A DNA stretch of 64,000 nucleotides, from the NCBI RefSeq assembly GCF_030646615.1, contig NZ_JAUSLG010000037.1, positions 1-64,000 on the forward strand. Direction: 5' to 3'. The notes beneath the pieces are model-generated. The model searched no databases and was not told where the DNA came from. It worked only from the letters and a program-made list of their open reading frames with translations. The position numbers and the translations under genes are program-made. Origin of the DNA: Phenylobacterium sp. Its GTDB lineage: Bacteria; Pseudomonadota; Alphaproteobacteria; Caulobacterales; Caulobacteraceae. This document shows positions 1 to 64,000 of this stretch, piece after piece (position 1 is the first letter of the stretch; each line of letters begins with the position of its first letter).

Positions 1-842
1 CTGTTGATCGTGACCCTCACCCCGGCGTCGTAGAGCGTGCGGATCGGGTGATCTTCAAGGCGCGCCACCCGTCCGAGCAGAAGGTTCGATGTCGGGCAGA
101 TGTTAAGCGTGACGGCATGGTCGGCCAGAAATCGCATCACCCGCGGTGAATCGGCTGCAGCTATGCCGTGCTGGACCTCATCAAGCTCCAGAATTTCGAC
201 TGCCCGCCAGACATCGTCGGACGCGCCCCACTCACCTACATGGGCCTTGAGCCGCATGCCTCGCTCCTTGCAGGCGCGATAGAGCGGCTGAAAGATATCG
301 ATCGGCTGGGCGAACTCGTCCCCCGAAAGGTCCACGGCCTGCCAACCGCCAGCGTCCAGAAACGGCGTGAGCCAATGCCACAGCCACGACCGTTTGCAAT
401 GGCGTGAGAAGCCCAGTTGAGGCGTCCACTCGATGCCAGGACTGATCGCCAAGCGCGCCGCTTCGATATCCGCAAATAGCTCCGCAGCATCCCCGACGCC
501 TTGGGTGATCATCCACACGTCGTCGCCAAACTCGACGCGCGTGAGACCATCCTGACGCGCTCGCACGAACGCCCCTTCCCAGCCCAGCCGCCGGCCAGCC
601 TTGCCCTTGAAAAGGTCGCCGACATGGCTGGCAGTCCAGGCGTGCATCTCGTCCATGGACCCGAGCGGCTTGGTGACTGGAGCGATGTCTCGCCCTGTCT
701 GGTCCCGCAGCCAGACCCGGTCGCCGCCAAACGGGCCATGGGTGTGGGACTCAGCCTTGGGCGCCCGTCTGACCCCTTCGAGGTCGCCGCTTTCCAGAGC
801 GGCGATGAAGGCTTCAGAACTCGCCTGCTCGTTCGCGATCAT
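1..842 (-). CDS. Adenosine deaminase-family metal-dependent hydrolase (C-terminus cut by window)
   Basis: The reading frame enters from the window edge, and 280 residues are visible from an ATG at 842 preceded by a G-rich Shine-Dalgarno-like run. The family signatures appear in order: an HxH metal motif (ESHTHGPFGG, H33 and H35), KAHVGEW (H201 and catalytic-type E204), VQHG (H225) and CPTSN (249-253), followed by HPIRTLYDAGVRVTIN, which leads into the usual SDDP aspartate just outside the window. Family members hydrolyse the amino group of adenosine or related purines in the cytoplasm. The N-terminal motif is SHTHGPFGG rather than the usual ELHxHLxG, so the true substrate may not be adenosine. 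The frame is not obvious if only complete ORFs are considered. Confidence 0.82.
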   Translation of the reverse strand, partial: MIANEQASSEAFIAALESGDLEGVRRAPKAESHTHGPFGGDRVWLRDQTGRDIAPVTKPLGSMDEMHAWTASHVGDLFKGKAGRRLGWEGAFVRARQDGLTRVEFGDDVWMITQGVGDAAELFADIEAARLAISPGIEWTPQLGFSRHCKRSWLWHWLTPFLDAGGWQAVDLSGDEFAQPIDIFQPLYRACKERGMRLKAHVGEWGASDDVWRAVEILELDEVQHGIAAADSPRVMRFLADHAVTLNICPTSNLLLGRVARLEDHPIRTLYDAGVRVTIN

Positions 843-950
843 CCGCCCCCCCGAGAATGCCACCCTGGCAATCTATCAACGTCCTGCGGCGACCGGAATG
901 GACCGGCGTCCCATCTTCAGTGCGTCAGGAGGGGGCGTCGGCATAGGCGC

Positions 951-1733
951 CTAGGGCAGGCTTTGCGGCCTCGGACCAGCCCGATCCAGGACCCAGACCG
1001 GCAGGTCGGCGACCAGCTCAAAGCCGAGGCTCGTATAGAGCGGCCGGCCGGCGTCGGTGGCGCCCAGATGGAAGCGAGCCACGCCCCGGCGTCGGTAGTC
1101 ATTGATCACATGAGTGAGCAGGGCGCGGCCCATGCCCTTGCCCTGGTGCTCAGGCGGCGTGGCCATGAGCGTGACGCCGGCCGTATCCCCCGTCAGGGTT
1201 AGCGAGACGGTGCAGACGGGCCTGTCCTCGTCCCAGGCGACATAGGTCTCTACGCCTGAGGTCGGGGTGATGCTGACCTGGATACACCTGGCGATGACAT
1301 CTCGGGGCTCATCGAATGCGGCGGCGATCAGGTCGCCTGCGACGCCGACCAGCTCCGGGCCGAGCGCGCGAACAACCTTGATCGGCTGGGTCGGTTGAAC
1401 CGGGACGTTAGGGCGAAGCACCATAAGTGGGGCTGCGCCGACGGCGCTGAGGCCAAGCTGCGTCGCGAGCGGTGTCAGGGCTTCCCCAACCGTCGGCGCC
1501 ATGAGCGCCACGAGCGGCCGATCTCGTTCCCTTGCCCGCGTGACGGACCGAACGAGGAAGCCTTCGACATCGGTGTCGGCCCCCAGGATCAGGCGATTAT
1601 GATCGGCAGAGATTTCATCCGTCAGGGCCAGAATGCAGCGCCGGGTCATGTGGAGCTCTGCGCCGGGCGCTGCGCTAATCTGCATGGCGAGCGCGCGCAC
1701 GCAGAGTTCAAGCAGCTCGTCGGTCTCGTTCAT
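951..1733 (-). CDS. GNAT-family N-acetyltransferase
   Basis: This is a 260-residue protein whose C-terminal half carries the acetyl-CoA-binding GNAT motif A (PPEHQGKGMGRALL, about residues 193-206) followed by an LYTSLGFE segment typical of GNAT motif B. The N-terminal half has no motif I recognise. The substrate is unknown. I chose the ATG at 1733, which has a GGGGAC about eight bases upstream, over a TTG at 1766. It lies head-to-head with the methyltransferase gene at 1895 and downstream of the deaminase-family gene on the same strand, about 110 bp apart. Confidence 0.75.
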   Translation of the reverse strand: MNETDELLELCVRALAMQISAAPGAELHMTRRCILALTDEISADHNRLILGADTDVEGFLVRSVTRARERDRPLVALMAPTVGEALTPLATQLGLSAVGAAPLMVLRPNVPVQPTQPIKVVRALGPELVGVAGDLIAAAFDEPRDVIARCIQVSITPTSGVETYVAWDEDRPVCTVSLTLTGDTAGVTLMATPPEHQGKGMGRALLTHVINDYRRRGVARFHLGATDAGRPLYTSLGFELVADLPVWVLDRAGPRPQSLP

Positions 1734-1894
1734 CCGCGTGGTCCCCGCGTATCCTCCCCTGAGCAAGGGCGGTCCAGGCTAGCGGCCGCTGCTGATGCTT
1801 TCCACTTCCTGTGGTCCTCGCCGCAGCCGGCAGGTGGCGGCTCGTTCTCTCTCGTGTAGCGTCGCGCCAAGAGGACCGCCGCCGGGGAGCCGCC

Positions 1895-2638
1895 GTGCCT
1901 GATCAGCGAGACACGTTCAACGCGGTGGCCGCAGAGTACGACGCGGTGCGGCCGCCCTATCCGAGGGCGCTCTACGACGATCTGGCGAGCGTCGTCGGCG
2001 GGGATGGCGCGCGGGTTCTCGAAATCGGTTGTGGCAGCGGCCAAGCCACCCAGGGGTTCCTCGATCTCGGGTGGAAGGTCGTCGCCGTGGATCCTGGTGA
2101 TGAGCTCGTCGCCCTGGCGAAAGCGAACCTGACTGGAGAGGTGACCTTCCACGTTTCCCCGTTTGAAACCTTCGATGCCGAACCCGGCGCCTTCGGCCTC
2201 GTGGCGTCAGCCCAGGCGTGGCACTGGATTGACCCGACCCTCAGCTTCCCACGCGCCGCCCGGGCGTTGCAGGCCGGCGGCGTTTTGGCCGTCTTCGGTC
2301 ACGTACCTATGTCGCCGCCTGCAGATATTCTGCAGCGACTGGAGCCGATCTATCAGGATATCGCGCCGGACCTCTGGCGACCGCCGCCCCAGGCCTGGTA
2401 CCTGCCGAGTGGACCTGTTCGCGAGCTCTTTAGCGCCTCGGGCTTGTTTGGCCCCGTCACGCACCGGGCCTTCACCTGGACCGAGCAGGTGACGCCGGCC
2501 GCCTTCGTTCGCCAACTCCGGACGCGCTCGGACTACAACATGGTTGACCCGGATCTCTCCGCTCTGCTAGGCTGTGGCGCGTTGCGATGCTACCGCCATT
2601 CACAGGTTTTGCCCTATGCAGCCGAATTCACCCCTTAA
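1895..2638 (+). CDS. Class I SAM-dependent methyltransferase
   Basis: This 247-residue protein starts at a GTG preceded by GGGGAG. It has SAM-binding motif I EIGCGSGQ (about residues 43-50), the acidic post-I residue in VVAVDPGDE, and the WHWIDP segment common in Methyltransf_11/25 small-molecule methyltransferases. The substrate cannot be read from the sequence. The last 25 residues run into the ribF start region and do not resemble the usual family C-terminus, so the 3' end may have been altered by a junction or frameshift. It overlaps the next gene by 23 bp. Confidence 0.72.
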   Translation: MPDQRDTFNAVAAEYDAVRPPYPRALYDDLASVVGGDGARVLEIGCGSGQATQGFLDLGWKVVAVDPGDELVALAKANLTGEVTFHVSPFETFDAEPGAFGLVASAQAWHWIDPTLSFPRAARALQAGGVLAVFGHVPMSPPADILQRLEPIYQDIAPDLWRPPPQAWYLPSGPVRELFSASGLFGPVTHRAFTWTEQVTPAAFVRQLRTRSDYNMVDPDLSALLGCGALRCYRHSQVLPYAAEFTP

Positions 2639-3587
2639 AGTGCTGCGTGATTGGCGTGCCCTGAATTCTGAAGATCAGGGTGTCGTTATTGCCTTTGGCA
2701 AGTTCGACGGTGTCCATATCGGCCATCAGCGTGTGATCGACGACGCGGCGCAAGTAGCCCGAAGGCTCGGGGTTCCACTTGGCGTGGTTAGCTTGGAGCC
2801 TTGTCCGCATGAATTGTTTCAACCCGAGGCGCCACCTTCCCGCTTGATGAGCGCCAGCCAACGCTCCCGCGCCGTTGAGCGTTTAGGTGTGGAGCGGCTT
2901 TATCTCTTGCCTTTCGACGCAGCGATGGCGGCCCGTTCTGACCGCGATTTCATCGAGGAAGTCTTGGTTGGAGGGCTCAGTGTCCGGCATGTGGCTGTTG
3001 GCGCCAATACGAGCTTTGGCAAGAACCGTGCGGGGAATCCAGAGGCCCTTACACGATATGGGGCTGAGTACGGGTTTTCCGTCTCAATCGCTGATCTAGT
3101 GGTGCGTGGGGCCGGCAATGTGATCTCTTCCACCGTGGTGCGGAGACATTTGCGCGAAGGTCGACCCGACCTCGCAACAGCGATCCTCGGCAGACCGTTC
3201 GCCATCGAAGGGCCTGTACAGAAAGGCAGCCAACTTGGCCGTGGGCGCGGCTTTCCTACGGCTAATATTGCTCTTGGCCGCTACGTGGCGCCACGTAGCG
3301 GCGTCTACGCCACCTACACCAACCTGAGCGATGGGCGCAGGTACCCCGGAGTGGTGAGCATCGGATCGAACCGGGATGCCAATTCCGTCGAGGCAATGTT
3401 GCAGGTGACGCTCTTTGACTCTGACCAGGACCTCTGCGGCGAGGTTATCGAGATCGAGCTGATTGCGTTTCTCCGTGAAGAGGAGAGCTACGTCGACGAG
3501 CATGGTCACTTCAGCAATTCACAGGCAGTCGACCAGATGCACCGCGACATAGCGACAGCACGAGCCATGCTATGTTCCACGCCATAG
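2616..3587 (+). CDS. ribF: Bifunctional riboflavin kinase/FAD synthetase, divergent paralogue
   Basis: RibF phosphorylates riboflavin to FMN and adenylylates FMN to FAD. The 323-residue protein has the nucleotidyltransferase motif GKFDGVHIGH (H34, H37), the ISST segment (170-173) and the riboflavin kinase motif GRGFPTANI (210-218). The start is an ATG at 2616, inside the 3' end of the methyltransferase gene. Several normally strict positions differ: FGKNRAGN instead of FGKGRxGD, and an altered kinase segment around VTLFDSDQDLCGEVIEI. The gene is not next to ileS/lspA as the housekeeping copy often is, so I infer an accessory paralogue. Both activities may not be retained. Confidence 0.8.
   Translation: MQPNSPLKVLRDWRALNSEDQGVVIAFGKFDGVHIGHQRVIDDAAQVARRLGVPLGVVSLEPCPHELFQPEAPPSRLMSASQRSRAVERLGVERLYLLPFDAAMAARSDRDFIEEVLVGGLSVRHVAVGANTSFGKNRAGNPEALTRYGAEYGFSVSIADLVVRGAGNVISSTVVRRHLREGRPDLATAILGRPFAIEGPVQKGSQLGRGRGFPTANIALGRYVAPRSGVYATYTNLSDGRRYPGVVSIGSNRDANSVEAMLQVTLFDSDQDLCGEVIEIELIAFLREEESYVDEHGHFSNSQAVDQMHRDIATARAMLCSTP
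3277..3302. repeat. 26-bp perfect palindrome inside ribF
   Basis: Two 13-base arms (GCCGCTACGTGGC and its exact reverse complement) meet without a spacer. They lie in the riboflavin kinase domain and encode about residues 221-229 (GRYVAPRSG). The peptide is normal for RibF, so the symmetry may be a by-product of codon choice. It could also be a protein-binding site. Confidence 0.6.
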
Positions 3588-3829
3588 CGCTCGCAGCCGT
3601 ACCAGCCTGTTAGACGTCGCGGAGGGGGCGCTCTTGGGCCCACTGGTCGGCTAGCTCCGTCGGACCGACTTCCTACCGGACTTCGGCTAACCACCCACCG
3701 TAGACAGTTTCGACGACCGCTTAGCGGCAGCTGACCGGCGGGCTGAGGTGCTGGAGGGGATTCTGCGGGTGGCGCTTGATCCGGTCGGCGAGCCAAACGC
3801 CAAAAACCGAGGACGCCGCCCTGGTGACG
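3588..3829. other. Intergenic stretch without a recognisable gene
   Basis: These 242 bp separate the convergent ribF and PilZ genes. I find no reading frame with a convincing start and composition, no strong terminator hairpin and no repeat. Confidence 0.5.
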
Positions 3830-4213
3830 TCAGCGTGGAATGAGTTGCATCCAAATGTCTCGCATAACCAAGTGCTGAGCCGGCGGGTTGTTAAGGTCGA
3901 TGCCCTCCAAGAACCGCACGCCCGTATCATCGCTCCCGCGCCAGACGGTTTGAGTGTTCATCGCCAGGCCCGATCTCACCAAGATCAAATGAAAACCTTC
4001 AGGACCGGGGTGACCCTGGATCTTAATCTTCGCCCCGCCGTCGCTGAGGTTGTGGATGGTGCAGCCCAGAGTAAGACCTGAGCCGTAGTATATCTTTCCC
4101 CCCAACAGACCGCGAACTCTGTGCTGCCGCCGGCGATCACCCGAACGTGTCGAATTGTTACGCCGATCTCTGGTCCACGGTCCCTGAATGATCATACGGC
4201 CCGTCCGTGTCAT
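3830..4213 (-). CDS. PilZ-domain protein
   Basis: This small (127 aa) cytoplasmic protein contains one PilZ domain. The c-di-GMP-binding arginine motif is seen as DRRRQHRVRG, followed by CTIHNLSDGGAKI (the D/NxSxxG motif) and TGVRF near the end. PilZ proteins bind cyclic di-GMP and adjust motility, polysaccharide or other outputs; the target here is unknown. Two ATG codons are possible (4213 and 4195), and neither has a strong ribosome-binding site. It stands alone, convergent with ribF. Confidence 0.75.
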   Translation of the reverse strand: MTRTGRMIIQGPWTRDRRNNSTRSGDRRRQHRVRGLLGGKIYYGSGLTLGCTIHNLSDGGAKIKIQGHPGPEGFHLILVRSGLAMNTQTVWRGSDDTGVRFLEGIDLNNPPAQHLVMRDIWMQLIPR

Positions 4214-4523
4214 TATTGCACAACTGACAAGGGACTCCGCAAACGGCAGGCCAAGCGGCGTTCAGTGCCCAGCCTTCGGCGAGCAGCTCCAGGTCCGCTT
4301 CTCGTTTCCGGCCCGAGCTCGGTTCGGCAGGTCTGCTTTCCGCGGCGCGAGCGCGAGGCCCGCTTTCGGCTCCGGGCTACCTGACGGGATTCGACCCTGA
4401 ACGGACTCAGAGAGGGTAGCTCGACGCCGCAACTACAGCGGCTGCCAAATTGCCGTCACGATCTAAGGGTGCTAATCGCCGGGCAGCGAGCCGATGTACG
4501 GTTGTGCTTGTGGGAGAGAGTTC
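4214..4523. other. 310-bp intergenic stretch, nothing recognised
   Basis: The stretch separates the divergent PilZ and FkbM genes. Short frames cross it, but none has a ribosome-binding site or a family resemblance. The composition resembles decayed accessory DNA. Confidence 0.4.
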
Positions 4524-5249
4524 ATGCTCACCGTCCGCCAGCGCGTGAGTTGGCTTAGGCATCTCGCGACGGCTTGCCTCCAGCAACATCATCAAGAGCT
4601 AACGGCGATCTTCCAGCCCCTGATCCGGCCGTCTGCGGTCATTGTGGACGTCGGCGCCCACGCTGGTCAGTTCGCGAAGCTGTTTTCCCAAATGGCGCCG
4701 GAAGGTCAAGTGTTCGCCTTTGAGCCCTCCCCATACGCACGTTCCATTCTGGAGCGCGCGTTGACTTGGAACCGCATTCAGAATGTGAAGGTGGTGCCAA
4801 CCGGCCTCTCCGACGCTGAAGGCGAAGCAACGCTGAGCACTCCAATCAAGAGCCGAGGTGGGATTGGCTTTGGGTTGGCGTCTCTCGCGGGTGCTTCAGG
4901 TGACCGGCGAACCACCACACATTCAGTGCCACTCCAGACCCTGGATGGGTTCGCTGAGCGGAGCGGGGTGCAAAGGGTAGACTTCCTCAAGGCGGACGTT
5001 GAGGGCTGGGAAGCGCACGTGCTTCGCGGCGGGAAGCGCACTATCGAGCAGCATCGCCCCGCCCTTTATTTAGAAGTTGCGGAAGATGCGCTGGCGCGGG
5101 CGGGTTCCTCGCCGGGAGATATCTGGTCCGAACTTGCGCCGCTCGGCTACGAAGCCCTACGGGCACCCGATTTTGAGCCAGTTGCCGCGTTTACCGGAAC
5201 GGGAGACTACCTCTTCGTGCCGGCCCGCATGGGGAGCGGCTTCCGCTAA
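4524..5249 (+). CDS. FkbM family methyltransferase
   Basis: This 241-residue SAM-dependent methyltransferase has motif I VDVGAHAGQF (41-50), the acidic loop FAFEPSPYA and the FkbM-typical KADVEGWE segment, followed by LYLEV. FkbM enzymes O-methylate sugars, polyketides or glycans; the acceptor is not predictable. The ATG at 4524 is preceded by GGGAGAG, a better start than the one 30 bases upstream. No glycosyltransferase is adjacent, so the context does not help. Confidence 0.82.
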   Translation: MLTVRQRVSWLRHLATACLQQHHQELTAIFQPLIRPSAVIVDVGAHAGQFAKLFSQMAPEGQVFAFEPSPYARSILERALTWNRIQNVKVVPTGLSDAEGEATLSTPIKSRGGIGFGLASLAGASGDRRTTTHSVPLQTLDGFAERSGVQRVDFLKADVEGWEAHVLRGGKRTIEQHRPALYLEVAEDALARAGSSPGDIWSELAPLGYEALRAPDFEPVAAFTGTGDYLFVPARMGSGFR

Positions 5250-5322
5250 TCCTCACTGCGGACCTTTCGCCGCCGTCAAATGCGCTCACTCTCAGGCGTT
5301 ATGCAAACGAGGATAATCCAGG

Positions 5323-5682
5323 ATGCCAAGATTATCAGGCGCATCAGCTGCAGTCTGCGTCGTCATTCTCGCCTGTGCAGGCTGCTCCGACTCCGGAGCT
5401 GATGTCCCGTATCACCCAACTGCGCCGGTTTCCCGGCCTGCTCTTGATTGGGAGCTTCTCCGCTATCTCAGCGAAGGAGAGCCCGGCATGTACTTTTGCC
5501 GGGACGGACGACTTTGGATAAAAGCCGTAGCGCTTACCGACGGCGGCACATGCCGGGTGGTACGCGATGTCGTTTGCACCCGGCGCGAGGGCGCAACCCA
5601 CGAGCTGTGCGCGAATCTCTCAATCGGCCCTCAGGGGCCCAAAATGTCAGAATGGCGTGAGGTTCCGATCCCCGAGGACTAA
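5323..5682 (+). CDS. Small putative lipoprotein
   Basis: The 119-residue product begins with a hydrophobic signal segment ending in a lipobox-like VILAC (C18) or, less well, CAGC. The mature part is hydrophilic and contains four further cysteines (YFC, TCR, VVC, ELC) that could form disulfides in the periplasm. I recognise no domain. The ribosome-binding site is weak (CCAGG). It could be a real envelope protein or a decaying frame at the edge of the accessory region. Confidence 0.5.
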   Translation: MPRLSGASAAVCVVILACAGCSDSGADVPYHPTAPVSRPALDWELLRYLSEGEPGMYFCRDGRLWIKAVALTDGGTCRVVRDVVCTRREGATHELCANLSIGPQGPKMSEWREVPIPED

Positions 5683-6020
5683 TGTCTGCTCACCACCCGC
5701 TTCAGACCTTTCGTTGGCGGTCGCTGGGGAGCGCGGCATTTCTGTTCGACGAAATCCGACCTTCTTGAGCCAGTTGGTAGAGGCGCGGGTATCTCTGCGA
5801 AGGGGAGCGTCTAACCAATTATTTAAGTGGGAAAAATTCCGAATTCTTCGAGTCCTGCCGGGCCCACCAGCGGGGCTAATGAGGAAGTATCCGCCCCAGA
5901 GATATGGGAACTAATCGCCACGTAAAAATATAAAGCGGATCGCTTGGGTAGATTAGATGATCCTTTTCCGGCGTTTGTCAGGCGTTCTGTTTGAGTAGTA
6001 CATCGCTGATATTTCAGAGC
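5683..6020. other. 338-bp intergenic stretch containing a tRNA 3'-end-like repeat
   Basis: No gene is supported here. The stretch is AT-richer than its surroundings and carries one copy of the 27-bp direct repeat at 5846-5872. A D-arm-like segment near 5767 lies too far from the T-arm-like piece to make a tRNA. Confidence 0.5.
5846..5872 (+). repeat. 27-bp direct repeat, left copy; att-like tRNA 3'-end fragment
   Basis: The segment begins CTTCGAGTCC and ends GGGCCCACCAGCG. It is exactly repeated in the same orientation at 36601-36627. Read as RNA it is a T-loop (TTCGAGT), the 3' half of a T-stem, the 3' strand of an acceptor stem and CCA. The matching 5' T-stem is absent, so this is a fragment, as left by site-specific integration into a tRNA 3' end. 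Confidence 0.7.
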
Positions 6021-6179
6021 TTATCGCCCATGACGTTGCGGCGGGTATGCATCATCTGGCTTAGCGCGTTCTTCGGCAATCAGCACGGCGATTTTTCTTC
6101 GCTCCGCGTGGTCCATCGTTCGCGCAAGAACGCGCTCGAAATGCTCAACGTTCAGCCTTCTGAGCTCAGCCGGCGACAT
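6021..6179 (-). CDS. Small hypothetical protein, 52 aa
   Basis: The ATG at 6179 follows a strong GGAGG with a seven-base gap, which decides the start. The product (MSPAELRRLNVEHFERVLAR...) is a charged, probably helical peptide resembling short alphaproteobacterial proteins of the 'LRRLNxEHxxRLL...AEEEAKP' type. No function is known to me. It is the first gene inside the left repeat, on the same strand as the ubi and nar genes. Confidence 0.6.
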   Translation of the reverse strand: MSPAELRRLNVEHFERVLARTMDHAERRKIAVLIAEERAKPDDAYPPQRHGR

Positions 6180-6299
6180 CAGGGCCTCCGTAACGCGGGT
6201 CTTTGAATCCGAGTGCAAGGCGCCTCATTGAGCCCAAATAGCAACGCGACAGATGTGCTGCGGCGTCAGAGGCGGCCTGAGGGGGCTTCCGTCTGAGGG

Positions 6300-6710
6300 T
6301 CAGAGCCCGCCGAACTGGATCGGGTCGCCATTGACGTCGAATGCGGCGTACCGGCCAACGCCGCCGACGTGGATCGCGTCGACCATGCCCTGTAGCGCCA
6401 CCTCGACCTGCGCCTGGGTCGGCGGCTTTCCGTCCTCACCCCCGAGCGCGGCGGCGAAGACGATCTGCCACGGCGGCCCGGCGAGCTTGGCCTCTGCAAC
6501 CAGATCGGAAAAGCCAGCGAGCTCGGATGGCGCCTTGTCGACGCACATCAGGGGCGCAAGGGCGCCGCCGGCGCCAGCCAAGAAGCGCTCACGCTGGGCT
6601 TCGGTCGCGTCGGCGGGCAGTTCTGCGGACGTGAACACAAACAGCAGCTGTTGAGGCTCTGGCTGGCTGGCGGCGGCCTTCAGCAACTGGTCGAAGTGCG
6701 AGTCTGCCAT
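6300..6710 (-). CDS. Small conserved protein, 'ribonucleotide reductase subunit alpha-like' (function unknown)
   Basis: This is a 136-residue soluble protein starting MADSHFDQLLKAAASQPEPQ, with a PLMCVDKAP core and a VFAAALGG segment. I recall short proteobacterial proteins of this pattern annotated as 'ribonucleotide reductase subunit alpha'. It has no reductase catalytic motif, so that name should not be taken literally. It is the last gene of the ubiT-ubiU-ubiV-oxidoreductase run, 46 bp after the oxidoreductase. The long N-terminal extension possible in this frame has no ribosome-binding site, and the ATG at 6710 fits the family length. Confidence 0.65.
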   Translation of the reverse strand: MADSHFDQLLKAAASQPEPQQLLFVFTSAELPADATEAQRERFLAGAGGALAPLMCVDKAPSELAGFSDLVAEAKLAGPPWQIVFAAALGGEDGKPPTQAQVEVALQGMVDAIHVGGVGRYAAFDVNGDPIQFGGL

Positions 6711-6756
6711 TGAGAGCAATCCTAGGTTTGCTGGCGCCCCTGTTCCGGGCGGGGCC

Positions 6757-7881
6757 TTATACCGTAGCGGGCTGGTGTTTTCTCCCGGTCCAGCGCATGG
6801 GCGAAAACTGTTGGGCGATCTGGGCCTTGGCCTCACCGGTGGTTGACGCCTCGACTTTGAAGAAGAGGTCAGCGGCCAGGCGACCGGCGGCGGGCGCTGT
6901 TTGGATGCCATATCCGCCAAGGCCGGCGAACCAGAATAGATTCGGCGCTCGTAGGTCCCAGCCGATCACCGGCAAGCGGTCTGGGGCAAAGCTGCGCAGC
7001 CCGGCCCACTTGTGCTTGATACGAGGGGGCTTGAATCCCGTGGCTTGCCTAAACCGGGCCACCGCGAGCGCGACGTCCGCCTCCTCAGGTTGGGCATCCA
7101 CAGGCGGAGAGGGCGTTTCGTCGCAGGGCGATATCAACAGATCCCCGCCAAACGGCCGAAAATAGTATTTCTCACCCATGTCTTTCACGATGGGTCCGCC
7201 GAGAACGAGCCCTTCGGGGCTAGGAGGGTCGATGAGTATGGCCGTCCGCCGGTAAGATTTCAGGCCAATTGGAGCCACGCCGCACTCTGCTGCGACCTCA
7301 TTGGCCCAGGCTCCGGCTGCGTTGACCAGCGACGTGCAGCGAAGCTCTTCGCCATTGATCGTCAACCGCCAATGGGTCCCATCATGGCCAGAGACATGTC
7401 CACCTGCGCCCAGCCAGAGGGCGGCGCCTTGGCGTGTCGCCCGCGCCAGCAGGATTTGGTGCAAGCGGCTTACGTCCAGCTCACCAGTTCCGCTTTCAAG
7501 CCAGGCCGACTTGATGTGGCGGGTCCTCAGAATAGGGCAGAGCTTCCTGACCTGAACGCCATGGATTGGAATAGCAGTTGCGATCGGCTGGGGGCGCTCC
7601 TGGGACGAGATGTGGAGGACGGGGCGTGCGCGCAGCAGCGGGCCGCCGGCATCAGAGGCCTCGTCCTCGAAAAAGGCTCGACTTGCTTCTGCAAGGGCTG
7701 CTGTGACCGGCCCGCCGTAGGAGGGAATGAACATGCCCGTCGATCGCCCGCTCGCATGTCGACCGAGGCGGTCTTCCTTCTCCACGATCAAGGTCTTTAT
7801 CCGGGGCGCCAGCTGCGCAGCCATGCATGCGCCAGCGATACCGCCTCCGAGTATGACGACCTCAAAGACCGGCGGCTTCAC
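6757..7881 (-). CDS. FAD-dependent oxidoreductase, DAO family (D-amino-acid/D-arginine dehydrogenase-like)
   Basis: This 374-residue flavoprotein has the N-terminal dinucleotide fold ILGGGIAGA, a RHASGRSTGMF segment matching the FAD-binding loop of D-arginine dehydrogenase-like enzymes, and a C-terminal GLGGYGIQTAPAAG FAD contact. Such enzymes oxidise D-amino or imino acids and commonly pass electrons to the quinone pool. It starts at a GTG that overlaps the ubiV stop codon (GTGA), so the two are translationally coupled. The tight coupling to ubiquinone genes allows a redox role in anaerobic quinone synthesis, but this is conjecture. A quinone-linked dehydrogenase is the simpler reading. Confidence 0.78.
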   Translation of the reverse strand: MKPPVFEVVILGGGIAGACMAAQLAPRIKTLIVEKEDRLGRHASGRSTGMFIPSYGGPVTAALAEASRAFFEDEASDAGGPLLRARPVLHISSQERPQPIATAIPIHGVQVRKLCPILRTRHIKSAWLESGTGELDVSRLHQILLARATRQGAALWLGAGGHVSGHDGTHWRLTINGEELRCTSLVNAAGAWANEVAAECGVAPIGLKSYRRTAILIDPPSPEGLVLGGPIVKDMGEKYYFRPFGGDLLISPCDETPSPPVDAQPEEADVALAVARFRQATGFKPPRIKHKWAGLRSFAPDRLPVIGWDLRAPNLFWFAGLGGYGIQTAPAAGRLAADLFFKVEASTTGEAKAQIAQQFSPMRWTGRKHQPATV

Positions 7882-8777
7882 AAGGCGACCGCAGGACGCA
7901 TGCCGGCGGCTCCCCCCAGGTATCCGTCGACAAGAGGGCCGGGAAGATCACAGGCGAGAAGCTGAGCGAGCAGACGTCCACGGTCGCCAGACTCAAAATA
8001 CCGGCCATAGGCTGCGATCACGCCTGACATGTCGCAGGCGTGCGGCGACAGCCGCACGGCGCGGACGCCGGCCGCCTGCAGCTCACCGGGCGAGGCTGCC
8101 ACCGTATGAACGCCGTGAGACAGGGTTTGAATGCCGTTGATGCTGAGGAAGGACGCGCCCTCCAGGGTCTGAACCGCCTGGCCGTCGGGGTCGCGATCGC
8201 AGACAAATCGGCAGGTGTCCTTCGACAACCCGGCTTGCCGCGCATGGTAACAACGCGCTGAAAGCGCCAGGGGCAGCCGGCCAAAGCCGAATACCTCAAT
8301 TTCGAGATCAGGGCAGGCGCGGTGGATCTCCCCAATCGCCGCCAGGGACAGCTCGATGTTGGCGCAGAGGCGCTCGCATCCGCGGTCCACAAGAATCTGG
8401 GCGGCTGACCCATTGTAGATGTTGAGCAGCGGACCTGCGACGAAGGGGTGGCAATTCGGAAGCAGGCTCAGGGCGGCGAGGTCGTTCAGTTCCAGCAGCC
8501 AGCCGTCCTGCTCCGCCACCCCGCGCAGCAGGCGTCGGTCCCTCGGCGTAGAGATCAGGCCAAGGGTGGACCAGACCACCTCCTTGCCTGCGTCTCGCAA
8601 CAGGTCGGCCGCCCCTAGCAGGGTTGCTGCGGCCAAGGGTTCGCGCTTTCCGCACACCACTTCGCCGAGATAGATGCGACGCACCAAAGGCTCGTGCGCC
8701 ATGCGCTCATAGAAGCCGGCAATGTCGGCGGCAGGCCAGTTGAAGAGCAGGGGGCCGAGGGTGATCTCGAGCGACAT
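7878..8777 (-). CDS. ubiV: UbiV, O2-independent ubiquinone hydroxylation protein (U32 family)
   Basis: UbiV works with UbiU to hydroxylate ubiquinone precursors without O2. It is a cytoplasmic U32-family [4Fe-4S] protein, 299 aa here. Cysteines C42, C176, C189 and C193 keep the C-x12-C-x3-C spacing of the cluster ligands known for E. coli UbiV, inside the typical ALSARCYHAR...CRFVC context. It lies directly after ubiU and overlaps the oxidoreductase start. In facultative denitrifiers this pathway supplies quinone for nitrate respiration, which fits the neighbouring nar genes. Confidence 0.95.
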   Translation of the reverse strand: MSLEITLGPLLFNWPAADIAGFYERMAHEPLVRRIYLGEVVCGKREPLAAATLLGAADLLRDAGKEVVWSTLGLISTPRDRRLLRGVAEQDGWLLELNDLAALSLLPNCHPFVAGPLLNIYNGSAAQILVDRGCERLCANIELSLAAIGEIHRACPDLEIEVFGFGRLPLALSARCYHARQAGLSKDTCRFVCDRDPDGQAVQTLEGASFLSINGIQTLSHGVHTVAASPGELQAAGVRAVRLSPHACDMSGVIAAYGRYFESGDRGRLLAQLLACDLPGPLVDGYLGGAAGMRPAVAL

Positions 8778-8778
8778 G

Positions 8779-9771
8779 TCACCGCCACCGCTTGTTGTAG
8801 GCGCCTTCGGTCTCCCGACCGCCCTCAGCGAGATCGGTCAGCATGTGCTCATAGGGCGCCGTGCTCTCGCCGCGATCGAGGGCGTCGATCGCCTTGCGAA
8901 AGGCGCGGGTCACACGCGCGACATAGGCCTTTCCGCGCTGACGACCCTCAATCTTGACGGCTTTCACGCCTGCGTCCCGCAGGCTGGCCAACAGGCCCAT
9001 GGCGTTCAGGCTGGTCGGCTCTTCGAACAGGTAGGTGGCGTCCCCATCGGTCGCGAAACGCCCCTTGCACAGGGTTGGATATCCGGCCGTGGCTCCGGTC
9101 GGAGTCTTGTCGAGGGCGAGCCCGGCCAGCCGTGAAATCATCCCCTCGGAGGTGCGCTCGAAACTCACTGCTTCAGGCGGCGAGCAGACGCCAGAGAGGT
9201 TAGGGGATTGTCCGCTGACATAGGATGAGAGGGCGCAACGCCCTTCGGTCATGACGCACAGCCCGCCGAAGACGAAGGCCTCGATCTCGGCCGACGATTC
9301 CTTGATCAGGTCGGCGATCTCCGCAGCGGACATTACCCGAGGGACGACCACGCGCCGAACCCCGAACGTCTCCACATAGAAGCGGATCGCCTCAGGGGTG
9401 TTCGCCGCCGCCTGCACCGACAGGTGAAGCCGCACAGCCGAGCTCAGCTGACGAACATGGGCAAGAACGGCGAGGTCGGCGGCGATGATCGCATCGGCGC
9501 CGGCGTTGATCGCGGTCTTCACAGAGGCCCGCCAACGATCCTCGCCGCCAGCCCGGGCGAATGTGTTGATGGCTACGAGCACGTTGGAGCCCTTCCGGTG
9601 GGCGAAATCGACAGCGCGCGTCAGTTCTGTGGCGTCGAAGTTGAGGCCCGGGAAGTTCCGCGCGTTTGTTTCATCGCGGAGACCACAATAGACGCTGTCG
9701 GCGCCCGCCTCGATGGCCGCCTCCAGCATGGCCGGCGAGCCTGCCGGGCAGACGAGTTCAATGGACCCCAT
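8779..9771 (-). CDS. ubiU: UbiU, O2-independent ubiquinone hydroxylation protein (U32 family)
   Basis: This is the partner of UbiV in the O2-independent hydroxylation complex, 330 aa. The U32 signature is present: the N-terminal ELVCPAGSP and the cluster region GGLCVMTEGRCALSSYVSG. Cysteines C172, C179, C196 and C235 reproduce the spacing of the four [4Fe-4S] ligands described for E. coli UbiU (169, 176, 193, 232), shifted by three. The start lies within the last 14 bases of ubiT, and ubiV follows after 1 bp, so ubiT-ubiU-ubiV is one operon. Confidence 0.95.
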   Translation of the reverse strand: MGSIELVCPAGSPAMLEAAIEAGADSVYCGLRDETNARNFPGLNFDATELTRAVDFAHRKGSNVLVAINTFARAGGEDRWRASVKTAINAGADAIIAADLAVLAHVRQLSSAVRLHLSVQAAANTPEAIRFYVETFGVRRVVVPRVMSAAEIADLIKESSAEIEAFVFGGLCVMTEGRCALSSYVSGQSPNLSGVCSPPEAVSFERTSEGMISRLAGLALDKTPTGATAGYPTLCKGRFATDGDATYLFEEPTSLNAMGLLASLRDAGVKAVKIEGRQRGKAYVARVTRAFRKAIDALDRGESTAPYEHMLTDLAEGGRETEGAYNKRWR

Positions 9772-10300
9772 GGGGCATGCCTCCTGTGCGCCTGGTCGCG
9801 CGACGCCAATCCACCACGCGCTGCAGAACCGGATCGAGGCTTGGGGCCAGGGCGGCCGGAACCAGCAGGTCGGCGAGGCGCAGGTTCGCCGCCTCCAGCG
9901 CGTTGTGGAGGGCCAGCACCGCCCCTGTGTCGCCCCGCACGGTCAGCCCGCCGGCGAAGAAGGTTGCGTCGGCATCGGCCGAGCCATCGAAGAGTGCGAG
10001 CAGATCCATGAGCTCGCCCGAAATCTCAGCCACATAGCCCATGGGCCGACGCGTGCGGCGAACCACCTTCACGCCGCCGCCGTCCTCGAAAAGGGTCAAC
10101 TCGAATGCGACCGGCAGATCTTCGGGATCGATCAGATACGGGCGACCTTGAAAGCGGCCCAGGCGACCAAAGGCGTTGGCCGACCGCCGCCAAGCCCGCT
10201 TGACGGCGAGATTGAGCATCATCTCCATGGGCGGTCGTAGGACCAGCGCCAAGTCTGTCAGAATGCGCGCAGACAGGCGTTCCTCTGAGAAGTGCATCAT
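9758..10300 (-). CDS. ubiT: UbiT, SCP2-domain accessory factor of anaerobic ubiquinone synthesis
   Basis: This 180-residue protein has an SCP2 sterol-carrier-like fold (FELTLFEDGG...FFAGGLTVRGDTG), as in UbiT, which binds lipidic ubiquinone intermediates for UbiU and UbiV. It is the first gene of the ubiTUV run, with an AAAGGGCG ribosome-binding site before ATGATG. A 108-bp gap with a GACGAC-GAAT-GTCGTC dyad separates it from the crp/fnr gene upstream on the same strand, so it may have its own promoter or be the tail of the nar transcript. Confidence 0.88.
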   Translation of the reverse strand: MMHFSEERLSARILTDLALVLRPPMEMMLNLAVKRAWRRSANAFGRLGRFQGRPYLIDPEDLPVAFELTLFEDGGGVKVVRRTRRPMGYVAEISGELMDLLALFDGSADADATFFAGGLTVRGDTGAVLALHNALEAANLRLADLLVPAALAPSLDPVLQRVVDWRRATRRTGGMPHGVH

Positions 10301-10354
10301 CGCCCTTTCCGGGCGAGAACAGGCGCCCGGACGAGGTCTAGGGCGGGGCGGAAC

Positions 10355-10370
10355 GACGACGAATGTCGTC
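10355..10370. promoter_or_regulatory. Inverted repeat between crp/fnr and ubiT
   Basis: A perfect 6+4+6 dyad, GACGAC-GAAT-GTCGTC, lies in the only sizeable gap between the nar operon end and ubiT. It could be an operator for ubiT or a weak terminator stem for the upstream transcript. There is no T-run. Confidence 0.35.
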
Positions 10371-10408
10371 CGTCAACGCGACGTCCGCCTTTGGTCAGCC
10401 TGAGGGCT

Positions 10409-11182
10409 TCAAACCGTCATGCGCTCGGGTTGGTTTGGCCAGGCCTCAAGCCGCGCCTTGCCTCCACCGCGCATAACCTCAGGCGCATGATTGTCGATCA
10501 GCGCATCAGGTTTCGCCAGGCGCGTCAGCACCACTGGCCGGCCAATCGTCACGAGCGGACCGTTCACCGCCACCCCATAGTCGGCGAGGCTTGCGAAGGC
10601 GCGGGACAGGTTCTCGGGGGTCATGCCCAGCAGCGAGGCCAGAACGCGCTTCTCGTGCGGCAGGGTGATGGTCTCGACATCGCCCTGGCGCACGCGCTGG
10701 GTGATCAGATAGTTGGCCAGTCGCTCGATCCCGCCGCGGAGCTTCTGGCTCTTCATTGAGCGAACCAGACCGCGGTAGCAGCCCGCCAATTCCTGGGACA
10801 CGGCGAAACCGAAGGCGGCGTCCTCCTGCATCGCCCGGCGAAGGGTCTCACCCGAGATCATCAGAATGTCGGACCGATCACGAGTCGTAGCGCTCATCAG
10901 GGCGCTCGTGTCTAGGACGACCGCAGCCAGGATGAAGGTCGATAGGGGACCCAGCAGGGCGAGGATCGTCTCCTTGTCATTCCAGGTGCCGGAGAGTTCG
11001 ACCGTCCCGTCGAGGACAATATAAAGAAAATCAACGCTGTCGCCTTCGGTGAGCAGGGTTGTCCCCGCCGGGAAGCGTTGAAGGAAAGCCCCCTGGATCA
11101 GGCGACGGAACGTGTCGTCATTGGCCGTTTTCAGAAACGGCAGCTCCCTGACGCGTTCGAGATCGACCTCTTTGATCGGCAT
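10409..11182 (-). CDS. Crp/Fnr family transcriptional regulator
   Basis: The 257-residue protein has an N-terminal cyclic-nucleotide-binding-type beta-roll (FPAGTTLLTEGDSVDFLYIV), a long dimerisation helix and a C-terminal winged helix with recognition segment LLGMTPENLSRAFASL. It lacks the N-terminal cysteine cluster of FNR, so direct O2 sensing by an Fe-S cluster is unlikely. A DNR/NNR-like response to NO is possible but not shown. The start MPIKEVDLE is set by GTGGAGG seven bases upstream. It is the last gene of the nar run, overlaps mobA by 65 bp, and has an FNR-like box 56 bp upstream. It is a natural candidate to regulate the FNR-type boxes of this region. Confidence 0.88.
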   Translation of the reverse strand: MPIKEVDLERVRELPFLKTANDDTFRRLIQGAFLQRFPAGTTLLTEGDSVDFLYIVLDGTVELSGTWNDKETILALLGPLSTFILAAVVLDTSALMSATTRDRSDILMISGETLRRAMQEDAAFGFAVSQELAGCYRGLVRSMKSQKLRGGIERLANYLITQRVRQGDVETITLPHEKRVLASLLGMTPENLSRAFASLADYGVAVNGPLVTIGRPVVLTRLAKPDALIDNHAPEVMRGGGKARLEAWPNQPERMTV

Positions 11183-11852
11183 GCATGGTCCTCCACTCAG
11201 GCGGACCATGGCGCTCTTGCGCGTTCCATCCTTGATCTATGTCACGGAGAGCCCTGACGGCGCGTGCGGCCATTTGGCCACTTTGGTTAGTCAGGTCTTC
11301 CGGCGTGTTCAGGTTCAGGAAGACTTGGCCTCGAGGGTCCTCCCACACGACCTGACGGCCGTTGAGCTCGACAAGCAAGCCGCGGAGCGACCTGCGGCCT
11401 GATTGCGCGTAGCACAACAGGGGCTCAAGAGCCTCGATACGCCACAGGGTGCAGGTTGGATGGCCCTGGCGGCTGTCTCCTGCCGAGGCCGCGAGGGCGT
11501 CGGGATCCTGAACAAGCGCCTCCTCCAGCCTTGTGTACAGATCATCGGGGAGATGGGGCGCGTCGCACGGGATCGTCAGAACGTGGGCGGCCCCGATCTG
11601 CGCGCCGTGGGCCAAGCCGCTGGCCACCCCAGCCAGGGGGCCTTCGATCTTGGGTGAGTCAAATAGCAGCTGAACTGGCGGGAGCTCGTCAGCCTGCCGC
11701 CGCTCGCGAACCGACAGGGCCACGTGATTGGCGAAGCTTGCGGCCAGGGACAGGGCGTGTTCGCCGAGGGCGCGGGCCTGATAGAGGCGCTGGGGCTTGT
11801 CGCCGCCCATGCGGCGACCCGCCCCGCCGGCCAGCACCACACAAAGTCTCAT
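11118..11852 (-). CDS. mobA: MobA, molybdenum cofactor guanylyltransferase
   Basis: MobA attaches GMP to Mo-molybdopterin, giving the MGD that NarG requires as bis-MGD. The 244-residue protein begins MRLCVVLAGGAGRRMGGDKPQ, the GTP-binding signature, with PCDAP and FLNLNTPEDL further on. The ATG at 11852 overlaps the carbonic anhydrase stop (ATGA), whereas a start 17 codons upstream would be atypical. About 30 residues follow the normal MobA end, and this extension covers the promoter and start of the crp/fnr gene. Confidence 0.9.
   Translation of the reverse strand: MRLCVVLAGGAGRRMGGDKPQRLYQARALGEHALSLAASFANHVALSVRERRQADELPPVQLLFDSPKIEGPLAGVASGLAHGAQIGAAHVLTIPCDAPHLPDDLYTRLEEALVQDPDALAASAGDSRQGHPTCTLWRIEALEPLLCYAQSGRRSLRGLLVELNGRQVVWEDPRGQVFLNLNTPEDLTNQSGQMAARAVRALRDIDQGWNAQERHGPPEWRTMHADQRGRSRTRQGAAVSENGQ
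11232..11245. promoter_or_regulatory. FNR/DNR-like box upstream of crp/fnr
   Basis: TTGAT-CTAT-GTCAC matches 8 of 10 positions of the TTGAT-N4-ATCAA consensus. It lies inside mobA, centred 56 bp before the regulator start codon, so it could give the regulator its own, possibly autoregulated, promoter. Confidence 0.4.
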
Positions 11853-12511
11853 CGGCGTTTTCCTGTAACGGCGGCGCTGGAACTGTTGGGTTTCGTCTCC
11901 CACAGCGCTCGCGCCCGCTCCACCCGCCCGACAGACACCTCCAGATCCCTCAGCAATCCGTCCTGGATGGAGTAGATCCAGCCGTGAACCTCGAGGGGCT
12001 GCTTCTTGCGCCAGGCGTCCCGCACGAAGGGATTGGCGGTGATCTGTCGCACCTGTTCGATCACATTGCGCTCGCAGAGATCGTTCACCCGGGCCTCAGG
12101 ATCGGTGATCAAGGAGAGCTCATGCTCACAACGCCACGAGAGGCTTCTGACCGGGGTCAGCCAGTGGTCGATCAGGCCGTGGCGCTCCTCGGAGAGGGCG
12201 GCGCGGACGCCGCCGCAGCCATAGTGGCCACAGACGATGACGTGGCGGACCTTGAGGACCTCCACGGCGAACTGAAGGACCGAGAGGAAATTTGCGTCCT
12301 GAGGCGGGGCAAGATTGGCCACGTTTCGGTGAACGAACAGCTCGCCGGGGTCGAGGCCGACGATCTCGTTGGCAGGTACCCGGCTGTCTGAGCAGCCGAT
12401 CCAAAGGTAGGAAGGCGCCTGCAGGCTCGCCAGGCGGCGGAAATACTCCGGATCGACGCGAGCACGGGTCGCCGCCCAGCGAATGTTGTTGTCAAAGAGC
12501 TCGGAGATCAT
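11849..12511 (-). CDS. Beta-class carbonic anhydrase
   Basis: This zinc enzyme interconverts CO2 and bicarbonate. The 220-residue protein shows the beta-class signature CSDSR (C40, D42, R44) and HYGC (H96, C99), which give the zinc ligands Cys-His-Cys and the Asp-Arg dyad. No signal peptide is seen, so it is cytoplasmic. It overlaps hemerythrin upstream and mobA downstream by four bases each (ATGA), an unusual place within a nar operon. It might balance pH or bicarbonate during nitrate respiration, but this is inference. Confidence 0.93.
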   Translation of the reverse strand: MISELFDNNIRWAATRARVDPEYFRRLASLQAPSYLWIGCSDSRVPANEIVGLDPGELFVHRNVANLAPPQDANFLSVLQFAVEVLKVRHVIVCGHYGCGGVRAALSEERHGLIDHWLTPVRSLSWRCEHELSLITDPEARVNDLCERNVIEQVRQITANPFVRDAWRKKQPLEVHGWIYSIQDGLLRDLEVSVGRVERARALWETKPNSSSAAVTGKRR

Positions 12512-13059
12512 GGCTGGGCGTCGAGGAAGAGGCCCCGCCTGGCGGCCAGTCGTCGGCTTAGCGCCGTCAGGTCGGCGGTGGTCAGTCGCAGCCGCGCGAT
12601 CGGCAGCACCACGGCGTTTTCGAGCGCCAGGTGGCGAAGCTCGTGCCGGGCGAAGGCGAGAAGTACGGACTTGGCCTCCGGATCGAGCCCCGGCGCACGC
12701 TGGGATGTCAGTGCAGACTCCAGTCGGTCCCGGACGACCTGCGACTGGGTGACGTCAGCGCGGTGCTCTGCCGACAGACGCCCAAGGACATTCTCGATTT
12801 CGTCCTCAGGCAGGGCCCGACGCCGGAGCAGGGGGAAGAGATCCTCCTCTTCGTCGATGACGTGCAAGGCAAGATCATAGCGGATGAAATCGATGATCTG
12901 GCTGATGGGGTCAGCTTTGAAGACAGGGCTGGCCGCCACCTCCTCGATCATCCGGCAGAGTTGCCTGTGCCGATAGTGCTCGGCGAAGAACCAGTCGAGC
13001 GGCTCACGGAGCAGTTCGCGCGGAATGACTTCAATATCCGCAGGCGGGGCGCAAGGCAT
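12508..13059 (-). CDS. Hemerythrin-like domain protein
   Basis: The 183-residue helical protein has the spaced His/Glu ligands of a hemerythrin HHE domain: EHYRHRQ near residue 28, LHVIDEEEDLFPLL, EHRAD and RHELRHLALEN. Such di-iron proteins bind O2, NO or serve iron repair. A cytoplasmic sensor or scavenger of O2 or NO fits a nitrate-respiration operon. The ATG at 13059 has GGAGAG eight bases upstream, so the longer frame upstream is discounted. It overlaps the carbonic anhydrase by ATGA. Confidence 0.82.
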   Translation of the reverse strand: MPCAPPADIEVIPRELLREPLDWFFAEHYRHRQLCRMIEEVAASPVFKADPISQIIDFIRYDLALHVIDEEEDLFPLLRRRALPEDEIENVLGRLSAEHRADVTQSQVVRDRLESALTSQRAPGLDPEAKSVLLAFARHELRHLALENAVVLPIARLRLTTADLTALSRRLAARRGLFLDAQP

Positions 13060-13079
13060 GGCCGGCTCTCCAAGGAGGC

Positions 13080-14267
13080 TCAATAGCGGTAGTCGAGACT
13101 GATCCAGACCTTCGTGCGGTCGCCGTAGCCGGGGCGGTCGCCCTCGAACCAAGCCAGCTTGGTTTCGAGCGAAAGGTGCGGGGTGAGGGGCGCGGCCGCC
13201 AGAAGATCAAGCTCCGTGCCGTAGTCGTCGCCGCCATCGGGGACGGTGAACCGGTGGATGGCCGCTGCGAGGCGGACAGGCGGCAAGCCTTCCGGACGCA
13301 AGGTGGCGCCGATCTTGGCGTTGAGGTCCTGGACGCCGTCGGGCGGCGTGGTCAGGAAGGCGTCGGCCCATCCCTGAAATGCGTGGAGCGTGGCCAGGGG
13401 CGTCGCAAAGCCGCGGCTCCCGTCCCCCTCCAGGCGCTCGAGTGTGAGGCTCGCCCAGCTGTCCTGTTGGCGGAGGCCAAGACTGAGCGAGGCATAGTCC
13501 AGGTCGAAGTCGGCAGGGTTCCCCCCGTAGTCGGCCTGCCGGGCATAGCCGGCCTCCAGGCTCCCCTTCAGCCCGCTGTCTGACAGAGGCCGCTCCAGCC
13601 GCAGGCTTGCGCCCAATGTGGCGCTGGACTGGGCGGGCGCGTTGGCGAAGTCGAGCCATTCCCCGTGCAGGGTCAGGTGGCCCCAGGCGGGCTTCCAGTC
13701 GGCCTGGGCAAGGTGACTGTCTGAACGCCAGTCGCCCTGTGGATGGTCATCGCCGAAGATGCGCTGAACGCGATCCACGTAGACGTAGGTGACCGCGAGG
13801 TCTGACCTCGGCCTGTAGTCCACTCGGGCGGCGTCGAAGGTCTGCTCGTTCTGTCGGAAGCCGACATTGCCGACGAAGCGAGCCGAACCGAGGATGATCC
13901 GCTGGCGACCGACAACGGCGGCGGCCTTTTCGGCTTTCCACGCGAGCTGCAGACGATTGAGCTCGGTTGTCTCTGGATCGGGGACGACCGGATAGGCGAC
14001 CTCGCCGTTGGTGGTGGAATTGTACTCCTCCCCGAGGGCCACGACATTCTCGCCCTCAATGAGGAGCTGAACGCCCTTCCAGGGGGCGGTCTCGAAGCCG
14101 AGCCGCGTGCGTAGGGTCAGCGCCGCAGCGGTGTTGGAGAAACCGCTTTGATCGACCGCCTCATGCCGCAGGCGGCTTTCCAGGATGATCGTGGGGGTAT
14201 CGGAGGCGTGCGCGAATCCTGGGGTGGCCAGGGTCGCCAGACCGAGCACGACAGTGGCCAACCGCAT
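13080..14267 (-). CDS. Outer-membrane porin, alginate-export-like family
   Basis: This 395-residue protein has a Sec signal peptide (cleavage after ...GFAHA, residue 21), many alternating beta-strand segments and a C-terminal aromatic residue (...WISLDYRY), all typical of an outer-membrane beta-barrel. The ESRLRHE...LRTRLGFE opening matches the alginate-export (AlgE-like) porin family. Between the PPIase and hemerythrin genes of a nar operon, a role in nitrate or nitrite passage across the outer membrane is plausible but unproven. Confidence 0.78.
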   Translation of the reverse strand: MRLATVVLGLATLATPGFAHASDTPTIILESRLRHEAVDQSGFSNTAAALTLRTRLGFETAPWKGVQLLIEGENVVALGEEYNSTTNGEVAYPVVPDPETTELNRLQLAWKAEKAAAVVGRQRIILGSARFVGNVGFRQNEQTFDAARVDYRPRSDLAVTYVYVDRVQRIFGDDHPQGDWRSDSHLAQADWKPAWGHLTLHGEWLDFANAPAQSSATLGASLRLERPLSDSGLKGSLEAGYARQADYGGNPADFDLDYASLSLGLRQQDSWASLTLERLEGDGSRGFATPLATLHAFQGWADAFLTTPPDGVQDLNAKIGATLRPEGLPPVRLAAAIHRFTVPDGGDDYGTELDLLAAAPLTPHLSLETKLAWFEGDRPGYGDRTKVWISLDYRY

Positions 14268-14270
14268 GGC

Positions 14271-15389
14271 TTATCTCCTTTTGATAAGGGTGTAGGTATG
14301 CTTGCGCTCGGCCTTGGGGGTGAGCCGCGCCTTCAGCAGAGAAGCCATCGCCGCAAGCGCCGGATCAGCGGCCCCCTGGGTGGCGGAAATGAGCTGGGTC
14401 CAAGACTCGTCATTGGCGTGATCGACGAAGTGTCGGACCGCGCGGCGCACGAAGACGGCGACCTGGAGGTTTTCGCTCGCCGCTGCGGCCTTGACCCGGC
14501 TGGCCAAGTCTAGGTCCGTCGCATCCATCCAGGCTTCAAGCCGGTCGGCCGAGGCGCCGTCCGAGAGCATTGCGCCGAGGGACGGGGTGCCTTCGGAAAA
14601 CCGCCCGTCCTGTGTCAGGCTGAAGGCAACGCCTTCGGCTCGGGCGCGGTCGGCGAGCTGGGCGACATAGCGCGCCGCCGCCGCCGTCCAGGCCCGGCTC
14701 TCGAGATGCAGCCTGATCTTGTCCTCGACATACTCGAACGGGAGCGCCCTCCCTTCGATCCGACGTTCAAGTTTGAGAACGTGCCAGCCGAAGCGCGAGC
14801 GGACGGGAGTCGTCAGAATTTCCCCAGCCTCCAGGCCCGCGAGCGCGCGCTCGACCTCAACCACCAGGTCGCCTGGACCGAGTTGGCCTAAGGAGCCGCC
14901 CAACGCCCCGGAGGGACAGTCGGAAGCCGTCTTCGCAAGTCCGCCAAACAGGTCTGGCTTGACCATGAGTTGATCGAGCATGTCCTGGGCGGTCTGCCGT
15001 GCGAACTCCCATCCAGCCGCGTCATCGGACTTCGGCTCAATGAGGATGTGCGCGGCTTCGGTCAGCACGGGGGTCGAGAAGCGCTGACGCTGTGCGTCAT
15101 AGACGCGTCGGCACTCGGCCCCGCTTGGGGACTCCACCTCGACTTCGGCATCGAGGGTGGCGCGGATCAGCGCCTCCTCGGGAGTTTCCTCGCGGCCGTT
15201 GTCATCCAGCAGCGGCTGGGCTTCCAGGCCAAGTTCGTCGGCCCTGTGAAGGAGCAGGGCCCTGACCGCCAACGCCTTCCCCGCGGCGATGCGGGCTTCC
15301 AACGGACTTGCGCTCGGATGGTGCTGGGCCTCCTCAGCGATGAGGAATTCCGGGATTTCGACGCCTTCGACGACGAGGGTGCTGGTCAT
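14271..15389 (-). CDS. Parvulin-type peptidyl-prolyl isomerase (PpiC/NifM-like)
   Basis: This 372-residue protein without a signal peptide has a rotamase core: EAAHILIEP, then GGSLGQLGPGDLVVEVERAL, then RFGWHVLKLERR. NifM-like isomerases of this size commonly follow narI in nar operons and are thought to help mature the nitrate reductase. It sits 4 bp after narI and 3 bp before the porin gene. The C-terminal third is not a known domain to me. Confidence 0.85.
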   Translation of the reverse strand: MTSTLVVEGVEIPEFLIAEEAQHHPSASPLEARIAAGKALAVRALLLHRADELGLEAQPLLDDNGREETPEEALIRATLDAEVEVESPSGAECRRVYDAQRQRFSTPVLTEAAHILIEPKSDDAAGWEFARQTAQDMLDQLMVKPDLFGGLAKTASDCPSGALGGSLGQLGPGDLVVEVERALAGLEAGEILTTPVRSRFGWHVLKLERRIEGRALPFEYVEDKIRLHLESRAWTAAAARYVAQLADRARAEGVAFSLTQDGRFSEGTPSLGAMLSDGASADRLEAWMDATDLDLASRVKAAAASENLQVAVFVRRAVRHFVDHANDESWTQLISATQGAADPALAAMASLLKARLTPKAERKHTYTLIKRR

Positions 15390-15393
15390 GGGG

Positions 15394-16194
15394 CTACTCG
15401 GCGGCCTTGAGGGCTTCGGGGCGAACGGCTTGGATTGGTGCGTTGCGGGCCGCCGGCGACACCGGAACAGTCGGATAGACCGGCGCGGCGGCCACCTTTC
15501 GCAGGGGCATGGAGCGCTTGGTGCGCACCAGCTGCCAGCCGCGCCGGTTCAGGTACCAGACCGGGGCCGACAGCATGTGGACAAGGCGGGTGAACGGGAA
15601 GACCAGCAGGATGGTCATCCCCAGCACCAGGTGGGCCTTGAAGATCGGATGCACATCGGCCACGTAGGCCGCCACGCCCGGCCGGAAGGTGAAAACCCCC
15701 TGCGCCCAGCTCATGAACTTGAGCATCTCATGGCCGTCCAGGTGGCCGGCCGACAAGGGAATGGTCGCCAAGCCCAGGATCAGCTGAGCCAGCAGCAGGA
15801 TCAGGATGGCGGTGTCGCCGAAGCTGGAAGTGGCCCGAATTCGCGGGTCGAACAGCCGACGATGCAGCAGCAGCAGGCCGCCAACGAGGCAGAGGACGCC
15901 TGCGAAGCCGCCGGCGACAATGGCCAGGATCTGCTTGGCGCCATGCGGCACGCCGAGGGCGTCGAACACCCAGATCGGCGTAAGCAGACCCACGAAGTGG
16001 CCGCCAAAGATGGTCAGTATTCCGACGTGGAACAGTACGGAGCCCAACACCAGTTGCTTGCGCCGCAGCAGCTGGGAGGAGCCCGTCCGCCAAGTGTATT
16101 GTTCACGATCGAAGCGGAGGACCGAACCCAACACAAGAACGGCCAGGGCAATGTAGGGAAAAACCCCGAACAGGAATTGGTTTAGGAGTTGCAT
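15394..16194 (-). CDS. narI: NarI, respiratory nitrate reductase gamma subunit (cytochrome b)
   Basis: NarI is the membrane anchor that takes electrons from quinol through two b-type hemes and passes them to NarH. The 266-residue protein has about five transmembrane helices, with candidate heme histidines in LFHVGIL, FGGHFVG, VHPIFKAHLVLG and RLVHMLSAP. A 40-residue cytoplasmic tail rich in Ala and Pro follows the last helix and is longer than in E. coli. It lies 8 bp after narJ. Confidence 0.96.
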   Translation of the reverse strand: MQLLNQFLFGVFPYIALAVLVLGSVLRFDREQYTWRTGSSQLLRRKQLVLGSVLFHVGILTIFGGHFVGLLTPIWVFDALGVPHGAKQILAIVAGGFAGVLCLVGGLLLLHRRLFDPRIRATSSFGDTAILILLLAQLILGLATIPLSAGHLDGHEMLKFMSWAQGVFTFRPGVAAYVADVHPIFKAHLVLGMTILLVFPFTRLVHMLSAPVWYLNRRGWQLVRTKRSMPLRKVAAAPVYPTVPVSPAARNAPIQAVRPEALKAAE

Positions 16195-16202
16195 GGCGAA
16201 CC

Positions 16203-16910
16203 TCAGGCGTTGGCGGCGGCGCGGCGCGGCTGACGGCCGGGCTCGGCCATCATCGCATCGACGAGAGCGGTGGCCTTCGGGCAGCCCACGTCGGAGGGGC
16301 CGAAGGTGACGGCGGTTTCCGCCCAGGCCTTATCGATGGCCTCCAGATCGTTGGGATCCTCGTCGGGCTCGCTCAACAGCGCGGCCAGTGCGCCTGGGTC
16401 GGCGGCCTGCGAGGCGAGCTTGCCGAGCGCGCCGAAGATGGCGCGATAGGCGCTGCCCCGCGACTTCAGGCGCTCACCCATGGCGTCCAGGACGTGCGTC
16501 GCCTCCCCCAGCAGGGAGGCGGCCTGGGCGTCGGGCAGGGTGGAGAGGAATTCAAGGAACACGGGCAGGAAGTCGGGCAGTTCGTTGGCCGACAGGTGCA
16601 GGTCGTGGGCGCGATAGAGTTCGGCCAGGGCGACCATGGCTTCGCCGCGGTCCCGGCTTTCGCCATGCACGTGCTCATAGAGGTTGAGCGACAGGGATCG
16701 GGTGCGATCGAAGAGCTCGGTATACCCCTCCTGCAGGTCATAGATGTCGCCGCTGGCGATCTGCTCAACGAGGCGTCCCAGGGCCTTGAGGACGGCCTTT
16801 GGAACCATCCCCTCGGCCTCGATGAGTGCCAGGACCTGAGGCGCGAGCCGCTGCAGCTCGGGAGTCGGATAGGTGAGCAGGTGCGCAAGCGCCTGATACG
16901 TACGGGCCAT
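16203..16910 (-). CDS. narJ: NarJ, nitrate reductase assembly chaperone
   Basis: NarJ is a cytoplasmic helical chaperone of the TorD/NarJ family that holds NarG until the molybdenum cofactor is inserted and NarI is joined. The 235-residue sequence shows the family core EGYTELFDRTRSLSLNLYEH and LPDFLPVFLEFLS. It lies between narH (3 bp gap) and narI (8 bp gap). Confidence 0.95.
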   Translation of the reverse strand: MARTYQALAHLLTYPTPELQRLAPQVLALIEAEGMVPKAVLKALGRLVEQIASGDIYDLQEGYTELFDRTRSLSLNLYEHVHGESRDRGEAMVALAELYRAHDLHLSANELPDFLPVFLEFLSTLPDAQAASLLGEATHVLDAMGERLKSRGSAYRAIFGALGKLASQAADPGALAALLSEPDEDPNDLEAIDKAWAETAVTFGPSDVGCPKATALVDAMMAEPGRQPRRAAANA

Positions 16911-16913
16911 GGG

Positions 16914-18437
16914 TCAGGCCTCCATCGGTGTTTTGGCGCGACTGCGCTTGTTGGGCCCAAAAAGGCCGAGTTCCGTGCGCCCGCCGGAGCATCCGTTGCC
17001 GAACGAGAAGCCGCAGGATCCGCGCATGTCGTAGGCGTCCTCCGCCACCTCACGGTGCGCGGACGGGATGACGAAGCGGTCCTCGTAGTTGGCGATCGCC
17101 AGGTAGCGGTACATCTCGTCGATCTGGGCAGCGGAGAGTTCGACGCTTCCCGCCAGCCTGTGGTCGATGACCCCCTCGACGGTCTTGGCGCGCATGTACC
17201 CGCGCATGGCCAGCATGCGCCTCAGGGCCAGTTCGATCGGCGCCTCGCGGCCGGCGGTCAGCAGGTTCGCGAGGTATTTGACCGGGATCCGCAGCGAGTG
17301 GACGTCAGGCATTTCGCCGTCCATCTCAATGGCGCCTGCGGCCGCGGCGTTCTGGATCGGCGAGAGCGGCGGCACGTACCAGACCATCGGCAGGGTCCGG
17401 TATTCAGGGTGCAGCGGGAAGGCGATCTTCCAGTCGATGGCCATCTTGTAGACGGGGCTCTGTCGCGCTGCGTCGAGCCAGGCTTCCGGAACGCCGTCGG
17501 CGCGCGCCTGCGCGATCACCTTCGGATCTTCAGGGTCGAGGAAAATGTCGAGCTGGGCCTGATAGAGGTCCTGATCGTCAGGCGTGCTGGCCGCAGCCTC
17601 GATCCGGTCGGCGTCATAGAGCAGGACGCCGAGGTAGCGGATGCGCCCGACGCAGGTTTCCGAGCACACGGTCGGTTGGCCGACCTCGATGCGCGGGAAA
17701 CAGAAGGTGCACTTCTCCGATTTCCCGGATTCCCAGTTGTAGTAGATCTTCTTGTAAGGGCAGGCGGAGACGCACATGCGCCAGCCTCGGCACTTGTCCT
17801 GGTCGATCAGGACGATGCCGTCCTCCTCGCGCTTGTAGATCGCGCCCGAAGGGCACGCCGCCACGCAGGTGGGGTTGAGGCAGTGCTCGCACAGCCTCGG
17901 CAGATACATCATGAAGGTGTTCTCGAACTGGCCGTAGATCTCCTTCTCGACGCTGTCGAAGTTGTAGTCGGCCGAACGCGTGGCGAACTCGCCCCCCAGG
18001 ATCTCCTCCCAGTTCGGGCCCCGCTCGATCTTCTCCATCCGCTGGCCAGTGATCTTCGAGCGCGGCCGCGCGGTCGGGAACGCCTTCATCTCAGGCGCCG
18101 TCTGCAGATGGCCGTAATCGAAGTCGAAGGGCTCGTAGTAGTCGTCAATCTCCGGTAGGTCGGGGTTGGCGAAGATCTTCGCCAGGATGCGCCACTTGGC
18201 GCCCATCTTGGGCTCAATCTTGCCGTTGGCCTTGCGAGTCCACCCGCCGTTCCAGCGCTTCTGGTTCTCCCAGTCGCGGGGAAAGCCAACGCCTGGCTTG
18301 GTCTCTACGTTGTTGAACCAAGCGTATTCAACGCCTTCCCGATTGGTCCACACGTTCTTGCATGTAACTGAGCAGGTGTGACATCCGATGCATTTATCGA
18401 GATTCAGCACCATGCCGATCTGGGCGCGGACTTTCAT
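16914..18437 (-). CDS. narH: NarH, respiratory nitrate reductase beta subunit (Fe-S)
   Basis: NarH wires electrons from NarI to NarG through four Fe-S clusters on the cytoplasmic face of the membrane. The 507-residue protein has the first cysteine group C16, C19, C22, C26 (CIGCHTCSVTC), then CEHCLNPTCVAACP, CRGWRMCVSACP and EKCTFCFPRI. The Trp in CRGWRMC marks the [3Fe-4S] site, as in E. coli NarH. It overlaps narG by ATGA. Confidence 0.97.
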   Translation of the reverse strand: MKVRAQIGMVLNLDKCIGCHTCSVTCKNVWTNREGVEYAWFNNVETKPGVGFPRDWENQKRWNGGWTRKANGKIEPKMGAKWRILAKIFANPDLPEIDDYYEPFDFDYGHLQTAPEMKAFPTARPRSKITGQRMEKIERGPNWEEILGGEFATRSADYNFDSVEKEIYGQFENTFMMYLPRLCEHCLNPTCVAACPSGAIYKREEDGIVLIDQDKCRGWRMCVSACPYKKIYYNWESGKSEKCTFCFPRIEVGQPTVCSETCVGRIRYLGVLLYDADRIEAAASTPDDQDLYQAQLDIFLDPEDPKVIAQARADGVPEAWLDAARQSPVYKMAIDWKIAFPLHPEYRTLPMVWYVPPLSPIQNAAAAGAIEMDGEMPDVHSLRIPVKYLANLLTAGREAPIELALRRMLAMRGYMRAKTVEGVIDHRLAGSVELSAAQIDEMYRYLAIANYEDRFVIPSAHREVAEDAYDMRGSCGFSFGNGCSGGRTELGLFGPNKRSRAKTPMEA

Positions 18438-21400
18438 TGGGCGAAATCCTTGGTGTTGAGGGTTTCTTCGAGCCAGTCGACCTTGGTCATCTTGCGAAGC
18501 ACGACGAATTCGTCGCGGTTTGCGCCGACAGTGCCGTAGTAGTTGAAGCCGTAGGCGAGTTGGGCGTAGCCGCCGATCATGTGCGTCGGCTTCAGCACTG
18601 TGCGGGTGACCGAGTTGTGGATGCCGCCGCGCTTGCCGGTGATCTGCGACCCCGGCGTGTTCACGATCTTTTCCTGGGCGTGATACATGAAGGTCGTGCC
18701 TTCACGGATGCGCTGAGACACCACGACGCGGGCCGTCAGAGCCCCGTTGGCGTTGAAAGCCTCCACCCAGTCGTTGTCGATCAGACCCGCCTTCTTGGCG
18801 TCGACCTCGGAGATCCAGATGACCGGGCCCCCGCGGTTCAAGGTGAGCATCATCAGGTTGTCGGAATAGGTTGAGTGGATGCCCCACTTCTGGTGGGGGG
18901 TGATGAAGTTCAGGACGATCTCAGTCTCGCCGTTGGGCTTGGCGCCCTGGACATGGGTGGTCTTCAGGTCGATCGGCGGACGGTAGACGCAGAGCGCCTC
19001 GCCGAACGCCCGCATCCACTCATGGTCCTGGTAGAGCTGCTGGCGTCCGGTAAGGGTCCGCCAAGGGATCAGTTCATGGACGTTGGTCCAGCCGGCGGTG
19101 TAGCAGACCTTTTCGCTCTCAATGCCGGACCAGGTCGGCGAGGTGATGATCTTGCGCGGCTGGGCCAAGAGATCGCGGAAGCGGATCTTCTCGTCTTCCT
19201 TGGGCAGGGCCAGATGGGTGTGCTCGCGGCCCGTCTGCTTTTCGAGCGCCGCCCAGGCCTTGACCGCCACCTCGCCATTGGTCTCTGGCGCCAGCATCAG
19301 GATGGTCTCGCAGGCGTCGATATCGGTGTCGATCTTCGGCATGCCCTGGGTCTGGCCCTCTTCGAGGACCTGGCCGTTCAGCTCTGCCAGCAGATCGACC
19401 TCGTGTTCGGTCTTCCAGCCGATGCCCTTGCCGCCATTGCCGCTGGCCTTGAGCAATGGCCCCAACGCTGTGAAGCGCTTGAAGGTGTTCGGGTAGTCCC
19501 GTTCAACGACGGTGATCTGCGGCATGGTCTTGCCCGGGATCGCCTCGCACTCACCCTTGGACCAGTCGCGGACGTCGAACGGCTGGGCCAGTTCGGCTGC
19601 GCTGTCGTGTTGGATGGGGGTGAGAACGACGTCCTGCTCGACGCCCAGGACTTCTGGGGCGACATTAGAAAACTGCTTGGTGATCGCCTTGAAAATTTCC
19701 CAGTCCGACTTCGACTCCCAGGCCGGGTCCACAGCCGCCGAAAGCGGGTGGATGAAGGGGTGCATGTCGGAGGTGTTGAGGTCGTTCTTCTCGTACCAGG
19801 TGGCCGTCGGCAGCACGATGTCGGAGTAGACGGCCGTGGTCGACATCCGGAAATCGAGGGTGACCAAGAGGTCGAGTTTTCCCTCCGGCGCCTCGTCGTG
19901 CCACTTCACGTCATTGGGCTTGCGTCGGCCGTCTTCGCCAAGGTCCTTGCCCTGGACGCCATGGCTGGCGCCCAGTAGGTGCTTCAGGAAGTACTCGTGA
20001 CCCTTGCCGGATGAACCCAGCAGGTTGGAGCGCCAGATGAACATGTTGCGCGGCCAGTTGGCCGGGTCGTCGGGGTCCATGCAGGACATCTCAAGATCGC
20101 CGCTCTTCAGTTGGGCGAGCGCATAAGCCTTGGGGTCCTGGCCAGCCGCGGCCGCCGCGTTTGCGACCTCAAGCGGGTTGGTTTTCAGCGCCGGCGCCGA
20201 GGGCAGCCAGCCCATCCGTTCGGCCTTGGCGTTGAAGTCGATCATCGACCCGTCCCAGACGCCTTCGGGGGCGGTGGGCGAGAGAATTTCGCTCATCTCG
20301 ACGGTCTCGTAGCGCCACTGGTCAGAGTGGGCGTAGAAGAATGAAGTCGAGTTCTGCTGCCGGGGCGGCTTGACCCAGTCAGTGGCGAAGGCCAGCGGCG
20401 CCCAGCCCGTCTGCGGCCGCAGCTTCTCCTGACCGACATAGTGCGCCCAACCGCCGCCGGTCTGGCCGACGCAACCGCACATCACCAGCATGTTGATGAC
20501 AGCGCGGTAGTTCATGTCCATGTGGAACCAGTGGTTCATCGCCGCGCCGATGATCACCATCGACTTGCCGTCGGTCTTTTCAGCGTTGCCGGCGAAGCCA
20601 CGGGCGACGGCGACAATCTGATCCTTCGGCACCGACGTGATGGCCTCAGCCCAAGCGGGCGAATAGGGCTGCACGTCGTCGTAATCGGCCGGCATATGAT
20701 CGCCGCCGAAGCCCTGATCGACGCCGTAATTGGCGAGGAACAGGTCATAGACGCAGGCCACCAGGGTCTCGCCCTCCGGCAGCTTCATACGCTTGACCGG
20801 CACATTGCGGACCAGGACGTCCGGGTGGTCCGTCATGGCGAAGCCGTTGGTGGCCGCCCCGCCGAAATACGGGAAGCGCACGGCGGCGACCTCGTCATGG
20901 ACACCTTTCAGGCCCAGGCGCAGCGAGGTCTCGCGGCCAAGGCCGTCCTTCTCCTCAAGGTTCCACTTGCCGTCCTCGCCCCAGCGGAAGCCGATTGAGC
21001 CGTTGGGCACGATCACTTCGCCTGTCGCCTCATCGAGCGCGACCGTCTTCCAGTCGGGGTTGTTGGTCTCGCCTAGCGCCTGGTCGAACTCCGCAGCCCG
21101 AAGCAAGCGCTCGGGCACATAGGCCCCGTCCTGCGGCACCAGCCGGACCAGCATGGGCAAATCGGAGTACTTGCGCAGGTATTCGCGGAAGTAGGGCACC
21201 TGCCGGTCAACGTGGAACTCCTTGAGGATGACGTGGCCGAACGCCATGCCGAGCGCCGCGTCAGTGCCCTGCTTAACAGGCAGCCAGAGGTCGGAGAACT
21301 TCGAGGCCTCCGAATAGTCAGGGCAGATCACCACCGACTTGGCCCCCCGATAGCGGGCCTCGGTGTAGAAGTGGGCGTCAGGCGTCCGCGTCTGCGGGAC

Positions 21401-22165
21401 GTTGGAGCCCCACAGCATGATGAAGCCGGAATTGAACCAATCCGCGCTCTCGGCGACGTCAGTCTGCTCGCCCCAGGTCTGGGGAGAGGCCGGCGGTAGG
21501 TCGCAGTACCAGTCGTAAAAGGACCCGCAGACTCCGCCGATCAGCTGCAGGTAGCGCGCGCCGGCTGCGTAGGAGACCATCGACATGGCCGGGATCGGCG
21601 AAAAGCCGAAAATCCGATCAGGACCCCAAGCCTTGATGGTGTGCGCATTGGCGGCCGCGATGATCTCCGTCACCTCGTCCCAGGTGGCGCGGATGAAGCC
21701 GCCGGCGCCGCGCATGGTCACATAGGAGGCGCGCTGCGCGGGATCGTTCTGGATCGCCGCCCAGGCCGCCACCGGGCTGAGCGTCGCGCGGGCCTTCCGC
21801 CACAGCTTCAGCAGGCGCGAACGGATCAGCGGGTACTTCACCCGGTTCGCAGAATAGAGGTACCAGCTATAGCTGGCGCCGCGGGCGCAGCCGCGCGGCT
21901 CATGGTTCGGCAGCTCCGGACGGGTCCGGGGATAGTCGGTCTGCTGGGTTTCCCAGGTGACGATCCCGCCTTTGACGTAGATCTTCCAGGAACAGGAGCC
22001 GGTGCAGTTCACCCCGTGCGTGGAGCGAACGACCTTGTCGTGCTGCCAGCGGTCCCGATAGGCCTGTTCCCAGGTGCGGTCATCGTCGTTGAGCACGCCA
22101 TGGCCGTTCGAAAACAGCTCGGTTTTGCGCGTGAAGAACGCCAGGCGGTCGAGCGTATGGCTCAT
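18434..22165 (-). CDS. narG: NarG, respiratory nitrate reductase alpha subunit (bis-MGD)
   Basis: NarG reduces nitrate to nitrite at a bis-MGD molybdenum centre on the inner face of the cytoplasmic membrane. The 1243-residue length is normal. The unusual His/Cys [4Fe-4S] motif is intact (H50, C54, C58 and C93, one residue later than in E. coli), and the segment SFYDWYCDLPPASP carries the molybdenum-ligand aspartate region. The TVYSDIVLPTATWYEKND-type segment of NarG is also present. It is cotranslated with narK2 (ATGA overlap) and narH. Confidence 0.98.
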   Translation of the reverse strand: MSHTLDRLAFFTRKTELFSNGHGVLNDDDRTWEQAYRDRWQHDKVVRSTHGVNCTGSCSWKIYVKGGIVTWETQQTDYPRTRPELPNHEPRGCARGASYSWYLYSANRVKYPLIRSRLLKLWRKARATLSPVAAWAAIQNDPAQRASYVTMRGAGGFIRATWDEVTEIIAAANAHTIKAWGPDRIFGFSPIPAMSMVSYAAGARYLQLIGGVCGSFYDWYCDLPPASPQTWGEQTDVAESADWFNSGFIMLWGSNVPQTRTPDAHFYTEARYRGAKSVVICPDYSEASKFSDLWLPVKQGTDAALGMAFGHVILKEFHVDRQVPYFREYLRKYSDLPMLVRLVPQDGAYVPERLLRAAEFDQALGETNNPDWKTVALDEATGEVIVPNGSIGFRWGEDGKWNLEEKDGLGRETSLRLGLKGVHDEVAAVRFPYFGGAATNGFAMTDHPDVLVRNVPVKRMKLPEGETLVACVYDLFLANYGVDQGFGGDHMPADYDDVQPYSPAWAEAITSVPKDQIVAVARGFAGNAEKTDGKSMVIIGAAMNHWFHMDMNYRAVINMLVMCGCVGQTGGGWAHYVGQEKLRPQTGWAPLAFATDWVKPPRQQNSTSFFYAHSDQWRYETVEMSEILSPTAPEGVWDGSMIDFNAKAERMGWLPSAPALKTNPLEVANAAAAAGQDPKAYALAQLKSGDLEMSCMDPDDPANWPRNMFIWRSNLLGSSGKGHEYFLKHLLGASHGVQGKDLGEDGRRKPNDVKWHDEAPEGKLDLLVTLDFRMSTTAVYSDIVLPTATWYEKNDLNTSDMHPFIHPLSAAVDPAWESKSDWEIFKAITKQFSNVAPEVLGVEQDVVLTPIQHDSAAELAQPFDVRDWSKGECEAIPGKTMPQITVVERDYPNTFKRFTALGPLLKASGNGGKGIGWKTEHEVDLLAELNGQVLEEGQTQGMPKIDTDIDACETILMLAPETNGEVAVKAWAALEKQTGREHTHLALPKEDEKIRFRDLLAQPRKIITSPTWSGIESEKVCYTAGWTNVHELIPWRTLTGRQQLYQDHEWMRAFGEALCVYRPPIDLKTTHVQGAKPNGETEIVLNFITPHQKWGIHSTYSDNLMMLTLNRGGPVIWISEVDAKKAGLIDNDWVEAFNANGALTARVVVSQRIREGTTFMYHAQEKIVNTPGSQITGKRGGIHNSVTRTVLKPTHMIGGYAQLAYGFNYYGTVGANRDEFVVLRKMTKVDWLEETLNTKDFAQ

Positions 22166-23586
22166 TGGGCGGCTCCGAGAGTTGAAGGTTGTTGGGGCCC
22201 GTGCAGCATGGAGGTCTTGCGGCCGTAGAAGGCCCAGTTCACCGCGACGCAGCTGAGATAGAAGGCCAGGAAGATCAGGAGGGCGGTTTCTGGGCCGCCG
22301 GTCGCCTTGAGCGACTCTCCAAAGAGCTTGGGGATCACGAAGCCGCCGTAGGCGCCTATGGCGGACGAGAAGCCGACGATAGCCGCAGACTCCATGTCGG
22401 AGGCCTTGAGGCGGGCCGAAGCGTCAGCCTTGGGCATCAGCCGCGGCATGTCGCTCCGCATGATCGCGGGGATCATCTGGAAGGTCGAAGCGTTGCCGAT
22501 GCCGGTCCAGGCGAAGAGCCAGATGAAACTGGCGAAGAAGAGTGGGAACGAAGGTTCCGCGCCCCAGGCGCCAATGCTGTAGAGCACCGCACCCACGCCC
22601 GCGGCCATGGCCAGGAAGACCCAGTGGGTGACGTGCTCGCCGCCGAACTTGTCTGAGACCCAGCCCGTCAGGGCGCGCGCCGCGGCGCCCACCAGGGGGC
22701 CAAGGAAGGCGTACTGAAGGCTGTTCACCTCAGGGAACAGGGTGTTCATGAGCAGCGGGAACGCTGCAGAGAACCCGATGAATGAGCCGAAGGTGCCCAG
22801 ATAGAGGTAGCACATGATCCAGTTGTGCTTGCGCTTGAAGACCACGGCCTGGCTGGCGAAGGAGGCCTTGGCCGAAGCGATGTCATTCATCCCGACCCAG
22901 GCGGCGACCGCAGCGGCGATGATGAACGGGATCCAGACGAAGCCTGCGTTCTGAAGCCACAACTCGCTGCGGGCTTCGCCCACCATCGCGACTTGCGGCG
23001 CGCCAACCACGGGGGCGAAGGCGCCGGCGACAATCACCACAGGCACCAGGAATTGCATGACGCTGACGCCGAGGTTGCCGAAACCGGCGTTGAGGGCCAG
23101 GGCATTGCCCTTCTCGGCCTTCGGATAGAAGAACGAGATGTTGGACATGGACGAGGCGAAGTTGCCGCCGCCAAGGCCGCAGGCGAGCGCCAGGGCGACG
23201 AACACCCAGTAGGGGGTCTCAGGCTGCTGGACAGCGAGACCAATGCCAACGGCCGGAACCAGGAGCGATAACGTGGAGACAGTGGTCCACAGCCGACCGC
23301 CGAGGATCGGCACCAGGAAGCTGTAGAAGATTCGCAGGGTCGCCCCCGACAGCGCCGGCAGAGCCGTGAGCCAGAAGAGCTGGTCGGTGGTGAAGGCGAA
23401 CCCGATCAGCTTCAGCTTGGCCACCACCATGGACCACACCATCCAGATGGCGAAGGCCAGCAGCAGATTCGGAACGCTGATCCAGAGGTTTCGGCTGGCG
23501 ATCGAGCGGCCGGTGGAGGTCCAGAACTCGGGGTCTTCCGGGCGCCAGTCGGTCAGGACGTGGCGGGCGGGTGTTGCCGAAGACAT
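22162..23586 (-). CDS. narK: NarK2-type nitrate/nitrite transporter (MFS)
   Basis: This 474-residue MFS permease has about 12 transmembrane helices. The opening DPEFWxSTGRSIASRNLWISVPN and the motif CGLGGGNFASSMSNISFFYP are the nitrate signature of NarK type 2, the nitrate/nitrite antiporter class. It lies 21 bp after the type 1 gene and overlaps narG by four bases, so import of nitrate and export of nitrite are encoded with the enzyme. In some bacteria the two NarK types are fused; here they are separate. Confidence 0.93.
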   Translation of the reverse strand: MSSATPARHVLTDWRPEDPEFWTSTGRSIASRNLWISVPNLLLAFAIWMVWSMVVAKLKLIGFAFTTDQLFWLTALPALSGATLRIFYSFLVPILGGRLWTTVSTLSLLVPAVGIGLAVQQPETPYWVFVALALACGLGGGNFASSMSNISFFYPKAEKGNALALNAGFGNLGVSVMQFLVPVVIVAGAFAPVVGAPQVAMVGEARSELWLQNAGFVWIPFIIAAAVAAWVGMNDIASAKASFASQAVVFKRKHNWIMCYLYLGTFGSFIGFSAAFPLLMNTLFPEVNSLQYAFLGPLVGAAARALTGWVSDKFGGEHVTHWVFLAMAAGVGAVLYSIGAWGAEPSFPLFFASFIWLFAWTGIGNASTFQMIPAIMRSDMPRLMPKADASARLKASDMESAAIVGFSSAIGAYGGFVIPKLFGESLKATGGPETALLIFLAFYLSCVAVNWAFYGRKTSMLHGPQQPSTLGAAQ

Positions 23587-23607
23587 GGCTTCTTGCCCTT
23601 TCGAGTG

Positions 23608-24954
23608 TCAGCGCGCAGTCGGCGCGACAGCGCCAGACGCGGAGGGTGGATTGGGGATCATGCCGACCATCTCAGGCAGGGCCGGGAGGTCGCGGAGTTG
23701 CGGGGCGGACTTCTGTTCCATCCGGCGGATGGCGAAGTGCATCCAGGTCAGCGCCGTCGTCACCAGGAGGAAGAGCAGCATGAAACAGCTGGTCCAGACG
23801 CCGGTGAGGTCATTCAGCGCGCCGAAGACGATGGGCAGGATGAAGCCGCCCAGGCCGCCAACCATGCCCACTAGGCCGCCGACCGCGCCGACGTGGCCGG
23901 GATAGTAGACGGGGATGTGCTTGTAGACGGCAGCCTTGCCGAGGCTCATGGCGAAGCCCAGGACGAAGATCAGAACGACGAAGGGAGCTAGGCCGGTCGA
24001 CAGGCTGAAGCTGATAGGTCCGTTGATGCCGTCGATGACATACTGCGTTGCTGGGTAGGAGAGCAGGAAGGTGCAGATCACACTGACGCTGAAGGTGATG
24101 TACATCACGCGCCGTGCGCCGATCTTGTCCGACAGCCAGCCGCCGAAGACTCGGAAGAGTGAGCCGGGGATGGAATAGGCTGCGGCCAGCATGCCAGCGG
24201 CCTTGATGTTCAGGCCGTAGACGCCAACCAGGTAGCTCGGCAGCCACAGCGCCAGGGCCACGAAGGCGCCGAAGACGAAGAAGTAATAGAGAGCGAAGCG
24301 CCAGACCTGCAGCTTGCGGAGGGGGGTGAGCTGGGCCCCAGCCCGGGCGGGCTTCTCGCCTGAGGCGCGGCGCGCGACGAGTTCCGGATCGTCACGGGTA
24401 ATCAGGAAGGTCAGGACGGCGATCCCCGCCAGGGCGAGCGCCCAAATCTGCGCTACGGCCTCCCAGCCCAGGGCGACCATGACAAAGGGCGCGGCGAACT
24501 TGGTGACTGCGGAGCCGACGTTCCCGGCGCCGAAGATTCCCAGGGCGGTGCCCTGGCGCTCCTTGGGGAAGAACTTCGCGACATAGGTCACGCCGACGGA
24601 GAAGGCGCCCCCAGCGATGCCGACACCCAGGGCTGCGATCAGAAATTGCGGATAGGTCTCTGCATAGGACAGCAGGAAGGTCGCTACCGCCGCGGCGAGC
24701 ATGACCGCCAGGTTGACGATGCGGCCGCCGTACTGCTCGGCCCAGATGCCCAGGATCAGGCGGATCAACGACCCGGTCAGGATAGGGGTGCCGATCAGCA
24801 GTCCAAATTGCGCGCCAGACAGGCCGAGATCCGTCCGGATCTGCACGCCTATGATCGAAAAGATGGTCCAGACGGCGAAGCAGGCCGTGAATGAGAACGT
24901 GCTCATCCACAATGCTGTCTGGGCGCCTTGCTGATGACCTGTCGGTGCGCTCAC
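23608..24954 (-). CDS. narK: NarK1-type nitrate transporter (MFS)
   Basis: This 448-residue MFS permease is the first gene of the nar operon. The nitrate signatures GIAGGAFSVGVTYVAKFFP and KHIPVYYPGHVGAVGGLVG place it with NarK type 1 (proton-linked nitrate uptake, no nitrite dependence). The GTG at 24954 has a G-rich ribosome-binding site (GGGGGGA); a TTG 30 bases upstream is less likely. Two perfect FNR-type boxes lie upstream, the nearer centred 80 bp before the start. Confidence 0.92.
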   Translation of the reverse strand: MSAPTGHQQGAQTALWMSTFSFTACFAVWTIFSIIGVQIRTDLGLSGAQFGLLIGTPILTGSLIRLILGIWAEQYGGRIVNLAVMLAAAVATFLLSYAETYPQFLIAALGVGIAGGAFSVGVTYVAKFFPKERQGTALGIFGAGNVGSAVTKFAAPFVMVALGWEAVAQIWALALAGIAVLTFLITRDDPELVARRASGEKPARAGAQLTPLRKLQVWRFALYYFFVFGAFVALALWLPSYLVGVYGLNIKAAGMLAAAYSIPGSLFRVFGGWLSDKIGARRVMYITFSVSVICTFLLSYPATQYVIDGINGPISFSLSTGLAPFVVLIFVLGFAMSLGKAAVYKHIPVYYPGHVGAVGGLVGMVGGLGGFILPIVFGALNDLTGVWTSCFMLLFLLVTTALTWMHFAIRRMEQKSAPQLRDLPALPEMVGMIPNPPSASGAVAPTAR

Positions 24955-25005
24955 CGATCGTCCCCCCTGTCGTGACCGAGCCAAATCTCGGTGAAGCAGG
25001 GATAG

Positions 25006-25019
25006 GACGAACTATCGTC
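25006..25019. promoter_or_regulatory. Inverted repeat in narK1 promoter
   Basis: A perfect dyad, GACGA-ACTA-TCGTC, lies between the proximal FNR box and the narK1 start, near the expected transcription start. It could be a second operator or part of the leader. Confidence 0.3.
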
Positions 25020-25027
25020 TAGTCTGA

Positions 25028-25041
25028 TTGATGCGGATCAA
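25028..25041 (-). promoter_or_regulatory. Perfect FNR-type box, proximal, narK1 promoter
   Basis: TTGAT-GCGG-ATCAA matches the FNR/ANR/DNR consensus TTGAT-N4-ATCAA at all ten positions. Its centre is 80 bp upstream of the narK1 start. A class II site centred at -41.5 would put transcription about 40 bases upstream of the start codon. Confidence 0.82.
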
Positions 25042-25142
25042 TTGCTGCAGTGCGCAACGGCAATTCAGTCTAATTGTCGCGGCAATACATGATCTCGCAG
25101 TAATATGATCAATGATATATTTGATATATAGGGCGTCGTCGC

Positions 25143-25156
25143 TTGATAGTTATCAA
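25143..25156 (-). promoter_or_regulatory. Perfect FNR-type box, distal, narK1 promoter
   Basis: TTGAT-AGTT-ATCAA is a second perfect match, centred exactly 115 bp upstream of the first, 19 bp past the moaA stop. A tandem arrangement suggests either cooperative activation by two dimers or two factors (FNR-like and NO-responsive) sharing the promoter. Confidence 0.75.
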
Positions 25157-25174
25157 GCTGCGTTGGCAGTGGGG

Positions 25175-26152
25175 TCACCCTCCCAGCTGAGATAGGTTGC
25201 GGGTATCCCCCGAGCGCCCTTCCGCCAGCCTGTGACTGCGCGGCTTGATTCTCAGGGCAGACTCAATGAGCGCTTCCAGAGGGGCGGGCTCATCACTCGC
25301 CAGAAGGTGACGCAAGTCCACGCCATCGTCTCCAAAGAGACAGAGCCGGAGCTTCCCGGTGGCGGTGATCCTCAGCCGGTTGCAGCTATCGCAGAAGCCT
25401 GGGGAATAGGGCGCTATGAGCCCTAGCCGCCCGATGTAGTCTGGATGACTGTATTCGATTGCGGGTCCGTCGTCGGAGCCGCGAGGGCGGGGGTTCCAGC
25501 CACGAGCGGCCAACCACTCTCGCAAATGGCTCCCCGGCACATGCTGGTCTTGGAAAAAGGCGACGTTGTCGCCAGTGCGCATCAGTTCGATGAACCGCAC
25601 GGCCACCGGCCGTGTCCGGACATAGTCTGCGAAGCGATCAAAGCCCTCGCCGACCGCGCTGCGCTGCAGGACAGCATTCAGCTTTACGCTGGGCAGGGCG
25701 AGATCCAGGGCGCGGTCCACACCTTCCAGCACCGCATTCAGACGATCATGTCCGGTGATCCGATGGAAGACGTCGGGCTCCAGGCTGTCGACGCTGACAT
25801 TCAGATTGGTCAGGCCAGCCGCCGCCCATTGGTCGACGTGCCGGGCGAGATTCCACCCGTTGGTGGTCATGGCCACCTTGTTGACGCCCGGAAGGGCGGC
25901 AAGGCGGCTTATGATCTCGCTCAGGTCGCGACGCACGGTAGGCTCGCCGCCGGTCAGTCTGAATTTCGCGACCCCGCGCTGGCTGAAGACCCGGCCCAGA
26001 CGCTCGATCTCCAGCGGCGTCATCAGGGTCGGGCCAGCGACCTTCTGGTAGCCGTTCGGCAGGCAGTAGACGCAACGGAAGTTGCACACCTCGGTCAGCG
26101 AGATGCGCAGATAGCGGAATCGACGGCCGAAGCCGTCTGCGAAGGTTTCCAC
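25175..26152 (-). CDS. moaA: MoaA, GTP 3',8-cyclase (radical SAM)
   Basis: MoaA makes the first committed intermediate of molybdopterin from GTP. The 325-residue protein has the radical-SAM cluster motif CNFRCVYC (C23, C27, C30), a second cluster motif CDSCNRLRITATGKLRLC and the conserved C-terminal GG. The GTG at 26152 follows AAAGGGG by five bases; the 50-codon upstream extension is instead a structured leader resembling a Moco riboswitch. The gene sits between the nar operon and nnrS. Confidence 0.94.
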   Translation of the reverse strand: METFADGFGRRFRYLRISLTEVCNFRCVYCLPNGYQKVAGPTLMTPLEIERLGRVFSQRGVAKFRLTGGEPTVRRDLSEIISRLAALPGVNKVAMTTNGWNLARHVDQWAAAGLTNLNVSVDSLEPDVFHRITGHDRLNAVLEGVDRALDLALPSVKLNAVLQRSAVGEGFDRFADYVRTRPVAVRFIELMRTGDNVAFFQDQHVPGSHLREWLAARGWNPRPRGSDDGPAIEYSHPDYIGRLGLIAPYSPGFCDSCNRLRITATGKLRLCLFGDDGVDLRHLLASDEPAPLEALIESALRIKPRSHRLAEGRSGDTRNLSQLGG

Positions 26153-26232
26153 GTGAGCCCCTTTCCAAGCACGGGAGACGAGGCCGTTTCCAACCTCACC
26201 CTTGCCGCCCTGGGCGGCTCGGCGGGGCGCCC
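26153..26232 (-). ncRNA. Moco-riboswitch-like leader of moaA
   Basis: The moaA leader folds compactly. A closing stem GCCCC/GGGGC pairs 26224-26228 with 26157-26161, followed by CCGAGC/GCUUGG (26217-26222 with 26165-26170). Inside is a short CGCC/GGCG hairpin, the single-stranded AAGGGU, and a 7-bp hairpin GAGGUUG-GAAA-CGGCCUC (26180-26197) with a GNRA loop. These features resemble what I remember of the molybdenum-cofactor riboswitch found before moaA. The 3' strand of the closing stem is the moaA Shine-Dalgarno sequence, so folding would shut off translation. Confidence 0.65.
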
Positions 26233-26329
26233 ATGGCCAAACGGCTTTAGGGCGACGCGCTCGGAGCGTAGCGACGGACGAATGCGCCGCCGATAGAGAC
26301 AACCCTAGAGCAGGCGAGCCCTCGTTCGA

Positions 26330-26343
26330 TTGACCCCCATCAA
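26330..26343 (-). promoter_or_regulatory. FNR-like box upstream of moaA
   Basis: On the minus strand the site reads TTGAT-GGGG-GTCAA, nine of ten consensus positions. It overlaps the nnrS stop codon and lies about 184 bp before the moaA GTG, leaving room for the structured leader in the transcript. Confidence 0.6.
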
Positions 26344-27515
26344 GCCTGCCGCGCGACCATCGGACGCAGGCGGGTCAGCATCGGGAGGTGGGTGACGGCG
26401 AACAGTCCGAAGGCCAGCGACCAGGCGATGACGGAGGCGCTGAGGAGGGCTGGATTGAGCGATCCTGCCGCTGCGCTGACGCGCAGGAGCGCCGCCAGAT
26501 TGATCAGCAGGTAGATCGCTTGCACGCTGCGGTCAGCGGCGAGCTCGCGCCCCGTATGTCCCCGGCTGGCGCGCGTCATTACTGCAAGGGTCATCACGCC
26601 CACCGCGCCGACCGTGAGCGCGTGGACGCCGAGCGTCGGAGGCACGCTTGGCACGAAAACGCCCAGACCAAGCAGGCCGAGGGCCAGGGCAAGCCAGCCG
26701 TACCCGACATGCAGAATCCAGACGAGCGGCTCCTTCAGGGTTCGCCAACCACGCCAGCGGGCGAGGCGGATGAGGTTGAGTGCGCCCGCTGCCGCCATGG
26801 CGCTTCCAGCCATCGGGCTCGAAGGTGAGGCGAGCCAGGCCGCCAGCGCTCCCGCCGTCGCCAGCAGGGCCAGATGATCGAACCGCGCCTCAGGGCGCGC
26901 TGAGGGCGCCTGGCCCTGAGCCTTCAACCAGTTGTTGGTGAAGCTCGGTACGATGCGTCCGCCTATCAGTGCGATGAGCAGCGCGACCGCAGCGATTCCC
27001 ACCCGCCAGGCGACGTCGGTGTCCCAGAAAACCGGACGCAGATGAAACACGACATTGCCCAGGGCCATCAGGCTGATCAGCACGCAGACCGGGAGGTTGC
27101 GCCAGTTGCGGCCTGCCAGAACCTCGCGCCAGATCACCGCGGCGAAGACGATCAGGAACGCGCTATCGACGGCGCCGATGACTATGGGCGATAAACCCGG
27201 CGCGAGCATCACGATCCGACCTGCCGCCCATAGGCCAAACAGGCCGGCGAGAGGGGCGCCGACGACCGGCATGCGGCCCGTCCAGTTCGGAACCGCGGTC
27301 GTGAGGAAGCCGGCGACAATGGCCGCCAGGGCGCCGAACAACATCTCATGGATGTGCCATTCCCGGCTCAGCCAACCGTCCCCAGCCAGATAGCTCCAGA
27401 CCCAGAGCGGGGCGGTGATCGCCGCCCAGATGGCGCCGCCCAGGAAGAAGGGCCTGAAGCCGTAGCTGAAGACAATTGGGCCGGTGTAGGCGCGGCGGCG
27501 CGATGCGGTGCTCAT
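26340..27515 (-). CDS. nnrS: NnrS family protein
   Basis: NnrS is a polytopic heme- and copper-containing inner-membrane protein linked to NO tolerance in denitrifiers. The 391-residue protein has about 12 hydrophobic segments. The family opening FSYGFRPFFLGGAIWA and the motif WHIHEMLFGALAAIVAGFLTTAVPNW are present. The ATG at 27515 matches the family N-terminus; a frame start 16 codons upstream would run through the FNR-like box. It lies between nrdJ and moaA, all on the minus strand. Confidence 0.92.
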   Translation of the reverse strand: MSTASRRRAYTGPIVFSYGFRPFFLGGAIWAAITAPLWVWSYLAGDGWLSREWHIHEMLFGALAAIVAGFLTTAVPNWTGRMPVVGAPLAGLFGLWAAGRIVMLAPGLSPIVIGAVDSAFLIVFAAVIWREVLAGRNWRNLPVCVLISLMALGNVVFHLRPVFWDTDVAWRVGIAAVALLIALIGGRIVPSFTNNWLKAQGQAPSARPEARFDHLALLATAGALAAWLASPSSPMAGSAMAAAGALNLIRLARWRGWRTLKEPLVWILHVGYGWLALALGLLGLGVFVPSVPPTLGVHALTVGAVGVMTLAVMTRASRGHTGRELAADRSVQAIYLLINLAALLRVSAAAGSLNPALLSASVIAWSLAFGLFAVTHLPMLTRLRPMVARQA

Positions 27516-27549
27516 GGAATGAGAATGCGCCGCATTTCCGCGGGGCGCC

Positions 27550-27563
27550 TTAACCCCCATCAA
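27550..27563 (-). promoter_or_regulatory. FNR-like box upstream of nnrS
   Basis: On the minus strand the site reads TTGAT-GGGG-GTTAA, eight of ten consensus positions, and differs by one base from the moaA box. Its centre is 41-42 bp before the nnrS ATG. A class II promoter would then start transcription at or next to the start codon, giving a leaderless message. Confidence 0.5.
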
Positions 27564-27575
27564 GCAGCGGGCGCC

Positions 27576-29834
27576 TCATCCGCACTTCGAATAGCCGCAA
27601 TCCACGCAGGTCTCGCAGCCCTCGCGCTTGACCAGCTCAAAGCCGCCGCACCTGGGACAGGCGCAGGCTCGCCCCGCAGGCGATTGAGACGGCTCGATCG
27701 ACTCGGCCTCGGCCATCGGGGCGACGGCGACATCGCCGACGCCGTGCCGCAGCGCCAGATGCTGTTCAATGACCGCGCCAATGGCGGCGAGCAGTGAAGG
27801 CACATAGCGGCCCTCCATCCAGGCTCCGCCGCGCGGGTCGAAAACCGCCTTTAACTCCTCCACGACAAACGCGATGTCACCGCCTCGACGAAACACGGCC
27901 GAGATCATCCGCGTCAGACCCAGGGTCCAGGCGTAGTGCTCCATGTTCTTGGAGTTGATGAAGATCTCGAAGGGGCGACGACCTGCTTCATCAACGACAT
28001 CATTGATCGTCACGTAGACCGCGTGGGCGCTCTCCGGCCATTTCAGCTTGTAGGTCGCTCCCTCCAGGGCGGGCGGGCGGGCGGGGAGGTCATTGGCGGC
28101 GACTGCGGGGGCGCTCCTTGCAGCCCCATCTGCAGGGGGCGTCACCGAGAGCACCGAGCCTGTCACGGCGTTGGGTCGGTAGGTGGTCAGGCCTTTGCAG
28201 CCGAGCCGGTAGCCCTCCAGATAGACATCTCCAAAGGCGTCGAAATCGATGGTCTCGGGGCAGTTGACCGTCTTGGAGATGGACGAGTCGATCTGCGCCT
28301 GGGCTGCAGCCTGCATGCGCAGATGGTCGGCGGGGTTGAGCGTCTGTGCGGTGACAAAGATGTCGGCCGGAGGTTCTGCGTCGCCGTGCAGACGTTTCCA
28401 GAGCGCCAGAGCATAGTCCTCGACCGCCTCCTCGCGCGTGCCGCCGTCCGGCTGGCGCACTTTGCGCGTATAGGCGAAGGCGAACACGGGCTCGATGCCG
28501 GAGGAGACGTTGCCGGCCAACAGCGATGTGGTGCCGGTGGGGGCGATCGAGGTCAGGCATCCATTGCGCAGGCCATGGCGGGCGATGCGCGCACGCGTCT
28601 CCTCATCCAGGTCGCGAAGGTTCGGACGGTCCAGGATGGCGGGATCATAGAGCGGAAAGGCGCCTTTTTCGGCCGCCAGATCGGCTGAGGCGCGGTAGGC
28701 CTCGCGTTTGATGTGGCCCAGCCACTCACGGGTTAGCGCGACGGCCTCGTCTGAACCGTAGGCCGCCCCGCAGAACACCAGCGCATCAGCCAGGCCGGTG
28801 ACCCCGAGCCCGATGCGCCGCTTGGCCTTGGCCTCGGTTTCCTGGGCTTCGAGCGGGAAGCGCGAAATGTCGATCACATTGTCCAGCATCCGCACGGCCG
28901 TGTAGGTCAGGTCGGTGAGCTGAGACAGGTCCAGCCGCGCCCCGGCGCTGAAGGGCGCCTCAATGAGACGGGCCAGGTTGATCGAACCCAGCAGGCAGGC
29001 GCCGTAGGGCGGGAGCATCTGCTCGCCGCACGGATTGCTGGCCAGGATGGTTTCGCAATAGCTTAGGTTGTTCTGGGCGTTCACCCGATCAATAAAGATG
29101 ACCCCTGGCTCGGCGGCGTCGTAGGTCGCCTGCATCAGACGCCGCCAGATGTCCTTGGCGGCGACGGTCCGGACGACCTGTCCCTGATAGACGAGCGGCC
29201 ATTCGGCATCCGCCTCCAGGGCGCTCATGAAGGCGTCTGTCACCAGGACGGAGAGATTGAAGTTGCGAAGCCGCAGCGGGTCGCGCTTGGCGTCGATGAA
29301 GGCCTCGATGTCGGGATGGTCGATGCGAAGGCATCCCATCATCGCCCCGCGGCGCTGCCCTGCCGACATGATGGTGCGACACATGGAGTCCCAGACATCC
29401 ATGAAGCTGATGGGACCGGAAGCGTCAGCGGCCACGCCGCGGACGGGGGAGCCGGACGGGCGGATGGAGGAGAAGTCCATGCCGACCCCACCGCCCTGCT
29501 GCATGGTGATCGCCGCCTCACGAACCTGGCCGAAGATGGCCTCAAGGCTGTCAGGAATCTTGCCCATGACGAAGCAGTTGAAGAGCGTGACCGCGCGCCC
29601 TGACCCCGCCCCAGCCAGGATCCGGCCGGCGGGAATGAACTTGTAGTCCTCCATCGCCGACAGGAACCGCTCGGCCGCAGCCTGGCGCATATCGGGCGCC
29701 TCGCCCTCGGCGAGGGCGATCGCGACACGGCGCCAGGTGGCCTCAATGGAATCGTCGGCCTCGGCGCCTGACGCGGGTGCGAAGCGATACTTGCTGGACC
29801 AGATTTCCTGGGCGAGAGGATTGTCGAACGCCAT
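27576..29834 (-). CDS. nrdJ: Adenosylcobalamin-dependent (class II) ribonucleoside-diphosphate reductase
   Basis: Class II reductase makes deoxyribonucleotides with a B12 radical and needs no O2, unlike the class I enzyme. The 752-residue protein has the FIPAGRILAGAG and LFNCFV start, MQQGGGVGMDFSSIRP, NPCGEQMLPPYGAC with the active-site cysteine, a TSIAPTGTTS phosphate loop, and the C-terminal zinc-type cysteines CPRCGGFELV...CETCVDCGYSKCG. The ATG at 29834 has GGAGG close upstream. Within the nitrate cluster it supplies DNA precursors under anoxia. Confidence 0.95.
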   Translation of the reverse strand: MAFDNPLAQEIWSSKYRFAPASGAEADDSIEATWRRVAIALAEGEAPDMRQAAAERFLSAMEDYKFIPAGRILAGAGSGRAVTLFNCFVMGKIPDSLEAIFGQVREAAITMQQGGGVGMDFSSIRPSGSPVRGVAADASGPISFMDVWDSMCRTIMSAGQRRGAMMGCLRIDHPDIEAFIDAKRDPLRLRNFNLSVLVTDAFMSALEADAEWPLVYQGQVVRTVAAKDIWRRLMQATYDAAEPGVIFIDRVNAQNNLSYCETILASNPCGEQMLPPYGACLLGSINLARLIEAPFSAGARLDLSQLTDLTYTAVRMLDNVIDISRFPLEAQETEAKAKRRIGLGVTGLADALVFCGAAYGSDEAVALTREWLGHIKREAYRASADLAAEKGAFPLYDPAILDRPNLRDLDEETRARIARHGLRNGCLTSIAPTGTTSLLAGNVSSGIEPVFAFAYTRKVRQPDGGTREEAVEDYALALWKRLHGDAEPPADIFVTAQTLNPADHLRMQAAAQAQIDSSISKTVNCPETIDFDAFGDVYLEGYRLGCKGLTTYRPNAVTGSVLSVTPPADGAARSAPAVAANDLPARPPALEGATYKLKWPESAHAVYVTINDVVDEAGRRPFEIFINSKNMEHYAWTLGLTRMISAVFRRGGDIAFVVEELKAVFDPRGGAWMEGRYVPSLLAAIGAVIEQHLALRHGVGDVAVAPMAEAESIEPSQSPAGRACACPRCGGFELVKREGCETCVDCGYSKCG

Positions 29835-29936
29835 GAGCCTGCCTCCTGGGTGGGCCTTGGAGGCTGTTCGATTCGCTGCGGCGCGCGACAGGGCCTACGG
29901 GGTGTCGCAGGGCTGCGAAAACCTGCGGTCGGCCAG

Positions 29937-29950
29937 GTGACGGACATCAA
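29937..29950. promoter_or_regulatory. FNR-like box between nrdJ and the 63-aa gene
   Basis: On the minus strand the site reads TTGAT-GTCC-GTCAC, eight of ten consensus positions, with the same TTGAT/GTCAC halves as the crp/fnr site. It is centred about 110 bp before nrdJ and 84 bp before the divergent small gene, so it could serve either. Confidence 0.42.
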
Positions 29951-30026
29951 GCCCCGGGAGCAGGGGCTTCAATGCGCTCCCCGGCGCATAGGCCCAAGGT
30001 GATCTCTCACTCAGGAGATCGCCCAA

Positions 30027-30218
30027 ATGCTTTCCGAGATGCAGATCGTCGAGCGGGAGTTCGCCCGCCGCCCGCCCCTGGTCGACGACGACCGTCTGGC
30101 GCAGGCCGCCTCAACGCCCTCGCACACCCCCACGCCGAGCCGGCCTGTGCGTTGGCTCCATGCGATGGCTTGGGTTTTGGAGGCCCCCTCCGCCGCCGTC
30201 CTCCTGGGGCGCAGCTGA
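30027..30218 (+). CDS. Small hypothetical protein, 63 aa
   Basis: The ATG follows AGGAGA with a proper gap. The product (MLSEMQIVEREFARRPPLVD...) has a hydrophilic N-terminal half and a hydrophobic C-terminal segment (WLHAMAWVLEAPSAAVLLG), perhaps membrane-associated. I recognise no family. It is divergent from nrdJ and converges with moeA, ending three bases before the moeA stop. The tight fit and ribosome-binding site support a real gene. Confidence 0.5.
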   Translation: MLSEMQIVEREFARRPPLVDDDRLAQAASTPSHTPTPSRPVRWLHAMAWVLEAPSAAVLLGRS

Positions 30219-30221
30219 ACC

Positions 30222-31403
30222 CTAGAGCGCTAGAACCTGCACTTGGCTCCCGGTCGGCAAGCCCGGCGCGTCGGGACCTCGCCGCGCCAACAGGGTCCAT
30301 TCGCCCATGACCGCCTGAGCGCTGGAGTCCTGGCTTCCGCAAGGGTGTGCGCCGGCTGCATCCATGTGGGCTCGAACGAACACCTCCCGCTCACCCGTGG
30401 GCGCAAAGGGTTGGCCGACTGGCGCATAGCGCCAGACCCAGGCTTCAGTCGGTGATCGGCCGCTCAGCGCCGCCAGCAGGGGCGCGAGGAACAGGCGCGC
30501 CGTGACCATGGCGGCGGTGGGGTTGCCGGGCAGGCCGACCACCAGCCGCCCCCTCGACCGGCCAACCCAGACCGGCTTTCCCGGCTTCATGGCGACCTTG
30601 TCGATGATGAGTTCAAGCGGCTCGAAAGCCGCTCGGGCATAGTCCCTTTCCCCGACCGAGGCTCCTCCGGTCATGACGATGACATCGGCGTTCGTCTGTT
30701 CCTCGGCGACAGCGCGGCGCAGCGTGGCCAGATCATCAGGCGCGTGAAGGCGTTTGACGACGCCCGCGCCCCATTGGCGGGCCAGGCTGGCGACTCCATA
30801 GGACACGCTGTCGGGAACCCGGCCGGGCCGATCCAGCGCCGTTCCTGGCGCGACGAGTTCATCGCCGGACGAGATGATGGAGACCCGCGGACGGCGGCTC
30901 ACCGAGACAAACGGCCGGTCGGCCGCCGCCGCGAGCAGGAGGGCGCCAGGGTGCAGAACACATCCTCGTCTGAGGAGAATCTGTTGGGCCCGAAAGTCAG
31001 ATCCTGCCTGCCGGACATGGGGGCTGGAGAGCTGATGAGGATCTAGGCTCATGCCCTCCGCCGTCGTTCGCACCAGTTCCTGCGGCACCACCCGATCGAA
31101 ACCGACAGGCAGTGGCGCACCCGTGAAGATGCGCACGCATACCTCCGCGGGCCATTCGCCGGACGGCGCATCGCCGGCATAGATTTCGCCGCTGACAGTC
31201 CAGGCGGTTCGCCCCGCCTTCAATTCGGAGTCGCGGATCGCATAGCCGTCCATGGCCGACACCGCCTGGGCGGGACTGTCGCGCGGGGCGAGGATGTCGT
31301 GGGCCAGAACCCGGCCATCGGCCTCGTCCAGGGCCACTGACTCGGCGTCCAGGGGCTCGACCAGGTCGGTCAGACGGCGGCAGGCTTCGTCGAAACTGAT
31401 CAC
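30222..31403 (-). CDS. moeA: MoeA, molybdopterin molybdenumtransferase
   Basis: MoeA inserts molybdate into adenylylated molybdopterin. The 393-residue protein has MDGYAIRD, the TGAPLPVGFDRVV segment, MTGGASVGERDY and the PGNPTAAMV motif in usual order. Translation starts at a GTG overlapping the moaB stop (GTGA), whereas the upstream in-frame extension lies inside moaB. Last gene of the moaD-moaB-moeA operon. Confidence 0.94.
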   Translation of the reverse strand: MISFDEACRRLTDLVEPLDAESVALDEADGRVLAHDILAPRDSPAQAVSAMDGYAIRDSELKAGRTAWTVSGEIYAGDAPSGEWPAEVCVRIFTGAPLPVGFDRVVPQELVRTTAEGMSLDPHQLSSPHVRQAGSDFRAQQILLRRGCVLHPGALLLAAAADRPFVSVSRRPRVSIISSGDELVAPGTALDRPGRVPDSVSYGVASLARQWGAGVVKRLHAPDDLATLRRAVAEEQTNADVIVMTGGASVGERDYARAAFEPLELIIDKVAMKPGKPVWVGRSRGRLVVGLPGNPTAAMVTARLFLAPLLAALSGRSPTEAWVWRYAPVGQPFAPTGEREVFVRAHMDAAGAHPCGSQDSSAQAVMGEWTLLARRGPDAPGLPTGSQVQVLAL

Positions 31404-31939
31404 GCGCAGACGCCGCGATAGCGAGGAACCTGGCCGACGAGGGAGCAGGGGCGGAAGCGGCTGTCGAACTCCTGCGCCAGCACCAGATCCCAAGCATCGC
31501 GGCAGGCGCCCGTGGAGCCGGGGACGCAGAAGATAAACGTCTCGTCGATCTGCCCCGCCAGGGCCCGCGACTGCAGGGTTGATACCCCCACCGTTCCATA
31601 GCTCGCCTGGTGAAAGACGACAGAAAAGCCATCCATCTCGCGGCCTAGCAGCGGACGGACCGCCTCGGGCGTCACATCTCGCGGAGAGAAGCCGGTGCCA
31701 CCCGTGGTCAGAATGACGTCCACCCGTGGGTCGTCGGCCCAGGCGCGGACCTGACGACCGATGGCCTCGACCTCATCGGGGACGATGGCGCGGCCGGCCA
31801 GCTCGTGGCCGGCCTCCGACAGTCGGTCGGCGAGCAGGGCGCCGGACGTGTCGGTGGTTTCGTTCCGGGTGTCGGAGATGGTCAGAACCGCGATGCGAAG
31901 GGGGTAGAACGGCAAGCGCTCGTCAAGGCCATGCTTCAT
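31400..31939 (-). CDS. moaB: MoaB/Mog-type molybdopterin adenylyltransferase
   Basis: This family adenylylates molybdopterin ahead of MoeA. The 179-residue protein has [33 protein letters not shown] and the [14 protein letters not shown] segment, as in MoaB proteins. It lies 4 bp after moaD and overlaps moeA. The name MoaB is preferred over Mog from the length and the [11 protein letters not shown] motif. Confidence 0.92.
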
Positions 31940-31943
31940 GGGG

Positions 31944-32234
31944 TCAACCTCCAGAAAATGCGGAGAAAAAGGCGACTTCGACCCCAGGGTGGATGTGGGC
32001 GACGTCGATGACGAGCACCTGATCGACCGCAGCCCTGATCCCAGTCGCCGCTAGGGCGGCGGCGGCGTCAGGGAGTTGGGCGGCGATCAAAGCCTTCAAG
32101 CCAGCGAGCGACACGCCGCCAGCTGGCACATGCACCCGGAGGCTTCGCCCCAAACGGTCGCTGACGGCGCCAAAGAAGAGGATGGTGGTATTGGCGCTGG
32201 CTGTCTCGGGCGCCTTCGACGTCACATCTAGCAT
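31944..32234 (-). CDS. moaD: MoaD, molybdopterin synthase small subunit
   Basis: MoaD is the ubiquitin-like sulfur carrier whose C-terminal glycine becomes a thiocarboxylate and donates sulfur to precursor Z. The 96-residue protein opens its beta-grasp with ILFFGAVSDRLG and ends ...FFSAFSGG, with the required terminal Gly-Gly. The partner genes moaE and moaC are not in this window, so they must be elsewhere. First gene of the moaD-moaB-moeA operon. Confidence 0.9.
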   Translation of the reverse strand: MLDVTSKAPETASANTTILFFGAVSDRLGRSLRVHVPAGGVSLAGLKALIAAQLPDAAAALAATGIRAAVDQVLVIDVAHIHPGVEVAFFSAFSGG

Positions 32235-32345
32235 TGCGGATCCTTGGAGAGCGCGTTCCGACTAGTCAGGCGAGTTGCAGCGGCCCATGCGCCGCACCAG
32301 ACCGAAGCGACGAGCTCTGATGCTGGGGGCGTCAAATCTGCCTGC

Positions 32346-32426
32346 GTCACAGGTTAGCCTGCGACCGCGGAATTGGGATCGTCCAATATCATCTGACGTC
32401 TAGACGAATATCAATCCGACGATTGA
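32346..32426. promoter_or_regulatory. Cluster of inverted repeats in the moaD/urcA divergent region
   Basis: Four dyads lie within 81 bp: GTCACAGG-TTAG-CCTGCGAC (32346-32365, one mismatch), ATTGG-GATCGT-CCAAT (32372-32387), CGTCTAGACG (32397-32406) and TCAATC-CGAC-GATTGA (32411-32426). The last resembles FNR half-sites turned outward and is not a canonical FNR box. They fill the 255-bp gap that must hold both promoters. Confidence 0.45.
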
Positions 32427-32489
32427 ATCGCGGCAATGTCATCCAAGCAGACGCATAGTACGGGTGTGGTAATTCCAAGGAGCGATGTC

Positions 32490-32870
32490 ATGCGTCTGAA
32501 TGTTCGACTCGAGTCTCTTGCTAATGCCGCTGCGGCGACCTCGGCTACGCTCGCCCTGTTGTCCGTCGGGTTAAGCGTCGGCGTCGCCCGAGCTGAAGTA
32601 GTCGCTGACCTCGCCGTGATTGGGCGAGCGCCTACGGTCATGACCATTCCCTATGTCGGACGCACAGTTCAGGCTGTACGCCTGGATGTTCGAGAGGCCG
32701 CCGGCGTCGTCTGCGACGCCGCCCTGAGCAACGGCGAACTGGAGCCCCTGGATCGGCAATGGTGCCGCGACAAGGCGACGGCGCGGACCTTGCGCACCTA
32801 TGCGAAGTTGCGAGCTCAGAACCTCGCGCAAGCCGCTCCGCTGCAAGTCCAGGTCCTAGCGTCGCGCTGA
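32490..32870 (+). CDS. UrcA family protein
   Basis: The 126-residue product has a signal peptide (cleavage after VARA, about residue 35) and the short UrcA pattern VREAAGVVCDAAL...CRDKATARTL with two cysteines that could form a disulfide in the periplasm. UrcA proteins are small secreted proteins of Caulobacterales and sphingomonads with no established function. AAGGAG eight bases before the ATG decides the start. It heads the plus-strand group with SRPBCC, ric and hemN. Confidence 0.72.
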   Translation: MRLNVRLESLANAAAATSATLALLSVGLSVGVARAEVVADLAVIGRAPTVMTIPYVGRTVQAVRLDVREAAGVVCDAALSNGELEPLDRQWCRDKATARTLRTYAKLRAQNLAQAAPLQVQVLASR

Positions 32871-32912
32871 CCAGGCGTGACTGACACGATCGGGAAGCAG
32901 GACGGAGATAAG

Positions 32913-33449
32913 ATGACGCTTCCCCTGGGCGCTCGCGTCCTCAGGCGCGCCGACGGTGAGATCGAGGGGGTCCTGGTTCGGGACCTTCCCCACGCGGTCG
33001 AAAAAGTGTGGGCATATCTCACCGAACCTGAGTTTCTGCCGCTTTGGCTTGCCGAGGGGCAGGTCCAGGCGAGTCCAGGCGGCTTTGCCCGCCTGGACTT
33101 CGGCCAAAGCGGGTCGGCGATCGACAGCCCCGTGACGCAAGCCATCCCGTTGCAGGCGCTTGACTACTCCTGGAGCGGTCCCGGTGAGCCGCAACGGCCC
33201 CTGCGCTGGCGTCTTCGAGCGCTTGGCCCTGCAGACAGCCGTCTTCTTCTATCTTTGACGACGTCCGAGGCCGATGATCCGGCCCGCGGGCTTGCCGGCT
33301 GGGACGCCCATCTGGAGATGCTCGCCGCGGCGCTGGAGGGCGTGCCGATCAAGTTCCCCTTCGACCACTTCCAAGCTTTGCGGGCGGCGCTTTCGACTGA
33401 ACTTCTCGGTGGTGAGTTCGAGCCGCTGGGTGACGAACATCAAGGCTGA
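32913..33449 (+). CDS. SRPBCC (START-like) family protein
   Basis: This 178-residue protein has the AHSA1/START-like opening (VLVRDLPHAVEKVWAYLTEP), a WLAEG turn and a C-terminal helix (GWDAHLEMLAAALEG). SRPBCC folds form a ligand cavity; the ligand here is unknown. The ATG at 32913 with GGAG five bases upstream is preferred over a GTG at 32877. It lies 43 bp after urcA and 63 bp before ric. Confidence 0.75.
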   Translation: MTLPLGARVLRRADGEIEGVLVRDLPHAVEKVWAYLTEPEFLPLWLAEGQVQASPGGFARLDFGQSGSAIDSPVTQAIPLQALDYSWSGPGEPQRPLRWRLRALGPADSRLLLSLTTSEADDPARGLAGWDAHLEMLAAALEGVPIKFPFDHFQALRAALSTELLGGEFEPLGDEHQG

Positions 33450-33512
33450 CTGTGGCGCATGCCAAGGTGGGCGCCAGCGCAGCGCTTTATAGAGAACCCA
33501 ATGGAGGTTCTC

Positions 33513-34157
33513 ATGATTTCCCAAGACACCACTGTTCGCGATATCGCTGTAGAGCGCCCAGGGGCGACGGCCGTTTTCCGGCGACACAAGATCGACTTCT
33601 GTAGCGACGGGGGGGCCTCGCTCTCACAAGCAGCTATCCAGCGAGGTCTGTCAGTCTCCGATCTTCAGGCCGAACTTGATGGACTTGCGGCCGATCAAGG
33701 CGATCTGCCGGCTGACGCGAGCGGCCTGATCACTCACATCCTCAGCCGGTATCATGAAGTCCATATGGCTGAGTTGCCCGAAGCGGTACGTCTGGCTCGC
33801 CGTGTCGAGGCGGTCCACCGGGCCAAGCCCGACTGTCCCCACGGCTTGGCCGATCATCTGGCGCTGATCCTTGATGACCTTCAGGGGCATCAACACAAGG
33901 AAGAGGCCGTCCTGTTCCCGATGATGCTCCAGGGCGGGGGAGCGATGATCCGTTTCCCGATCGAGCGCATGCTCGCCGAGCATGTGGACGTCGGCGAACA
34001 GTTGGACGAACTGGGCCGGCTTACGACAGATTTTACGCCGCCGGCTGGCGCATGCACCACCTGGCGCGCGCTCTACGAGATGTGCCGCAAGGTCGACGAA
34101 GACCTGCGTGAACATATGCACATCGAGAACAACATCCTTTTCCCCAAGTTCATCTGA
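33513..34157 (+). CDS. RIC/YtfE-type di-iron protein, repair of iron centres
   Basis: RIC proteins (YtfE, ScdA, NorA, DnrN) rebuild Fe-S clusters damaged by NO or peroxide. The 214-residue protein has the N-terminal DUF542 part (VERPGATAVFRRHKIDFCSDGG) and a hemerythrin-like di-iron domain (LITHILSRYHEVHMAELPE, HQHKEEAVLFPMM, LAEHVDVGE, REHMHIENNILFPKF). The usual CCGG motif is CSDGG, so only C30 remains of the Cys pair. GGAGG five bases before the ATG sets the start. It pairs functionally with nnrS against NO formed during nitrate respiration. Confidence 0.9.
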   Translation: MISQDTTVRDIAVERPGATAVFRRHKIDFCSDGGASLSQAAIQRGLSVSDLQAELDGLAADQGDLPADASGLITHILSRYHEVHMAELPEAVRLARRVEAVHRAKPDCPHGLADHLALILDDLQGHQHKEEAVLFPMMLQGGGAMIRFPIERMLAEHVDVGEQLDELGRLTTDFTPPAGACTTWRALYEMCRKVDEDLREHMHIENNILFPKFI

Positions 34158-34158
34158 A

Positions 34159-34175
34159 CCCCAGTCCATCTGGGG
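34159..34175 (+). promoter_or_regulatory. Stem-loop between ric and hemN
   Basis: CCCCAG-TCCAT-CTGGGG forms a 6-bp stem with a 5-base loop immediately after the ric stop. There is no T-run, so it is more likely a processing or stabilising element than a terminator. Confidence 0.4.
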
Positions 34176-34199
34176 GTGGTTCAGTCAAGGAAGGCTGTC

Positions 34200-35585
34200 A
34201 TGACGCGGGCAAAGGTCGCTTCCATCCCTGAGGGTGTAATAGATAGGGTGCTCAAGCACGACGGTCGCGCCCCGCGGTATACGAGCTATCCCACCGCCGT
34301 GCAGTTTTCCACCGACGTTGGCCCAGCCGAATATTGTGACTGGCTCGTCGCCCTTCCGCAGGACAAGGCGGTCAGCCTGTATGTCCATGTGCCCTTCTGC
34401 ACCCGTCTCTGCTGGTACTGCGGCTGCAACACACGGGTGGTCAATCGGCCCGAACCGATCGGCGAGTATGTCCGCTATCTCCTTCGGGAGGTGGAGCTGG
34501 TCGCCCGAAAGCTCGACGGCCGACGGCCTGCAAGCGGGCTCCATCTGGGGGGAGGCACCCCCAATACCCTCACGGTCGAAGAACTCCAGGCGGTCTTCGG
34601 CGCCCTGGGTCGCGAGTTCGCATTTACCGACGACATGGAGATCGCCGCCGAACTGGATCCGGCCAGCCTGACCAAGTCCTGGGTCGACGCCGCGGGAGCG
34701 CTCGGCCTGAACCGGGCGAGCCTCGGGGTGCAGACCCTGGATCCGAAGGTTCAGGCCGCAGTCAATCGCAACGAGACCTTCGAGCAGATCGACGAATGCG
34801 TGGCGGCGTTGCGCTCGATCAGGGTGCGTTCTCTCAATCTCGACCTGATGTACGGCTTGCCCCACCAGACGACGCAGAGCGTCCTCGACACCATCGACGC
34901 TATCCTGGCCTTTCGGCCCGAGCGGCTCGCCCTGTTCGGCTATGCCCACGTTCCCTGGATGAAGTCACATCAGAAACTGATCGCAGAGTCGGCGCTGCCT
35001 GGCCCGGCCGAACGTCTCGAACAGGCGCTGATGGCCGAAGAGAAGCTGATCGGAGAGGGCTATGTCTCCATCGGGCTGGATCATTTCGCCTTGCCCCATG
35101 ACGAGCTTGCCCGCGCCAAGGCCGACCATCGACTGCGGCGCAACTTCCAAGGATACACGACCGATTCCGCGGGAACGCTGATCGGCTTTGGCGCCTCGGC
35201 CATCGGCGCTCTGCCAGGGGGCTATGTCCAGAATCACACCCAGGAACTGCCCTGGCGGCAAGCCATAGACCGTGGCGAGGCGCCCATCGCCCGTGGGGTG
35301 GCCATATCTGAAGACGACAGGTTCCGAGCTGAAATCATCGAGCGGTTGATGTGTGACTTCGCCGTTGATCTGGAGGCGGTGTGCGGACGCCACCAGACTC
35401 GGAGCCCCGCCGAACTGAGCGGCGCCATAGAAAAGCTGCAGCCCTTTCTAGACGACCGGTTGGTCGGTATCGACGGGAGCTACATTCAAGTGCTACCCGC
35501 GGGCCGCCCCCTGGTGCGGTCGATCAGCGCATGCTTCGACACCTATTTTCAGCCGGAGGCCCTGCGGCATTCCCGCGCCGTCTAG
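34200..35585 (+). CDS. hemN: HemN, oxygen-independent coproporphyrinogen III dehydrogenase
   Basis: HemN converts coproporphyrinogen III to protoporphyrinogen IX without O2 by radical SAM chemistry, replacing HemF under anoxia. The 461-residue protein carries VPFCTRLCWYCGC with C67, C71, C74 and C76, then GGGTPNTL and NLDLMYGLPHQT, at the positions expected for true HemN rather than HemW. The ATG at 34200 has AAGGAAGG upstream. It is the last gene of the plus-strand group, in keeping with heme needs of NarI. Confidence 0.95.
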   Translation: MTRAKVASIPEGVIDRVLKHDGRAPRYTSYPTAVQFSTDVGPAEYCDWLVALPQDKAVSLYVHVPFCTRLCWYCGCNTRVVNRPEPIGEYVRYLLREVELVARKLDGRRPASGLHLGGGTPNTLTVEELQAVFGALGREFAFTDDMEIAAELDPASLTKSWVDAAGALGLNRASLGVQTLDPKVQAAVNRNETFEQIDECVAALRSIRVRSLNLDLMYGLPHQTTQSVLDTIDAILAFRPERLALFGYAHVPWMKSHQKLIAESALPGPAERLEQALMAEEKLIGEGYVSIGLDHFALPHDELARAKADHRLRRNFQGYTTDSAGTLIGFGASAIGALPGGYVQNHTQELPWRQAIDRGEAPIARGVAISEDDRFRAEIIERLMCDFAVDLEAVCGRHQTRSPAELSGAIEKLQPFLDDRLVGIDGSYIQVLPAGRPLVRSISACFDTYFQPEALRHSRAV

Positions 35586-35614
35586 GCGGACCTCGAGCGG
35601 GCGAGGCTCTGCCG

Positions 35615-35812
35615 TCACGGGACCGACGGGGATTGCGCTAGGGTGAACAGCAGGAGCCCGTCGCGCTGGACATCGATTGTTGTTGCGGCCTGGGCGGCCG
35701 GCAGGCGTCTCAGCCGGGTGATAATCTCAGTGTCAGCGCAGTAGAGGTGGACGATTTCGTATCTGCCTTCGGCCCCTTTGAAGTGAAGCTCAAACATGGA
35801 GGCGCAGGACAT
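35615..35812 (-). CDS. Small hypothetical protein, about 60-65 aa
   Basis: The frame reads MSCASMFELHFKGAEGRYEIVHL... and probably starts at the first or the sixth codon. Neither has a strong ribosome-binding site, but it begins 19 bp after the stop of the small gene at 35832-35981, so coupling is plausible. Alternating hydrophobic residues suggest a beta-rich fold. No family is recognised. Confidence 0.45.
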   Translation of the reverse strand: MSCASMFELHFKGAEGRYEIVHLYCADTEIITRLRRLPAAQAATTIDVQRDGLLLFTLAQSPSVP

Positions 35813-35831
35813 CGCGTGAGATCGCCGCTGA

Positions 35832-35981
35832 CTACTTGTGCCGCAGAATGAGTCGGGCTGCGTCCAGCTGTCGCCTTTCGATCGTCGTCAGGCTCTGCAA
35901 GGCCGCCAGCTGGGCCGCGCGACGCTTAACTTCATGGCGCCTGACGGCGCCCAGGATCGCCCTGGCCTCTTGCAGGTTCAT
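35832..35981 (-). CDS. Small basic hypothetical protein, 49 aa
   Basis: An ATG at 35981, with GGAGG five bases upstream, opens a 49-codon frame (MNLQEARAILGAVRRHEVKR...RLILRHK) that ends at 35832. The product is strongly basic and predicted helical. I recognise no family. It is the last gene before the right-hand 27-bp repeat and forms a likely two-gene unit with the frame at 35615-35812. Confidence 0.55.
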   Translation of the reverse strand: MNLQEARAILGAVRRHEVKRRAAQLAALQSLTTIERRQLDAARLILRHK

Positions 35982-36681
35982 GCTGGCCTCCACATAGGTC
36001 ATTCATGCCTCACCCTGAGGACGAGCGCCTTGAAGCTGTTCAAGCCGGCAGCCCAACATTCCTAGGGAGACCCGTCGTCGTCCGCCTGGCCGTGCTTGCC
36101 GCTGTCACGAGTGTGTTCCGCACAGGTCAAGCTCCTGATTGAGAACAGGCAATCGGTCCTGGCTGCGTAGCGGCTACCCTCTCCTGACTTGGCGCTTGGG
36201 TGCTGTTTCCCAGTCAAAGGAGTTGCGCCAATTGGCACTCCCACGCTTCTCACTTGGCCCCCGGCACGCCGTGGGGCCGCCTTTGTTTCTAGGAGCGGAC
36301 CGGCTTGGCGCTGGGTCGCTAAGGTGGAACGTGGCGCCCAACGCGTCACCGACCGCAGCCCCGATAGCGTTCTAAGGAGACTGCGCTCCGGAACCTCGAT
36401 CCAGTTGTTCGCCGAGCCTGCCGCTTCCAAGAGCGGCAATGCCGCGGGCCTCACATCGACATCGGAGAGGTCCGAGGACCCGTCGGTGGGGGAGCGCTGC
36501 CTTTGCTAAGATCGGCAAAGCGGTCCTGCTGGTACCCTTGCTGGCGCCATTCGTGTTTCCAACTCATAAGTAGCGAAAAATGTTGGAGAAACCAGCTCAC
36601 CTTCGAGTCCTGCCGGGCCCACCAGCGCCGCTTGTGCGGGACGGGCTACAGGTTCGGTGGGCTGGGGAGGTGAGCGCCTCA
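35982..36681. other. 700-bp stretch without a supported gene, containing the right repeat copy
   Basis: Several overlapping frames cross this stretch in both directions, but none has a ribosome-binding site, biased codon use or family resemblance. It contains the second 27-bp tRNA 3'-end-like repeat (36601-36627). It looks like eroded DNA at the border between the anaerobic block and the AraC/TonB cluster. Confidence 0.5.
36601..36627 (+). repeat. 27-bp direct repeat, right copy; att-like tRNA 3'-end fragment
   Basis: Identical over 27 bases to 5846-5872 and in the same orientation. Identity stops just before the T-loop on one side and three bases after CCA on the other, as expected for an att core rather than a dispersed repeat. 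No integrase gene adjoins it. Confidence 0.7.
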
Positions 36682-37806
36682 TCACCCACGCCGCACCTGG
36701 GCAAAGGTTCTTCCGGTCCAGCGCTTGACCGCTCGCCTCAAGTTGGAACTGTCGCTGAAGCCGACCTGCCAGGCGATGTCATCGGCGCTGATGCGCGTGG
36801 TCGTGACGTACTCCAGCGTCAGAGTGCGCCGCACGTCATCGACGACCCCGGCATAAGTGTAGCCCGCCTCGCTCAAGCGGCGGCGCAGCGTTCGCTCGGT
36901 CATGCCCAGGCGCTCAGCCGCGGCCTGCACGGATGGAAGCCGGTTCGGTGAGAGCATCAGGAGTTGATAGACGTCGCCAGCGACGCTGGTCGTCATCTTC
37001 GCCTCGCCTACCAACCGGTCGCAGGTCTCCTCCAGCATGGCGCGAGTCAGGCGATTGGCCAGTTCAGGCGCCTGGTCGAGCACGCTCGCCGGATAGTGGA
37101 GTTCGTGAGCCGGTTGTCCGAACAGGCAGGGGCAGCCGAGCGACGCCTCGTCAGCCGCCGTCGTGCCGCCATCGACCAGGCCGAAGACCGCCCGGATGGG
37201 GCGAATCTCGGCGCCCAGGACGTCGCGCATGTGGGTCGAGGTCATCATCATCTGCTGACGCAGCAGGAAGTTGCGCAGGTCCTGGCTCATGAGATCGTCG
37301 TAGATCTCCGTGAAGGTCCAGACCGCCACATCGCCCTCCTGTCGCCATCCGAGCTGCTGCACGGGCGTGGCGAGGGGGTGATAGCGAATGGCGAAGTCGA
37401 AGAAGTCCCGCATGGTCGGCGAACACATCAGCGCATAGCCGTACATCCCGTACGCTGAGAGATGGAGGCGGGCCCCGACCTCATAGGCGACGGCGGGGTC
37501 CACCGGGGCCCGTACGACATTCTCGCACGCCGTCAGGTACTGCCGGATCGAGGTGAGGGTGCGCGGGTCGCGGACATCCGCCAGGCTGAGCCCGGTTCCC
37601 GCGAGGACGGCTTCGGCGGTCAGGCCCCCCGCCATCGTCGCCTCGATCAGAGTCGCGATCTTGTACGGCGCGAACGTCTTCTGGTTGGGGAGGGGGCGGC
37701 GGAGGGGGCGTCCGGCCGGAGGAAGCTCCCCGGCGGTGGATCCCGGCCGCGCGCCGCCCAGTCTGGTCTTTGCCAAGCTGTGCTCCTGATTGTCCGATAA
37801 AGACAT
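36682..37806 (-). CDS. AraC family transcriptional regulator (arabinose-binding-domain type)
   Basis: The 374-residue protein has a long N-terminal sensor region of the kind found in OruR/ArgR-like AraC proteins (SAYGMYGYALMCSPTMRD...) and a C-terminal double helix-turn-helix (AAERLGMTERTLRRRLSEAG; DDIAWQVGFSDSSNLRRAVKRWTG). It is divergent from the MHS transporter gene, which it probably controls. The start ATG at 37806 sits in a 10-bp palindrome ACATATATGT. Confidence 0.87.
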   Translation of the reverse strand: MSLSDNQEHSLAKTRLGGARPGSTAGELPPAGRPLRRPLPNQKTFAPYKIATLIEATMAGGLTAEAVLAGTGLSLADVRDPRTLTSIRQYLTACENVVRAPVDPAVAYEVGARLHLSAYGMYGYALMCSPTMRDFFDFAIRYHPLATPVQQLGWRQEGDVAVWTFTEIYDDLMSQDLRNFLLRQQMMMTSTHMRDVLGAEIRPIRAVFGLVDGGTTAADEASLGCPCLFGQPAHELHYPASVLDQAPELANRLTRAMLEETCDRLVGEAKMTTSVAGDVYQLLMLSPNRLPSVQAAAERLGMTERTLRRRLSEAGYTYAGVVDDVRRTLTLEYVTTTRISADDIAWQVGFSDSSNLRRAVKRWTGRTFAQVRRG

Positions 37807-37902
37807 ATATGTGGCCGCCAAAGACCTCAAACTCTATAGCCGCTCTTTCCTATCCTCCCGCCACAGCCGGCGTAGATCGGCCCGTCGAGGGAGGCACTAC
37901 AG

Positions 37903-39252
37903 ATGACCGACGCCACCACCACGCCCGCGCGCGGATCCACCGCCAGGCTGGCCCTGACCTCCGCCGTCGCCGCGGGCGTCGAATGGTACGACTTCTTCGT
38001 CTACGGGACGGCGGCGGCGCTGGTGTTCCCGTACATCTTCTTCTCGCCGGATCTGTCGCCGCTCGTGGCCCAGCTGGCCGCCTTCAGCACCTTCGCCGTC
38101 GGGTTCATCGCCCGCCCGCTGGGGGGCGTTGTGTTCGGCCATTTCGGAGACCTCTACGGCCGCAAGGCGACCCTGGTGGCGGCGCTCATGATCATGGGCG
38201 TCTCGACCGTCTTCGTCGGCCTGCTGCCGACCTATGCCAGCATCGGAATGTGGGCGCCCCTGATGCTGATCGCCTTGCGCTTCGCCCAGGGGTTCGCCGT
38301 AGGGGGACAGTGGGGCGCCGCGGCGCTGATCGCGATCGAGAACGCGCCAGAGGGGCGTAAGGGTCTGTTCGGCAGCTTCGTGCAGATCGGCGTGCCGGCC
38401 GGCGTGATCCTGGCCAATGTCGCCTTTATCGTCTCGTTCCGACTGATGGATCAGGCGGCGTTCGAGGCTTGGGGCTGGCGAATTCCCTTCCTGCTCAGCG
38501 TCGTGGTGGTCGGCCTTGCGCTCTACGTCCATACACGGATGCAGGAATCGCGCGAGTTCGTGGCGGCGGCCGCAAGGCGGGCCCTGGCCGCCCCCTCCCA
38601 GACGCCGCGACGCTCTCCCATTCTGGAGGTGATCGTCACGAGCTGGCGGCGGATCCTGCTGGCGGGCGGGGCCTTCATCGCCAGCAACGCCTGCTTCTAC
38701 GTGATCATCACCTGGGTGATCTCCTATGGGACGACGGAGCTGGGGCTGTCGCGCGAGCTGATGCTCATGGGCGTGATGTTCGGCAGCCTCTGCATGATCC
38801 CCGCGCTGCTTCTCGTCGCCGCCGCGTCCGACCGGTTCGGCCGATATGGTCTGTTCAGGCTCGGCTGCGTGACGACGGGCCTGTGGTCCTTCGCCTTCTT
38901 CCCGCTTCTGGAGACGGGCGGACCCATTGCGATCGGTGCGGCTATCGCGATCGCCCTGTGCTTTGTCGCGATGATGTACGGCCCGCAGGCGGCCCTGTTC
39001 GCCGAACTCTTCTCCACCGAGGTCCGGTACTCGGGCGCGTCCCTGGGGTACCAGGTGGGTGTGCTGCTCGGCGGCGGCTTCGCGCCGATGATCGCCACAG
39101 CGCTGTTCGCGGCGTCGCAGAACAGCATGGCGGTGGCCGGATACATGGCGACGACCTGTGTTGTGTCGCTCATCTGCGTGTCCTGGCTGCACGCCCATCG
39201 GCAGGCGAGCGACGTCGCCCTCGGCGCTGTCGCCGAAGCCGAACGCGGGTGA
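37903..39252 (+). CDS. MHS-family MFS transporter (metabolite:H+ symporter)
   Basis: This 449-residue permease has about 12 membrane segments. The metabolite:H+ symporter signature is clear: GVEWYDFFVYGTAAAL at the start, RPLGGVVFGHFGDLYGRKATL between helices 2 and 3, and RFAQGFAVGGQWGAA. Family members import organic acids such as shikimate, ketoglutarate, citrate or proline betaine; the substrate here is unknown. GGGAGG precedes the ATG. It begins the plus-strand catabolic cluster. Confidence 0.88.
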   Translation: MTDATTTPARGSTARLALTSAVAAGVEWYDFFVYGTAAALVFPYIFFSPDLSPLVAQLAAFSTFAVGFIARPLGGVVFGHFGDLYGRKATLVAALMIMGVSTVFVGLLPTYASIGMWAPLMLIALRFAQGFAVGGQWGAAALIAIENAPEGRKGLFGSFVQIGVPAGVILANVAFIVSFRLMDQAAFEAWGWRIPFLLSVVVVGLALYVHTRMQESREFVAAAARRALAAPSQTPRRSPILEVIVTSWRRILLAGGAFIASNACFYVIITWVISYGTTELGLSRELMLMGVMFGSLCMIPALLLVAAASDRFGRYGLFRLGCVTTGLWSFAFFPLLETGGPIAIGAAIAIALCFVAMMYGPQAALFAELFSTEVRYSGASLGYQVGVLLGGGFAPMIATALFAASQNSMAVAGYMATTCVVSLICVSWLHAHRQASDVALGAVAEAERG

Positions 39253-39264
39253 GGGCGTCCGTTC

Positions 39265-40356
39265 ATGTGCGGCGTGACATCACCGGTGCTTGGGCCGGAC
39301 GGTGCTGCGGTCCAGGCCCTGCTGCAGGGCGCGGTTCGTCGCGGAAAGGATCCGGTCGGAATCCTCCGCGACGCCGGGATCGATCCCCGGGTCTACGGCG
39401 ATAGGGCGACTGCGATCGATGGCCCAGCGCTGGTCCGGCTGGTGCGTCAGATCCAGCTCAGTCTCGACGACGTCTATCTCGGCTTCTTCGCGAATGGGTG
39501 CCGCCTGGCGCTTGAGACCGAGCGGCTGATCTCGCTGATGAGTTGCCCCACCCTCGGCGAGGCGCTCAGGGTGAGTGTCCGGTTCACCAACGCCATGCTG
39601 GCCGACGCCGGGCCGGCGGTGACCGACGATCACGGCGGCGGCCTGCGGCACACCTGCGAGTATCATACGGCCAGGGGACTCGACCGGCAGATCCTGGTCT
39701 GGATCCGGTTTCTCTGGATCTACCACTTCTTCAGCTGGCTGATCGGCCGTCCCCTGGCGCTCCGCGGCCTGTCGATCCAGGGGCCGCGGCCAATGCAGGA
39801 CAGCGGCTTCGACCGCTTCGCCGTCTTTCGCTGCCCCGTGCGGTTCGACGCCCCGGCCGACGCCCTGTCCTACGGTTGGAACGACCTGTCGGCGCCCCTG
39901 ATCCACCGCGCGATCCAGGACTACGAAGCCTATTACGCCAGCGAGCCGGACTGGTTGGAGCCCCCCGGGGAGGGTGTGAGCTGGCGGGAGCGCACACGGC
40001 AGGCGCTCCTGGAGTTTCACAGGGCCGGCGACTGGTCGCCCAGCGTCGTGGACGTCGCGGCGCGGCTCAGGACCGTCGCCCGACGGCTTCGCCGCGACCT
40101 TTCCAGGGAAGGCGCTTGCTTCCAGGAGATCAGGACCAGGCTGCGCGGCGAACTCGCCGGGGCCTACCTGATCGCCAGCGACCGCCCCATCACGCAGATC
40201 GGTCTGATCCTGGGGTTCAGCGACCCCGGCAGCTTCTCGCGCCAGTTCGCCGCCTGGGCAGGCGCCAGTCCTTCGGCCTACCGCGCCCGATACGGCGCAG
40301 ATCCAGCCAGGCTCGCGACCGCGACGGCGATTCTGAGCGAACGAAGAGCCGCCTGA
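39265..40356 (+). CDS. AraC family transcriptional regulator
   Basis: This 363-residue regulator has an N-terminal arabinose-binding-type sensor domain (LISLMSCPTLGEALRVSVRF) and a C-terminal HTH domain (VVDVAARLRTVARRLRRDLSREG; ITQIGLILGFSDPGSFSRQF). It lies 12 bp after the transporter in the same direction and 142 bp before the TonB receptor gene. It is the second AraC-type regulator of the cluster and probably responds to a pathway substrate. Confidence 0.86.
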   Translation: MCGVTSPVLGPDGAAVQALLQGAVRRGKDPVGILRDAGIDPRVYGDRATAIDGPALVRLVRQIQLSLDDVYLGFFANGCRLALETERLISLMSCPTLGEALRVSVRFTNAMLADAGPAVTDDHGGGLRHTCEYHTARGLDRQILVWIRFLWIYHFFSWLIGRPLALRGLSIQGPRPMQDSGFDRFAVFRCPVRFDAPADALSYGWNDLSAPLIHRAIQDYEAYYASEPDWLEPPGEGVSWRERTRQALLEFHRAGDWSPSVVDVAARLRTVARRLRRDLSREGACFQEIRTRLRGELAGAYLIASDRPITQIGLILGFSDPGSFSRQFAAWAGASPSAYRARYGADPARLATATAILSERRAA

Positions 40357-40498
40357 TGCCTCGCCGCCAGGGCTGGTCACATACGCCAAATCACGCTGTC
40401 AGCCCGGCAATTGAGCGCCGCGCCCCCTTGCCGCCAAAGGTCAGGGACCGGAGCTCCAGACTTCGGGTGCAACGATCTTGGAATCGAGGGAGGGAACA

Positions 40499-42766
40499 AT
40501 GAAAAGCAAAATGAACCGCAAGACGACCCGCCGCATCGGCGCGCTGCCCATTGGCGTGGCCGCTCTGCTGGGGAGCGTGGCCTTGCCTGGCTACGCCCTG
40601 GCGCAGACAGCGGCGAGCTCGGACGAAGCCATGCTCGAGGAGGTCGTCGTCACCGCTGAGAAGCGCGCTGAAGGCCTGCAGAACATTCCCATCGCCATCA
40701 CGGCGATATCGAGCGCGACCCTGGAGCGGGCCGGCGCCAAGGAGGTTGGCGATCTGGTCCAGCTGACGCCGAGCCTGCAGTTCGGCACCCGGTCCACGAA
40801 CGTCTTTATCGCCATGCGGGGCATTGGCCAGGCCGGCCAGGACATCGGCAGCCAGTCGGGGGTCACCGTGGCGCTCGACGGCGTGCCGCTGCTCAACCAC
40901 TTCATGATGAACCCCGCCTTCATGGACATCGAGCGGGTCGAGGTCCTTCGGGGACCACAGGGCACCATCGCCGGCCGCAACGCCACCGGCGGCGCCATCA
41001 ACATCTACAGCAAGGCGCCTGCGAACACGAATGACGGAAGCCTCAGCGCAACCCTGGGCGATCGCGACCGGAAGGGCCTCAAGGGCCACATCAACAGGGC
41101 CTTTTCGGGTCAACTCCTGGGGCGGCTGTCGTTCCAGCGCGAAGAATCCGAAGGCTGGCTGAAGAACGATTTCATCGGCAAGCGCAACAACGACACCGAT
41201 GTCTTCGAGGTGCGCGGCCAGCTCCTGTACATGCCGACCGCAACCCTCAGCTTCAAGGCCCTGGTCGACTATACCCGCGACCGGAGCGACCCCGGCTTCG
41301 CCCAGATCCTCGGCCGGGCCGATCCTGCGCGGCCGACGGTTCCGGAGCTGCCCACTTACGCCTACCCGCAGAACGACCCCGAGAACCTCACCTTCTACTT
41401 CAACGAACCGAACCGCCGCGACGTAGAAAGCGTCCGGGCGACGGCCGTCGCCACCTGGGAGCTGTCTCCCGATGTCACCCTGACCTCCACGACGGGGTTC
41501 ATCGACCACGAGATCGATCTCACCGACCTGGATGTTGACGCCACGCCAAACAACACCTCGCGGTTCGATCTGATCGGCATCTACGCCCAGCAGGCGACGC
41601 AGGAGTTCACCCTGACGGCGAACCTTGGCGAGCGTGCCGACATCGTGGCCGGCGCCTTCTATATGCGCGGCGAGTCCAGCGAGCCGCTCTATCTGAGCCT
41701 GCCCACCTTCCAGAACTATCTCGTCTATCTGCCGGAGGAGACGCTGGATTCCTACGCCGCCTATGCGCAGTTCCGCTACCAGCTAACCGACCAGCTGCGC
41801 GCTACGGTGGGAGGGAGATACACCACCGACGACAAGTCCTACGAGATGGTGTCATCGGTCGCAGGCACGCCGCGTATCAGCTCGGACTCGGGCAAGTTCA
41901 GCGCCTTTACGCCGCGCTTTGTGCTCGACTACACGCCAACCGATGAGACGTTGATCTATGCCAGCGTCTCGCGCGGCTTCAAATCCGGCGGCTTCAACAC
42001 GCTGGGCGATGTCTCGATGCCCGTGAACCGGTTCAACCCGGAATACGTCTGGAACTACGAGGCCGGGCTCAAGGCGATGATGTTCGACCGCAGGGTGCGC
42101 ATGGGCCTTACCGGCTTCTATGCGGACTACTCGAACCTCCAGCAGACGGTGTTCCGGTTGAACGACCAGACCCAGGTTCGTTTCCCGCGGGTCGAGAACT
42201 CGACCTCCGCGACCATCAAGGGCGTGGAGCTCGAGGCCGAGGCGAACCCGATCCGGGGGCTGCGGCTCACCGGCGCGGCGACCTATCTGGACGCCACGTT
42301 CGGCTTCTTTTGCAACAACGACCCCCTGTACCCGACGGCGCAGACCTCGCCCTCCTGCGTCGGAGCGAGCCGCGACGGGGAGCTGTTGCCCCCCGGGGCG
42401 GTCCAGCTGGAGGGCAACGCGCTCACCCAGGCGCCAAGCTGGCAGTACAACCTCTCCGCCCAGTACGGCTTCCCGGTCACCGCCAGTCTGAACCTCACGG
42501 CCCGGGTGGACTACAAGTGGCAGAGCCGTACCTACTTCGACATCTACAACAATCGGCAGAACTCGCAGGCCGCCTACGGGCTTCTGAACGGCTCGCTCGA
42601 ACTGGCCTCTCAGGATCGGGCCTGGGCCCTGCTGGCATGGGTCCGCAACGCCGCGGACGAGCGCTACGTCAGCCAGGGTTCGGCGGGATCAGGCGCCAAC
42701 GCAGCCGTCACGGGGTCCCTCGGGCTGCCCCGAATGTACGGCGTCACCCTCACCCGTCAGTTCTGA
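40499..42766 (+). CDS. TonB-dependent receptor (catabolic cluster)
   Basis: This outer-membrane receptor has 755 residues: a signal peptide ending ...GYALAQ, a TonB-box-like EEVVVTAEKR, a plug domain (RVEVLRGPQGTIAGRNATGGAIN) and a C-terminal beta-barrel ending in ...VTLTRQF. It energises uptake of large or scarce ligands. Its place before ligase and esterase genes suggests uptake of an esterified phenolic or a long-chain compound. GGGAGGG before the ATG sets the start. Confidence 0.93.
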   Translation: MKSKMNRKTTRRIGALPIGVAALLGSVALPGYALAQTAASSDEAMLEEVVVTAEKRAEGLQNIPIAITAISSATLERAGAKEVGDLVQLTPSLQFGTRSTNVFIAMRGIGQAGQDIGSQSGVTVALDGVPLLNHFMMNPAFMDIERVEVLRGPQGTIAGRNATGGAINIYSKAPANTNDGSLSATLGDRDRKGLKGHINRAFSGQLLGRLSFQREESEGWLKNDFIGKRNNDTDVFEVRGQLLYMPTATLSFKALVDYTRDRSDPGFAQILGRADPARPTVPELPTYAYPQNDPENLTFYFNEPNRRDVESVRATAVATWELSPDVTLTSTTGFIDHEIDLTDLDVDATPNNTSRFDLIGIYAQQATQEFTLTANLGERADIVAGAFYMRGESSEPLYLSLPTFQNYLVYLPEETLDSYAAYAQFRYQLTDQLRATVGGRYTTDDKSYEMVSSVAGTPRISSDSGKFSAFTPRFVLDYTPTDETLIYASVSRGFKSGGFNTLGDVSMPVNRFNPEYVWNYEAGLKAMMFDRRVRMGLTGFYADYSNLQQTVFRLNDQTQVRFPRVENSTSATIKGVELEAEANPIRGLRLTGAATYLDATFGFFCNNDPLYPTAQTSPSCVGASRDGELLPPGAVQLEGNALTQAPSWQYNLSAQYGFPVTASLNLTARVDYKWQSRTYFDIYNNRQNSQAAYGLLNGSLELASQDRAWALLAWVRNAADERYVSQGSAGSGANAAVTGSLGLPRMYGVTLTRQF

Positions 42767-42846
42767 TCCCTTCGGTGCGGAAGCTCAGCCTCTCCCCGGC
42801 TGGGCTTCCTCCTTCGCCATGCGCCCCCACTTCACAGGACCTCACC

Positions 42847-44871
42847 ATGCACAGCCGCGACAGGGTCGCACCCATCCCCCAGCTCGCCCTCTATCGAACC
42901 TGGCTGGGCGAGGCCCACGGGCTGCAATTTCGCGACTATGCCGATCTGTGGAGATGGTCGACGACCGACCTTGAGCGCTTCTGGGAGAGCGTCTGGGACT
43001 ATGGCGGCCTGGAGTCGCCCACGCCGCACAGCGCCGTCGTCCGCGGCGACATGCCCGGGGCCGCATGGTTCGAGGGGGCCCGGGTGAACTACGCGCGGCA
43101 GGTGATGCGGCATGCAGAGGCCGCGGAAGCCGCCGGACAGCCGGCGATTATCGCCGAAGACGAGACCGGCCGCGTCACCCATATGGGCTGGGCCGATCTG
43201 CGGCGGCGAGCTGCGTCGCTGGCCCTCGAACTGCGGCGCGCTGGGGTGGGGCGCGGCGACCGCGTCGCGGCTTACCTGCCCAACGTGCCCGAGGCGGTCG
43301 TCGCCATGCTGGCCTGCGCCAGCCTGGGGGCTGTCTGGACGCTCTGCTCGCCGGACATGGGCACGCCCGCCGTCCTTGACCGCTTCCGTCAGGTGACGCC
43401 CAAGGCGCTCATCGCTGTGGACGGCGTCTATTACGGCGGCCGGGCCAGGGACCGAAGCGCCGTGGTGCAGGAAATCCGGCGCGGGCTTGCGAGCCTGGAG
43501 GCCGTCTTCGTTCTTCGGACAGGCCATGGTGAGGGCGAGATCGACGGCGCCGCTGACCTCGCTCTCGCCCAGTCAAGGGAGGACGCGGAGGTGGCGGGGT
43601 TCGAGCCGGAGTGGCTGCCGTTCGATCATCCGCTTTGGATCCTCTATTCCAGCGGAACCACCGGCCTCCCCAAGGCCATCGTGCATGGGCACGGCGGCGT
43701 AGCCCTGACCAGCATCGTCGGCAACATGCATCTGGATGTGGGGCCGAGCTACGCGACCAACACCTTCGGCGAGCGGTTCCACTGGTACAGCGCCACGGGC
43801 TGGGTGATGTGGAACGTCCAGGTCGGCGGGCTCCTGAGCGGAACCACGATCTGCCTGTTCGACGGCTCGCCGAGCGGCGCGAGGGACCAGGTCGACTGGG
43901 GGCGGCTGTGGCGGTTCGCAGCGCGTCACGGCGTGACGTGGTTCGGCGCCGGCGCAGCCTTCTTCAGCAGCTGCCGCAAGGTCGGCCTGCGGCTGAGCGA
44001 GGCAGGCGATCTTGGCGCTGTGCGGGCCCTGGGCAGCACCGGCTCGCCGCTTCCGGCGGAGGTGCAGGCCTGGGGCAGCGAAGCGTTCGCCGCACTCGGC
44101 CAGCCGGACATCTGGTGGTGCAACATTTCCGGCGGAACGGACATCGCCGCCGCCTTCCTCTCTGGAAACCGAGAGCTGCCGCCGGCGCCCGGGCGGCTGC
44201 AGTGCCGCCAATTGGGCGCGGCCGTCGAGGCCTGGGATGAGGATGGCCGGCCCGTCGTCGGCCGCGTCGGTGAACTGGTCTGCACGCGTCCCTTCCCGAG
44301 CATGCCGTTGTTCTTCTGGGGTGACGCGGACGGCGAGCGGTACAGGAGCTCATATTTCAATGAATGGCCCGGCGTCTGGCGGCACGGCGACTGGCTGCAG
44401 GTCGAGGCGGATGGCAGCTGCTCGATCAGCGGGCGGAGCGATGCGACGATAAATCGGAACGGGCTGCGTATGGGGACGGCGGAAATCTATTCCGCAGTCG
44501 AGCGTCTCGCCGATGTCGCCGACAGCCTGGTCGTCGACCTGGAGGACGGCGAGGGCGGTAGCCAGCTTGTGATGTTCGTCGTTCCTCGCGCCGGCGAGGC
44601 GTTGGACGGCGACCTGGAGGCAGCGATGGCCGGCGCCATCCGTGAGGCGCTGTCGCCGAGATTCGTCCCCGACCGGTTCGTCCAGGCTCCGGGAATCCCC
44701 CGCACCCTCTCGGGCAAGAAGCAGGAACTCCCCGTCAAGCGCCTGTTTCAGGGCTGGCCGTTGAAAAAGGTCATCAACCTGGACGGGGTCGAAAACCCCG
44801 AAGTGATCCCCTGGTATCAGGCCCAGGCGGAGACCTGGCTGAAAGGCGCCCGGACATCGAGTCCCGCATGA
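42847..44871 (+). CDS. Acetoacetyl-CoA synthetase-like acyl-CoA ligase
   Basis: This 674-residue ANL-superfamily ligase has the AMP-binding motif LYSSGTTGLPKAIVHGHGG, the YSATGWVMWNVQVGGLLSG segment characteristic of acetoacetyl-CoA synthetases, and a C-terminal SGKKQELPVKRL with the catalytic lysine. It activates acetoacetate or a related keto acid with ATP and CoA. The ATG at 42847 matches the family N-terminus; the longer frame upstream lies over the TonB gene. It is coupled to the esterase by an ATGA overlap, so a substrate released by ester hydrolysis is likely. Confidence 0.85.
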   Translation: MHSRDRVAPIPQLALYRTWLGEAHGLQFRDYADLWRWSTTDLERFWESVWDYGGLESPTPHSAVVRGDMPGAAWFEGARVNYARQVMRHAEAAEAAGQPAIIAEDETGRVTHMGWADLRRRAASLALELRRAGVGRGDRVAAYLPNVPEAVVAMLACASLGAVWTLCSPDMGTPAVLDRFRQVTPKALIAVDGVYYGGRARDRSAVVQEIRRGLASLEAVFVLRTGHGEGEIDGAADLALAQSREDAEVAGFEPEWLPFDHPLWILYSSGTTGLPKAIVHGHGGVALTSIVGNMHLDVGPSYATNTFGERFHWYSATGWVMWNVQVGGLLSGTTICLFDGSPSGARDQVDWGRLWRFAARHGVTWFGAGAAFFSSCRKVGLRLSEAGDLGAVRALGSTGSPLPAEVQAWGSEAFAALGQPDIWWCNISGGTDIAAAFLSGNRELPPAPGRLQCRQLGAAVEAWDEDGRPVVGRVGELVCTRPFPSMPLFFWGDADGERYRSSYFNEWPGVWRHGDWLQVEADGSCSISGRSDATINRNGLRMGTAEIYSAVERLADVADSLVVDLEDGEGGSQLVMFVVPRAGEALDGDLEAAMAGAIREALSPRFVPDRFVQAPGIPRTLSGKKQELPVKRLFQGWPLKKVINLDGVENPEVIPWYQAQAETWLKGARTSSPA

Positions 44872-45866
44872 TCAACCGCAGGGACCTGGCAGGGCTGGCC
44901 GCCGCCGCAGCCATTCCGACGAACGCCTCGGCCATGGCCCATGCCAAGGGGAGGCTGACCGCGCACAGTCTTCGCTCGATCCATGTCCCGGGTGACATCC
45001 CGCTGAACATCTATCTGCCGCCCGGCTTCGAGATAACGCCGATCCGCGCCTATCCCCTTCTGCTCCTTCTGCATGGCGGCGGCGGAAGTGAGAAGGATCT
45101 CGCCCGCTTCGCCGATGTCATCGACCGCGCTATCGCCGAAGGCCAGATCGCCCCCCTGGTGATCGCCATGCCGGGTGCGCGTCGGTCGCTCTACATGGAC
45201 TACCGGGATCGCTCCGAGCAGTGGGAGACCTTCATCCTACAGGAGCTCGTTCCGCATCTGCGGGCCACCTTGCCGGTTGCGGCGACCCGGCCGCGCACCT
45301 TCCTCGGCGGCTGGTCGATGGGCGGCCTCGGCGCCCTGCGGCTCGCCTTTAAGCACCCCGAGACATTCGGCGCTGTGGCTGCGGTGGAGCCGGCCCTCGA
45401 GCCGACCCTGGCTTGGAGCGAAGTTGGCCCCGAGGTCAAGTTCTGGCGATCGGACGAGGTCTACGCGCAAATCTTCGGCTCGCCCGTAGACGCCGAATAC
45501 TGGGCCGCCAACAATCCGGCGACGATCGCCCGGCGCGAGCCGCGCCGGCTCGTCGATCTTGGCGTGTATGTTGAGGTGGGCGATCAGGACATGCTCTATC
45601 TCGCCCAAGGGGTCGAGTTCCTCCACCGCGTCCTCTTCGATGCCGGCGTGGCCCATGAATATCGCCTTGTCCGCGGGGCCGACCATGTCGGTCCCTCGCT
45701 GGGGCCTCGGCTGGCGGACGCCCTCGGCTTCCTTGGCCGGCAGATCGAACCGCCAGCCTGGATCGACCGGCAGGTGATGGAGACGCGCGCCGTCATGGAC
45801 GAGCAGAAGCGCGCCGCGGGCCTGCCGGTGGCGGCCCACGATTCGCGCCGGATTCGGCGCTGGTGA
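44868..45866 (+). CDS. Alpha/beta-hydrolase esterase (esterase-D-like)
   Basis: The 332-residue protein carries a lipase-type nucleophile elbow GWSMGG, an LLLLHGGGG oxyanion segment and a late GADHVG histidine. The N-terminal NRRDLAGLAAAAAIPTNASA may be a weak signal or Tat-like leader, so export is possible. Such enzymes cleave acyl or feruloyl esters. The start overlaps the ligase stop (ATGA), and the stop overlaps the tannase-family gene. Confidence 0.78.
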   Translation: MINRRDLAGLAAAAAIPTNASAMAHAKGRLTAHSLRSIHVPGDIPLNIYLPPGFEITPIRAYPLLLLLHGGGGSEKDLARFADVIDRAIAEGQIAPLVIAMPGARRSLYMDYRDRSEQWETFILQELVPHLRATLPVAATRPRTFLGGWSMGGLGALRLAFKHPETFGAVAAVEPALEPTLAWSEVGPEVKFWRSDEVYAQIFGSPVDAEYWAANNPATIARREPRRLVDLGVYVEVGDQDMLYLAQGVEFLHRVLFDAGVAHEYRLVRGADHVGPSLGPRLADALGFLGRQIEPPAWIDRQVMETRAVMDEQKRAAGLPVAAHDSRRIRRW

Positions 45867-47548
45867 ACGGCGCACGGCATATCAAGCAGAGGGTGCAGCC
45901 AATGGTCTTGGGGCATATTCAACGGACCCGCCGGCGTGTGTCGATTCGCGGTCTCCTGGCTTCGGCGGCGGGCCTTATGGCCCTGGCCATCGCCGCCCCG
46001 AGCGCGGCGGCCACCCAGTGCGAGGCGCTCCACAAGCTCGACCTGCCGGACACCGTGATCAGGAGCGCCGAGGTTGTGCCCGCGGGCGGCTTCGCCACAA
46101 TGGGTCCGATCCGGGCCCAGGACCTGCCGGCCTTCTGCCGCGTGGTGGCCTCGGTCCGAACCGAGCCGGGTTCTGATATCGGGGTGGAGATCTGGCTGCC
46201 GCTTTCGGGCTGGCGGGGCGTCTTCCATGGCAACGGCAACGGCGGCTTCGGCGGCATCCTGGCCGCAGGCTACGGACCCATGACCACGGGACTGCGGCGC
46301 GGCTACGCCACCGCCGTCACCGACACCGGCACGGCCCCGGCGACGCCGCTCGACGGCGAGGCCCTGATCGGCCAGCCGCAGAAGTGGCGGGATTGGGCTC
46401 GGCGCTCGACCCACGCCATGACGGTTACGGGCAAGGCGATCACCAAGGCCTTCTACGGCGCGCCGGCTCGGCGCGCCTATTACACGGGATGTTCGACGGG
46501 CGGTCAGGAGGGCCTGATCGAGGCGCTCTACTATCCCCACGACTACGACGGCATTCTTGTGGGCGCGCCGGTCATCAACCGCACCTGGGGCCACGGGGCG
46601 GTGTTGTGGAACGATCTCGCCGCAAACCTGGAGCCCGATCGCCGCCTCTCGGAGACGAAGCTTCGCCTGCTCAGCATGGCCGCGCTGCAGCGCTGCGGCG
46701 CAAGCGGAAGCGGTCTGAGCGGCGACCCCTTCATCGGCGACCCCAAGGCCTGCCGTTTCGATCCCGGGGAACTGGCGTGTGGCGACCAGGATCGGGACGA
46801 CTGCCTGACCGCAGGGGAGGTGGCCACGGCCCGCGCCTTCTACTCGGGGCCGACCGATCGGAGCGGACGGCCGCTATTCTACGGCTGGCTGCCCGGAAGC
46901 GAGACGACCGGTCACTTCGACTGGCGCTTTCTGCAGTCGCGTCCGAATGGCCAGCCGCCATTCGTGAGCCTCTTTAAGTGGGTGTTCGGCGCCGATTGGG
47001 ACTGGTCCGCCTTCCAGGTCGAGCGCGACATGGCAAAGGTCGACGCCGCCCTCGGCCCCATCGTGAACGACGCCACGCGCGGCAGTCTGCGCGATTTTCA
47101 AGCCAGGGGCGGCAAACTGATCATCTATCACGGCTGGGCCGACAGCCTCGTGCCGCCCGATCAGAGCGTCGCTTTCTATGAGCGGGCCGTGCAGGAGGCC
47201 GGCGGCCTTGAGGAGGCCCAGGACTTCGCCCGGCTTTTCATGGCGCCGGGATTCTCCCACTGCGCAGGCGGCCCAGGTCCAGATGTGTTCAACGCTGCGG
47301 GCGCCTCGGCCATCCCGCCGCCCACCGCGACGCCGCGACACGACCTCTTTGCGGCCCTTGTGGACTGGGTCGAAGGCGCGCCTGCGCCGGATCAGGTGAT
47401 CAGCACACGCTATGTGGACGGATCACCAGCCAAGGGCGTGGCGATGCAGCGCCCGCTATGCGCCTATCCCGCCAAGGCCTGGCGACGCGGCTCTGGTGAC
47501 CCGAACGATGCGGCCAGCTTCGTGTGCTCGGTCTCGCCGCCGACCTGA
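45863..47548 (+). CDS. Tannase/feruloyl esterase family protein
   Basis: Tannase/feruloyl-esterase family members hydrolyse gallate, ferulate or other phenolic esters, or terephthalate-type esters. The 561-residue protein has a signal peptide (IRGLLASAAGLMALAIAAPSAAA), the nucleophile motif GCSTGGQEG, an aspartate in YHGWADSLVPP and the catalytic histidine in GFSHCAGG. Several paired cysteines suggest disulfides, including the CS-D-HC pair known for this family. The GTG at 45863 overlaps the esterase stop; an ATG at 45902 is an equally possible start. Confidence 0.85.
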   Translation: MNGARHIKQRVQPMVLGHIQRTRRRVSIRGLLASAAGLMALAIAAPSAAATQCEALHKLDLPDTVIRSAEVVPAGGFATMGPIRAQDLPAFCRVVASVRTEPGSDIGVEIWLPLSGWRGVFHGNGNGGFGGILAAGYGPMTTGLRRGYATAVTDTGTAPATPLDGEALIGQPQKWRDWARRSTHAMTVTGKAITKAFYGAPARRAYYTGCSTGGQEGLIEALYYPHDYDGILVGAPVINRTWGHGAVLWNDLAANLEPDRRLSETKLRLLSMAALQRCGASGSGLSGDPFIGDPKACRFDPGELACGDQDRDDCLTAGEVATARAFYSGPTDRSGRPLFYGWLPGSETTGHFDWRFLQSRPNGQPPFVSLFKWVFGADWDWSAFQVERDMAKVDAALGPIVNDATRGSLRDFQARGGKLIIYHGWADSLVPPDQSVAFYERAVQEAGGLEEAQDFARLFMAPGFSHCAGGPGPDVFNAAGASAIPPPTATPRHDLFAALVDWVEGAPAPDQVISTRYVDGSPAKGVAMQRPLCAYPAKAWRRGSGDPNDAASFVCSVSPPT

Positions 47549-47837
47549 TCGCGCGCAGAGTACGCCCTGCCGTTGTAGGCCCTTGCTTTCGCGGCGCCGG
47601 CTATACCTCCTCCATGCCGATAGCGCGGCGCTCCGAAGTCCCCTCCGGCGGCTCTCTGCGGGCTCGGGAAGAAGCGCCGCCTGCATGCGGCGGGGCGGCC
47701 GCCTGGGAACGTACGCCCACGCAGTTATGAATGCGCGCGCGGAATGCGCGGTTCATACTCGACCTATTGGGTGGGTTTTTAGGTTTGGAAGTGCGTCGGC
47801 GTCCACTACGCCCCGCACACCAGAAGTGAGGCGAGAT
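47549..47837. other. 289-bp gap with one imperfect stem-loop
   Basis: No gene is supported. An imperfect hairpin spans 47726-47757, with arms TATGAA and TTCATA around GC-rich inner pairs, and a short T-run follows about a dozen bases later. It may end the tannase transcript. Confidence 0.35.
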
Positions 47838-48545
47838 ATGAACCCTCAGTCGCCGCGCCCGGATCGCGTGCCGGTCAACGTCCGGCGGAGTGCATTCCTG
47901 GACCTCTGCGCAGACTATGACCCCCTGCTGAAGCCTGGAGCCGAAGGCAATGACGCCGCCCTCGCCGTACTGACTGACTTCGCCAGGATTTTTGATCTTG
48001 CGGTCGACCCTGACGCCACTGCGGGCGGCCTGTGGCGGCAAGTGCGTCCGCTTCTTGTCGCCCAGATGGGCGACCTCGTGGGGACGTCGGAGGGCGCGGG
48101 GGCCGCGGTGGGCCGCGTGTTCCTGCCCGCCACAGCGGCGCTTGATAGCGGGCCGTTCCTCGATGGGGCTGCGGCCCTGTCGCTGCTGGTGGTTGAGGAT
48201 GATCCTGAGCTGGCTGCGGCAGTGGTCGAGACCCTCACAGACGCCGGGCACCAGGTGGTCGCCATGGCCGCGACAGCCGAACAGGCCGCGACTTTGGCCG
48301 CCTTGCTTGCCATCGATTTCGCCATCGTGGACGTCGAGCTGGAGGGGCCGGCGACCGGCGTGGAGCTTGCTTGCCAGCTCCATGAGCGTTGGGGCGTAAG
48401 CGCCCTATTTGTCTCCGGGGGGCCCAATGAGCATCTCGTGGACCACCACGCCGCGCTCGGCTTTGTTGGCAAGCCGTTCAACAGCGCCGAACTGCTCGCC
48501 GCCGTCACCATGGCGGCGGCCTTGCTGAGGCGTACGCGACGCTAG
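47838..48545 (+). CDS. Orphan response regulator, receiver-only C-terminal domain
   Basis: The 235-residue protein has an N-terminal region of about 110 residues that I do not recognise, then a receiver domain (LLVVEDDPELAAAVVETL, phospho-acceptor D in FAIVDVELEG, SGG and the VGKPF lysine). There is no DNA-binding output domain and no adjacent histidine kinase. It may work through protein interaction. The ATG at 47838 has GAGGCGAG upstream. Confidence 0.78.
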   Translation: MNPQSPRPDRVPVNVRRSAFLDLCADYDPLLKPGAEGNDAALAVLTDFARIFDLAVDPDATAGGLWRQVRPLLVAQMGDLVGTSEGAGAAVGRVFLPATAALDSGPFLDGAAALSLLVVEDDPELAAAVVETLTDAGHQVVAMAATAEQAATLAALLAIDFAIVDVELEGPATGVELACQLHERWGVSALFVSGGPNEHLVDHHAALGFVGKPFNSAELLAAVTMAAALLRRTRR

Positions 48546-48675
48546 CCCGCCCGCCCGCCGGGGCCGGCGCCGCTTGGCCCCTCTGTGGTTGTTTGGCGGG
48601 CCGAGCTACCCTACGCACTCAGATCGAAGCCTGCAGCCAGGTTGACCTGCCCCATTGCAGAGAGGCGCCCTAACA

Positions 48676-50478
48676 ATGCTCGTCGTGTCGGGGTTCATCG
48701 AACAGCACAGCGCCGTGATCGGGCTCGTGCTGCTCGCCGCCATATTCGCCGCATTCGTCGCCGAGCGCTTTCCGCCGGTTGTGGTCGGTGTCGTCGGCGC
48801 GGCGGCCGTCCTGCTGCTCGGCTTCGTGTCCGTGAGCGAATTGCGCTCGGTCTTCTCCAACTCGGCGCCGGTCGCCATCGGCGCGCTGTTCATTCTGTCG
48901 GGTGCGCTGGTGCGGACGGGCGCGATCGATGCGGTGCTCGGCTTTCTGTTGAGCCGGGCGAAGGCGAAGCCGAAACACGTGCTTGCCGAGGTGCTGGGCG
49001 GAGCCCTGGTCACCGCGAGCGTGGTGAACAACACGCCGGTCGTCATCATCATGATCCCCATCGTGAAGCGGCTTGCACGCTCGCTGGGGGTGGCGGCCAC
49101 ACGACTTCTGATCCCGCTGTCCTATCTCGCCATCATGGGCGGAACACTCACGCTTGTGGGGACGTCCACCAACCTCCTGGTCGATGGGGTCGCCCGCGAG
49201 GCCGGCGAGCCCGCCTTCGGGATCTTTGAGATCACCGGCGTGGGCTTCATCGCCGCGATCAGTGGCGCGCTCGCCCTGCTTCTGCTCGGCCCGAGGCTGC
49301 TGCCCGACCGTGCCGAGAGCGAGGTGGAGGACGAGGCCGGTCACGACTGCCTTTCTGAGCTGCGAATCCTTCGGGACGCCGAGGTCATCGGGCGCCCGAT
49401 CGGAGAGGTGAGGGCGCTGAAGTCCGATCGCGCCCGCGTTCTGGCCGTGAAGCGCAACAGCGAGATCGTTCGGTCAGGTCTGGCCGACCACGTCCTTGAG
49501 GCCGGGGACAGGCTTGTCATATCGGCCTCGCCCCGAGAACTGGCCGCCTTTGCGCTTACCGAGGATTATGAGGTGGGGATCAGCGGCCTCAGCGGCGGTG
49601 TCAGCCTGGCTTCGGCCCGGCGAGATCCGGATCTGCAGCTCTATGAGGCGACGGTCGCCCCGACCCACCCGAACATCGGCGGCCAGCTGAATGAAATCGC
49701 GATGCTGTCGCGCCTCAATATCCGCATCCTCGGCATTTCCCGCGCGCGACATCTGCCGGGGCCGGATCTCCGCTCGGCGCGACTGAGGGCGGCCGACACC
49801 CTGCTGATCGCCGCACGGCCGCCGGAGATCGAGGCGCTCCAGCAGAATATCCACCTGGCCGGGTTCTCGAAATCGGAGGCCACGCCCTATCGCCGGGCCA
49901 AGGCGCCGATCGCCATCCTCACCCTGCTGGCCACGGTGCTGCTGGCGGCGGCGGGCGTCATGCCCATTGAGGGTCTGGCGATCATCGGCGTGGCCGTCGT
50001 CCTGCTCACGCGAACGATCGATCCGGGGGAGGCTTGGGCCTCCGTCGACGGCAGCCTGCTGGTCCTGATCTTCTCGATGCTGGCCATCGGCATCGGCTTT
50101 CAGAACGCCGGCAGCGTTGATCTGATCGTGGGCTGGGTCGCGCCCTGGCTCGGGCTGGCGCCGATGCTGCTGCTCATCCTGACGGTGTACGCCCTGACCT
50201 CCCTGCTGACCGAGGCCGTGACCAATAACGCGGTGGCCGTCCTCATGACTCCGATCGTCATTGGCCTGGGCCACGAACTCGGGCTCGACCCGCGGCCCTT
50301 GATTGTGGCGGTGATGATGGCGGCCTCGGCCAGCTTCGCGACGCCGATCGGCTACCAGACCAACACGCTTGTCTATGCCGCGGCGGATTACCGGTTCACC
50401 GACTTCTTGAAGATCGGCATCCCCATGAACATCGTGGTCGGGGTGGCGACGAGCGTGGCGATCTACTGGCTCATCTAG
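48676..50478 (+). CDS. SLC13-type permease with internal TrkA-C (RCK_C) domains
   Basis: The 600-residue transporter has two membrane halves with the family hairpins SVVNNTPVVIIMIPIV and TEAVTNNAVAVLMTPI. They are separated by about 200 cytoplasmic residues containing two RCK_C-like domains (VIGRPIGEVRALKSDR...; NIGGQLNEIAML...). Such SLC13 proteins carry sulfate or dicarboxylates with Na+ or H+. The sulfur-acquisition genes that follow make sulfate the more likely substrate, but this is inference. Confidence 0.82.
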   Translation: MLVVSGFIEQHSAVIGLVLLAAIFAAFVAERFPPVVVGVVGAAAVLLLGFVSVSELRSVFSNSAPVAIGALFILSGALVRTGAIDAVLGFLLSRAKAKPKHVLAEVLGGALVTASVVNNTPVVIIMIPIVKRLARSLGVAATRLLIPLSYLAIMGGTLTLVGTSTNLLVDGVAREAGEPAFGIFEITGVGFIAAISGALALLLLGPRLLPDRAESEVEDEAGHDCLSELRILRDAEVIGRPIGEVRALKSDRARVLAVKRNSEIVRSGLADHVLEAGDRLVISASPRELAAFALTEDYEVGISGLSGGVSLASARRDPDLQLYEATVAPTHPNIGGQLNEIAMLSRLNIRILGISRARHLPGPDLRSARLRAADTLLIAARPPEIEALQQNIHLAGFSKSEATPYRRAKAPIAILTLLATVLLAAAGVMPIEGLAIIGVAVVLLTRTIDPGEAWASVDGSLLVLIFSMLAIGIGFQNAGSVDLIVGWVAPWLGLAPMLLLILTVYALTSLLTEAVTNNAVAVLMTPIVIGLGHELGLDPRPLIVAVMMAASASFATPIGYQTNTLVYAAADYRFTDFLKIGIPMNIVVGVATSVAIYWLI

Positions 50479-50537
50479 GCGCTCAACCTTTGGGCCAAGG
50501 GCGCGCCTCGAGCCTCGGCTGAAGGCCGCATACCAGC

Positions 50538-51944
50538 CTAGTGCAGGCGCGCATTCGCCGGCGATGGGCTGAAGTCAGGATCGCCGCCCGCATCCCTAGG
50601 CGCCGTCTCTCGCAAGGCGGTGATCAGGCTGAACGCCGTCGCCGCGGCCTGGACGCGGATGTCTGGCACCGAGGTAATTTCCCAGCGGGCCGCCCGACTG
50701 AGAGCCCCCACGACGCGGAGACTGTCGAGGGGGGCATCGGTCAGATCCAGGACCCGGGCTTCCGGGTCGACATCGATTCCGACGTGGTTCGGGTCGGGGC
50801 GGATGATCCCCTGCGCCAGAAGGCTCTGGACCAGTGGGGAGCCGCTGAGCTGGAGATCCGCGCCGGGGCCGGTGCAGTTGACCAAGGCGTCAAACGCCCG
50901 CGTGCGGGTCGCCTTCTCGCCCTTTGGTCGCCAGGTGACATGCACCTGCCTGAAGCCTGGATCGACGGCGACGGTGCGACCGGCCTGGATGGTCAGTTGG
51001 CCCCGCGCGATCATCTGGTTGATCCGGCGGGCGATGGAGGGCGCCATCCGATGTCGCCCGGCTTCCCACCAGGGCCGCAGATGGCGCAGGAACTGACGCC
51101 GCTCGGCTAGGTCCCATTGCCGCCACAACCCGGATACATGCGGCCTGAGACCGTCGATCACGTCGCGCCATTCGGTCCCGTCGCGACGGCGCCGCGCCTG
51201 TTGAAGCACCTGAGCGGGAGATCCGGCGTAACGCCCTGTGAGCGGGGTGATCTCGTCCTCGGCATGCGACAGGGGCAACAGTCCGCGGCGGGACAGGGCC
51301 ACCATGCGCCGTCCCGTATCCTCCAGGCTTAGCGCCACATCGATCATGGTCAGGCCAGACCCCAGCAGCAGGACGGGACCAACGCCTTCGGGCACGGCGT
51401 CTGCGGCGCGCCAGGGGTCGGCGATGTAGAGGGGGGACTGCCCCAGGGCTGCGCTGGCCCCGGTCGGTGGGGCAGGGGACATCACGCCCAAGGCGAGGAC
51501 GACGGCGTCGACGCTGAACTCTCGACCCATGGCCATGGTCAGCCGCCATCCTGCGCCTTCGCGGCGCAGGTGGGTGACTTCATCAGCCTCGAGCAGCAGC
51601 CGTCCCGCCGCGGCGGGGGACTCCGCGCAGCGCCACAACATGTCCTGCAGATAGTCGCCATAGCAGCCGCGGGTCACAAAGCCGGCCCGGGCCTGCCAGC
51701 CCGGACGGCGGTCCAGCCAGTGCTGGAAGTGCTGCGGATCGGCGGGAAACGCGCTCATATTGGCCACGCGCACATTCAGGATGTGGCGCGGGTTGCCGGT
51801 GGCGTAAGCCGCGCCACGGGCGAAGGCGCCCGCCCGTTCGATCAGCCGAACCTGGGGGCCGTCAGGATCGGCAAGCAGGTGCAGCGCCGTGAGCAGGCCG
51901 CTGAAGCCCGCGCCGATGACGGCGACCGTGGGGCGCGAAGTCAT
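50538..51944 (-). CDS. FAD/NAD(P)-binding protein
   Basis: This 468-residue flavoprotein has an N-terminal FAD motif VIGAGFSGLLTALHLL, a second dinucleotide motif LLLGSGLTMIDVALSL and the NVRVANMSAFPADPQHF segment characteristic of the YdhS-like FAD_NAD_binding family. The reaction is not known. It lies 67 bp after the TonB receptor gene on the same strand, so the two are probably one operon; a monooxygenase-like step on an imported compound would fit. It converges with the SLC13 gene. Confidence 0.78.
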   Translation of the reverse strand: MTSRPTVAVIGAGFSGLLTALHLLADPDGPQVRLIERAGAFARGAAYATGNPRHILNVRVANMSAFPADPQHFQHWLDRRPGWQARAGFVTRGCYGDYLQDMLWRCAESPAAAGRLLLEADEVTHLRREGAGWRLTMAMGREFSVDAVVLALGVMSPAPPTGASAALGQSPLYIADPWRAADAVPEGVGPVLLLGSGLTMIDVALSLEDTGRRMVALSRRGLLPLSHAEDEITPLTGRYAGSPAQVLQQARRRRDGTEWRDVIDGLRPHVSGLWRQWDLAERRQFLRHLRPWWEAGRHRMAPSIARRINQMIARGQLTIQAGRTVAVDPGFRQVHVTWRPKGEKATRTRAFDALVNCTGPGADLQLSGSPLVQSLLAQGIIRPDPNHVGIDVDPEARVLDLTDAPLDSLRVVGALSRAARWEITSVPDIRVQAAATAFSLITALRETAPRDAGGDPDFSPSPANARLH

Positions 51945-52011
51945 GATGTGATCCTCTGCGGGGTATGCAATAGGCGGGACGGTCGGCGCGAGGGCCCACC
52001 GTCCCTGGTCG

Positions 52012-54351
52012 CTAGAAGCTCCCGCGAAGGGTCACGCCGAACGTACGTCCGTCTCCCGGCAGCCCGACGAAGAGCCCGGATCCGCCAGGCGCGGCGGACA
52101 GAAGCTCGTAGTAATTCTCGTCGAAGAGATTGCGAGCCCACACGAAGGCCGTCCATCCATCCTCGGCGCGGAACCCCAGGCGGGCGTTCGTCAGGCTGTA
52201 GCCGTCGATGTTCAGGTACTGGGACGGCGATGGGCTCGACGAGAAGGATGAGCGGTAGCTGACGTCGACCCCGGCAAAGGCTTCGCCCTCCCGTCCGGCG
52301 AGGCCGACGGGCGCCGCATACTCGCCGCCGATCGAGCCCGCCCACTTGGAGACGCCGGGCAGGCGCGAACCGGAAATGTCGACCACCTGGGGACCGCCGG
52401 TGAGCTCCAGCGGCGGCGGGGCGTCGGTGAATGAGGCATAGATGGCGTCGGTATAGGCCACGGCGGTGTAGAGGCTGAGGCCATCCCCGATCCTGGCCTG
52501 GCCATCAAACTCGACCCCCCGGACCCGAACCTTCTCGGCGTTGGCGAGGTAGCCCCGCAAGACGCCGACGGAGGCGTTGACGACCTGGGCCTGAAAGTCG
52601 TCGATCTCGGTCTGATAGGCGCTGAAGTTGGCGGTGCCCCCCCGGAACGGCTGGGTTTTCAAACCCACCTCATAGTGCGTGACCTCCTCGGGGCGTACGG
52701 TGGCGGCGTCCAGCGCCGGGGCGCCGCTGGCGTCGTTGGGCACCCCGCCGAGGTTCAAGCCCACGGACTTGAAGCTGGTGGCGTAGGTCGCATAGGCGTT
52801 CACCCGATCAGAGACCTCATAGGCGACCGTCAGCTGACCCGAGAGGTTGGTGTCGTCGGTCTTCGCCGCATAGGTCTGCGGCGCGAGGATGGAGCGTTGA
52901 AGGGCGATCAACGCCGCATCGGTCGTCTGCAGGCCACCATAGACGGTGCTCTGATAATCGACTTCCTTCTGGTCGTAGTTGATGCGCAGGCCTGGAAGCA
53001 GACGAAGCCGCTCGGTCACCGCCCACTCCACCTGACCGAACAGCGCCGCGCTCAGGAAGGTGGATGAGATATCGGAGGTCTGGCCGTAGCCGTCCAGCAG
53101 GCCCGGCGTCGCTGCGGCGGCGCTGGGCGCCAGGAGGAAGCGGGCGGCGGCTGAGCCTTGCTCCTGCTTGCCGGTGGAATCGATCGTCTGCCGGAAGAGA
53201 AAGGCGCCCACGACGAAGTTGAGGTTTTCCGACAAATCGCCGGAATAGCGCAACTCCTGCGAAATCTGCCGCTGTTCCGATGGGTTGGCGGAGATTGTCG
53301 TGATCGGCAGGCCGAGGAAGTCACGGTCGTTCGACGGATTCCAGTCCCAATAGCGCCACGCCGTGATCGAGGTCAGAGAGCCAGGCCCGACGTCCCAGTC
53401 TACGGTCAGGGCGGCGCCGCCCACATCCTGATAGGAACGGTGCGGGGTGTCGGCGTCCGTGACGCGGTCGAACGCATCGAAGCTGGGTGGCGCATAGCCG
53501 AGATCAGCTGCGATGCCTTCATATCGACGGTTGGCGGCCCGCAGGGTCGGCGCGACGCCAGCGACCACTTGAGCATAACCCTCGGGCCGCTGCCGGGTGT
53601 AGTCGACGGCCAGGGTCGCCTCCAGGGAGTCGGAGACGACGAGGAGCAGTTGCCCCTTCACACCCAGATTGTTCAGGTCGTTCAGATCATCCTGGGTGGC
53701 GGTGTTGTAGAGCACGCCATCGCGCCGGGTGCCGGAGAACGAAAGACGGCCGGCCAGACGCTCTGTGATGGGGCCGGTGACGGAGGCCTTGGCCTGCTGA
53801 TAGTTCAAGTCCCCGAAGCTCAGTTCAACGTCGGTGCGCGGCGTGAACTGCGGGCGCTTGCTGGTGACGTTGATGGCGCCGGCGGTGGTGTTCTTGCCGT
53901 AGAGCGTGCCCTGGGGACCTCGCAGAATCTCGATCTGATCAATGTCCACAAAGTCGAGCGTCGCGGCCGCGGGACGCGCATGGAAGACGCCGTCGATGTA
54001 GAGCCCCACGCCCGGCTCGATACCGTCATTTATCAGGCCGTAAGGCGATCCAAGGCCGCGGATGTTGATCGCCGAGTTCCGCGGGTTCGTGGAATAGAAC
54101 TGCACCGACGGCACGATCTCCTTGAGGCGCGTGACATTGTAGGTGCCGGTGTCGGCCGCCAAATTTGAGCTGAGCACCGTGACGGGGATGGGCACATCCT
54201 GCAGAAGCTCAACCCGGCGGCGCGCCGTGACGGTGATCTCATCGACATCAACCGTCGGCGCAACGGGGCCTTGGGCGTAGGCCGCGGGCCCGCCGCCAAG
54301 GGCGGCGGCGGCGGCAAAAGCAAACATTGAAACGCGATATGGGTTCGACAT
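52012..54351 (-). CDS. TonB-dependent receptor (sulfur region)
   Basis: The outer-membrane receptor is 779 aa: signal peptide to ...AAYAQ, a TonB box DEITVTARRR, plug (QIEILRGPQGTLYGKNTTAGAIN) and a barrel ending ...TFGVTLRGSF. GAGGG five bases upstream of the ATG sets the start; the longer frame upstream crosses the promoter. Its promoter holds a tandem AATCCTACT motif shared with the sulfate-binding protein gene, so it probably imports a sulfur-containing compound. Confidence 0.93.
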   Translation of the reverse strand: MSNPYRVSMFAFAAAAALGGGPAAYAQGPVAPTVDVDEITVTARRRVELLQDVPIPVTVLSSNLAADTGTYNVTRLKEIVPSVQFYSTNPRNSAINIRGLGSPYGLINDGIEPGVGLYIDGVFHARPAAATLDFVDIDQIEILRGPQGTLYGKNTTAGAINVTSKRPQFTPRTDVELSFGDLNYQQAKASVTGPITERLAGRLSFSGTRRDGVLYNTATQDDLNDLNNLGVKGQLLLVVSDSLEATLAVDYTRQRPEGYAQVVAGVAPTLRAANRRYEGIAADLGYAPPSFDAFDRVTDADTPHRSYQDVGGAALTVDWDVGPGSLTSITAWRYWDWNPSNDRDFLGLPITTISANPSEQRQISQELRYSGDLSENLNFVVGAFLFRQTIDSTGKQEQGSAAARFLLAPSAAAATPGLLDGYGQTSDISSTFLSAALFGQVEWAVTERLRLLPGLRINYDQKEVDYQSTVYGGLQTTDAALIALQRSILAPQTYAAKTDDTNLSGQLTVAYEVSDRVNAYATYATSFKSVGLNLGGVPNDASGAPALDAATVRPEEVTHYEVGLKTQPFRGGTANFSAYQTEIDDFQAQVVNASVGVLRGYLANAEKVRVRGVEFDGQARIGDGLSLYTAVAYTDAIYASFTDAPPPLELTGGPQVVDISGSRLPGVSKWAGSIGGEYAAPVGLAGREGEAFAGVDVSYRSSFSSSPSPSQYLNIDGYSLTNARLGFRAEDGWTAFVWARNLFDENYYELLSAAPGGSGLFVGLPGDGRTFGVTLRGSF

Positions 54352-54369
54352 AAATCCCTCCAGCCATTT

Positions 54370-54387
54370 AATCCTACTAATCCTACA
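54370..54387. promoter_or_regulatory. Tandem AATCCTACT motif, TonB receptor promoter
   Basis: AATCCTACT-AATCCTACA, two head-to-tail nine-base units, lies 19 bp before the TonB receptor start codon. Nearly the same arrangement occurs at 54985-55002. This is a candidate Rrf2-regulator operator placed to block transcription. Confidence 0.55.
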
Positions 54388-54439
54388 AAGCCGATCGAGA
54401 AAGGATATATAGTTTTTCTGCCTCAGCTTCGGGAAAAGC

Positions 54440-54874
54440 TCAGGCGCCGCCGGCGTAGCGTGCTGGGGCGCCCGCCGTCGCCAGGTCGAGCAGCGATTGG
54501 GTCGCGAGGAGGGCTTCCACCTCGGAACGGCTCCGCCGCAGGAGGTCGCGGACCGGACAGACCGTCTCTGCGGCGCAGCCGTGACAAGCTGGATTATCCA
54601 CCGAACAATCCGGTCCGCCCACCCTGACCCCGATTGCCGACAAGACCTCGAGGACCGTGATCGCGCCGGCCGGACTGGCGAGTTTGTAGCCGCCATATCG
54701 GCCGCGGCGGCTTTGCAGCAGGCCCCGCTGCGCCAGGTCGGTCAGGATCGATTCGATGAACTTGGGCGAGGCGTCGAGGGCGGCCGCCACGAGATGAGAA
54801 CTTCGGGCGGCAGGCGCCTGATGGGCGAGATAGACCAGCGATCTCAGCGCATAACGCGCGCGGCTCCCGAACAC
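54440..54874 (-). CDS. Rrf2 family transcriptional regulator
   Basis: The 144-residue protein has the Rrf2 winged helix (ALDASPKFIESILTDLAQRGLLQSRRGRYGGYKLA) and cysteines C90, C97, C100 and C106, which could bind an Fe-S cluster as in IscR or NsrR. It starts at a GTG with GGAGG upstream. It lies between the TonB receptor and the sulfate transporter, whose promoters share a motif. I infer that it senses sulfur or cysteine status. Confidence 0.87.
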   Translation of the reverse strand: MFGSRARYALRSLVYLAHQAPAARSSHLVAAALDASPKFIESILTDLAQRGLLQSRRGRYGGYKLASPAGAITVLEVLSAIGVRVGGPDCSVDNPACHGCAAETVCPVRDLLRRSRSEVEALLATQSLLDLATAGAPARYAGGA

Positions 54875-54984
54875 TTTCGCCTCCGCGATCGATAGTATGT
54901 TACTCCAATAGGAATTAAAGGGTAACGATGATCAATCCCTTTTTTGGGCGCCTAGGTTCCGGCGGCTCCGCGGGAGCGTGTGGC

Positions 54985-55002
54985 AATCCTACTAAATCTA
55001 CT
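54985..55002. promoter_or_regulatory. Tandem AATCCTACT-like motif, sbp promoter
   Basis: AATCCTACT at 54985-54993 is followed after one base by AATCTACT (54995-55002). It matches the TonB receptor promoter motif and lies about 55 bp before the sulfate-binding protein start. Probably the same operator. Confidence 0.55.
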
Positions 55003-55057
55003 AGACAGATAGGTTTAAATCGTCTTGGCTTCGGGCGTCACGAGGGAGAGCCACACC

Positions 55058-56071
55058 ATGAGCTTCGCCATTGATCGCCGCGCCCTACTGCTCGGGGGCA
55101 GCGCCCTGGCCCTTTCGGCCTGCGGCAGCCAAGCCAGCGCCCAAACCCTTCTCAACGTCAGCTACGATCCGACGCGAGAATTCTACAAAGAATACAACGA
55201 GATGTTCTCCAGCGATTGGGCTGGGGCCGGCAACCCGCCTCTGGCGCTGGAACAGTCACACGGCGGGTCCGGCAAGCAGGCGCGTTCAGTGATCGACGGC
55301 CTTGCCGCGGATGTCGTCACGCTGGCGCTGGCGGCGGACATTGACGCAATCGCCGAGCGCGGTCTGATCCAGTCCGGCTGGGAAAGCCGCCTGCCGGATA
55401 ACAGCTGCCCCTATACCTCCACCATCGTCTTCCTCGTCCGGAAGGGGAACCCCAAGGCGATCCGTGACTGGGCCGACTTGGTTCGCCCGGGCGTTGAGGT
55501 CATCACCCCCAATCCCAAGACCTCTGGCGGCGCCCGCTGGAATTATCTGGCGGCCTGGGCCTATGCCTTGAAGGCGCAGGGGGATGAGGCGGCGGCGGAA
55601 CGCTTTGTCGGCGCGCTGTTCCGGAACGTGCCCGTGCTGGATACCGGCGCCCGCGGTTCGACCACCACCTTTGTCCAGCGCGGCATCGGCGATGTCCTGC
55701 TGGCCTGGGAGAACGAAGCCTTCCTGGCCATCGAGGAGCTGGGTGAGGGCATGGTGGAGATCGTCACCCCGAGTCTCTCGGTGCTGGCCGAGCCCCCGGT
55801 CGCGGTTGTGGACGCCGTTGTCGACCGCCGCGGGACCCGCGCCATGGCCGAGGCCTATCTTGAGGGCCTGTATGCGCCAAAGGCGCAGGAACTGGCGGCC
55901 AAGCATCACTATCGGCCGCGCAGCCCAGAGGTCGCCGCCCGGCACGCCGAGAAGTTCAGGCAACTGGAACTGGTGACGATCGCCGACTTCGGCGGCTGGC
56001 CCGCGACCCAGGCCAAGCACTTCGCCGAGGGCGGGGTGTTCGACAAGATCTACCAGCCGGCCGCCCGATGA
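55058..56071 (+). CDS. sbp: Sulfate ABC transporter substrate-binding protein
   Basis: This periplasmic sulfate-binding protein has 337 aa. The N-terminus ends in a lipobox LSAC (C22), suggesting a lipid-anchored form. Family motifs include [52 protein letters not shown] and [25 protein letters not shown], in which sulfate contacts lie. The ATG at 55058 has a GAGGGAGAG site. First gene of sbp-cysT-cysW-cysA, overlapping cysT by four bases. Confidence 0.95.
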
Positions 56072-56922
56072 GCCTCGCCGTCACCTCGGCGCCGCGACGA
56101 CGCAACGCCAGACTGCTCCCGGGCTTTCAGCTCTCCCTGGGCTTCACGGTCATCTATCTGAGCCTGATTGTCCTGATCCCGCTTACGGCGCTCATCCTGC
56201 GGCCCTGGGAACTGGGCGTGGCCGGGGTCTGGGACGTGGTCACCTCCCCACGCGTCCTGGCGGCTCTGAAGCTGAGCTTTGGGGCCTCGGCGATCGCCGC
56301 AGCGATCAATGCCGTGATGGGACTGATCGTCGCCTGGGTCTTGGTCCGCATGCAGTTTCCTGGCCGCCGGCTTCTCGACGCCCTAATCGATCTGCCCTTC
56401 GCCCTGCCGACCGCCGTCGCCGGCATCGCCCTGACGGCCCTCTACGCCCCCAATGGTCCGATTGGTCTCTGGTTGGCGGAGTTCGGCATTCGGGCGGCCT
56501 ATTCGCCTCTTGGGGTCGTCATCGCTCTGACCTTCGTCGGTTTTCCCTTCGTCGTGCGGGCGGTACAGCCGGTGCTTGAGGACCTGGACTCCGGCTTGGA
56601 AGAGGCGGCGTTCACGCTGGGCGCCAACAGCTGGCAGCGAACCTGGATGGTGGTCCTCCCGGCGATCCGACCCGCCCTGATCACCGGGGTTTCCCTGGCC
56701 TTCGCCCGGGCTGTCGGCGAGTACGGTTCGGTCATCTTCATCGCCGGCAACCTGCCCCTTCGGACGGAAATCGCACCCCTCCTGATCGTCGTGCGCCTGG
56801 AGGAATACGACTATGCGGGCGCCGCAGCCGTCGGGCTGGCGATGCTCAGTCTTTCTTTCCTGATCCTGCTGGCGGTCAACGGCTTCCAGCGACTGATGGC
56901 GACCCCGGGGGCTGGCCGATGA
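56068..56922 (+). CDS. cysT: Sulfate ABC transporter permease CysT
   Basis: This 284-residue inner-membrane permease has about six helices and the ABC-permease EAA loop ([21 protein letters not shown]) that docks CysA. The [16 protein letters not shown] and [18 protein letters not shown] segments are typical of CysT (CysU). It overlaps sbp and cysW by four bases each. Confidence 0.94.
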
Positions 56923-57752
56923 GCGAGAAATCAATAGGGCGGCCGTCGCCCATTCTGCTCGGCATAGGCGTCGCCTATGTCGCCATTCTCATCCTCCTGC
57001 CGATGGGCATGGTGTTCGTCGAAGCCTTCCGACGGGGCCCGGCGGAGTATCTCGACATCTTCGCCCATTCCGACACCTGGTCGGCCATCCGCCTGACCCT
57101 GCTGGTGGCGGCGATCGCTGTGCCGCTTAACGCGGTGTTCGGGGTCGCGGCCGCCTGGGCGGTGACTAAGTTTGACTTTCCGGGGAAGGGTCTGCTGCTC
57201 ACCCTGATTGATCTGCCCTTCTCGGTGTCGCCGGTCATCTCTGGCCTGGTCTGGGTGCTGCTGTTCGGCGCCAGCGGATGGCTGGCGGGGCCGATGGCCT
57301 CGGCCAATGTTCAGATCCTGTTCGCAGTGCCCGGCCTTGTCCTGGCCACCCTGTTCATCACCTTGCCCTTCGTCGCCCGGGAACTCATTCCGCTCATGCA
57401 GGAGCAGGGCGCCGATGAGGAAGAGGCGGCGATCACCTTGGGAGCAGGGGGGTTTCGCACCTTCTTCATGGTGACCTTGCCCAACATAAAGTGGGCGCTG
57501 CTTTATGGCGTACTGCTCTGTAATGCGCGGGCCATGGGGGAATTTGGCGCCGTCTCTGTCGTGTCCGGGCACATCCGCGGTCAGACCAATACGCTGCCGC
57601 TGCACGTGGAGATTCTCTACAACGAGTACAACTTCGTCGGCGCCTTTGCGACCGCCACGATCCTCGCCGGACTGGCGATCGTCACCCTTGTCATCAAATC
57701 CGGGCTCGAATGGCGCTTCGCCGACGAGCTCTCGGCCAGCCGCCGGCACTGA
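56919..57752 (+). CDS. cysW: Sulfate ABC transporter permease CysW
   Basis: The second permease of the sulfate importer is 277 aa, with about six helices. The EAA loop (DEEEAAITLGAGGFRTFFMVTLP) and the CysW segments FVEAFRRGP, LPFSVSPVISGLVWVLLFG and RAMGEFGAVSVVSGHIRGQTNTL are present. It forms the transport channel with CysT. Confidence 0.94.
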   Translation: MSEKSIGRPSPILLGIGVAYVAILILLPMGMVFVEAFRRGPAEYLDIFAHSDTWSAIRLTLLVAAIAVPLNAVFGVAAAWAVTKFDFPGKGLLLTLIDLPFSVSPVISGLVWVLLFGASGWLAGPMASANVQILFAVPGLVLATLFITLPFVARELIPLMQEQGADEEEAAITLGAGGFRTFFMVTLPNIKWALLYGVLLCNARAMGEFGAVSVVSGHIRGQTNTLPLHVEILYNEYNFVGAFATATILAGLAIVTLVIKSGLEWRFADELSASRRH

Positions 57753-57760
57753 GCAGTCAC

Positions 57761-58801
57761 ATGCCCCTTATCATCAAGAATATCTCAAAGACCTACGGCC
57801 AGAGCCAGGCGCTCCACAACCTTGACCTTGAGGTGGGTGACCGGGAGTTCCTGGCGCTGCTGGGTCCCTCGGGCTCAGGAAAGACCACGCTCCTGCGCAT
57901 CCTCGCCGGGCTGATCAGTCCGACGACCGGGGATGTGAGCTTCGACGGCGCCGATCTTCTGTCGTTGAGCGCTCGCGAGCGTAGGGCCGGCATGGTGTTC
58001 CAGCACTATGCGCTGTTCCGGCATATGACGGTGGCGGCCAATATCGGATTTGGCCTCCGTGTCCGGCCGCGTCGCGATCGGCCCTCGGCGGAGGAGATCA
58101 AGCGACGAACCGACGAGCTGCTGCGACTGGTTCAGCTGGAGGGTTATGGCGCACGCTACCCCTCGCAACTTTCGGGGGGCCAGCGACAGCGGGTCGCCCA
58201 GGCCAGGGCGCTGGCGATCGAGCCGCGGATGCTGCTGCTCGATGAGCCGTTCGGAGCCCTGGATGCGAAGGTTCGACGCGAGCTGCGCTACTGGCTGCGG
58301 CGGCTCCACGACGAAACGGGTGTGACGACCATTTTCGTCACACACGACCAGGAAGAGGCCATGGACCTGGCCGATCGGGTCGCCATTCTCAACGGCGGGA
58401 AGATCGAACAGGTTGGGGCGCCCAATGACATCTACGCCTCGCCCGCCACCCCGTTTGTCTTCGACTTCCTGGGCGCCGCCAATGAGGCGCGCGGCCTGGT
58501 CCGGGATGGAGAGCTTCACGTCTATGACGCGCGGTTCCCTCTTCCCGGTGATGGATCAGGCGAGGTCAAGGCCTTCTTCCGGCCCCACGAGGTCGAGATC
58601 AATCCGGCCGACGGCCGAGGCTTCATGGCTGAGGTGGTCGGGGTCATCGCGAGGGGGCCGGCCACCCGGTTGGAATGCCGGCGGGGCGACCAGGTGATGG
58701 AGATCGACTGGGCGCGCGGCAGGTTGCCGGACGGGGTGACCCGCGGGGCTCAGGTCCGTCTTGCGCCCGAGCGTTTCACCGTATTCCCGGCGGGAACCTA
58801 A
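57761..58801 (+). CDS. cysA: Sulfate ABC transporter ATP-binding protein CysA
   Basis: This is the ATPase of the importer, 346 aa. It has Walker A GPSGSGKT (35-42), the ABC signature LSGGQRQR, Walker B LLLLDEPFGALD and the switch histidine in FVTHDQEEAMDLADR, then a C-terminal regulatory domain. The ATG at 57761 gives the usual MPLIIKNISKTYG start, 8 bp after cysW. Last gene of the operon, convergent with the second Rrf2 gene. Confidence 0.95.
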   Translation: MPLIIKNISKTYGQSQALHNLDLEVGDREFLALLGPSGSGKTTLLRILAGLISPTTGDVSFDGADLLSLSARERRAGMVFQHYALFRHMTVAANIGFGLRVRPRRDRPSAEEIKRRTDELLRLVQLEGYGARYPSQLSGGQRQRVAQARALAIEPRMLLLDEPFGALDAKVRRELRYWLRRLHDETGVTTIFVTHDQEEAMDLADRVAILNGGKIEQVGAPNDIYASPATPFVFDFLGAANEARGLVRDGELHVYDARFPLPGDGSGEVKAFFRPHEVEINPADGRGFMAEVVGVIARGPATRLECRRGDQVMEIDWARGRLPDGVTRGAQVRLAPERFTVFPAGT

Positions 58802-58806
58802 CGGAT

Positions 58807-58835
58807 CGCCGGAGTCTCACACCAGGATTCCGGCG
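58807..58835. terminator. Possible bidirectional stem-loop between cysA and rrf2
   Basis: CGCCGGA (58807-58813) pairs with TCCGGCG (58829-58835) around a 15-base loop in the 15-bp gap between convergent genes, overlapping the rrf2 end. No T-run follows, so termination is uncertain. Confidence 0.3.
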
Positions 58836-59257
58836 GGCGCCATGTCGGGCCGCGCCACCAGGTCGGCGAGGGTGGTGCTCTCCAGCACCTCGGCCAGGGC
58901 GTCACGACCCTTGGCGAACGCCCTCCGGATCTGGCAGTTTTCCACGTCCGGACAGTCGTCGCAGGGTCGATAGCTGGTGACCGAGGCGCAGGGCAGCATC
59001 GCCAGCGGTCCGTCGATGGCGCGAATAATATCCGCCAGGTTAATCTCCCCTGGCGCTCGGGCGAGGCGGTGTCCGCCTTCTCGGCCACGTTCGCTGACGG
59101 TGATCCTGGCGCGCTTCAGGTCCAGCAGGATCGCCTCGAGGAATTTGCGCGGCAGGTCGTTGGCCAGCACAATCTCGCCGGTGTTCATCGCCCCAGGCGC
59201 CGCCCGCGCCAGGCTCATGAGGGCGCGGATTGCGTAAAGCGCCTTCTTTGAGATCAT
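58817..59257 (-). CDS. Rrf2 family transcriptional regulator (second copy)
   Basis: This 146-residue Rrf2 protein has a winged helix (NDLPRKFLEAILLDLKRARITVSERGREGGHRLA) and cysteines C90, C99, C102 and C108. The last three have the same C-x2-C-x5-C spacing as in the Rrf2 protein at 54440-54874, so the two are paralogues that may bind a similar cluster. It lies between the sulfate transporter and the two TauD genes. Confidence 0.86.
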   Translation of the reverse strand: MISKKALYAIRALMSLARAAPGAMNTGEIVLANDLPRKFLEAILLDLKRARITVSERGREGGHRLARAPGEINLADIIRAIDGPLAMLPCASVTSYRPCDDCPDVENCQIRRAFAKGRDALAEVLESTTLADLVARPDMAPAGILV

Positions 59258-59401
59258 CTATGTTCCGCCGCGACGGCCCGCTTAGGGGCCTCTTCGAAAT
59301 TCCTAGTTCGAAGGGGTACATAGTTTCAATCCGACTGTCCCGCCAGTCATGAGCCTCTCGAAGCCCGCACCCGGCCGCAGAGCGCGGCCGGGTGGGACGC
59401 C

Positions 59402-60292
59402 TCAGAAGGGGATGTCCGCCCCGGTCACAGTGACACGCTCGACGATGCGCTCGTGGGGAACGTAGTCGAGCACGGCGTAGTGCTGCGTCGCGCGATTGTC
59501 CCAGAAGACGATGGCGTTTGGGCTCCACCGAAAACGCACCTGGTACTCCGGCGCCTTTACCCGGTCAGTCAGATAGGCCAGCAGGTCCCGGCTCTCGGCC
59601 TCTGAAATGCCGAGAATCCTGGTCGTAAAGACGTGATTGACGAACAGATGTTTCTCACCCGTCTCTGGGTGGGTGCGAACCACCGGGTGAGACTGCGGCG
59701 GATGCTCAGCCCGAAGTTGGGCGCGTTTGGCCTCGTCCACCCGCCAGCCGAAGCTCTGGATAATGTCGTGTTCGGCCCGCAGACGCTCGATCCGGCTCTT
59801 CACGTCTGTTGGCAGGTCGGCATAGACCGCCGCCGTGTCTGCGAAGATCGTATCACCCCCGGCCGGAGGGAGTTTTCGCGCCCGCAGGATGCCGGCGAAT
59901 GACGGCTTCTGCCGAAACGTGACATCGGTGTGCCACTTGTTGGCCGGGCGGGCGAGATGCCAAGTCTCTTCGGTGATTTTCAGGCCGTCCGCAGCCTCGA
60001 TGTGCAGAATTTCGGGATAGTCGGGCACGGTGGTGGTGACCGGATGCCCCTCAAGATCACCGAAGTAGCGGCCGAAGCGAACATGATCTCCGTGCGAGAT
60101 GTCCTGGTCGCGGAAGAACAGCACCTTGTAGCGGTTCAGAGCGCCGCGAAGCGTGGCGACAGTCAAGGGGTTCAGCGGTGCTCTAAGGTCAACCCCCTCA
60201 ACCTCGGCCCCAAGGAGCGGGCCAGCTGGCGTAAAGGTCAGGCCGGCTTCAATTTCGGCGGCCGGCGCTGAAGGATGTGCGATGGCGTTCAT
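59402..60292 (-). CDS. TauD/TfdA family Fe(II)/2-oxoglutarate dioxygenase (first)
   Basis: These enzymes hydroxylate sulfonates or sulfate esters, which then release sulfite or sulfate. The 296-residue protein has the iron triad H121 and D123 (WHTDVTF) and H271 (WDNRATQHYA), with R282 for 2-oxoglutarate. The RHDQD-like motif is FRDQDISHGDHVRFGRYFG. It follows the second tauD-like gene by 24 bp on the same strand. The exact substrate (taurine, alkyl sulfate or other) is open. Confidence 0.88.
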   Translation of the reverse strand: MNAIAHPSAPAAEIEAGLTFTPAGPLLGAEVEGVDLRAPLNPLTVATLRGALNRYKVLFFRDQDISHGDHVRFGRYFGDLEGHPVTTTVPDYPEILHIEAADGLKITEETWHLARPANKWHTDVTFRQKPSFAGILRARKLPPAGGDTIFADTAAVYADLPTDVKSRIERLRAEHDIIQSFGWRVDEAKRAQLRAEHPPQSHPVVRTHPETGEKHLFVNHVFTTRILGISEAESRDLLAYLTDRVKAPEYQVRFRWSPNAIVFWDNRATQHYAVLDYVPHERIVERVTVTGADIPF

Positions 60293-60316
60293 GTCTGGAA
60301 TCTCCGCCTGTGAAAG

Positions 60317-61228
60317 TTACTCAGCCGCCAGGGCGGCCGCCGCGGGGGCAAGGGCGCGGCTGGGTCGGCCGTCCACGCCGACCGGAACGTCGCCGTCGAG
60401 GGTCACGCGACGCATCACGCGATGGCGGTCCCCATAGTCATTGACGGCGTAGTGCTGGGTGGCGCGGTTGTCCCAGATGGCGACGTCACCAGCCTGCCAG
60501 CGCCAGCGGACGGTGTTCTCCAGCCGGGTGACATGGTCCTGCAGGATTTCGAACAGCCGGCGGGAGTCGCTGCTTGAGAGCCCGGCGAACCCTTTCACGA
60601 ACTGCCCGAGGAGCAGGTGCCGCTCCCCGGTGACCGGATGAACACGGACGACCGGGTGTTCGGTCTCGTACACGGTCGACGCAAACACGTTCCTGTGTCG
60701 GGCGACATCCTCTTCGCGGACGTTGGAGCGCGTGGCGGCGTAGTCGTAGGCGTTGGTGTGGACCGCACGAAGGCTGTCAGCCAGATGCTTGAGCGGCTCG
60801 GGGAGGCTCTCATAGGCCGCGGCGGTGTTCGCCCAGACCGTATCGCCGCCGGCCTCCGGCGAGACGACAGCCCGCAGGATCGAGGCCTTCGGATAGGCCG
60901 GCACGAACGTGACATCGGTGTGCCAGGCGTTCGCGCGGCCGCCCCGGCTGGAGTCCAGCTCAAGGAGGTAGCTTGAACCGTCCCTGACCGGAACGGTGGG
61001 GTGCGGGACGGGGCGCCCCAGGCGCGCGGCGAAACCTTCCTGGCTGGCGTCGTTCAGATGATGCTGATTTCGGAAGAAGAGAACCTTGTGCTCGTAGAGC
61101 GCGGTCTCGATCGCTTGGATCACCGAGTCCTCGAGTTCTGGCGTCAGGAAGACGTTGGTGACTTCAGCTCCGATACGTCCGCCGACCGGGAGGATGTCGA
61201 GGGCTTGATGCTGGCGGGTGTCGCTCAT
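60317..61228 (-). CDS. TauD/TfdA family Fe(II)/2-oxoglutarate dioxygenase (second)
   Basis: This 303-residue paralogue of the next gene carries H103 and D105 (AWHTDVTF) and the late histidine in WDNRATQHYA. It differs in the substrate region (VRDGSSYLLELDSSRGGRANAWHTD), closer to alkylsulfatase-type AtsK enzymes than to taurine dioxygenase, by impression only. The ATG at 61228 follows GGAG. It lies 29 bp after the GPH transporter gene, so the two dioxygenases are probably part of one operon with it. Confidence 0.88.
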   Translation of the reverse strand: MSDTRQHQALDILPVGGRIGAEVTNVFLTPELEDSVIQAIETALYEHKVLFFRNQHHLNDASQEGFAARLGRPVPHPTVPVRDGSSYLLELDSSRGGRANAWHTDVTFVPAYPKASILRAVVSPEAGGDTVWANTAAAYESLPEPLKHLADSLRAVHTNAYDYAATRSNVREEDVARHRNVFASTVYETEHPVVRVHPVTGERHLLLGQFVKGFAGLSSSDSRRLFEILQDHVTRLENTVRWRWQAGDVAIWDNRATQHYAVNDYGDRHRVMRRVTLDGDVPVGVDGRPSRALAPAAAALAAE

Positions 61229-61257
61229 GGGAGACTCCTTTGTGTTGAGCGGAAGAT

Positions 61258-62634
61258 TCATTCGGCGGGTTGGGCGTTGGCGCGCAGGGCCAGCGCCTCC
61301 CGGATCTCGCGGTGCTGCGACTCGTCGAGCGGGAAGCGCGCGATCAGCAGGGCGGAGGCGGCGTGCGCCAGGGCTGGCCCGAGGGTGAAGACCAGCTTCA
61401 GGCCCAGCAGCGCTTCGACCGTGTTCTCGGCGCCGGGCTTGAACCCCAAAACTGCGACCAAGGGGAGGGCGACCCCGACCGCGACCGCTGTCGCGGCCTT
61501 GCTGGCGAGGCTGAAGGCGGAAAACAGCAGCCCGGCGCGGTCTTCCCCGGTCTCAAGCTTCTGCTTGTCGGCGATGTCAGAGACGATCGCGCGCAGCATC
61601 AGATTGCCGGACCCCTGGGCGAGGCCTTGGGCGACGGTGAGGGCAAGGAGCAGGGGCAGGGTCTCAGGGGTGACCAGAAAGAGCGCCAGGTTGATCGCCA
61701 CCTGCGCCACCTCACCGGCGACCGCGGTGCGGTGTTTGCCCAGGCGGTACCCCACCTTCAGCCAGATCGGCCCGGCGAAGACCCCGAACACGAACTGCAG
61801 GAGGAAGAGACCGGCGGCCAATTCGGGGCGGCCCATATAGGCCGACACGAAGAAGACGAAGAGGGAGCTCCGGATCAGTTGGCCCAGGGTGACCGCAAAG
61901 TCCGAGGCGAGGACGCGCAGAATCAGAGGATCGCGAAGGGCTGACCGAAGCTGCCTGGCGACCCCTGGTCCCCGCGCCGCCGACGTCGCTGGGGGCTCGC
62001 GGTTGAACACGAGCGCCGCCACGAGGGTCGGTCCAAGCAGGACGAGGACAAATCCAGCCATCGCCGCCAGCTTGAGCGAGCCGGACGCAGCGACGCCGTT
62101 CCTCGCGGCCAGGGCGTCCAGGCCTGCGGGCAGGATGAGCACCAGCAGGAGGCCAAGGGCATGAGAGACCTGGATGAAGGTCTGGACCCGGCTTCTGGCA
62201 TGGTACTGGGTCGCCAGTTCGCCGGCCCATGCCAACATGGGGATCTGGACCGCGGTCCAGCCGAGGTAGAGGATCCCCAGCCACACGGCGAGCCAGACCG
62301 CGCCGGGTTGAACCCCGAAGAGAGCCGGCATGAAGATGGCGGTGATCGCGAGCGCAAACACTGGGGCGCCGGCCGCAATCCAGGGCTTCCGCCTTCCGAA
62401 GCGCGTCCGGGTGCGGTCAGACAGAATGCCCACCAGGGGATCAGTCAGCGCATCCCACACTCGGCTGAGCATGAAGATCGCGCCGACCACGCCCAGTCCC
62501 AGGCCGAGCTCCTGAGCGTAGAAGGGCGGCAGATACACAGCCAGCGGCAAGCCTGCAGCGGCCATCGGCACGCCAAGGGAGGCGAACGCGGCGAGACGCC
62601 AACGGGCTGGCGCGGCTGAAGCGGGGGTGGACAC
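61258..62634 (-). CDS. GPH-family (glycoside-pentoside-hexuronide-type) MFS transporter
   Basis: The 458-residue permease has about 12 membrane helices. The sequence WDALTDPLVGILSDRTRTRFGRRKPWI is the GPH/MelB-type cation-site and loop motif, and the LGVPMAAAGLPLAVYLPPFYAQ start is typical of this group. In this place it may carry a sugar sulfate or a related sulfur compound across the inner membrane. The GTG at 62634 has AAGGAGG eight bases upstream, better than a TTG at 62640. Confidence 0.82.
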   Translation of the reverse strand: MSTPASAAPARWRLAAFASLGVPMAAAGLPLAVYLPPFYAQELGLGLGVVGAIFMLSRVWDALTDPLVGILSDRTRTRFGRRKPWIAAGAPVFALAITAIFMPALFGVQPGAVWLAVWLGILYLGWTAVQIPMLAWAGELATQYHARSRVQTFIQVSHALGLLLVLILPAGLDALAARNGVAASGSLKLAAMAGFVLVLLGPTLVAALVFNREPPATSAARGPGVARQLRSALRDPLILRVLASDFAVTLGQLIRSSLFVFFVSAYMGRPELAAGLFLLQFVFGVFAGPIWLKVGYRLGKHRTAVAGEVAQVAINLALFLVTPETLPLLLALTVAQGLAQGSGNLMLRAIVSDIADKQKLETGEDRAGLLFSAFSLASKAATAVAVGVALPLVAVLGFKPGAENTVEALLGLKLVFTLGPALAHAASALLIARFPLDESQHREIREALALRANAQPAE

Positions 62635-62640
62635 TATCAA

Positions 62641-62673
62641 GGCCTCCTTGGAGGCCGGGGGCGCCGGGCCCCC
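62641..62673. promoter_or_regulatory. Two stem-loops before the GPH transporter start
   Basis: GGCCTCC-TT-GGAGGCC (62641-62656) contains the transporter Shine-Dalgarno sequence in one arm. GGGGGC-GCCGG-GCCCCC (62657-62673) lies next to it, seven bases past the TonB receptor stop. They may process the transcript or limit translation of the downstream gene. Confidence 0.45.
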
Positions 62674-62679
62674 AGCGCA

Positions 62680-64000
62680 TCAGAACGGTTTAGCGGTGAG
62701 GGTCACGCCGAAGGTGCGGGGCTCCCCGAGGATGGCGATGTAGGGCGTTGAGGCGCCTGCAAGCCCGAAGGCGGCGGCGTAGCGCTCATCGAACAGATTG
62801 CGGGCCCAGATCTGGACGGCATAGCGCTCGCCGTCCGTGCGATAGCCCAAGCCGACGTTTGTCAGCCCGTAGCCGTCCTGCCGGCCATAGGCGGACAACG
62901 CATGCGAGAAGGTGTCGCTGCGCCAGGTCTGATTTCCGTAGGCGAACGCCGTGCCGCCGGCCGCCAGGGGACGCTCATATCGGGCGCTGACCTGGCCGGT
63001 GAAGCGTGGGGCGTTGGGCACACGGGTGTCTGAAAGGTCGACGGCTCCCGGCGCGCCGGGAAAGGCGTATTCCTGGGGAACCGGAGCGCTGGGATAGGAG
63101 ACGTATCGCGCGTCGTTGAGGGCGGCGCTGAAGGACAGATTGAGCTCGGCGGTGGCCTGCAGCTGGCCCTCGAGCTCGACGCCCTGCATGCGAACCTTGC
63201 CGACATTGGCGAGATAGGAACGGCTGGTTGCGCCTCGGGTGTCAGACAGGGTCGCCTGATAGTCCTCAATGTCATTCCAGTAGAGGTTGCCGTTGAGGGT
63301 GGCGCGGCCGTCCAGCCAGGTCGTCTTCAGTCCGAGTTCAAAGTCGGTGGATTTTTCCGGGTCGATGATCACCCGGTCGCCGGGCTTGGCCCCTAGATTG
63401 GCGGCTCCGGACTTCTCCCCGTAGCCGATGGAGGCATAGGCGAGGATGTCCCGGCTGACCTTGTAGGACGGGTTGATCAGCCAGGACACGCTCCCATCTT
63501 CGCTCTCCTCGGAGACGAGAAAGGTCGGGCCGGCGACGGCGGCGCGATAGGCTTGGAGGGACGCAAGCGCTCCGGTCAGGGGGACGCCGCCAAAGGATGT
63601 CGCGGCGTTAGAGGCCTCCTTGCGCTCACGCGTATACCGCGCGCCAACGGTCAGAGCTGCGCGCTCCGTCGGGCGCCAGGTGGCCTGGCCAAACACGGCG
63701 CCGCTGAGGGTCTTTGCTTCGCCCAACTGGTTCGCCTCGACGCCGTCGAGGATCAGCGCAGGCAAGGCCGGGTTCAGGAAGAACGCGGTCGCCCCGGCAT
63801 AGAAAGGGGTCCTGAAGTTGCTGGTGACGTCCTGTCGCAGCAGGAAGACGCCCACTTGATAGTCGAGCACGCCGCTGCTGGGCGAGGCCAGCCGTAGCTC
63901 CTGCGAGTACTGGTCGACATCGACGTCGTAGCCGGCATGAAAGATTGGGAAGGGAGAGTTGTCGCCGTCATTGCGTGGGCGGAAGTAGAGCTTCCGCCAA
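62680..64000 (-). CDS. TonB-dependent receptor, N-terminal part outside the window
   Basis: The last 440 codons of a TonB-dependent receptor barrel are visible, ending ...RTFGVTLTAKPF. Recognisable barrel segments include LTVGARYTRERKEASN, ASIGYGEKSGAANLGAKPGDR and WARNLFDERYAAAFGL. The plug and signal peptide lie beyond base 64000. The C-terminus closely resembles that of the receptor at 52012-54351. It heads the operon containing the GPH transporter and the two dioxygenases. Confidence 0.9.
   Translation of the reverse strand, partial: WRKLYFRPRNDGDNSPFPIFHAGYDVDVDQYSQELRLASPSSGVLDYQVGVFLLRQDVTSNFRTPFYAGATAFFLNPALPALILDGVEANQLGEAKTLSGAVFGQATWRPTERAALTVGARYTRERKEASNAATSFGGVPLTGALASLQAYRAAVAGPTFLVSEESEDGSVSWLINPSYKVSRDILAYASIGYGEKSGAANLGAKPGDRVIIDPEKSTDFELGLKTTWLDGRATLNGNLYWNDIEDYQATLSDTRGATSRSYLANVGKVRMQGVELEGQLQATAELNLSFSAALNDARYVSYPSAPVPQEYAFPGAPGAVDLSDTRVPNAPRFTGQVSARYERPLAAGGTAFAYGNQTWRSDTFSHALSAYGRQDGYGLTNVGLGYRTDGERYAVQIWARNLFDERYAAAFGLAGASTPYIAILGEPRTFGVTLTAKPF

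Follow-up and report, generated by a model that had tools for sequence, protein, structure and literature searches.

The window, the whole 64,000-nucleotide stretch that was analysed (on contig C67 of Phenylobacterium genome G000), contains a block of anaerobic genes bracketed by two identical, same-orientation 27-bp sequences at 5846-5872 and 36601-36627. At the base composition of the window, about 1e-6 exact 27-mer direct pairs are expected by chance. The features are as follows, with islands and right ends as predicted from the analysis below.

1..5845, no strand: putative inner end of an outer island; 1-2547 is 92% identical to contig C13 of the related genome G058; order relative to contig C14 presumed
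5775..5791, +: arm-type pair TGGTA-N7-GGGTA, 10/10, starting 72 bp left of core 1
5846..5872, +: core 1, tRNA(CAT) 3'-end fragment, TTC of the core at 5847; predicted attR-type right end of the outer island
5873..36600, no strand: putative inner island (cargo), the anaerobic block; 6309-36299 collinear with G058 at 86.6%
7878..10300, -: ubiV, ubiU and ubiT, anaerobic ubiquinone synthesis; all exceed NCBIfam cut-offs
10409..11209, -: FtrB-type Crp/FNR regulator
11118..11903, -: MobA-like NTP transferase (Mo cofactor)
15394..22165, -: narGHJI respiratory nitrate reductase (narG 2127 bits)
22162..24984, -: two MFS transporters, MFS by match and narK-like by position, the name narK being presumptive
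25175..26302, -: moaA, with a Moco riboswitch at 26142-26278
26340..29834, -: nnrS and nrdJ (B12-dependent ribonucleotide reductase)
30222..32234, -: moeA, mog/moaB-like and ThiS-family genes (Mo cofactor)
33459..35585, +: ScdA/RIC-type hemerythrin and hemN
36530..36546, +: arm-type pair TGGTA-N7-TGGCG, 8/10, partly changed, starting 72 bp left of core 2
36601..36627, +: core 2, tRNA(CAT) 3'-end fragment; predicted attR-type right end of the inner island
36628..56620, no strand: accessory DNA right of core 2, the extent being the stretch searched

Among the block genes scanned (a subset of the ORFs), no integrase or transfer domains were found. The stretch 6043-6196 was considered as a piece of an island end and rejected, as relatives of it were also found elsewhere.

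The parent tRNA, its integrase and the arm motifs

An earlier note on this DNA had described the two identical copies, had read them as a tRNA 3' end with neither a whole tRNA nor an integrase beside either copy, and had proposed a genome search for the parent tRNA. In the whole genome of G000, the 23-mer TTCGAGTCCTGCCGGGCCCACCA occurs at three places with up to two mismatches allowed; the 27-mer is therefore not a dispersed repeat, a possibility that the note had also raised. At the third place, the sequence forms the 3' end of a complete tRNA gene of 76 nt with anticodon CAT (C14:8425-8500), the sole G000 tRNA ending in the core, and a tyrosine integrase gene follows directly after it. The note's description of the copies and their surroundings was thus borne out, except that the first C of the 27-mer lies outside the tRNA sequence, the tRNA carrying G at that position. 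The three copies share a 26-nt core (TTC...CCAGCG), and the copy at 5847 matches the C14 tRNA and its flank over 30 nt. No tRNA gene was found within the window.

Islands that target tRNA genes by means of P4-type (PF13356) tyrosine integrases have the integrase beside the whole tRNA, a core formed by the tRNA 3' end, and a fragment of the tRNA at the far end. The integrase ORF on C14 (8579-9877) is of the P4 type, with domains PF13356, PF22022 and PF00589. The whole tRNA with adjoining integrase that marks one end of such an island is thus present on C14, its link to C67 being presumptive, and the direct repeat of the tRNA 3' end expected at the far end is present in the window. No relatives of the C14 integrase were found in the window at E 1e-3, and PF00589 gave seven matches in the G000 genome but none on C67, hence none between the cores. 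A possible phage origin of the integrase was also considered; its relatives in 420 phage records all had less than 60% identity, the best being 57%.

Both cores in the window have the motif pair KGGTA-N7-KGGTA to their left, starting at a distance of 72 bp, with scores of 10/10 and 8/10. The motif was derived from 13 of 20 fragments, some of them homologous to one another, and the other seven formed a separate set. The pair was present at 8/10 or better at 12 of the 13, starting 72 bp (nine fragments), 51 bp (two) or 70 bp (one) left of the core. In the separate set, scores of at least 9 were found at exactly 72 or 51 bp in four fragments and at 50 bp in a fifth; one of the remaining two scored 8 at 52 bp and the other fell outside the register. 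Random window DNA reaches a score of 9 at the 72 and 51 bp registers with a frequency of 3e-5, and seven whole-tRNA copies scored 4 or less there, although a score of 8 somewhere within 130 bp was also found left of some whole tRNAs. The stretch 5766-5790 resembles a D arm, but a degenerate full-length tRNA to the left of core 1 was rejected: the D-arm-like stretch is the arm pair, which other fragments have in this register with no D arm present.

In neither G000 nor G058 did the 250 bp to the right of core 1 yield a cluster of attL-type (integrase-side) arms, and the two cores were accordingly rejected as attL and attR of one island. A lone pair-like match (8/10) is present right of core 1, at a distance that differs from that beside the integrase. 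Integrase-side sites right of core 2 were likewise not found. Because both cores have right-end arms and integrase-side sites were found right of neither, the block probably represents the inner member of stacked islands. The islands, stacked or decayed, that the earlier note had suggested thus gain support, and two stacked islands fit better than one two-ended island.

The site in related genomes

Of the 15 relatives examined, 14 had the same gene left of the tRNA. On its right, within the stretches fetched, any one arrangement was common to three of the 15 at most. Of 101 genomes in the genus, 12 had at least two exact copies of the 22-mer. In the clade, the tRNA is followed on the right by the nas operon, located in G000 on a separate contig (C92), and a relative of the MobA-like gene of the block also adjoins nas at the hotspot.

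In G058, an 86.6% identical block lies between the same cores with different outer DNA. The homology ends near the cores (6309 and 36299), and the two genomes have no outer DNA in common directly next to them. The G058 contig runs on to the nas operon, with the block 8 kb before it, and a core with right-end arms lies left of the block, 7.5 kb away. A HipA gene and an HTH gene adjoin this left core. The identity of the block falls within the range for flanking DNA (84-92%), so no recent transfer between G000 and G058 is demonstrated.

The site varies in the manner of an island site: besides the differing DNA downstream of the tRNA among the 15 relatives, it is nearly empty in G055 (tRNA, 1.2 kb, nas), where no block-sized match to 5873-25870 was found. 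In G113 the block is at another location, without cores, and the same location is unoccupied in G001 and G058. A fixed position of the block in all relatives, which would have spoken against islands, is thus contradicted by G055 and G113. Homology to G113 ends at 6043 and that to G011 at 36682, again close to the cores. A tRNA-Gly island in G113 was rejected, since relative to G058 the insertion starts about 0.55 kb after tRNA-Gly; no other copy of the tRNA-Gly end was found on the contig with up to seven mismatches. A core bordering the block in G001 was also rejected: right of the second core there, the match to the left edge of the block is limited to 225 bp, and the remaining 0.96 kb of the contig is unmatched. 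Plasmid records matching 5800-30700 numbered 71, none with a single place covering more than 80% of the stretch; the ten listed of these covered at most 26%, over nar genes where annotated.

The sequence beyond 36627, one side of the empty-site junction proposed in the earlier note, was rejected as old chromosome and is instead accessory, the clade flank being the nas operon. Its tannase/feruloyl-esterase cluster (36682-47511) is sited elsewhere in G011 (80%), and 36628-56620 had no match of sister-species identity in G001 or G058 among the matches listed, with five candidates scored per genome. The search for an empty site therefore succeeded in part, with the near-empty G055 site; a precise joined site for the window was not found, nor is one demonstrable, because C14, C67 and C92 are separate contigs with no physical join seen.

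Proposed history and known systems

On this evidence, the block is quite likely to be an island that lacks an integrase and forms the inner part of a stack at one tRNA(CAT) gene in Phenylobacterium, and the 30-kilobase nitrate-respiration set was probably brought in and moved as island cargo in the G000 bacterium. Entry would proceed by recombination, through a P4-type integrase, between the island copy of the core (TTC...CCAGCG) and the 3' end of the tRNA. After each entry, a complete tRNA would stand at the integrase end, and at the far end a tRNA 3' fragment with arm sites ahead of it. The inner island would have delivered the nitrate-respiration set first; an outer island with integrase and defence genes would later have entered at the tRNA, and the block would therefore now lie between two right ends. 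The left end of the inner island is missing, its integrase and left arm presumably lost. The block should now move only with the outer island, as a passenger (whole tRNA end x core 2), and the stack suggests that the inner island would be moved in cis by the accreted element. The join of C14 to C67, the order of entry and the action of the C14 integrase on core 2 are postulates of this history.

Rather unlikely is a single composite island reaching from the C14 tRNA to core 2, in which core 1 is an internal relic of an earlier capture and the block was never a separate island. The single known integrase side, on C14, the right-end arms at core 2 and the lack of an integrase-side arm cluster after core 1 all agree with it; however, core 1 is itself equipped with a complete set of right-end arms (10/10), and G058 too has an armed core left of the block, albeit 7.5 kb off. 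It is improbable that the block is ancestral clade chromosome with islands inserted on both sides and an incidental bracket. The divergence of the block equals that of the species and related nar genes are present in many Phenylobacterium genomes, as this would predict, but G055 has no block-sized match, the G113 location differs and is unoccupied in G001 and G058, and the outer DNA directly next to the cores is not common to G000 and G058. A repeat due to chance, a dispersed repeat or a tRNA pseudogene, with no role in integration, is a very improbable explanation of the 27-mer: nothing favouring it was found, there are only three genomic places, one of them a whole tRNA with an integrase, and the arm motifs stand in register.

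The inner-island reading would tie a whole respiratory way of life to an island hotspot, including nitrate reductase and the synthesis of Mo cofactor, anaerobic quinone, heme and deoxynucleotides. More tentatively, the block may enter, leave and change site as a passenger of a genus-wide family of tRNA(CAT)-specific islands, whose ends would all consist of the core, an AT-rich spacer and KGGTA-N7-KGGTA at about 72 or 51 bp, nitrate respiration being gained and lost by site-specific recombination and not by slow decay. Gain and loss in Phenylobacterium become testable at the predicted junctions, and the core with its arm pair in fixed register offers a signature for island far ends, even where the integrase is lost or on another contig.

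In the literature searched, with subscription journals thinly covered, no Phenylobacterium tRNA hotspot or nitrate island was found. The nar genes of Sphingopyxis granuli TFA, exclusive to that strain among the Sphingopyxis compared and taken as acquired (PMC4741004), are similar in that nitrate respiration genes occur in one alphaproteobacterial strain and are absent from congeners; unlike the G000 block, they come with no mention of a tRNA-core bracket in the available part of that paper. CGI48 of Shewanella, a composite island at tRNA-Trp with HipAB, resembles the present islands in being composite at a tRNA and in the HipA and HTH genes beside the left core of G058. Its excision was demonstrated, whereas the G000 stack is known from sequence alone, and the cargo, as far as described there, is apparently unrelated (PMC8978831).

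As in P4-type tRNA islands, there are arm-like repeats, a hotspot with variable cargo, an integrase beside the tRNA and a far-end fragment; unlike them, at least two far ends stand in succession, and an integrase belonging to the nitrate block itself is lacking. CIMEs and tandem accretion are defined in PMC5704250, citing Pavlovic 2004 and Bellanger 2011, and a CIME, as described there, retains attL and attR. The block is CIME-like as an integrase-less segment between att-like cores, probably adjoining an integrase-bearing element at the same site, PF00589 being absent from C67 and the scanned block genes including none for integration or transfer. It differs in that, although both cores are there and core 2 has right arms (8/10), the search at the left core gave no integrase-side arms, and in being read from DNA only. 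Tandem accretion of tRNA islands is an already known kind, to which the G000 stack adds a new case.

The repeat, its whole tRNA gene and the insertion hotspot

The segments at 5846-5872 (core 1) and 36601-36627 (core 2) were exact repeats in the same orientation, bearing out the exact direct 27-bp repeat claimed in the earlier note. That note had also seen neither a whole tRNA nor an integrase beside either copy; indeed, no tRNA gene was found in the window, and none of the genome's seven PF00589 matches lay on C67, the contig whose first 64,000 bp (C67:1-64000) form the window. The genome (G000; 3.85 Mb, 105 contigs) was then searched for a tRNA ending in the repeat, as the note had proposed. 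The 23-nt core occurred at three places with at most two mismatches, the third being the 3' end of a whole 76-nt tRNA gene at C14:8425-8500. ARAGORN called it tRNA-Met (CAT); it may be the lysidine-modified tRNA-Ile2.

An open frame of 432 codons began 78 bp past this tRNA and carried PF13356, PF22022 and PF00589, matching a P4-type integrase. Translation more probably begins with the ATG of codon 34, giving 399 aa, which is also the choice that the gene caller made for the relative in genome G058. The next two genes matched Hachiman models (HamB, E 2e-49; HamA weak, E 4e-4); this Hachiman-like defence pair (L004, C14 10179-14773) lay directly past the island integrase. A TIR-domain protein was encoded approximately 6 kb past the G058 integrase.

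The tRNA gene is a hotspot. The gene to its left was present in 14 of the 15 relatives fetched, the exception being G008, where it was not found in the 1.4 kb of upstream sequence available; to the right, no arrangement was common to more than three of the 15. The exact 22-mer was found in 85 of 101 genomes of the genus Phenylobacterium and at two or more places in 12; two of the three places in G067 were whole-tRNA pieces at contig ends. Relatives of the C14 integrase followed the whole tRNA in G058 (93%), G069 (73.5%), G057 (57%, the gene being cut by the contig end) and, by DNA comparison, G113. They were present at four of 54 whole-tRNA loci, from three genomes (G069, G057 and G082), in a set that holds some genomes twice, including G069 and G057. 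A different integrase (PF00589, 527 aa) followed the core at G113:C22:15696. There, 9.8 kb (L271-L272, 15696-25513) holding this other integrase and, as judged by eye, restriction-modification-like genes lay between this core and a degenerate one of the same hotspot.

The anaerobic block in related genomes

Genes between the cores (the block) were identified with Pfam and NCBIfam profiles.

Features within the block
ubiV, ubiU and ubiT
FtrB-type regulator
mobA-like gene
narGHJI
two MFS transporters
26142-26278, minus strand: Moco riboswitch (RF01055, 87.7 bits), upstream of moaA
moaA
nnrS and nrdJ
moeA and mog-like genes
ScdA/RIC-type protein and hemN

Outside the block, acetyltransferase, methyltransferase, RibF and FkbM genes lay to the left, and AraC, MFS, TonB-receptor, tannase and transporter genes to the right. 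The RibF-type riboflavin kinase/FAD synthetase gene (2574-3587) stood in island DNA of lower G+C.

In G058, 6309-36299 was collinear as a single piece at 86.6% identity, and the same cores flanked it (C8:293790 and C8:254812). Directly outside the cores no DNA common to G000 and G058 was found. In G058, 7.5 kb that included an RND efflux gene separated the left core from the block, and HipA and HTH genes lay outside that core; approximately 8.3 kb past the right core came the nas operon, which together with the DNA beyond it was collinear with contig C92 of G000. An empty site in relatives, the other check proposed in the earlier note, was approached but not exactly found: in G055 the tRNA was followed by approximately 1.2 kb and then nas, and no block-sized match to 5873-25870 was present. 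To the right of the tRNA, then, the neighbour in this clade is nas. This need not hold genus-wide: G034, G036, G037 and G049 carry nas on the contig of the tRNA but 0.26 Mb or more away from it. Core-like sites were also seen right of nas in G055; nas, too, may thus have arrived long ago. Beyond these sites (L278/L279, C41/C40) came DNA that in G058 (L275, C13) follows core 2; the segments around the tRNA cores appear to have changed order.

In G001 the block (90% identity across 11829-31732) and a second core were on different contigs. The DNA left of that core resembled the surroundings of core 1 at 71%, and 225 bp to the right did so at 78% (87% when compared with G113); the next 0.96 kb, to the contig end, had no match to the block. 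A core lay 1.1 kb right of the last block match in G057. The G113 block (6043-35670, 85.6%) was on C21, with no core within four substitutions, inside approximately 50 kb absent from G001 and G058, which had 41 bp and 19 bp, respectively, between the flanking matches; G055 had 1.4 kb of other DNA there. The block was at the right end of this insertion (L288-L290, 27.99-78.12 kb), for which no att-like repeat was found. At the G113 hotspot, by nas, a remaining tail matched the right island end of G058 at 87%, as if the block had formerly been there.

Arm pairs and the polarity of the cores

Thirteen tRNA fragments, with cores of zero to three mismatches, were examined for arms. Twelve had a pair of KGGTA half-sites, spaced 12 bp and matching at 8 to 10 of 10 positions, left of the core; the pair started 72 bp (nine fragments), 51 bp (two) or 70 bp (one) from it. 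The remaining fragment, a degenerate core in G113, scored 6. A score of 8 was reached somewhere in 3.4% of random 100-bp segments and a score of 10 in 0.1%; for segments of comparable A+T the figures were 6.4% and 0.9%.

Arm pairs at the window cores
5775-5791: arm pair of core 1, score 10
36530-36546: arm pair of core 2, score 8, second half-site changed

Because the motif was derived from these same 13 fragments, some mutually homologous, seven further fragments were examined. Four had scores of 9 or 10 with the pair exactly 72 or 51 bp from the core; the remaining three scored 10 at 50 bp, 8 at 52 bp and 8 at 39 bp, the last being off register. Scores of at least 9 at the 72- and 51-bp registers occurred in random window DNA with a frequency of 3e-5. 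Seven whole-tRNA copies scored at most 4 at those registers, two reaching 8 elsewhere in 130 bp.

On the integrase side, TGTTGGTA-like sites were present at +124, +146 and +167 in four of five genomes, the last two inverted; G057 had two, near +146 and +167. For none of the 13 fragments was such a site found in the 250 bp to its right. Right of core 1 there was a lone pair-like match (8/10), at a distance differing from that of the integrase-side sites. Each window core resembles a right end. With right-end arms at both and no integrase-side sites found to their right, the interval would, as we read it, begin where an outer island has its right end and finish at that of an inner island whose integrase side is gone.

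Flanking DNA and sequence divergence

Parts of C67:65577-70337, as well as 1-2547, matched G058:C13 at 90-92%. For 36628-56620, no match of sister-species identity was among those listed in G001 (best 72%) or G058, with five candidates scored per genome; G011 matched 36682-47511 at 80%, in a region remote from its own tRNA. C67 thus appears to be mostly accessory DNA to the left and right alike, consistent with a long stack running from C14 to C92; the order C14-C67-C92 is inferred, the draft contigs having prevented a joined map. The G011 homology was a collinear tannase/feruloyl-esterase, AraC, MFS and TonB-receptor cluster (C1:2533301-2544111) that began 55 bp past core 2. On the left, 972-2547 was directly duplicated at C67:68646-70220, approximately 68 kb apart and 90% identical; both copies held GNAT and methyltransferase genes, and a single copy was observed on C13 of G058.

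Between species the block was 85.6-90.2% identical, within the range of flanking DNA from the same species (82.6-91.7%), and recent exchange is therefore not demonstrated. For G000 and G001, 90.2% in the block against 82.6% and 87.8% in two hotspot flanks hints at such exchange, from few regions compared. The locus is well supported as an island stack with informative cargo, and its mobility is predicted. The mechanism is of an already known kind, to which the arm register adds a useful specific.
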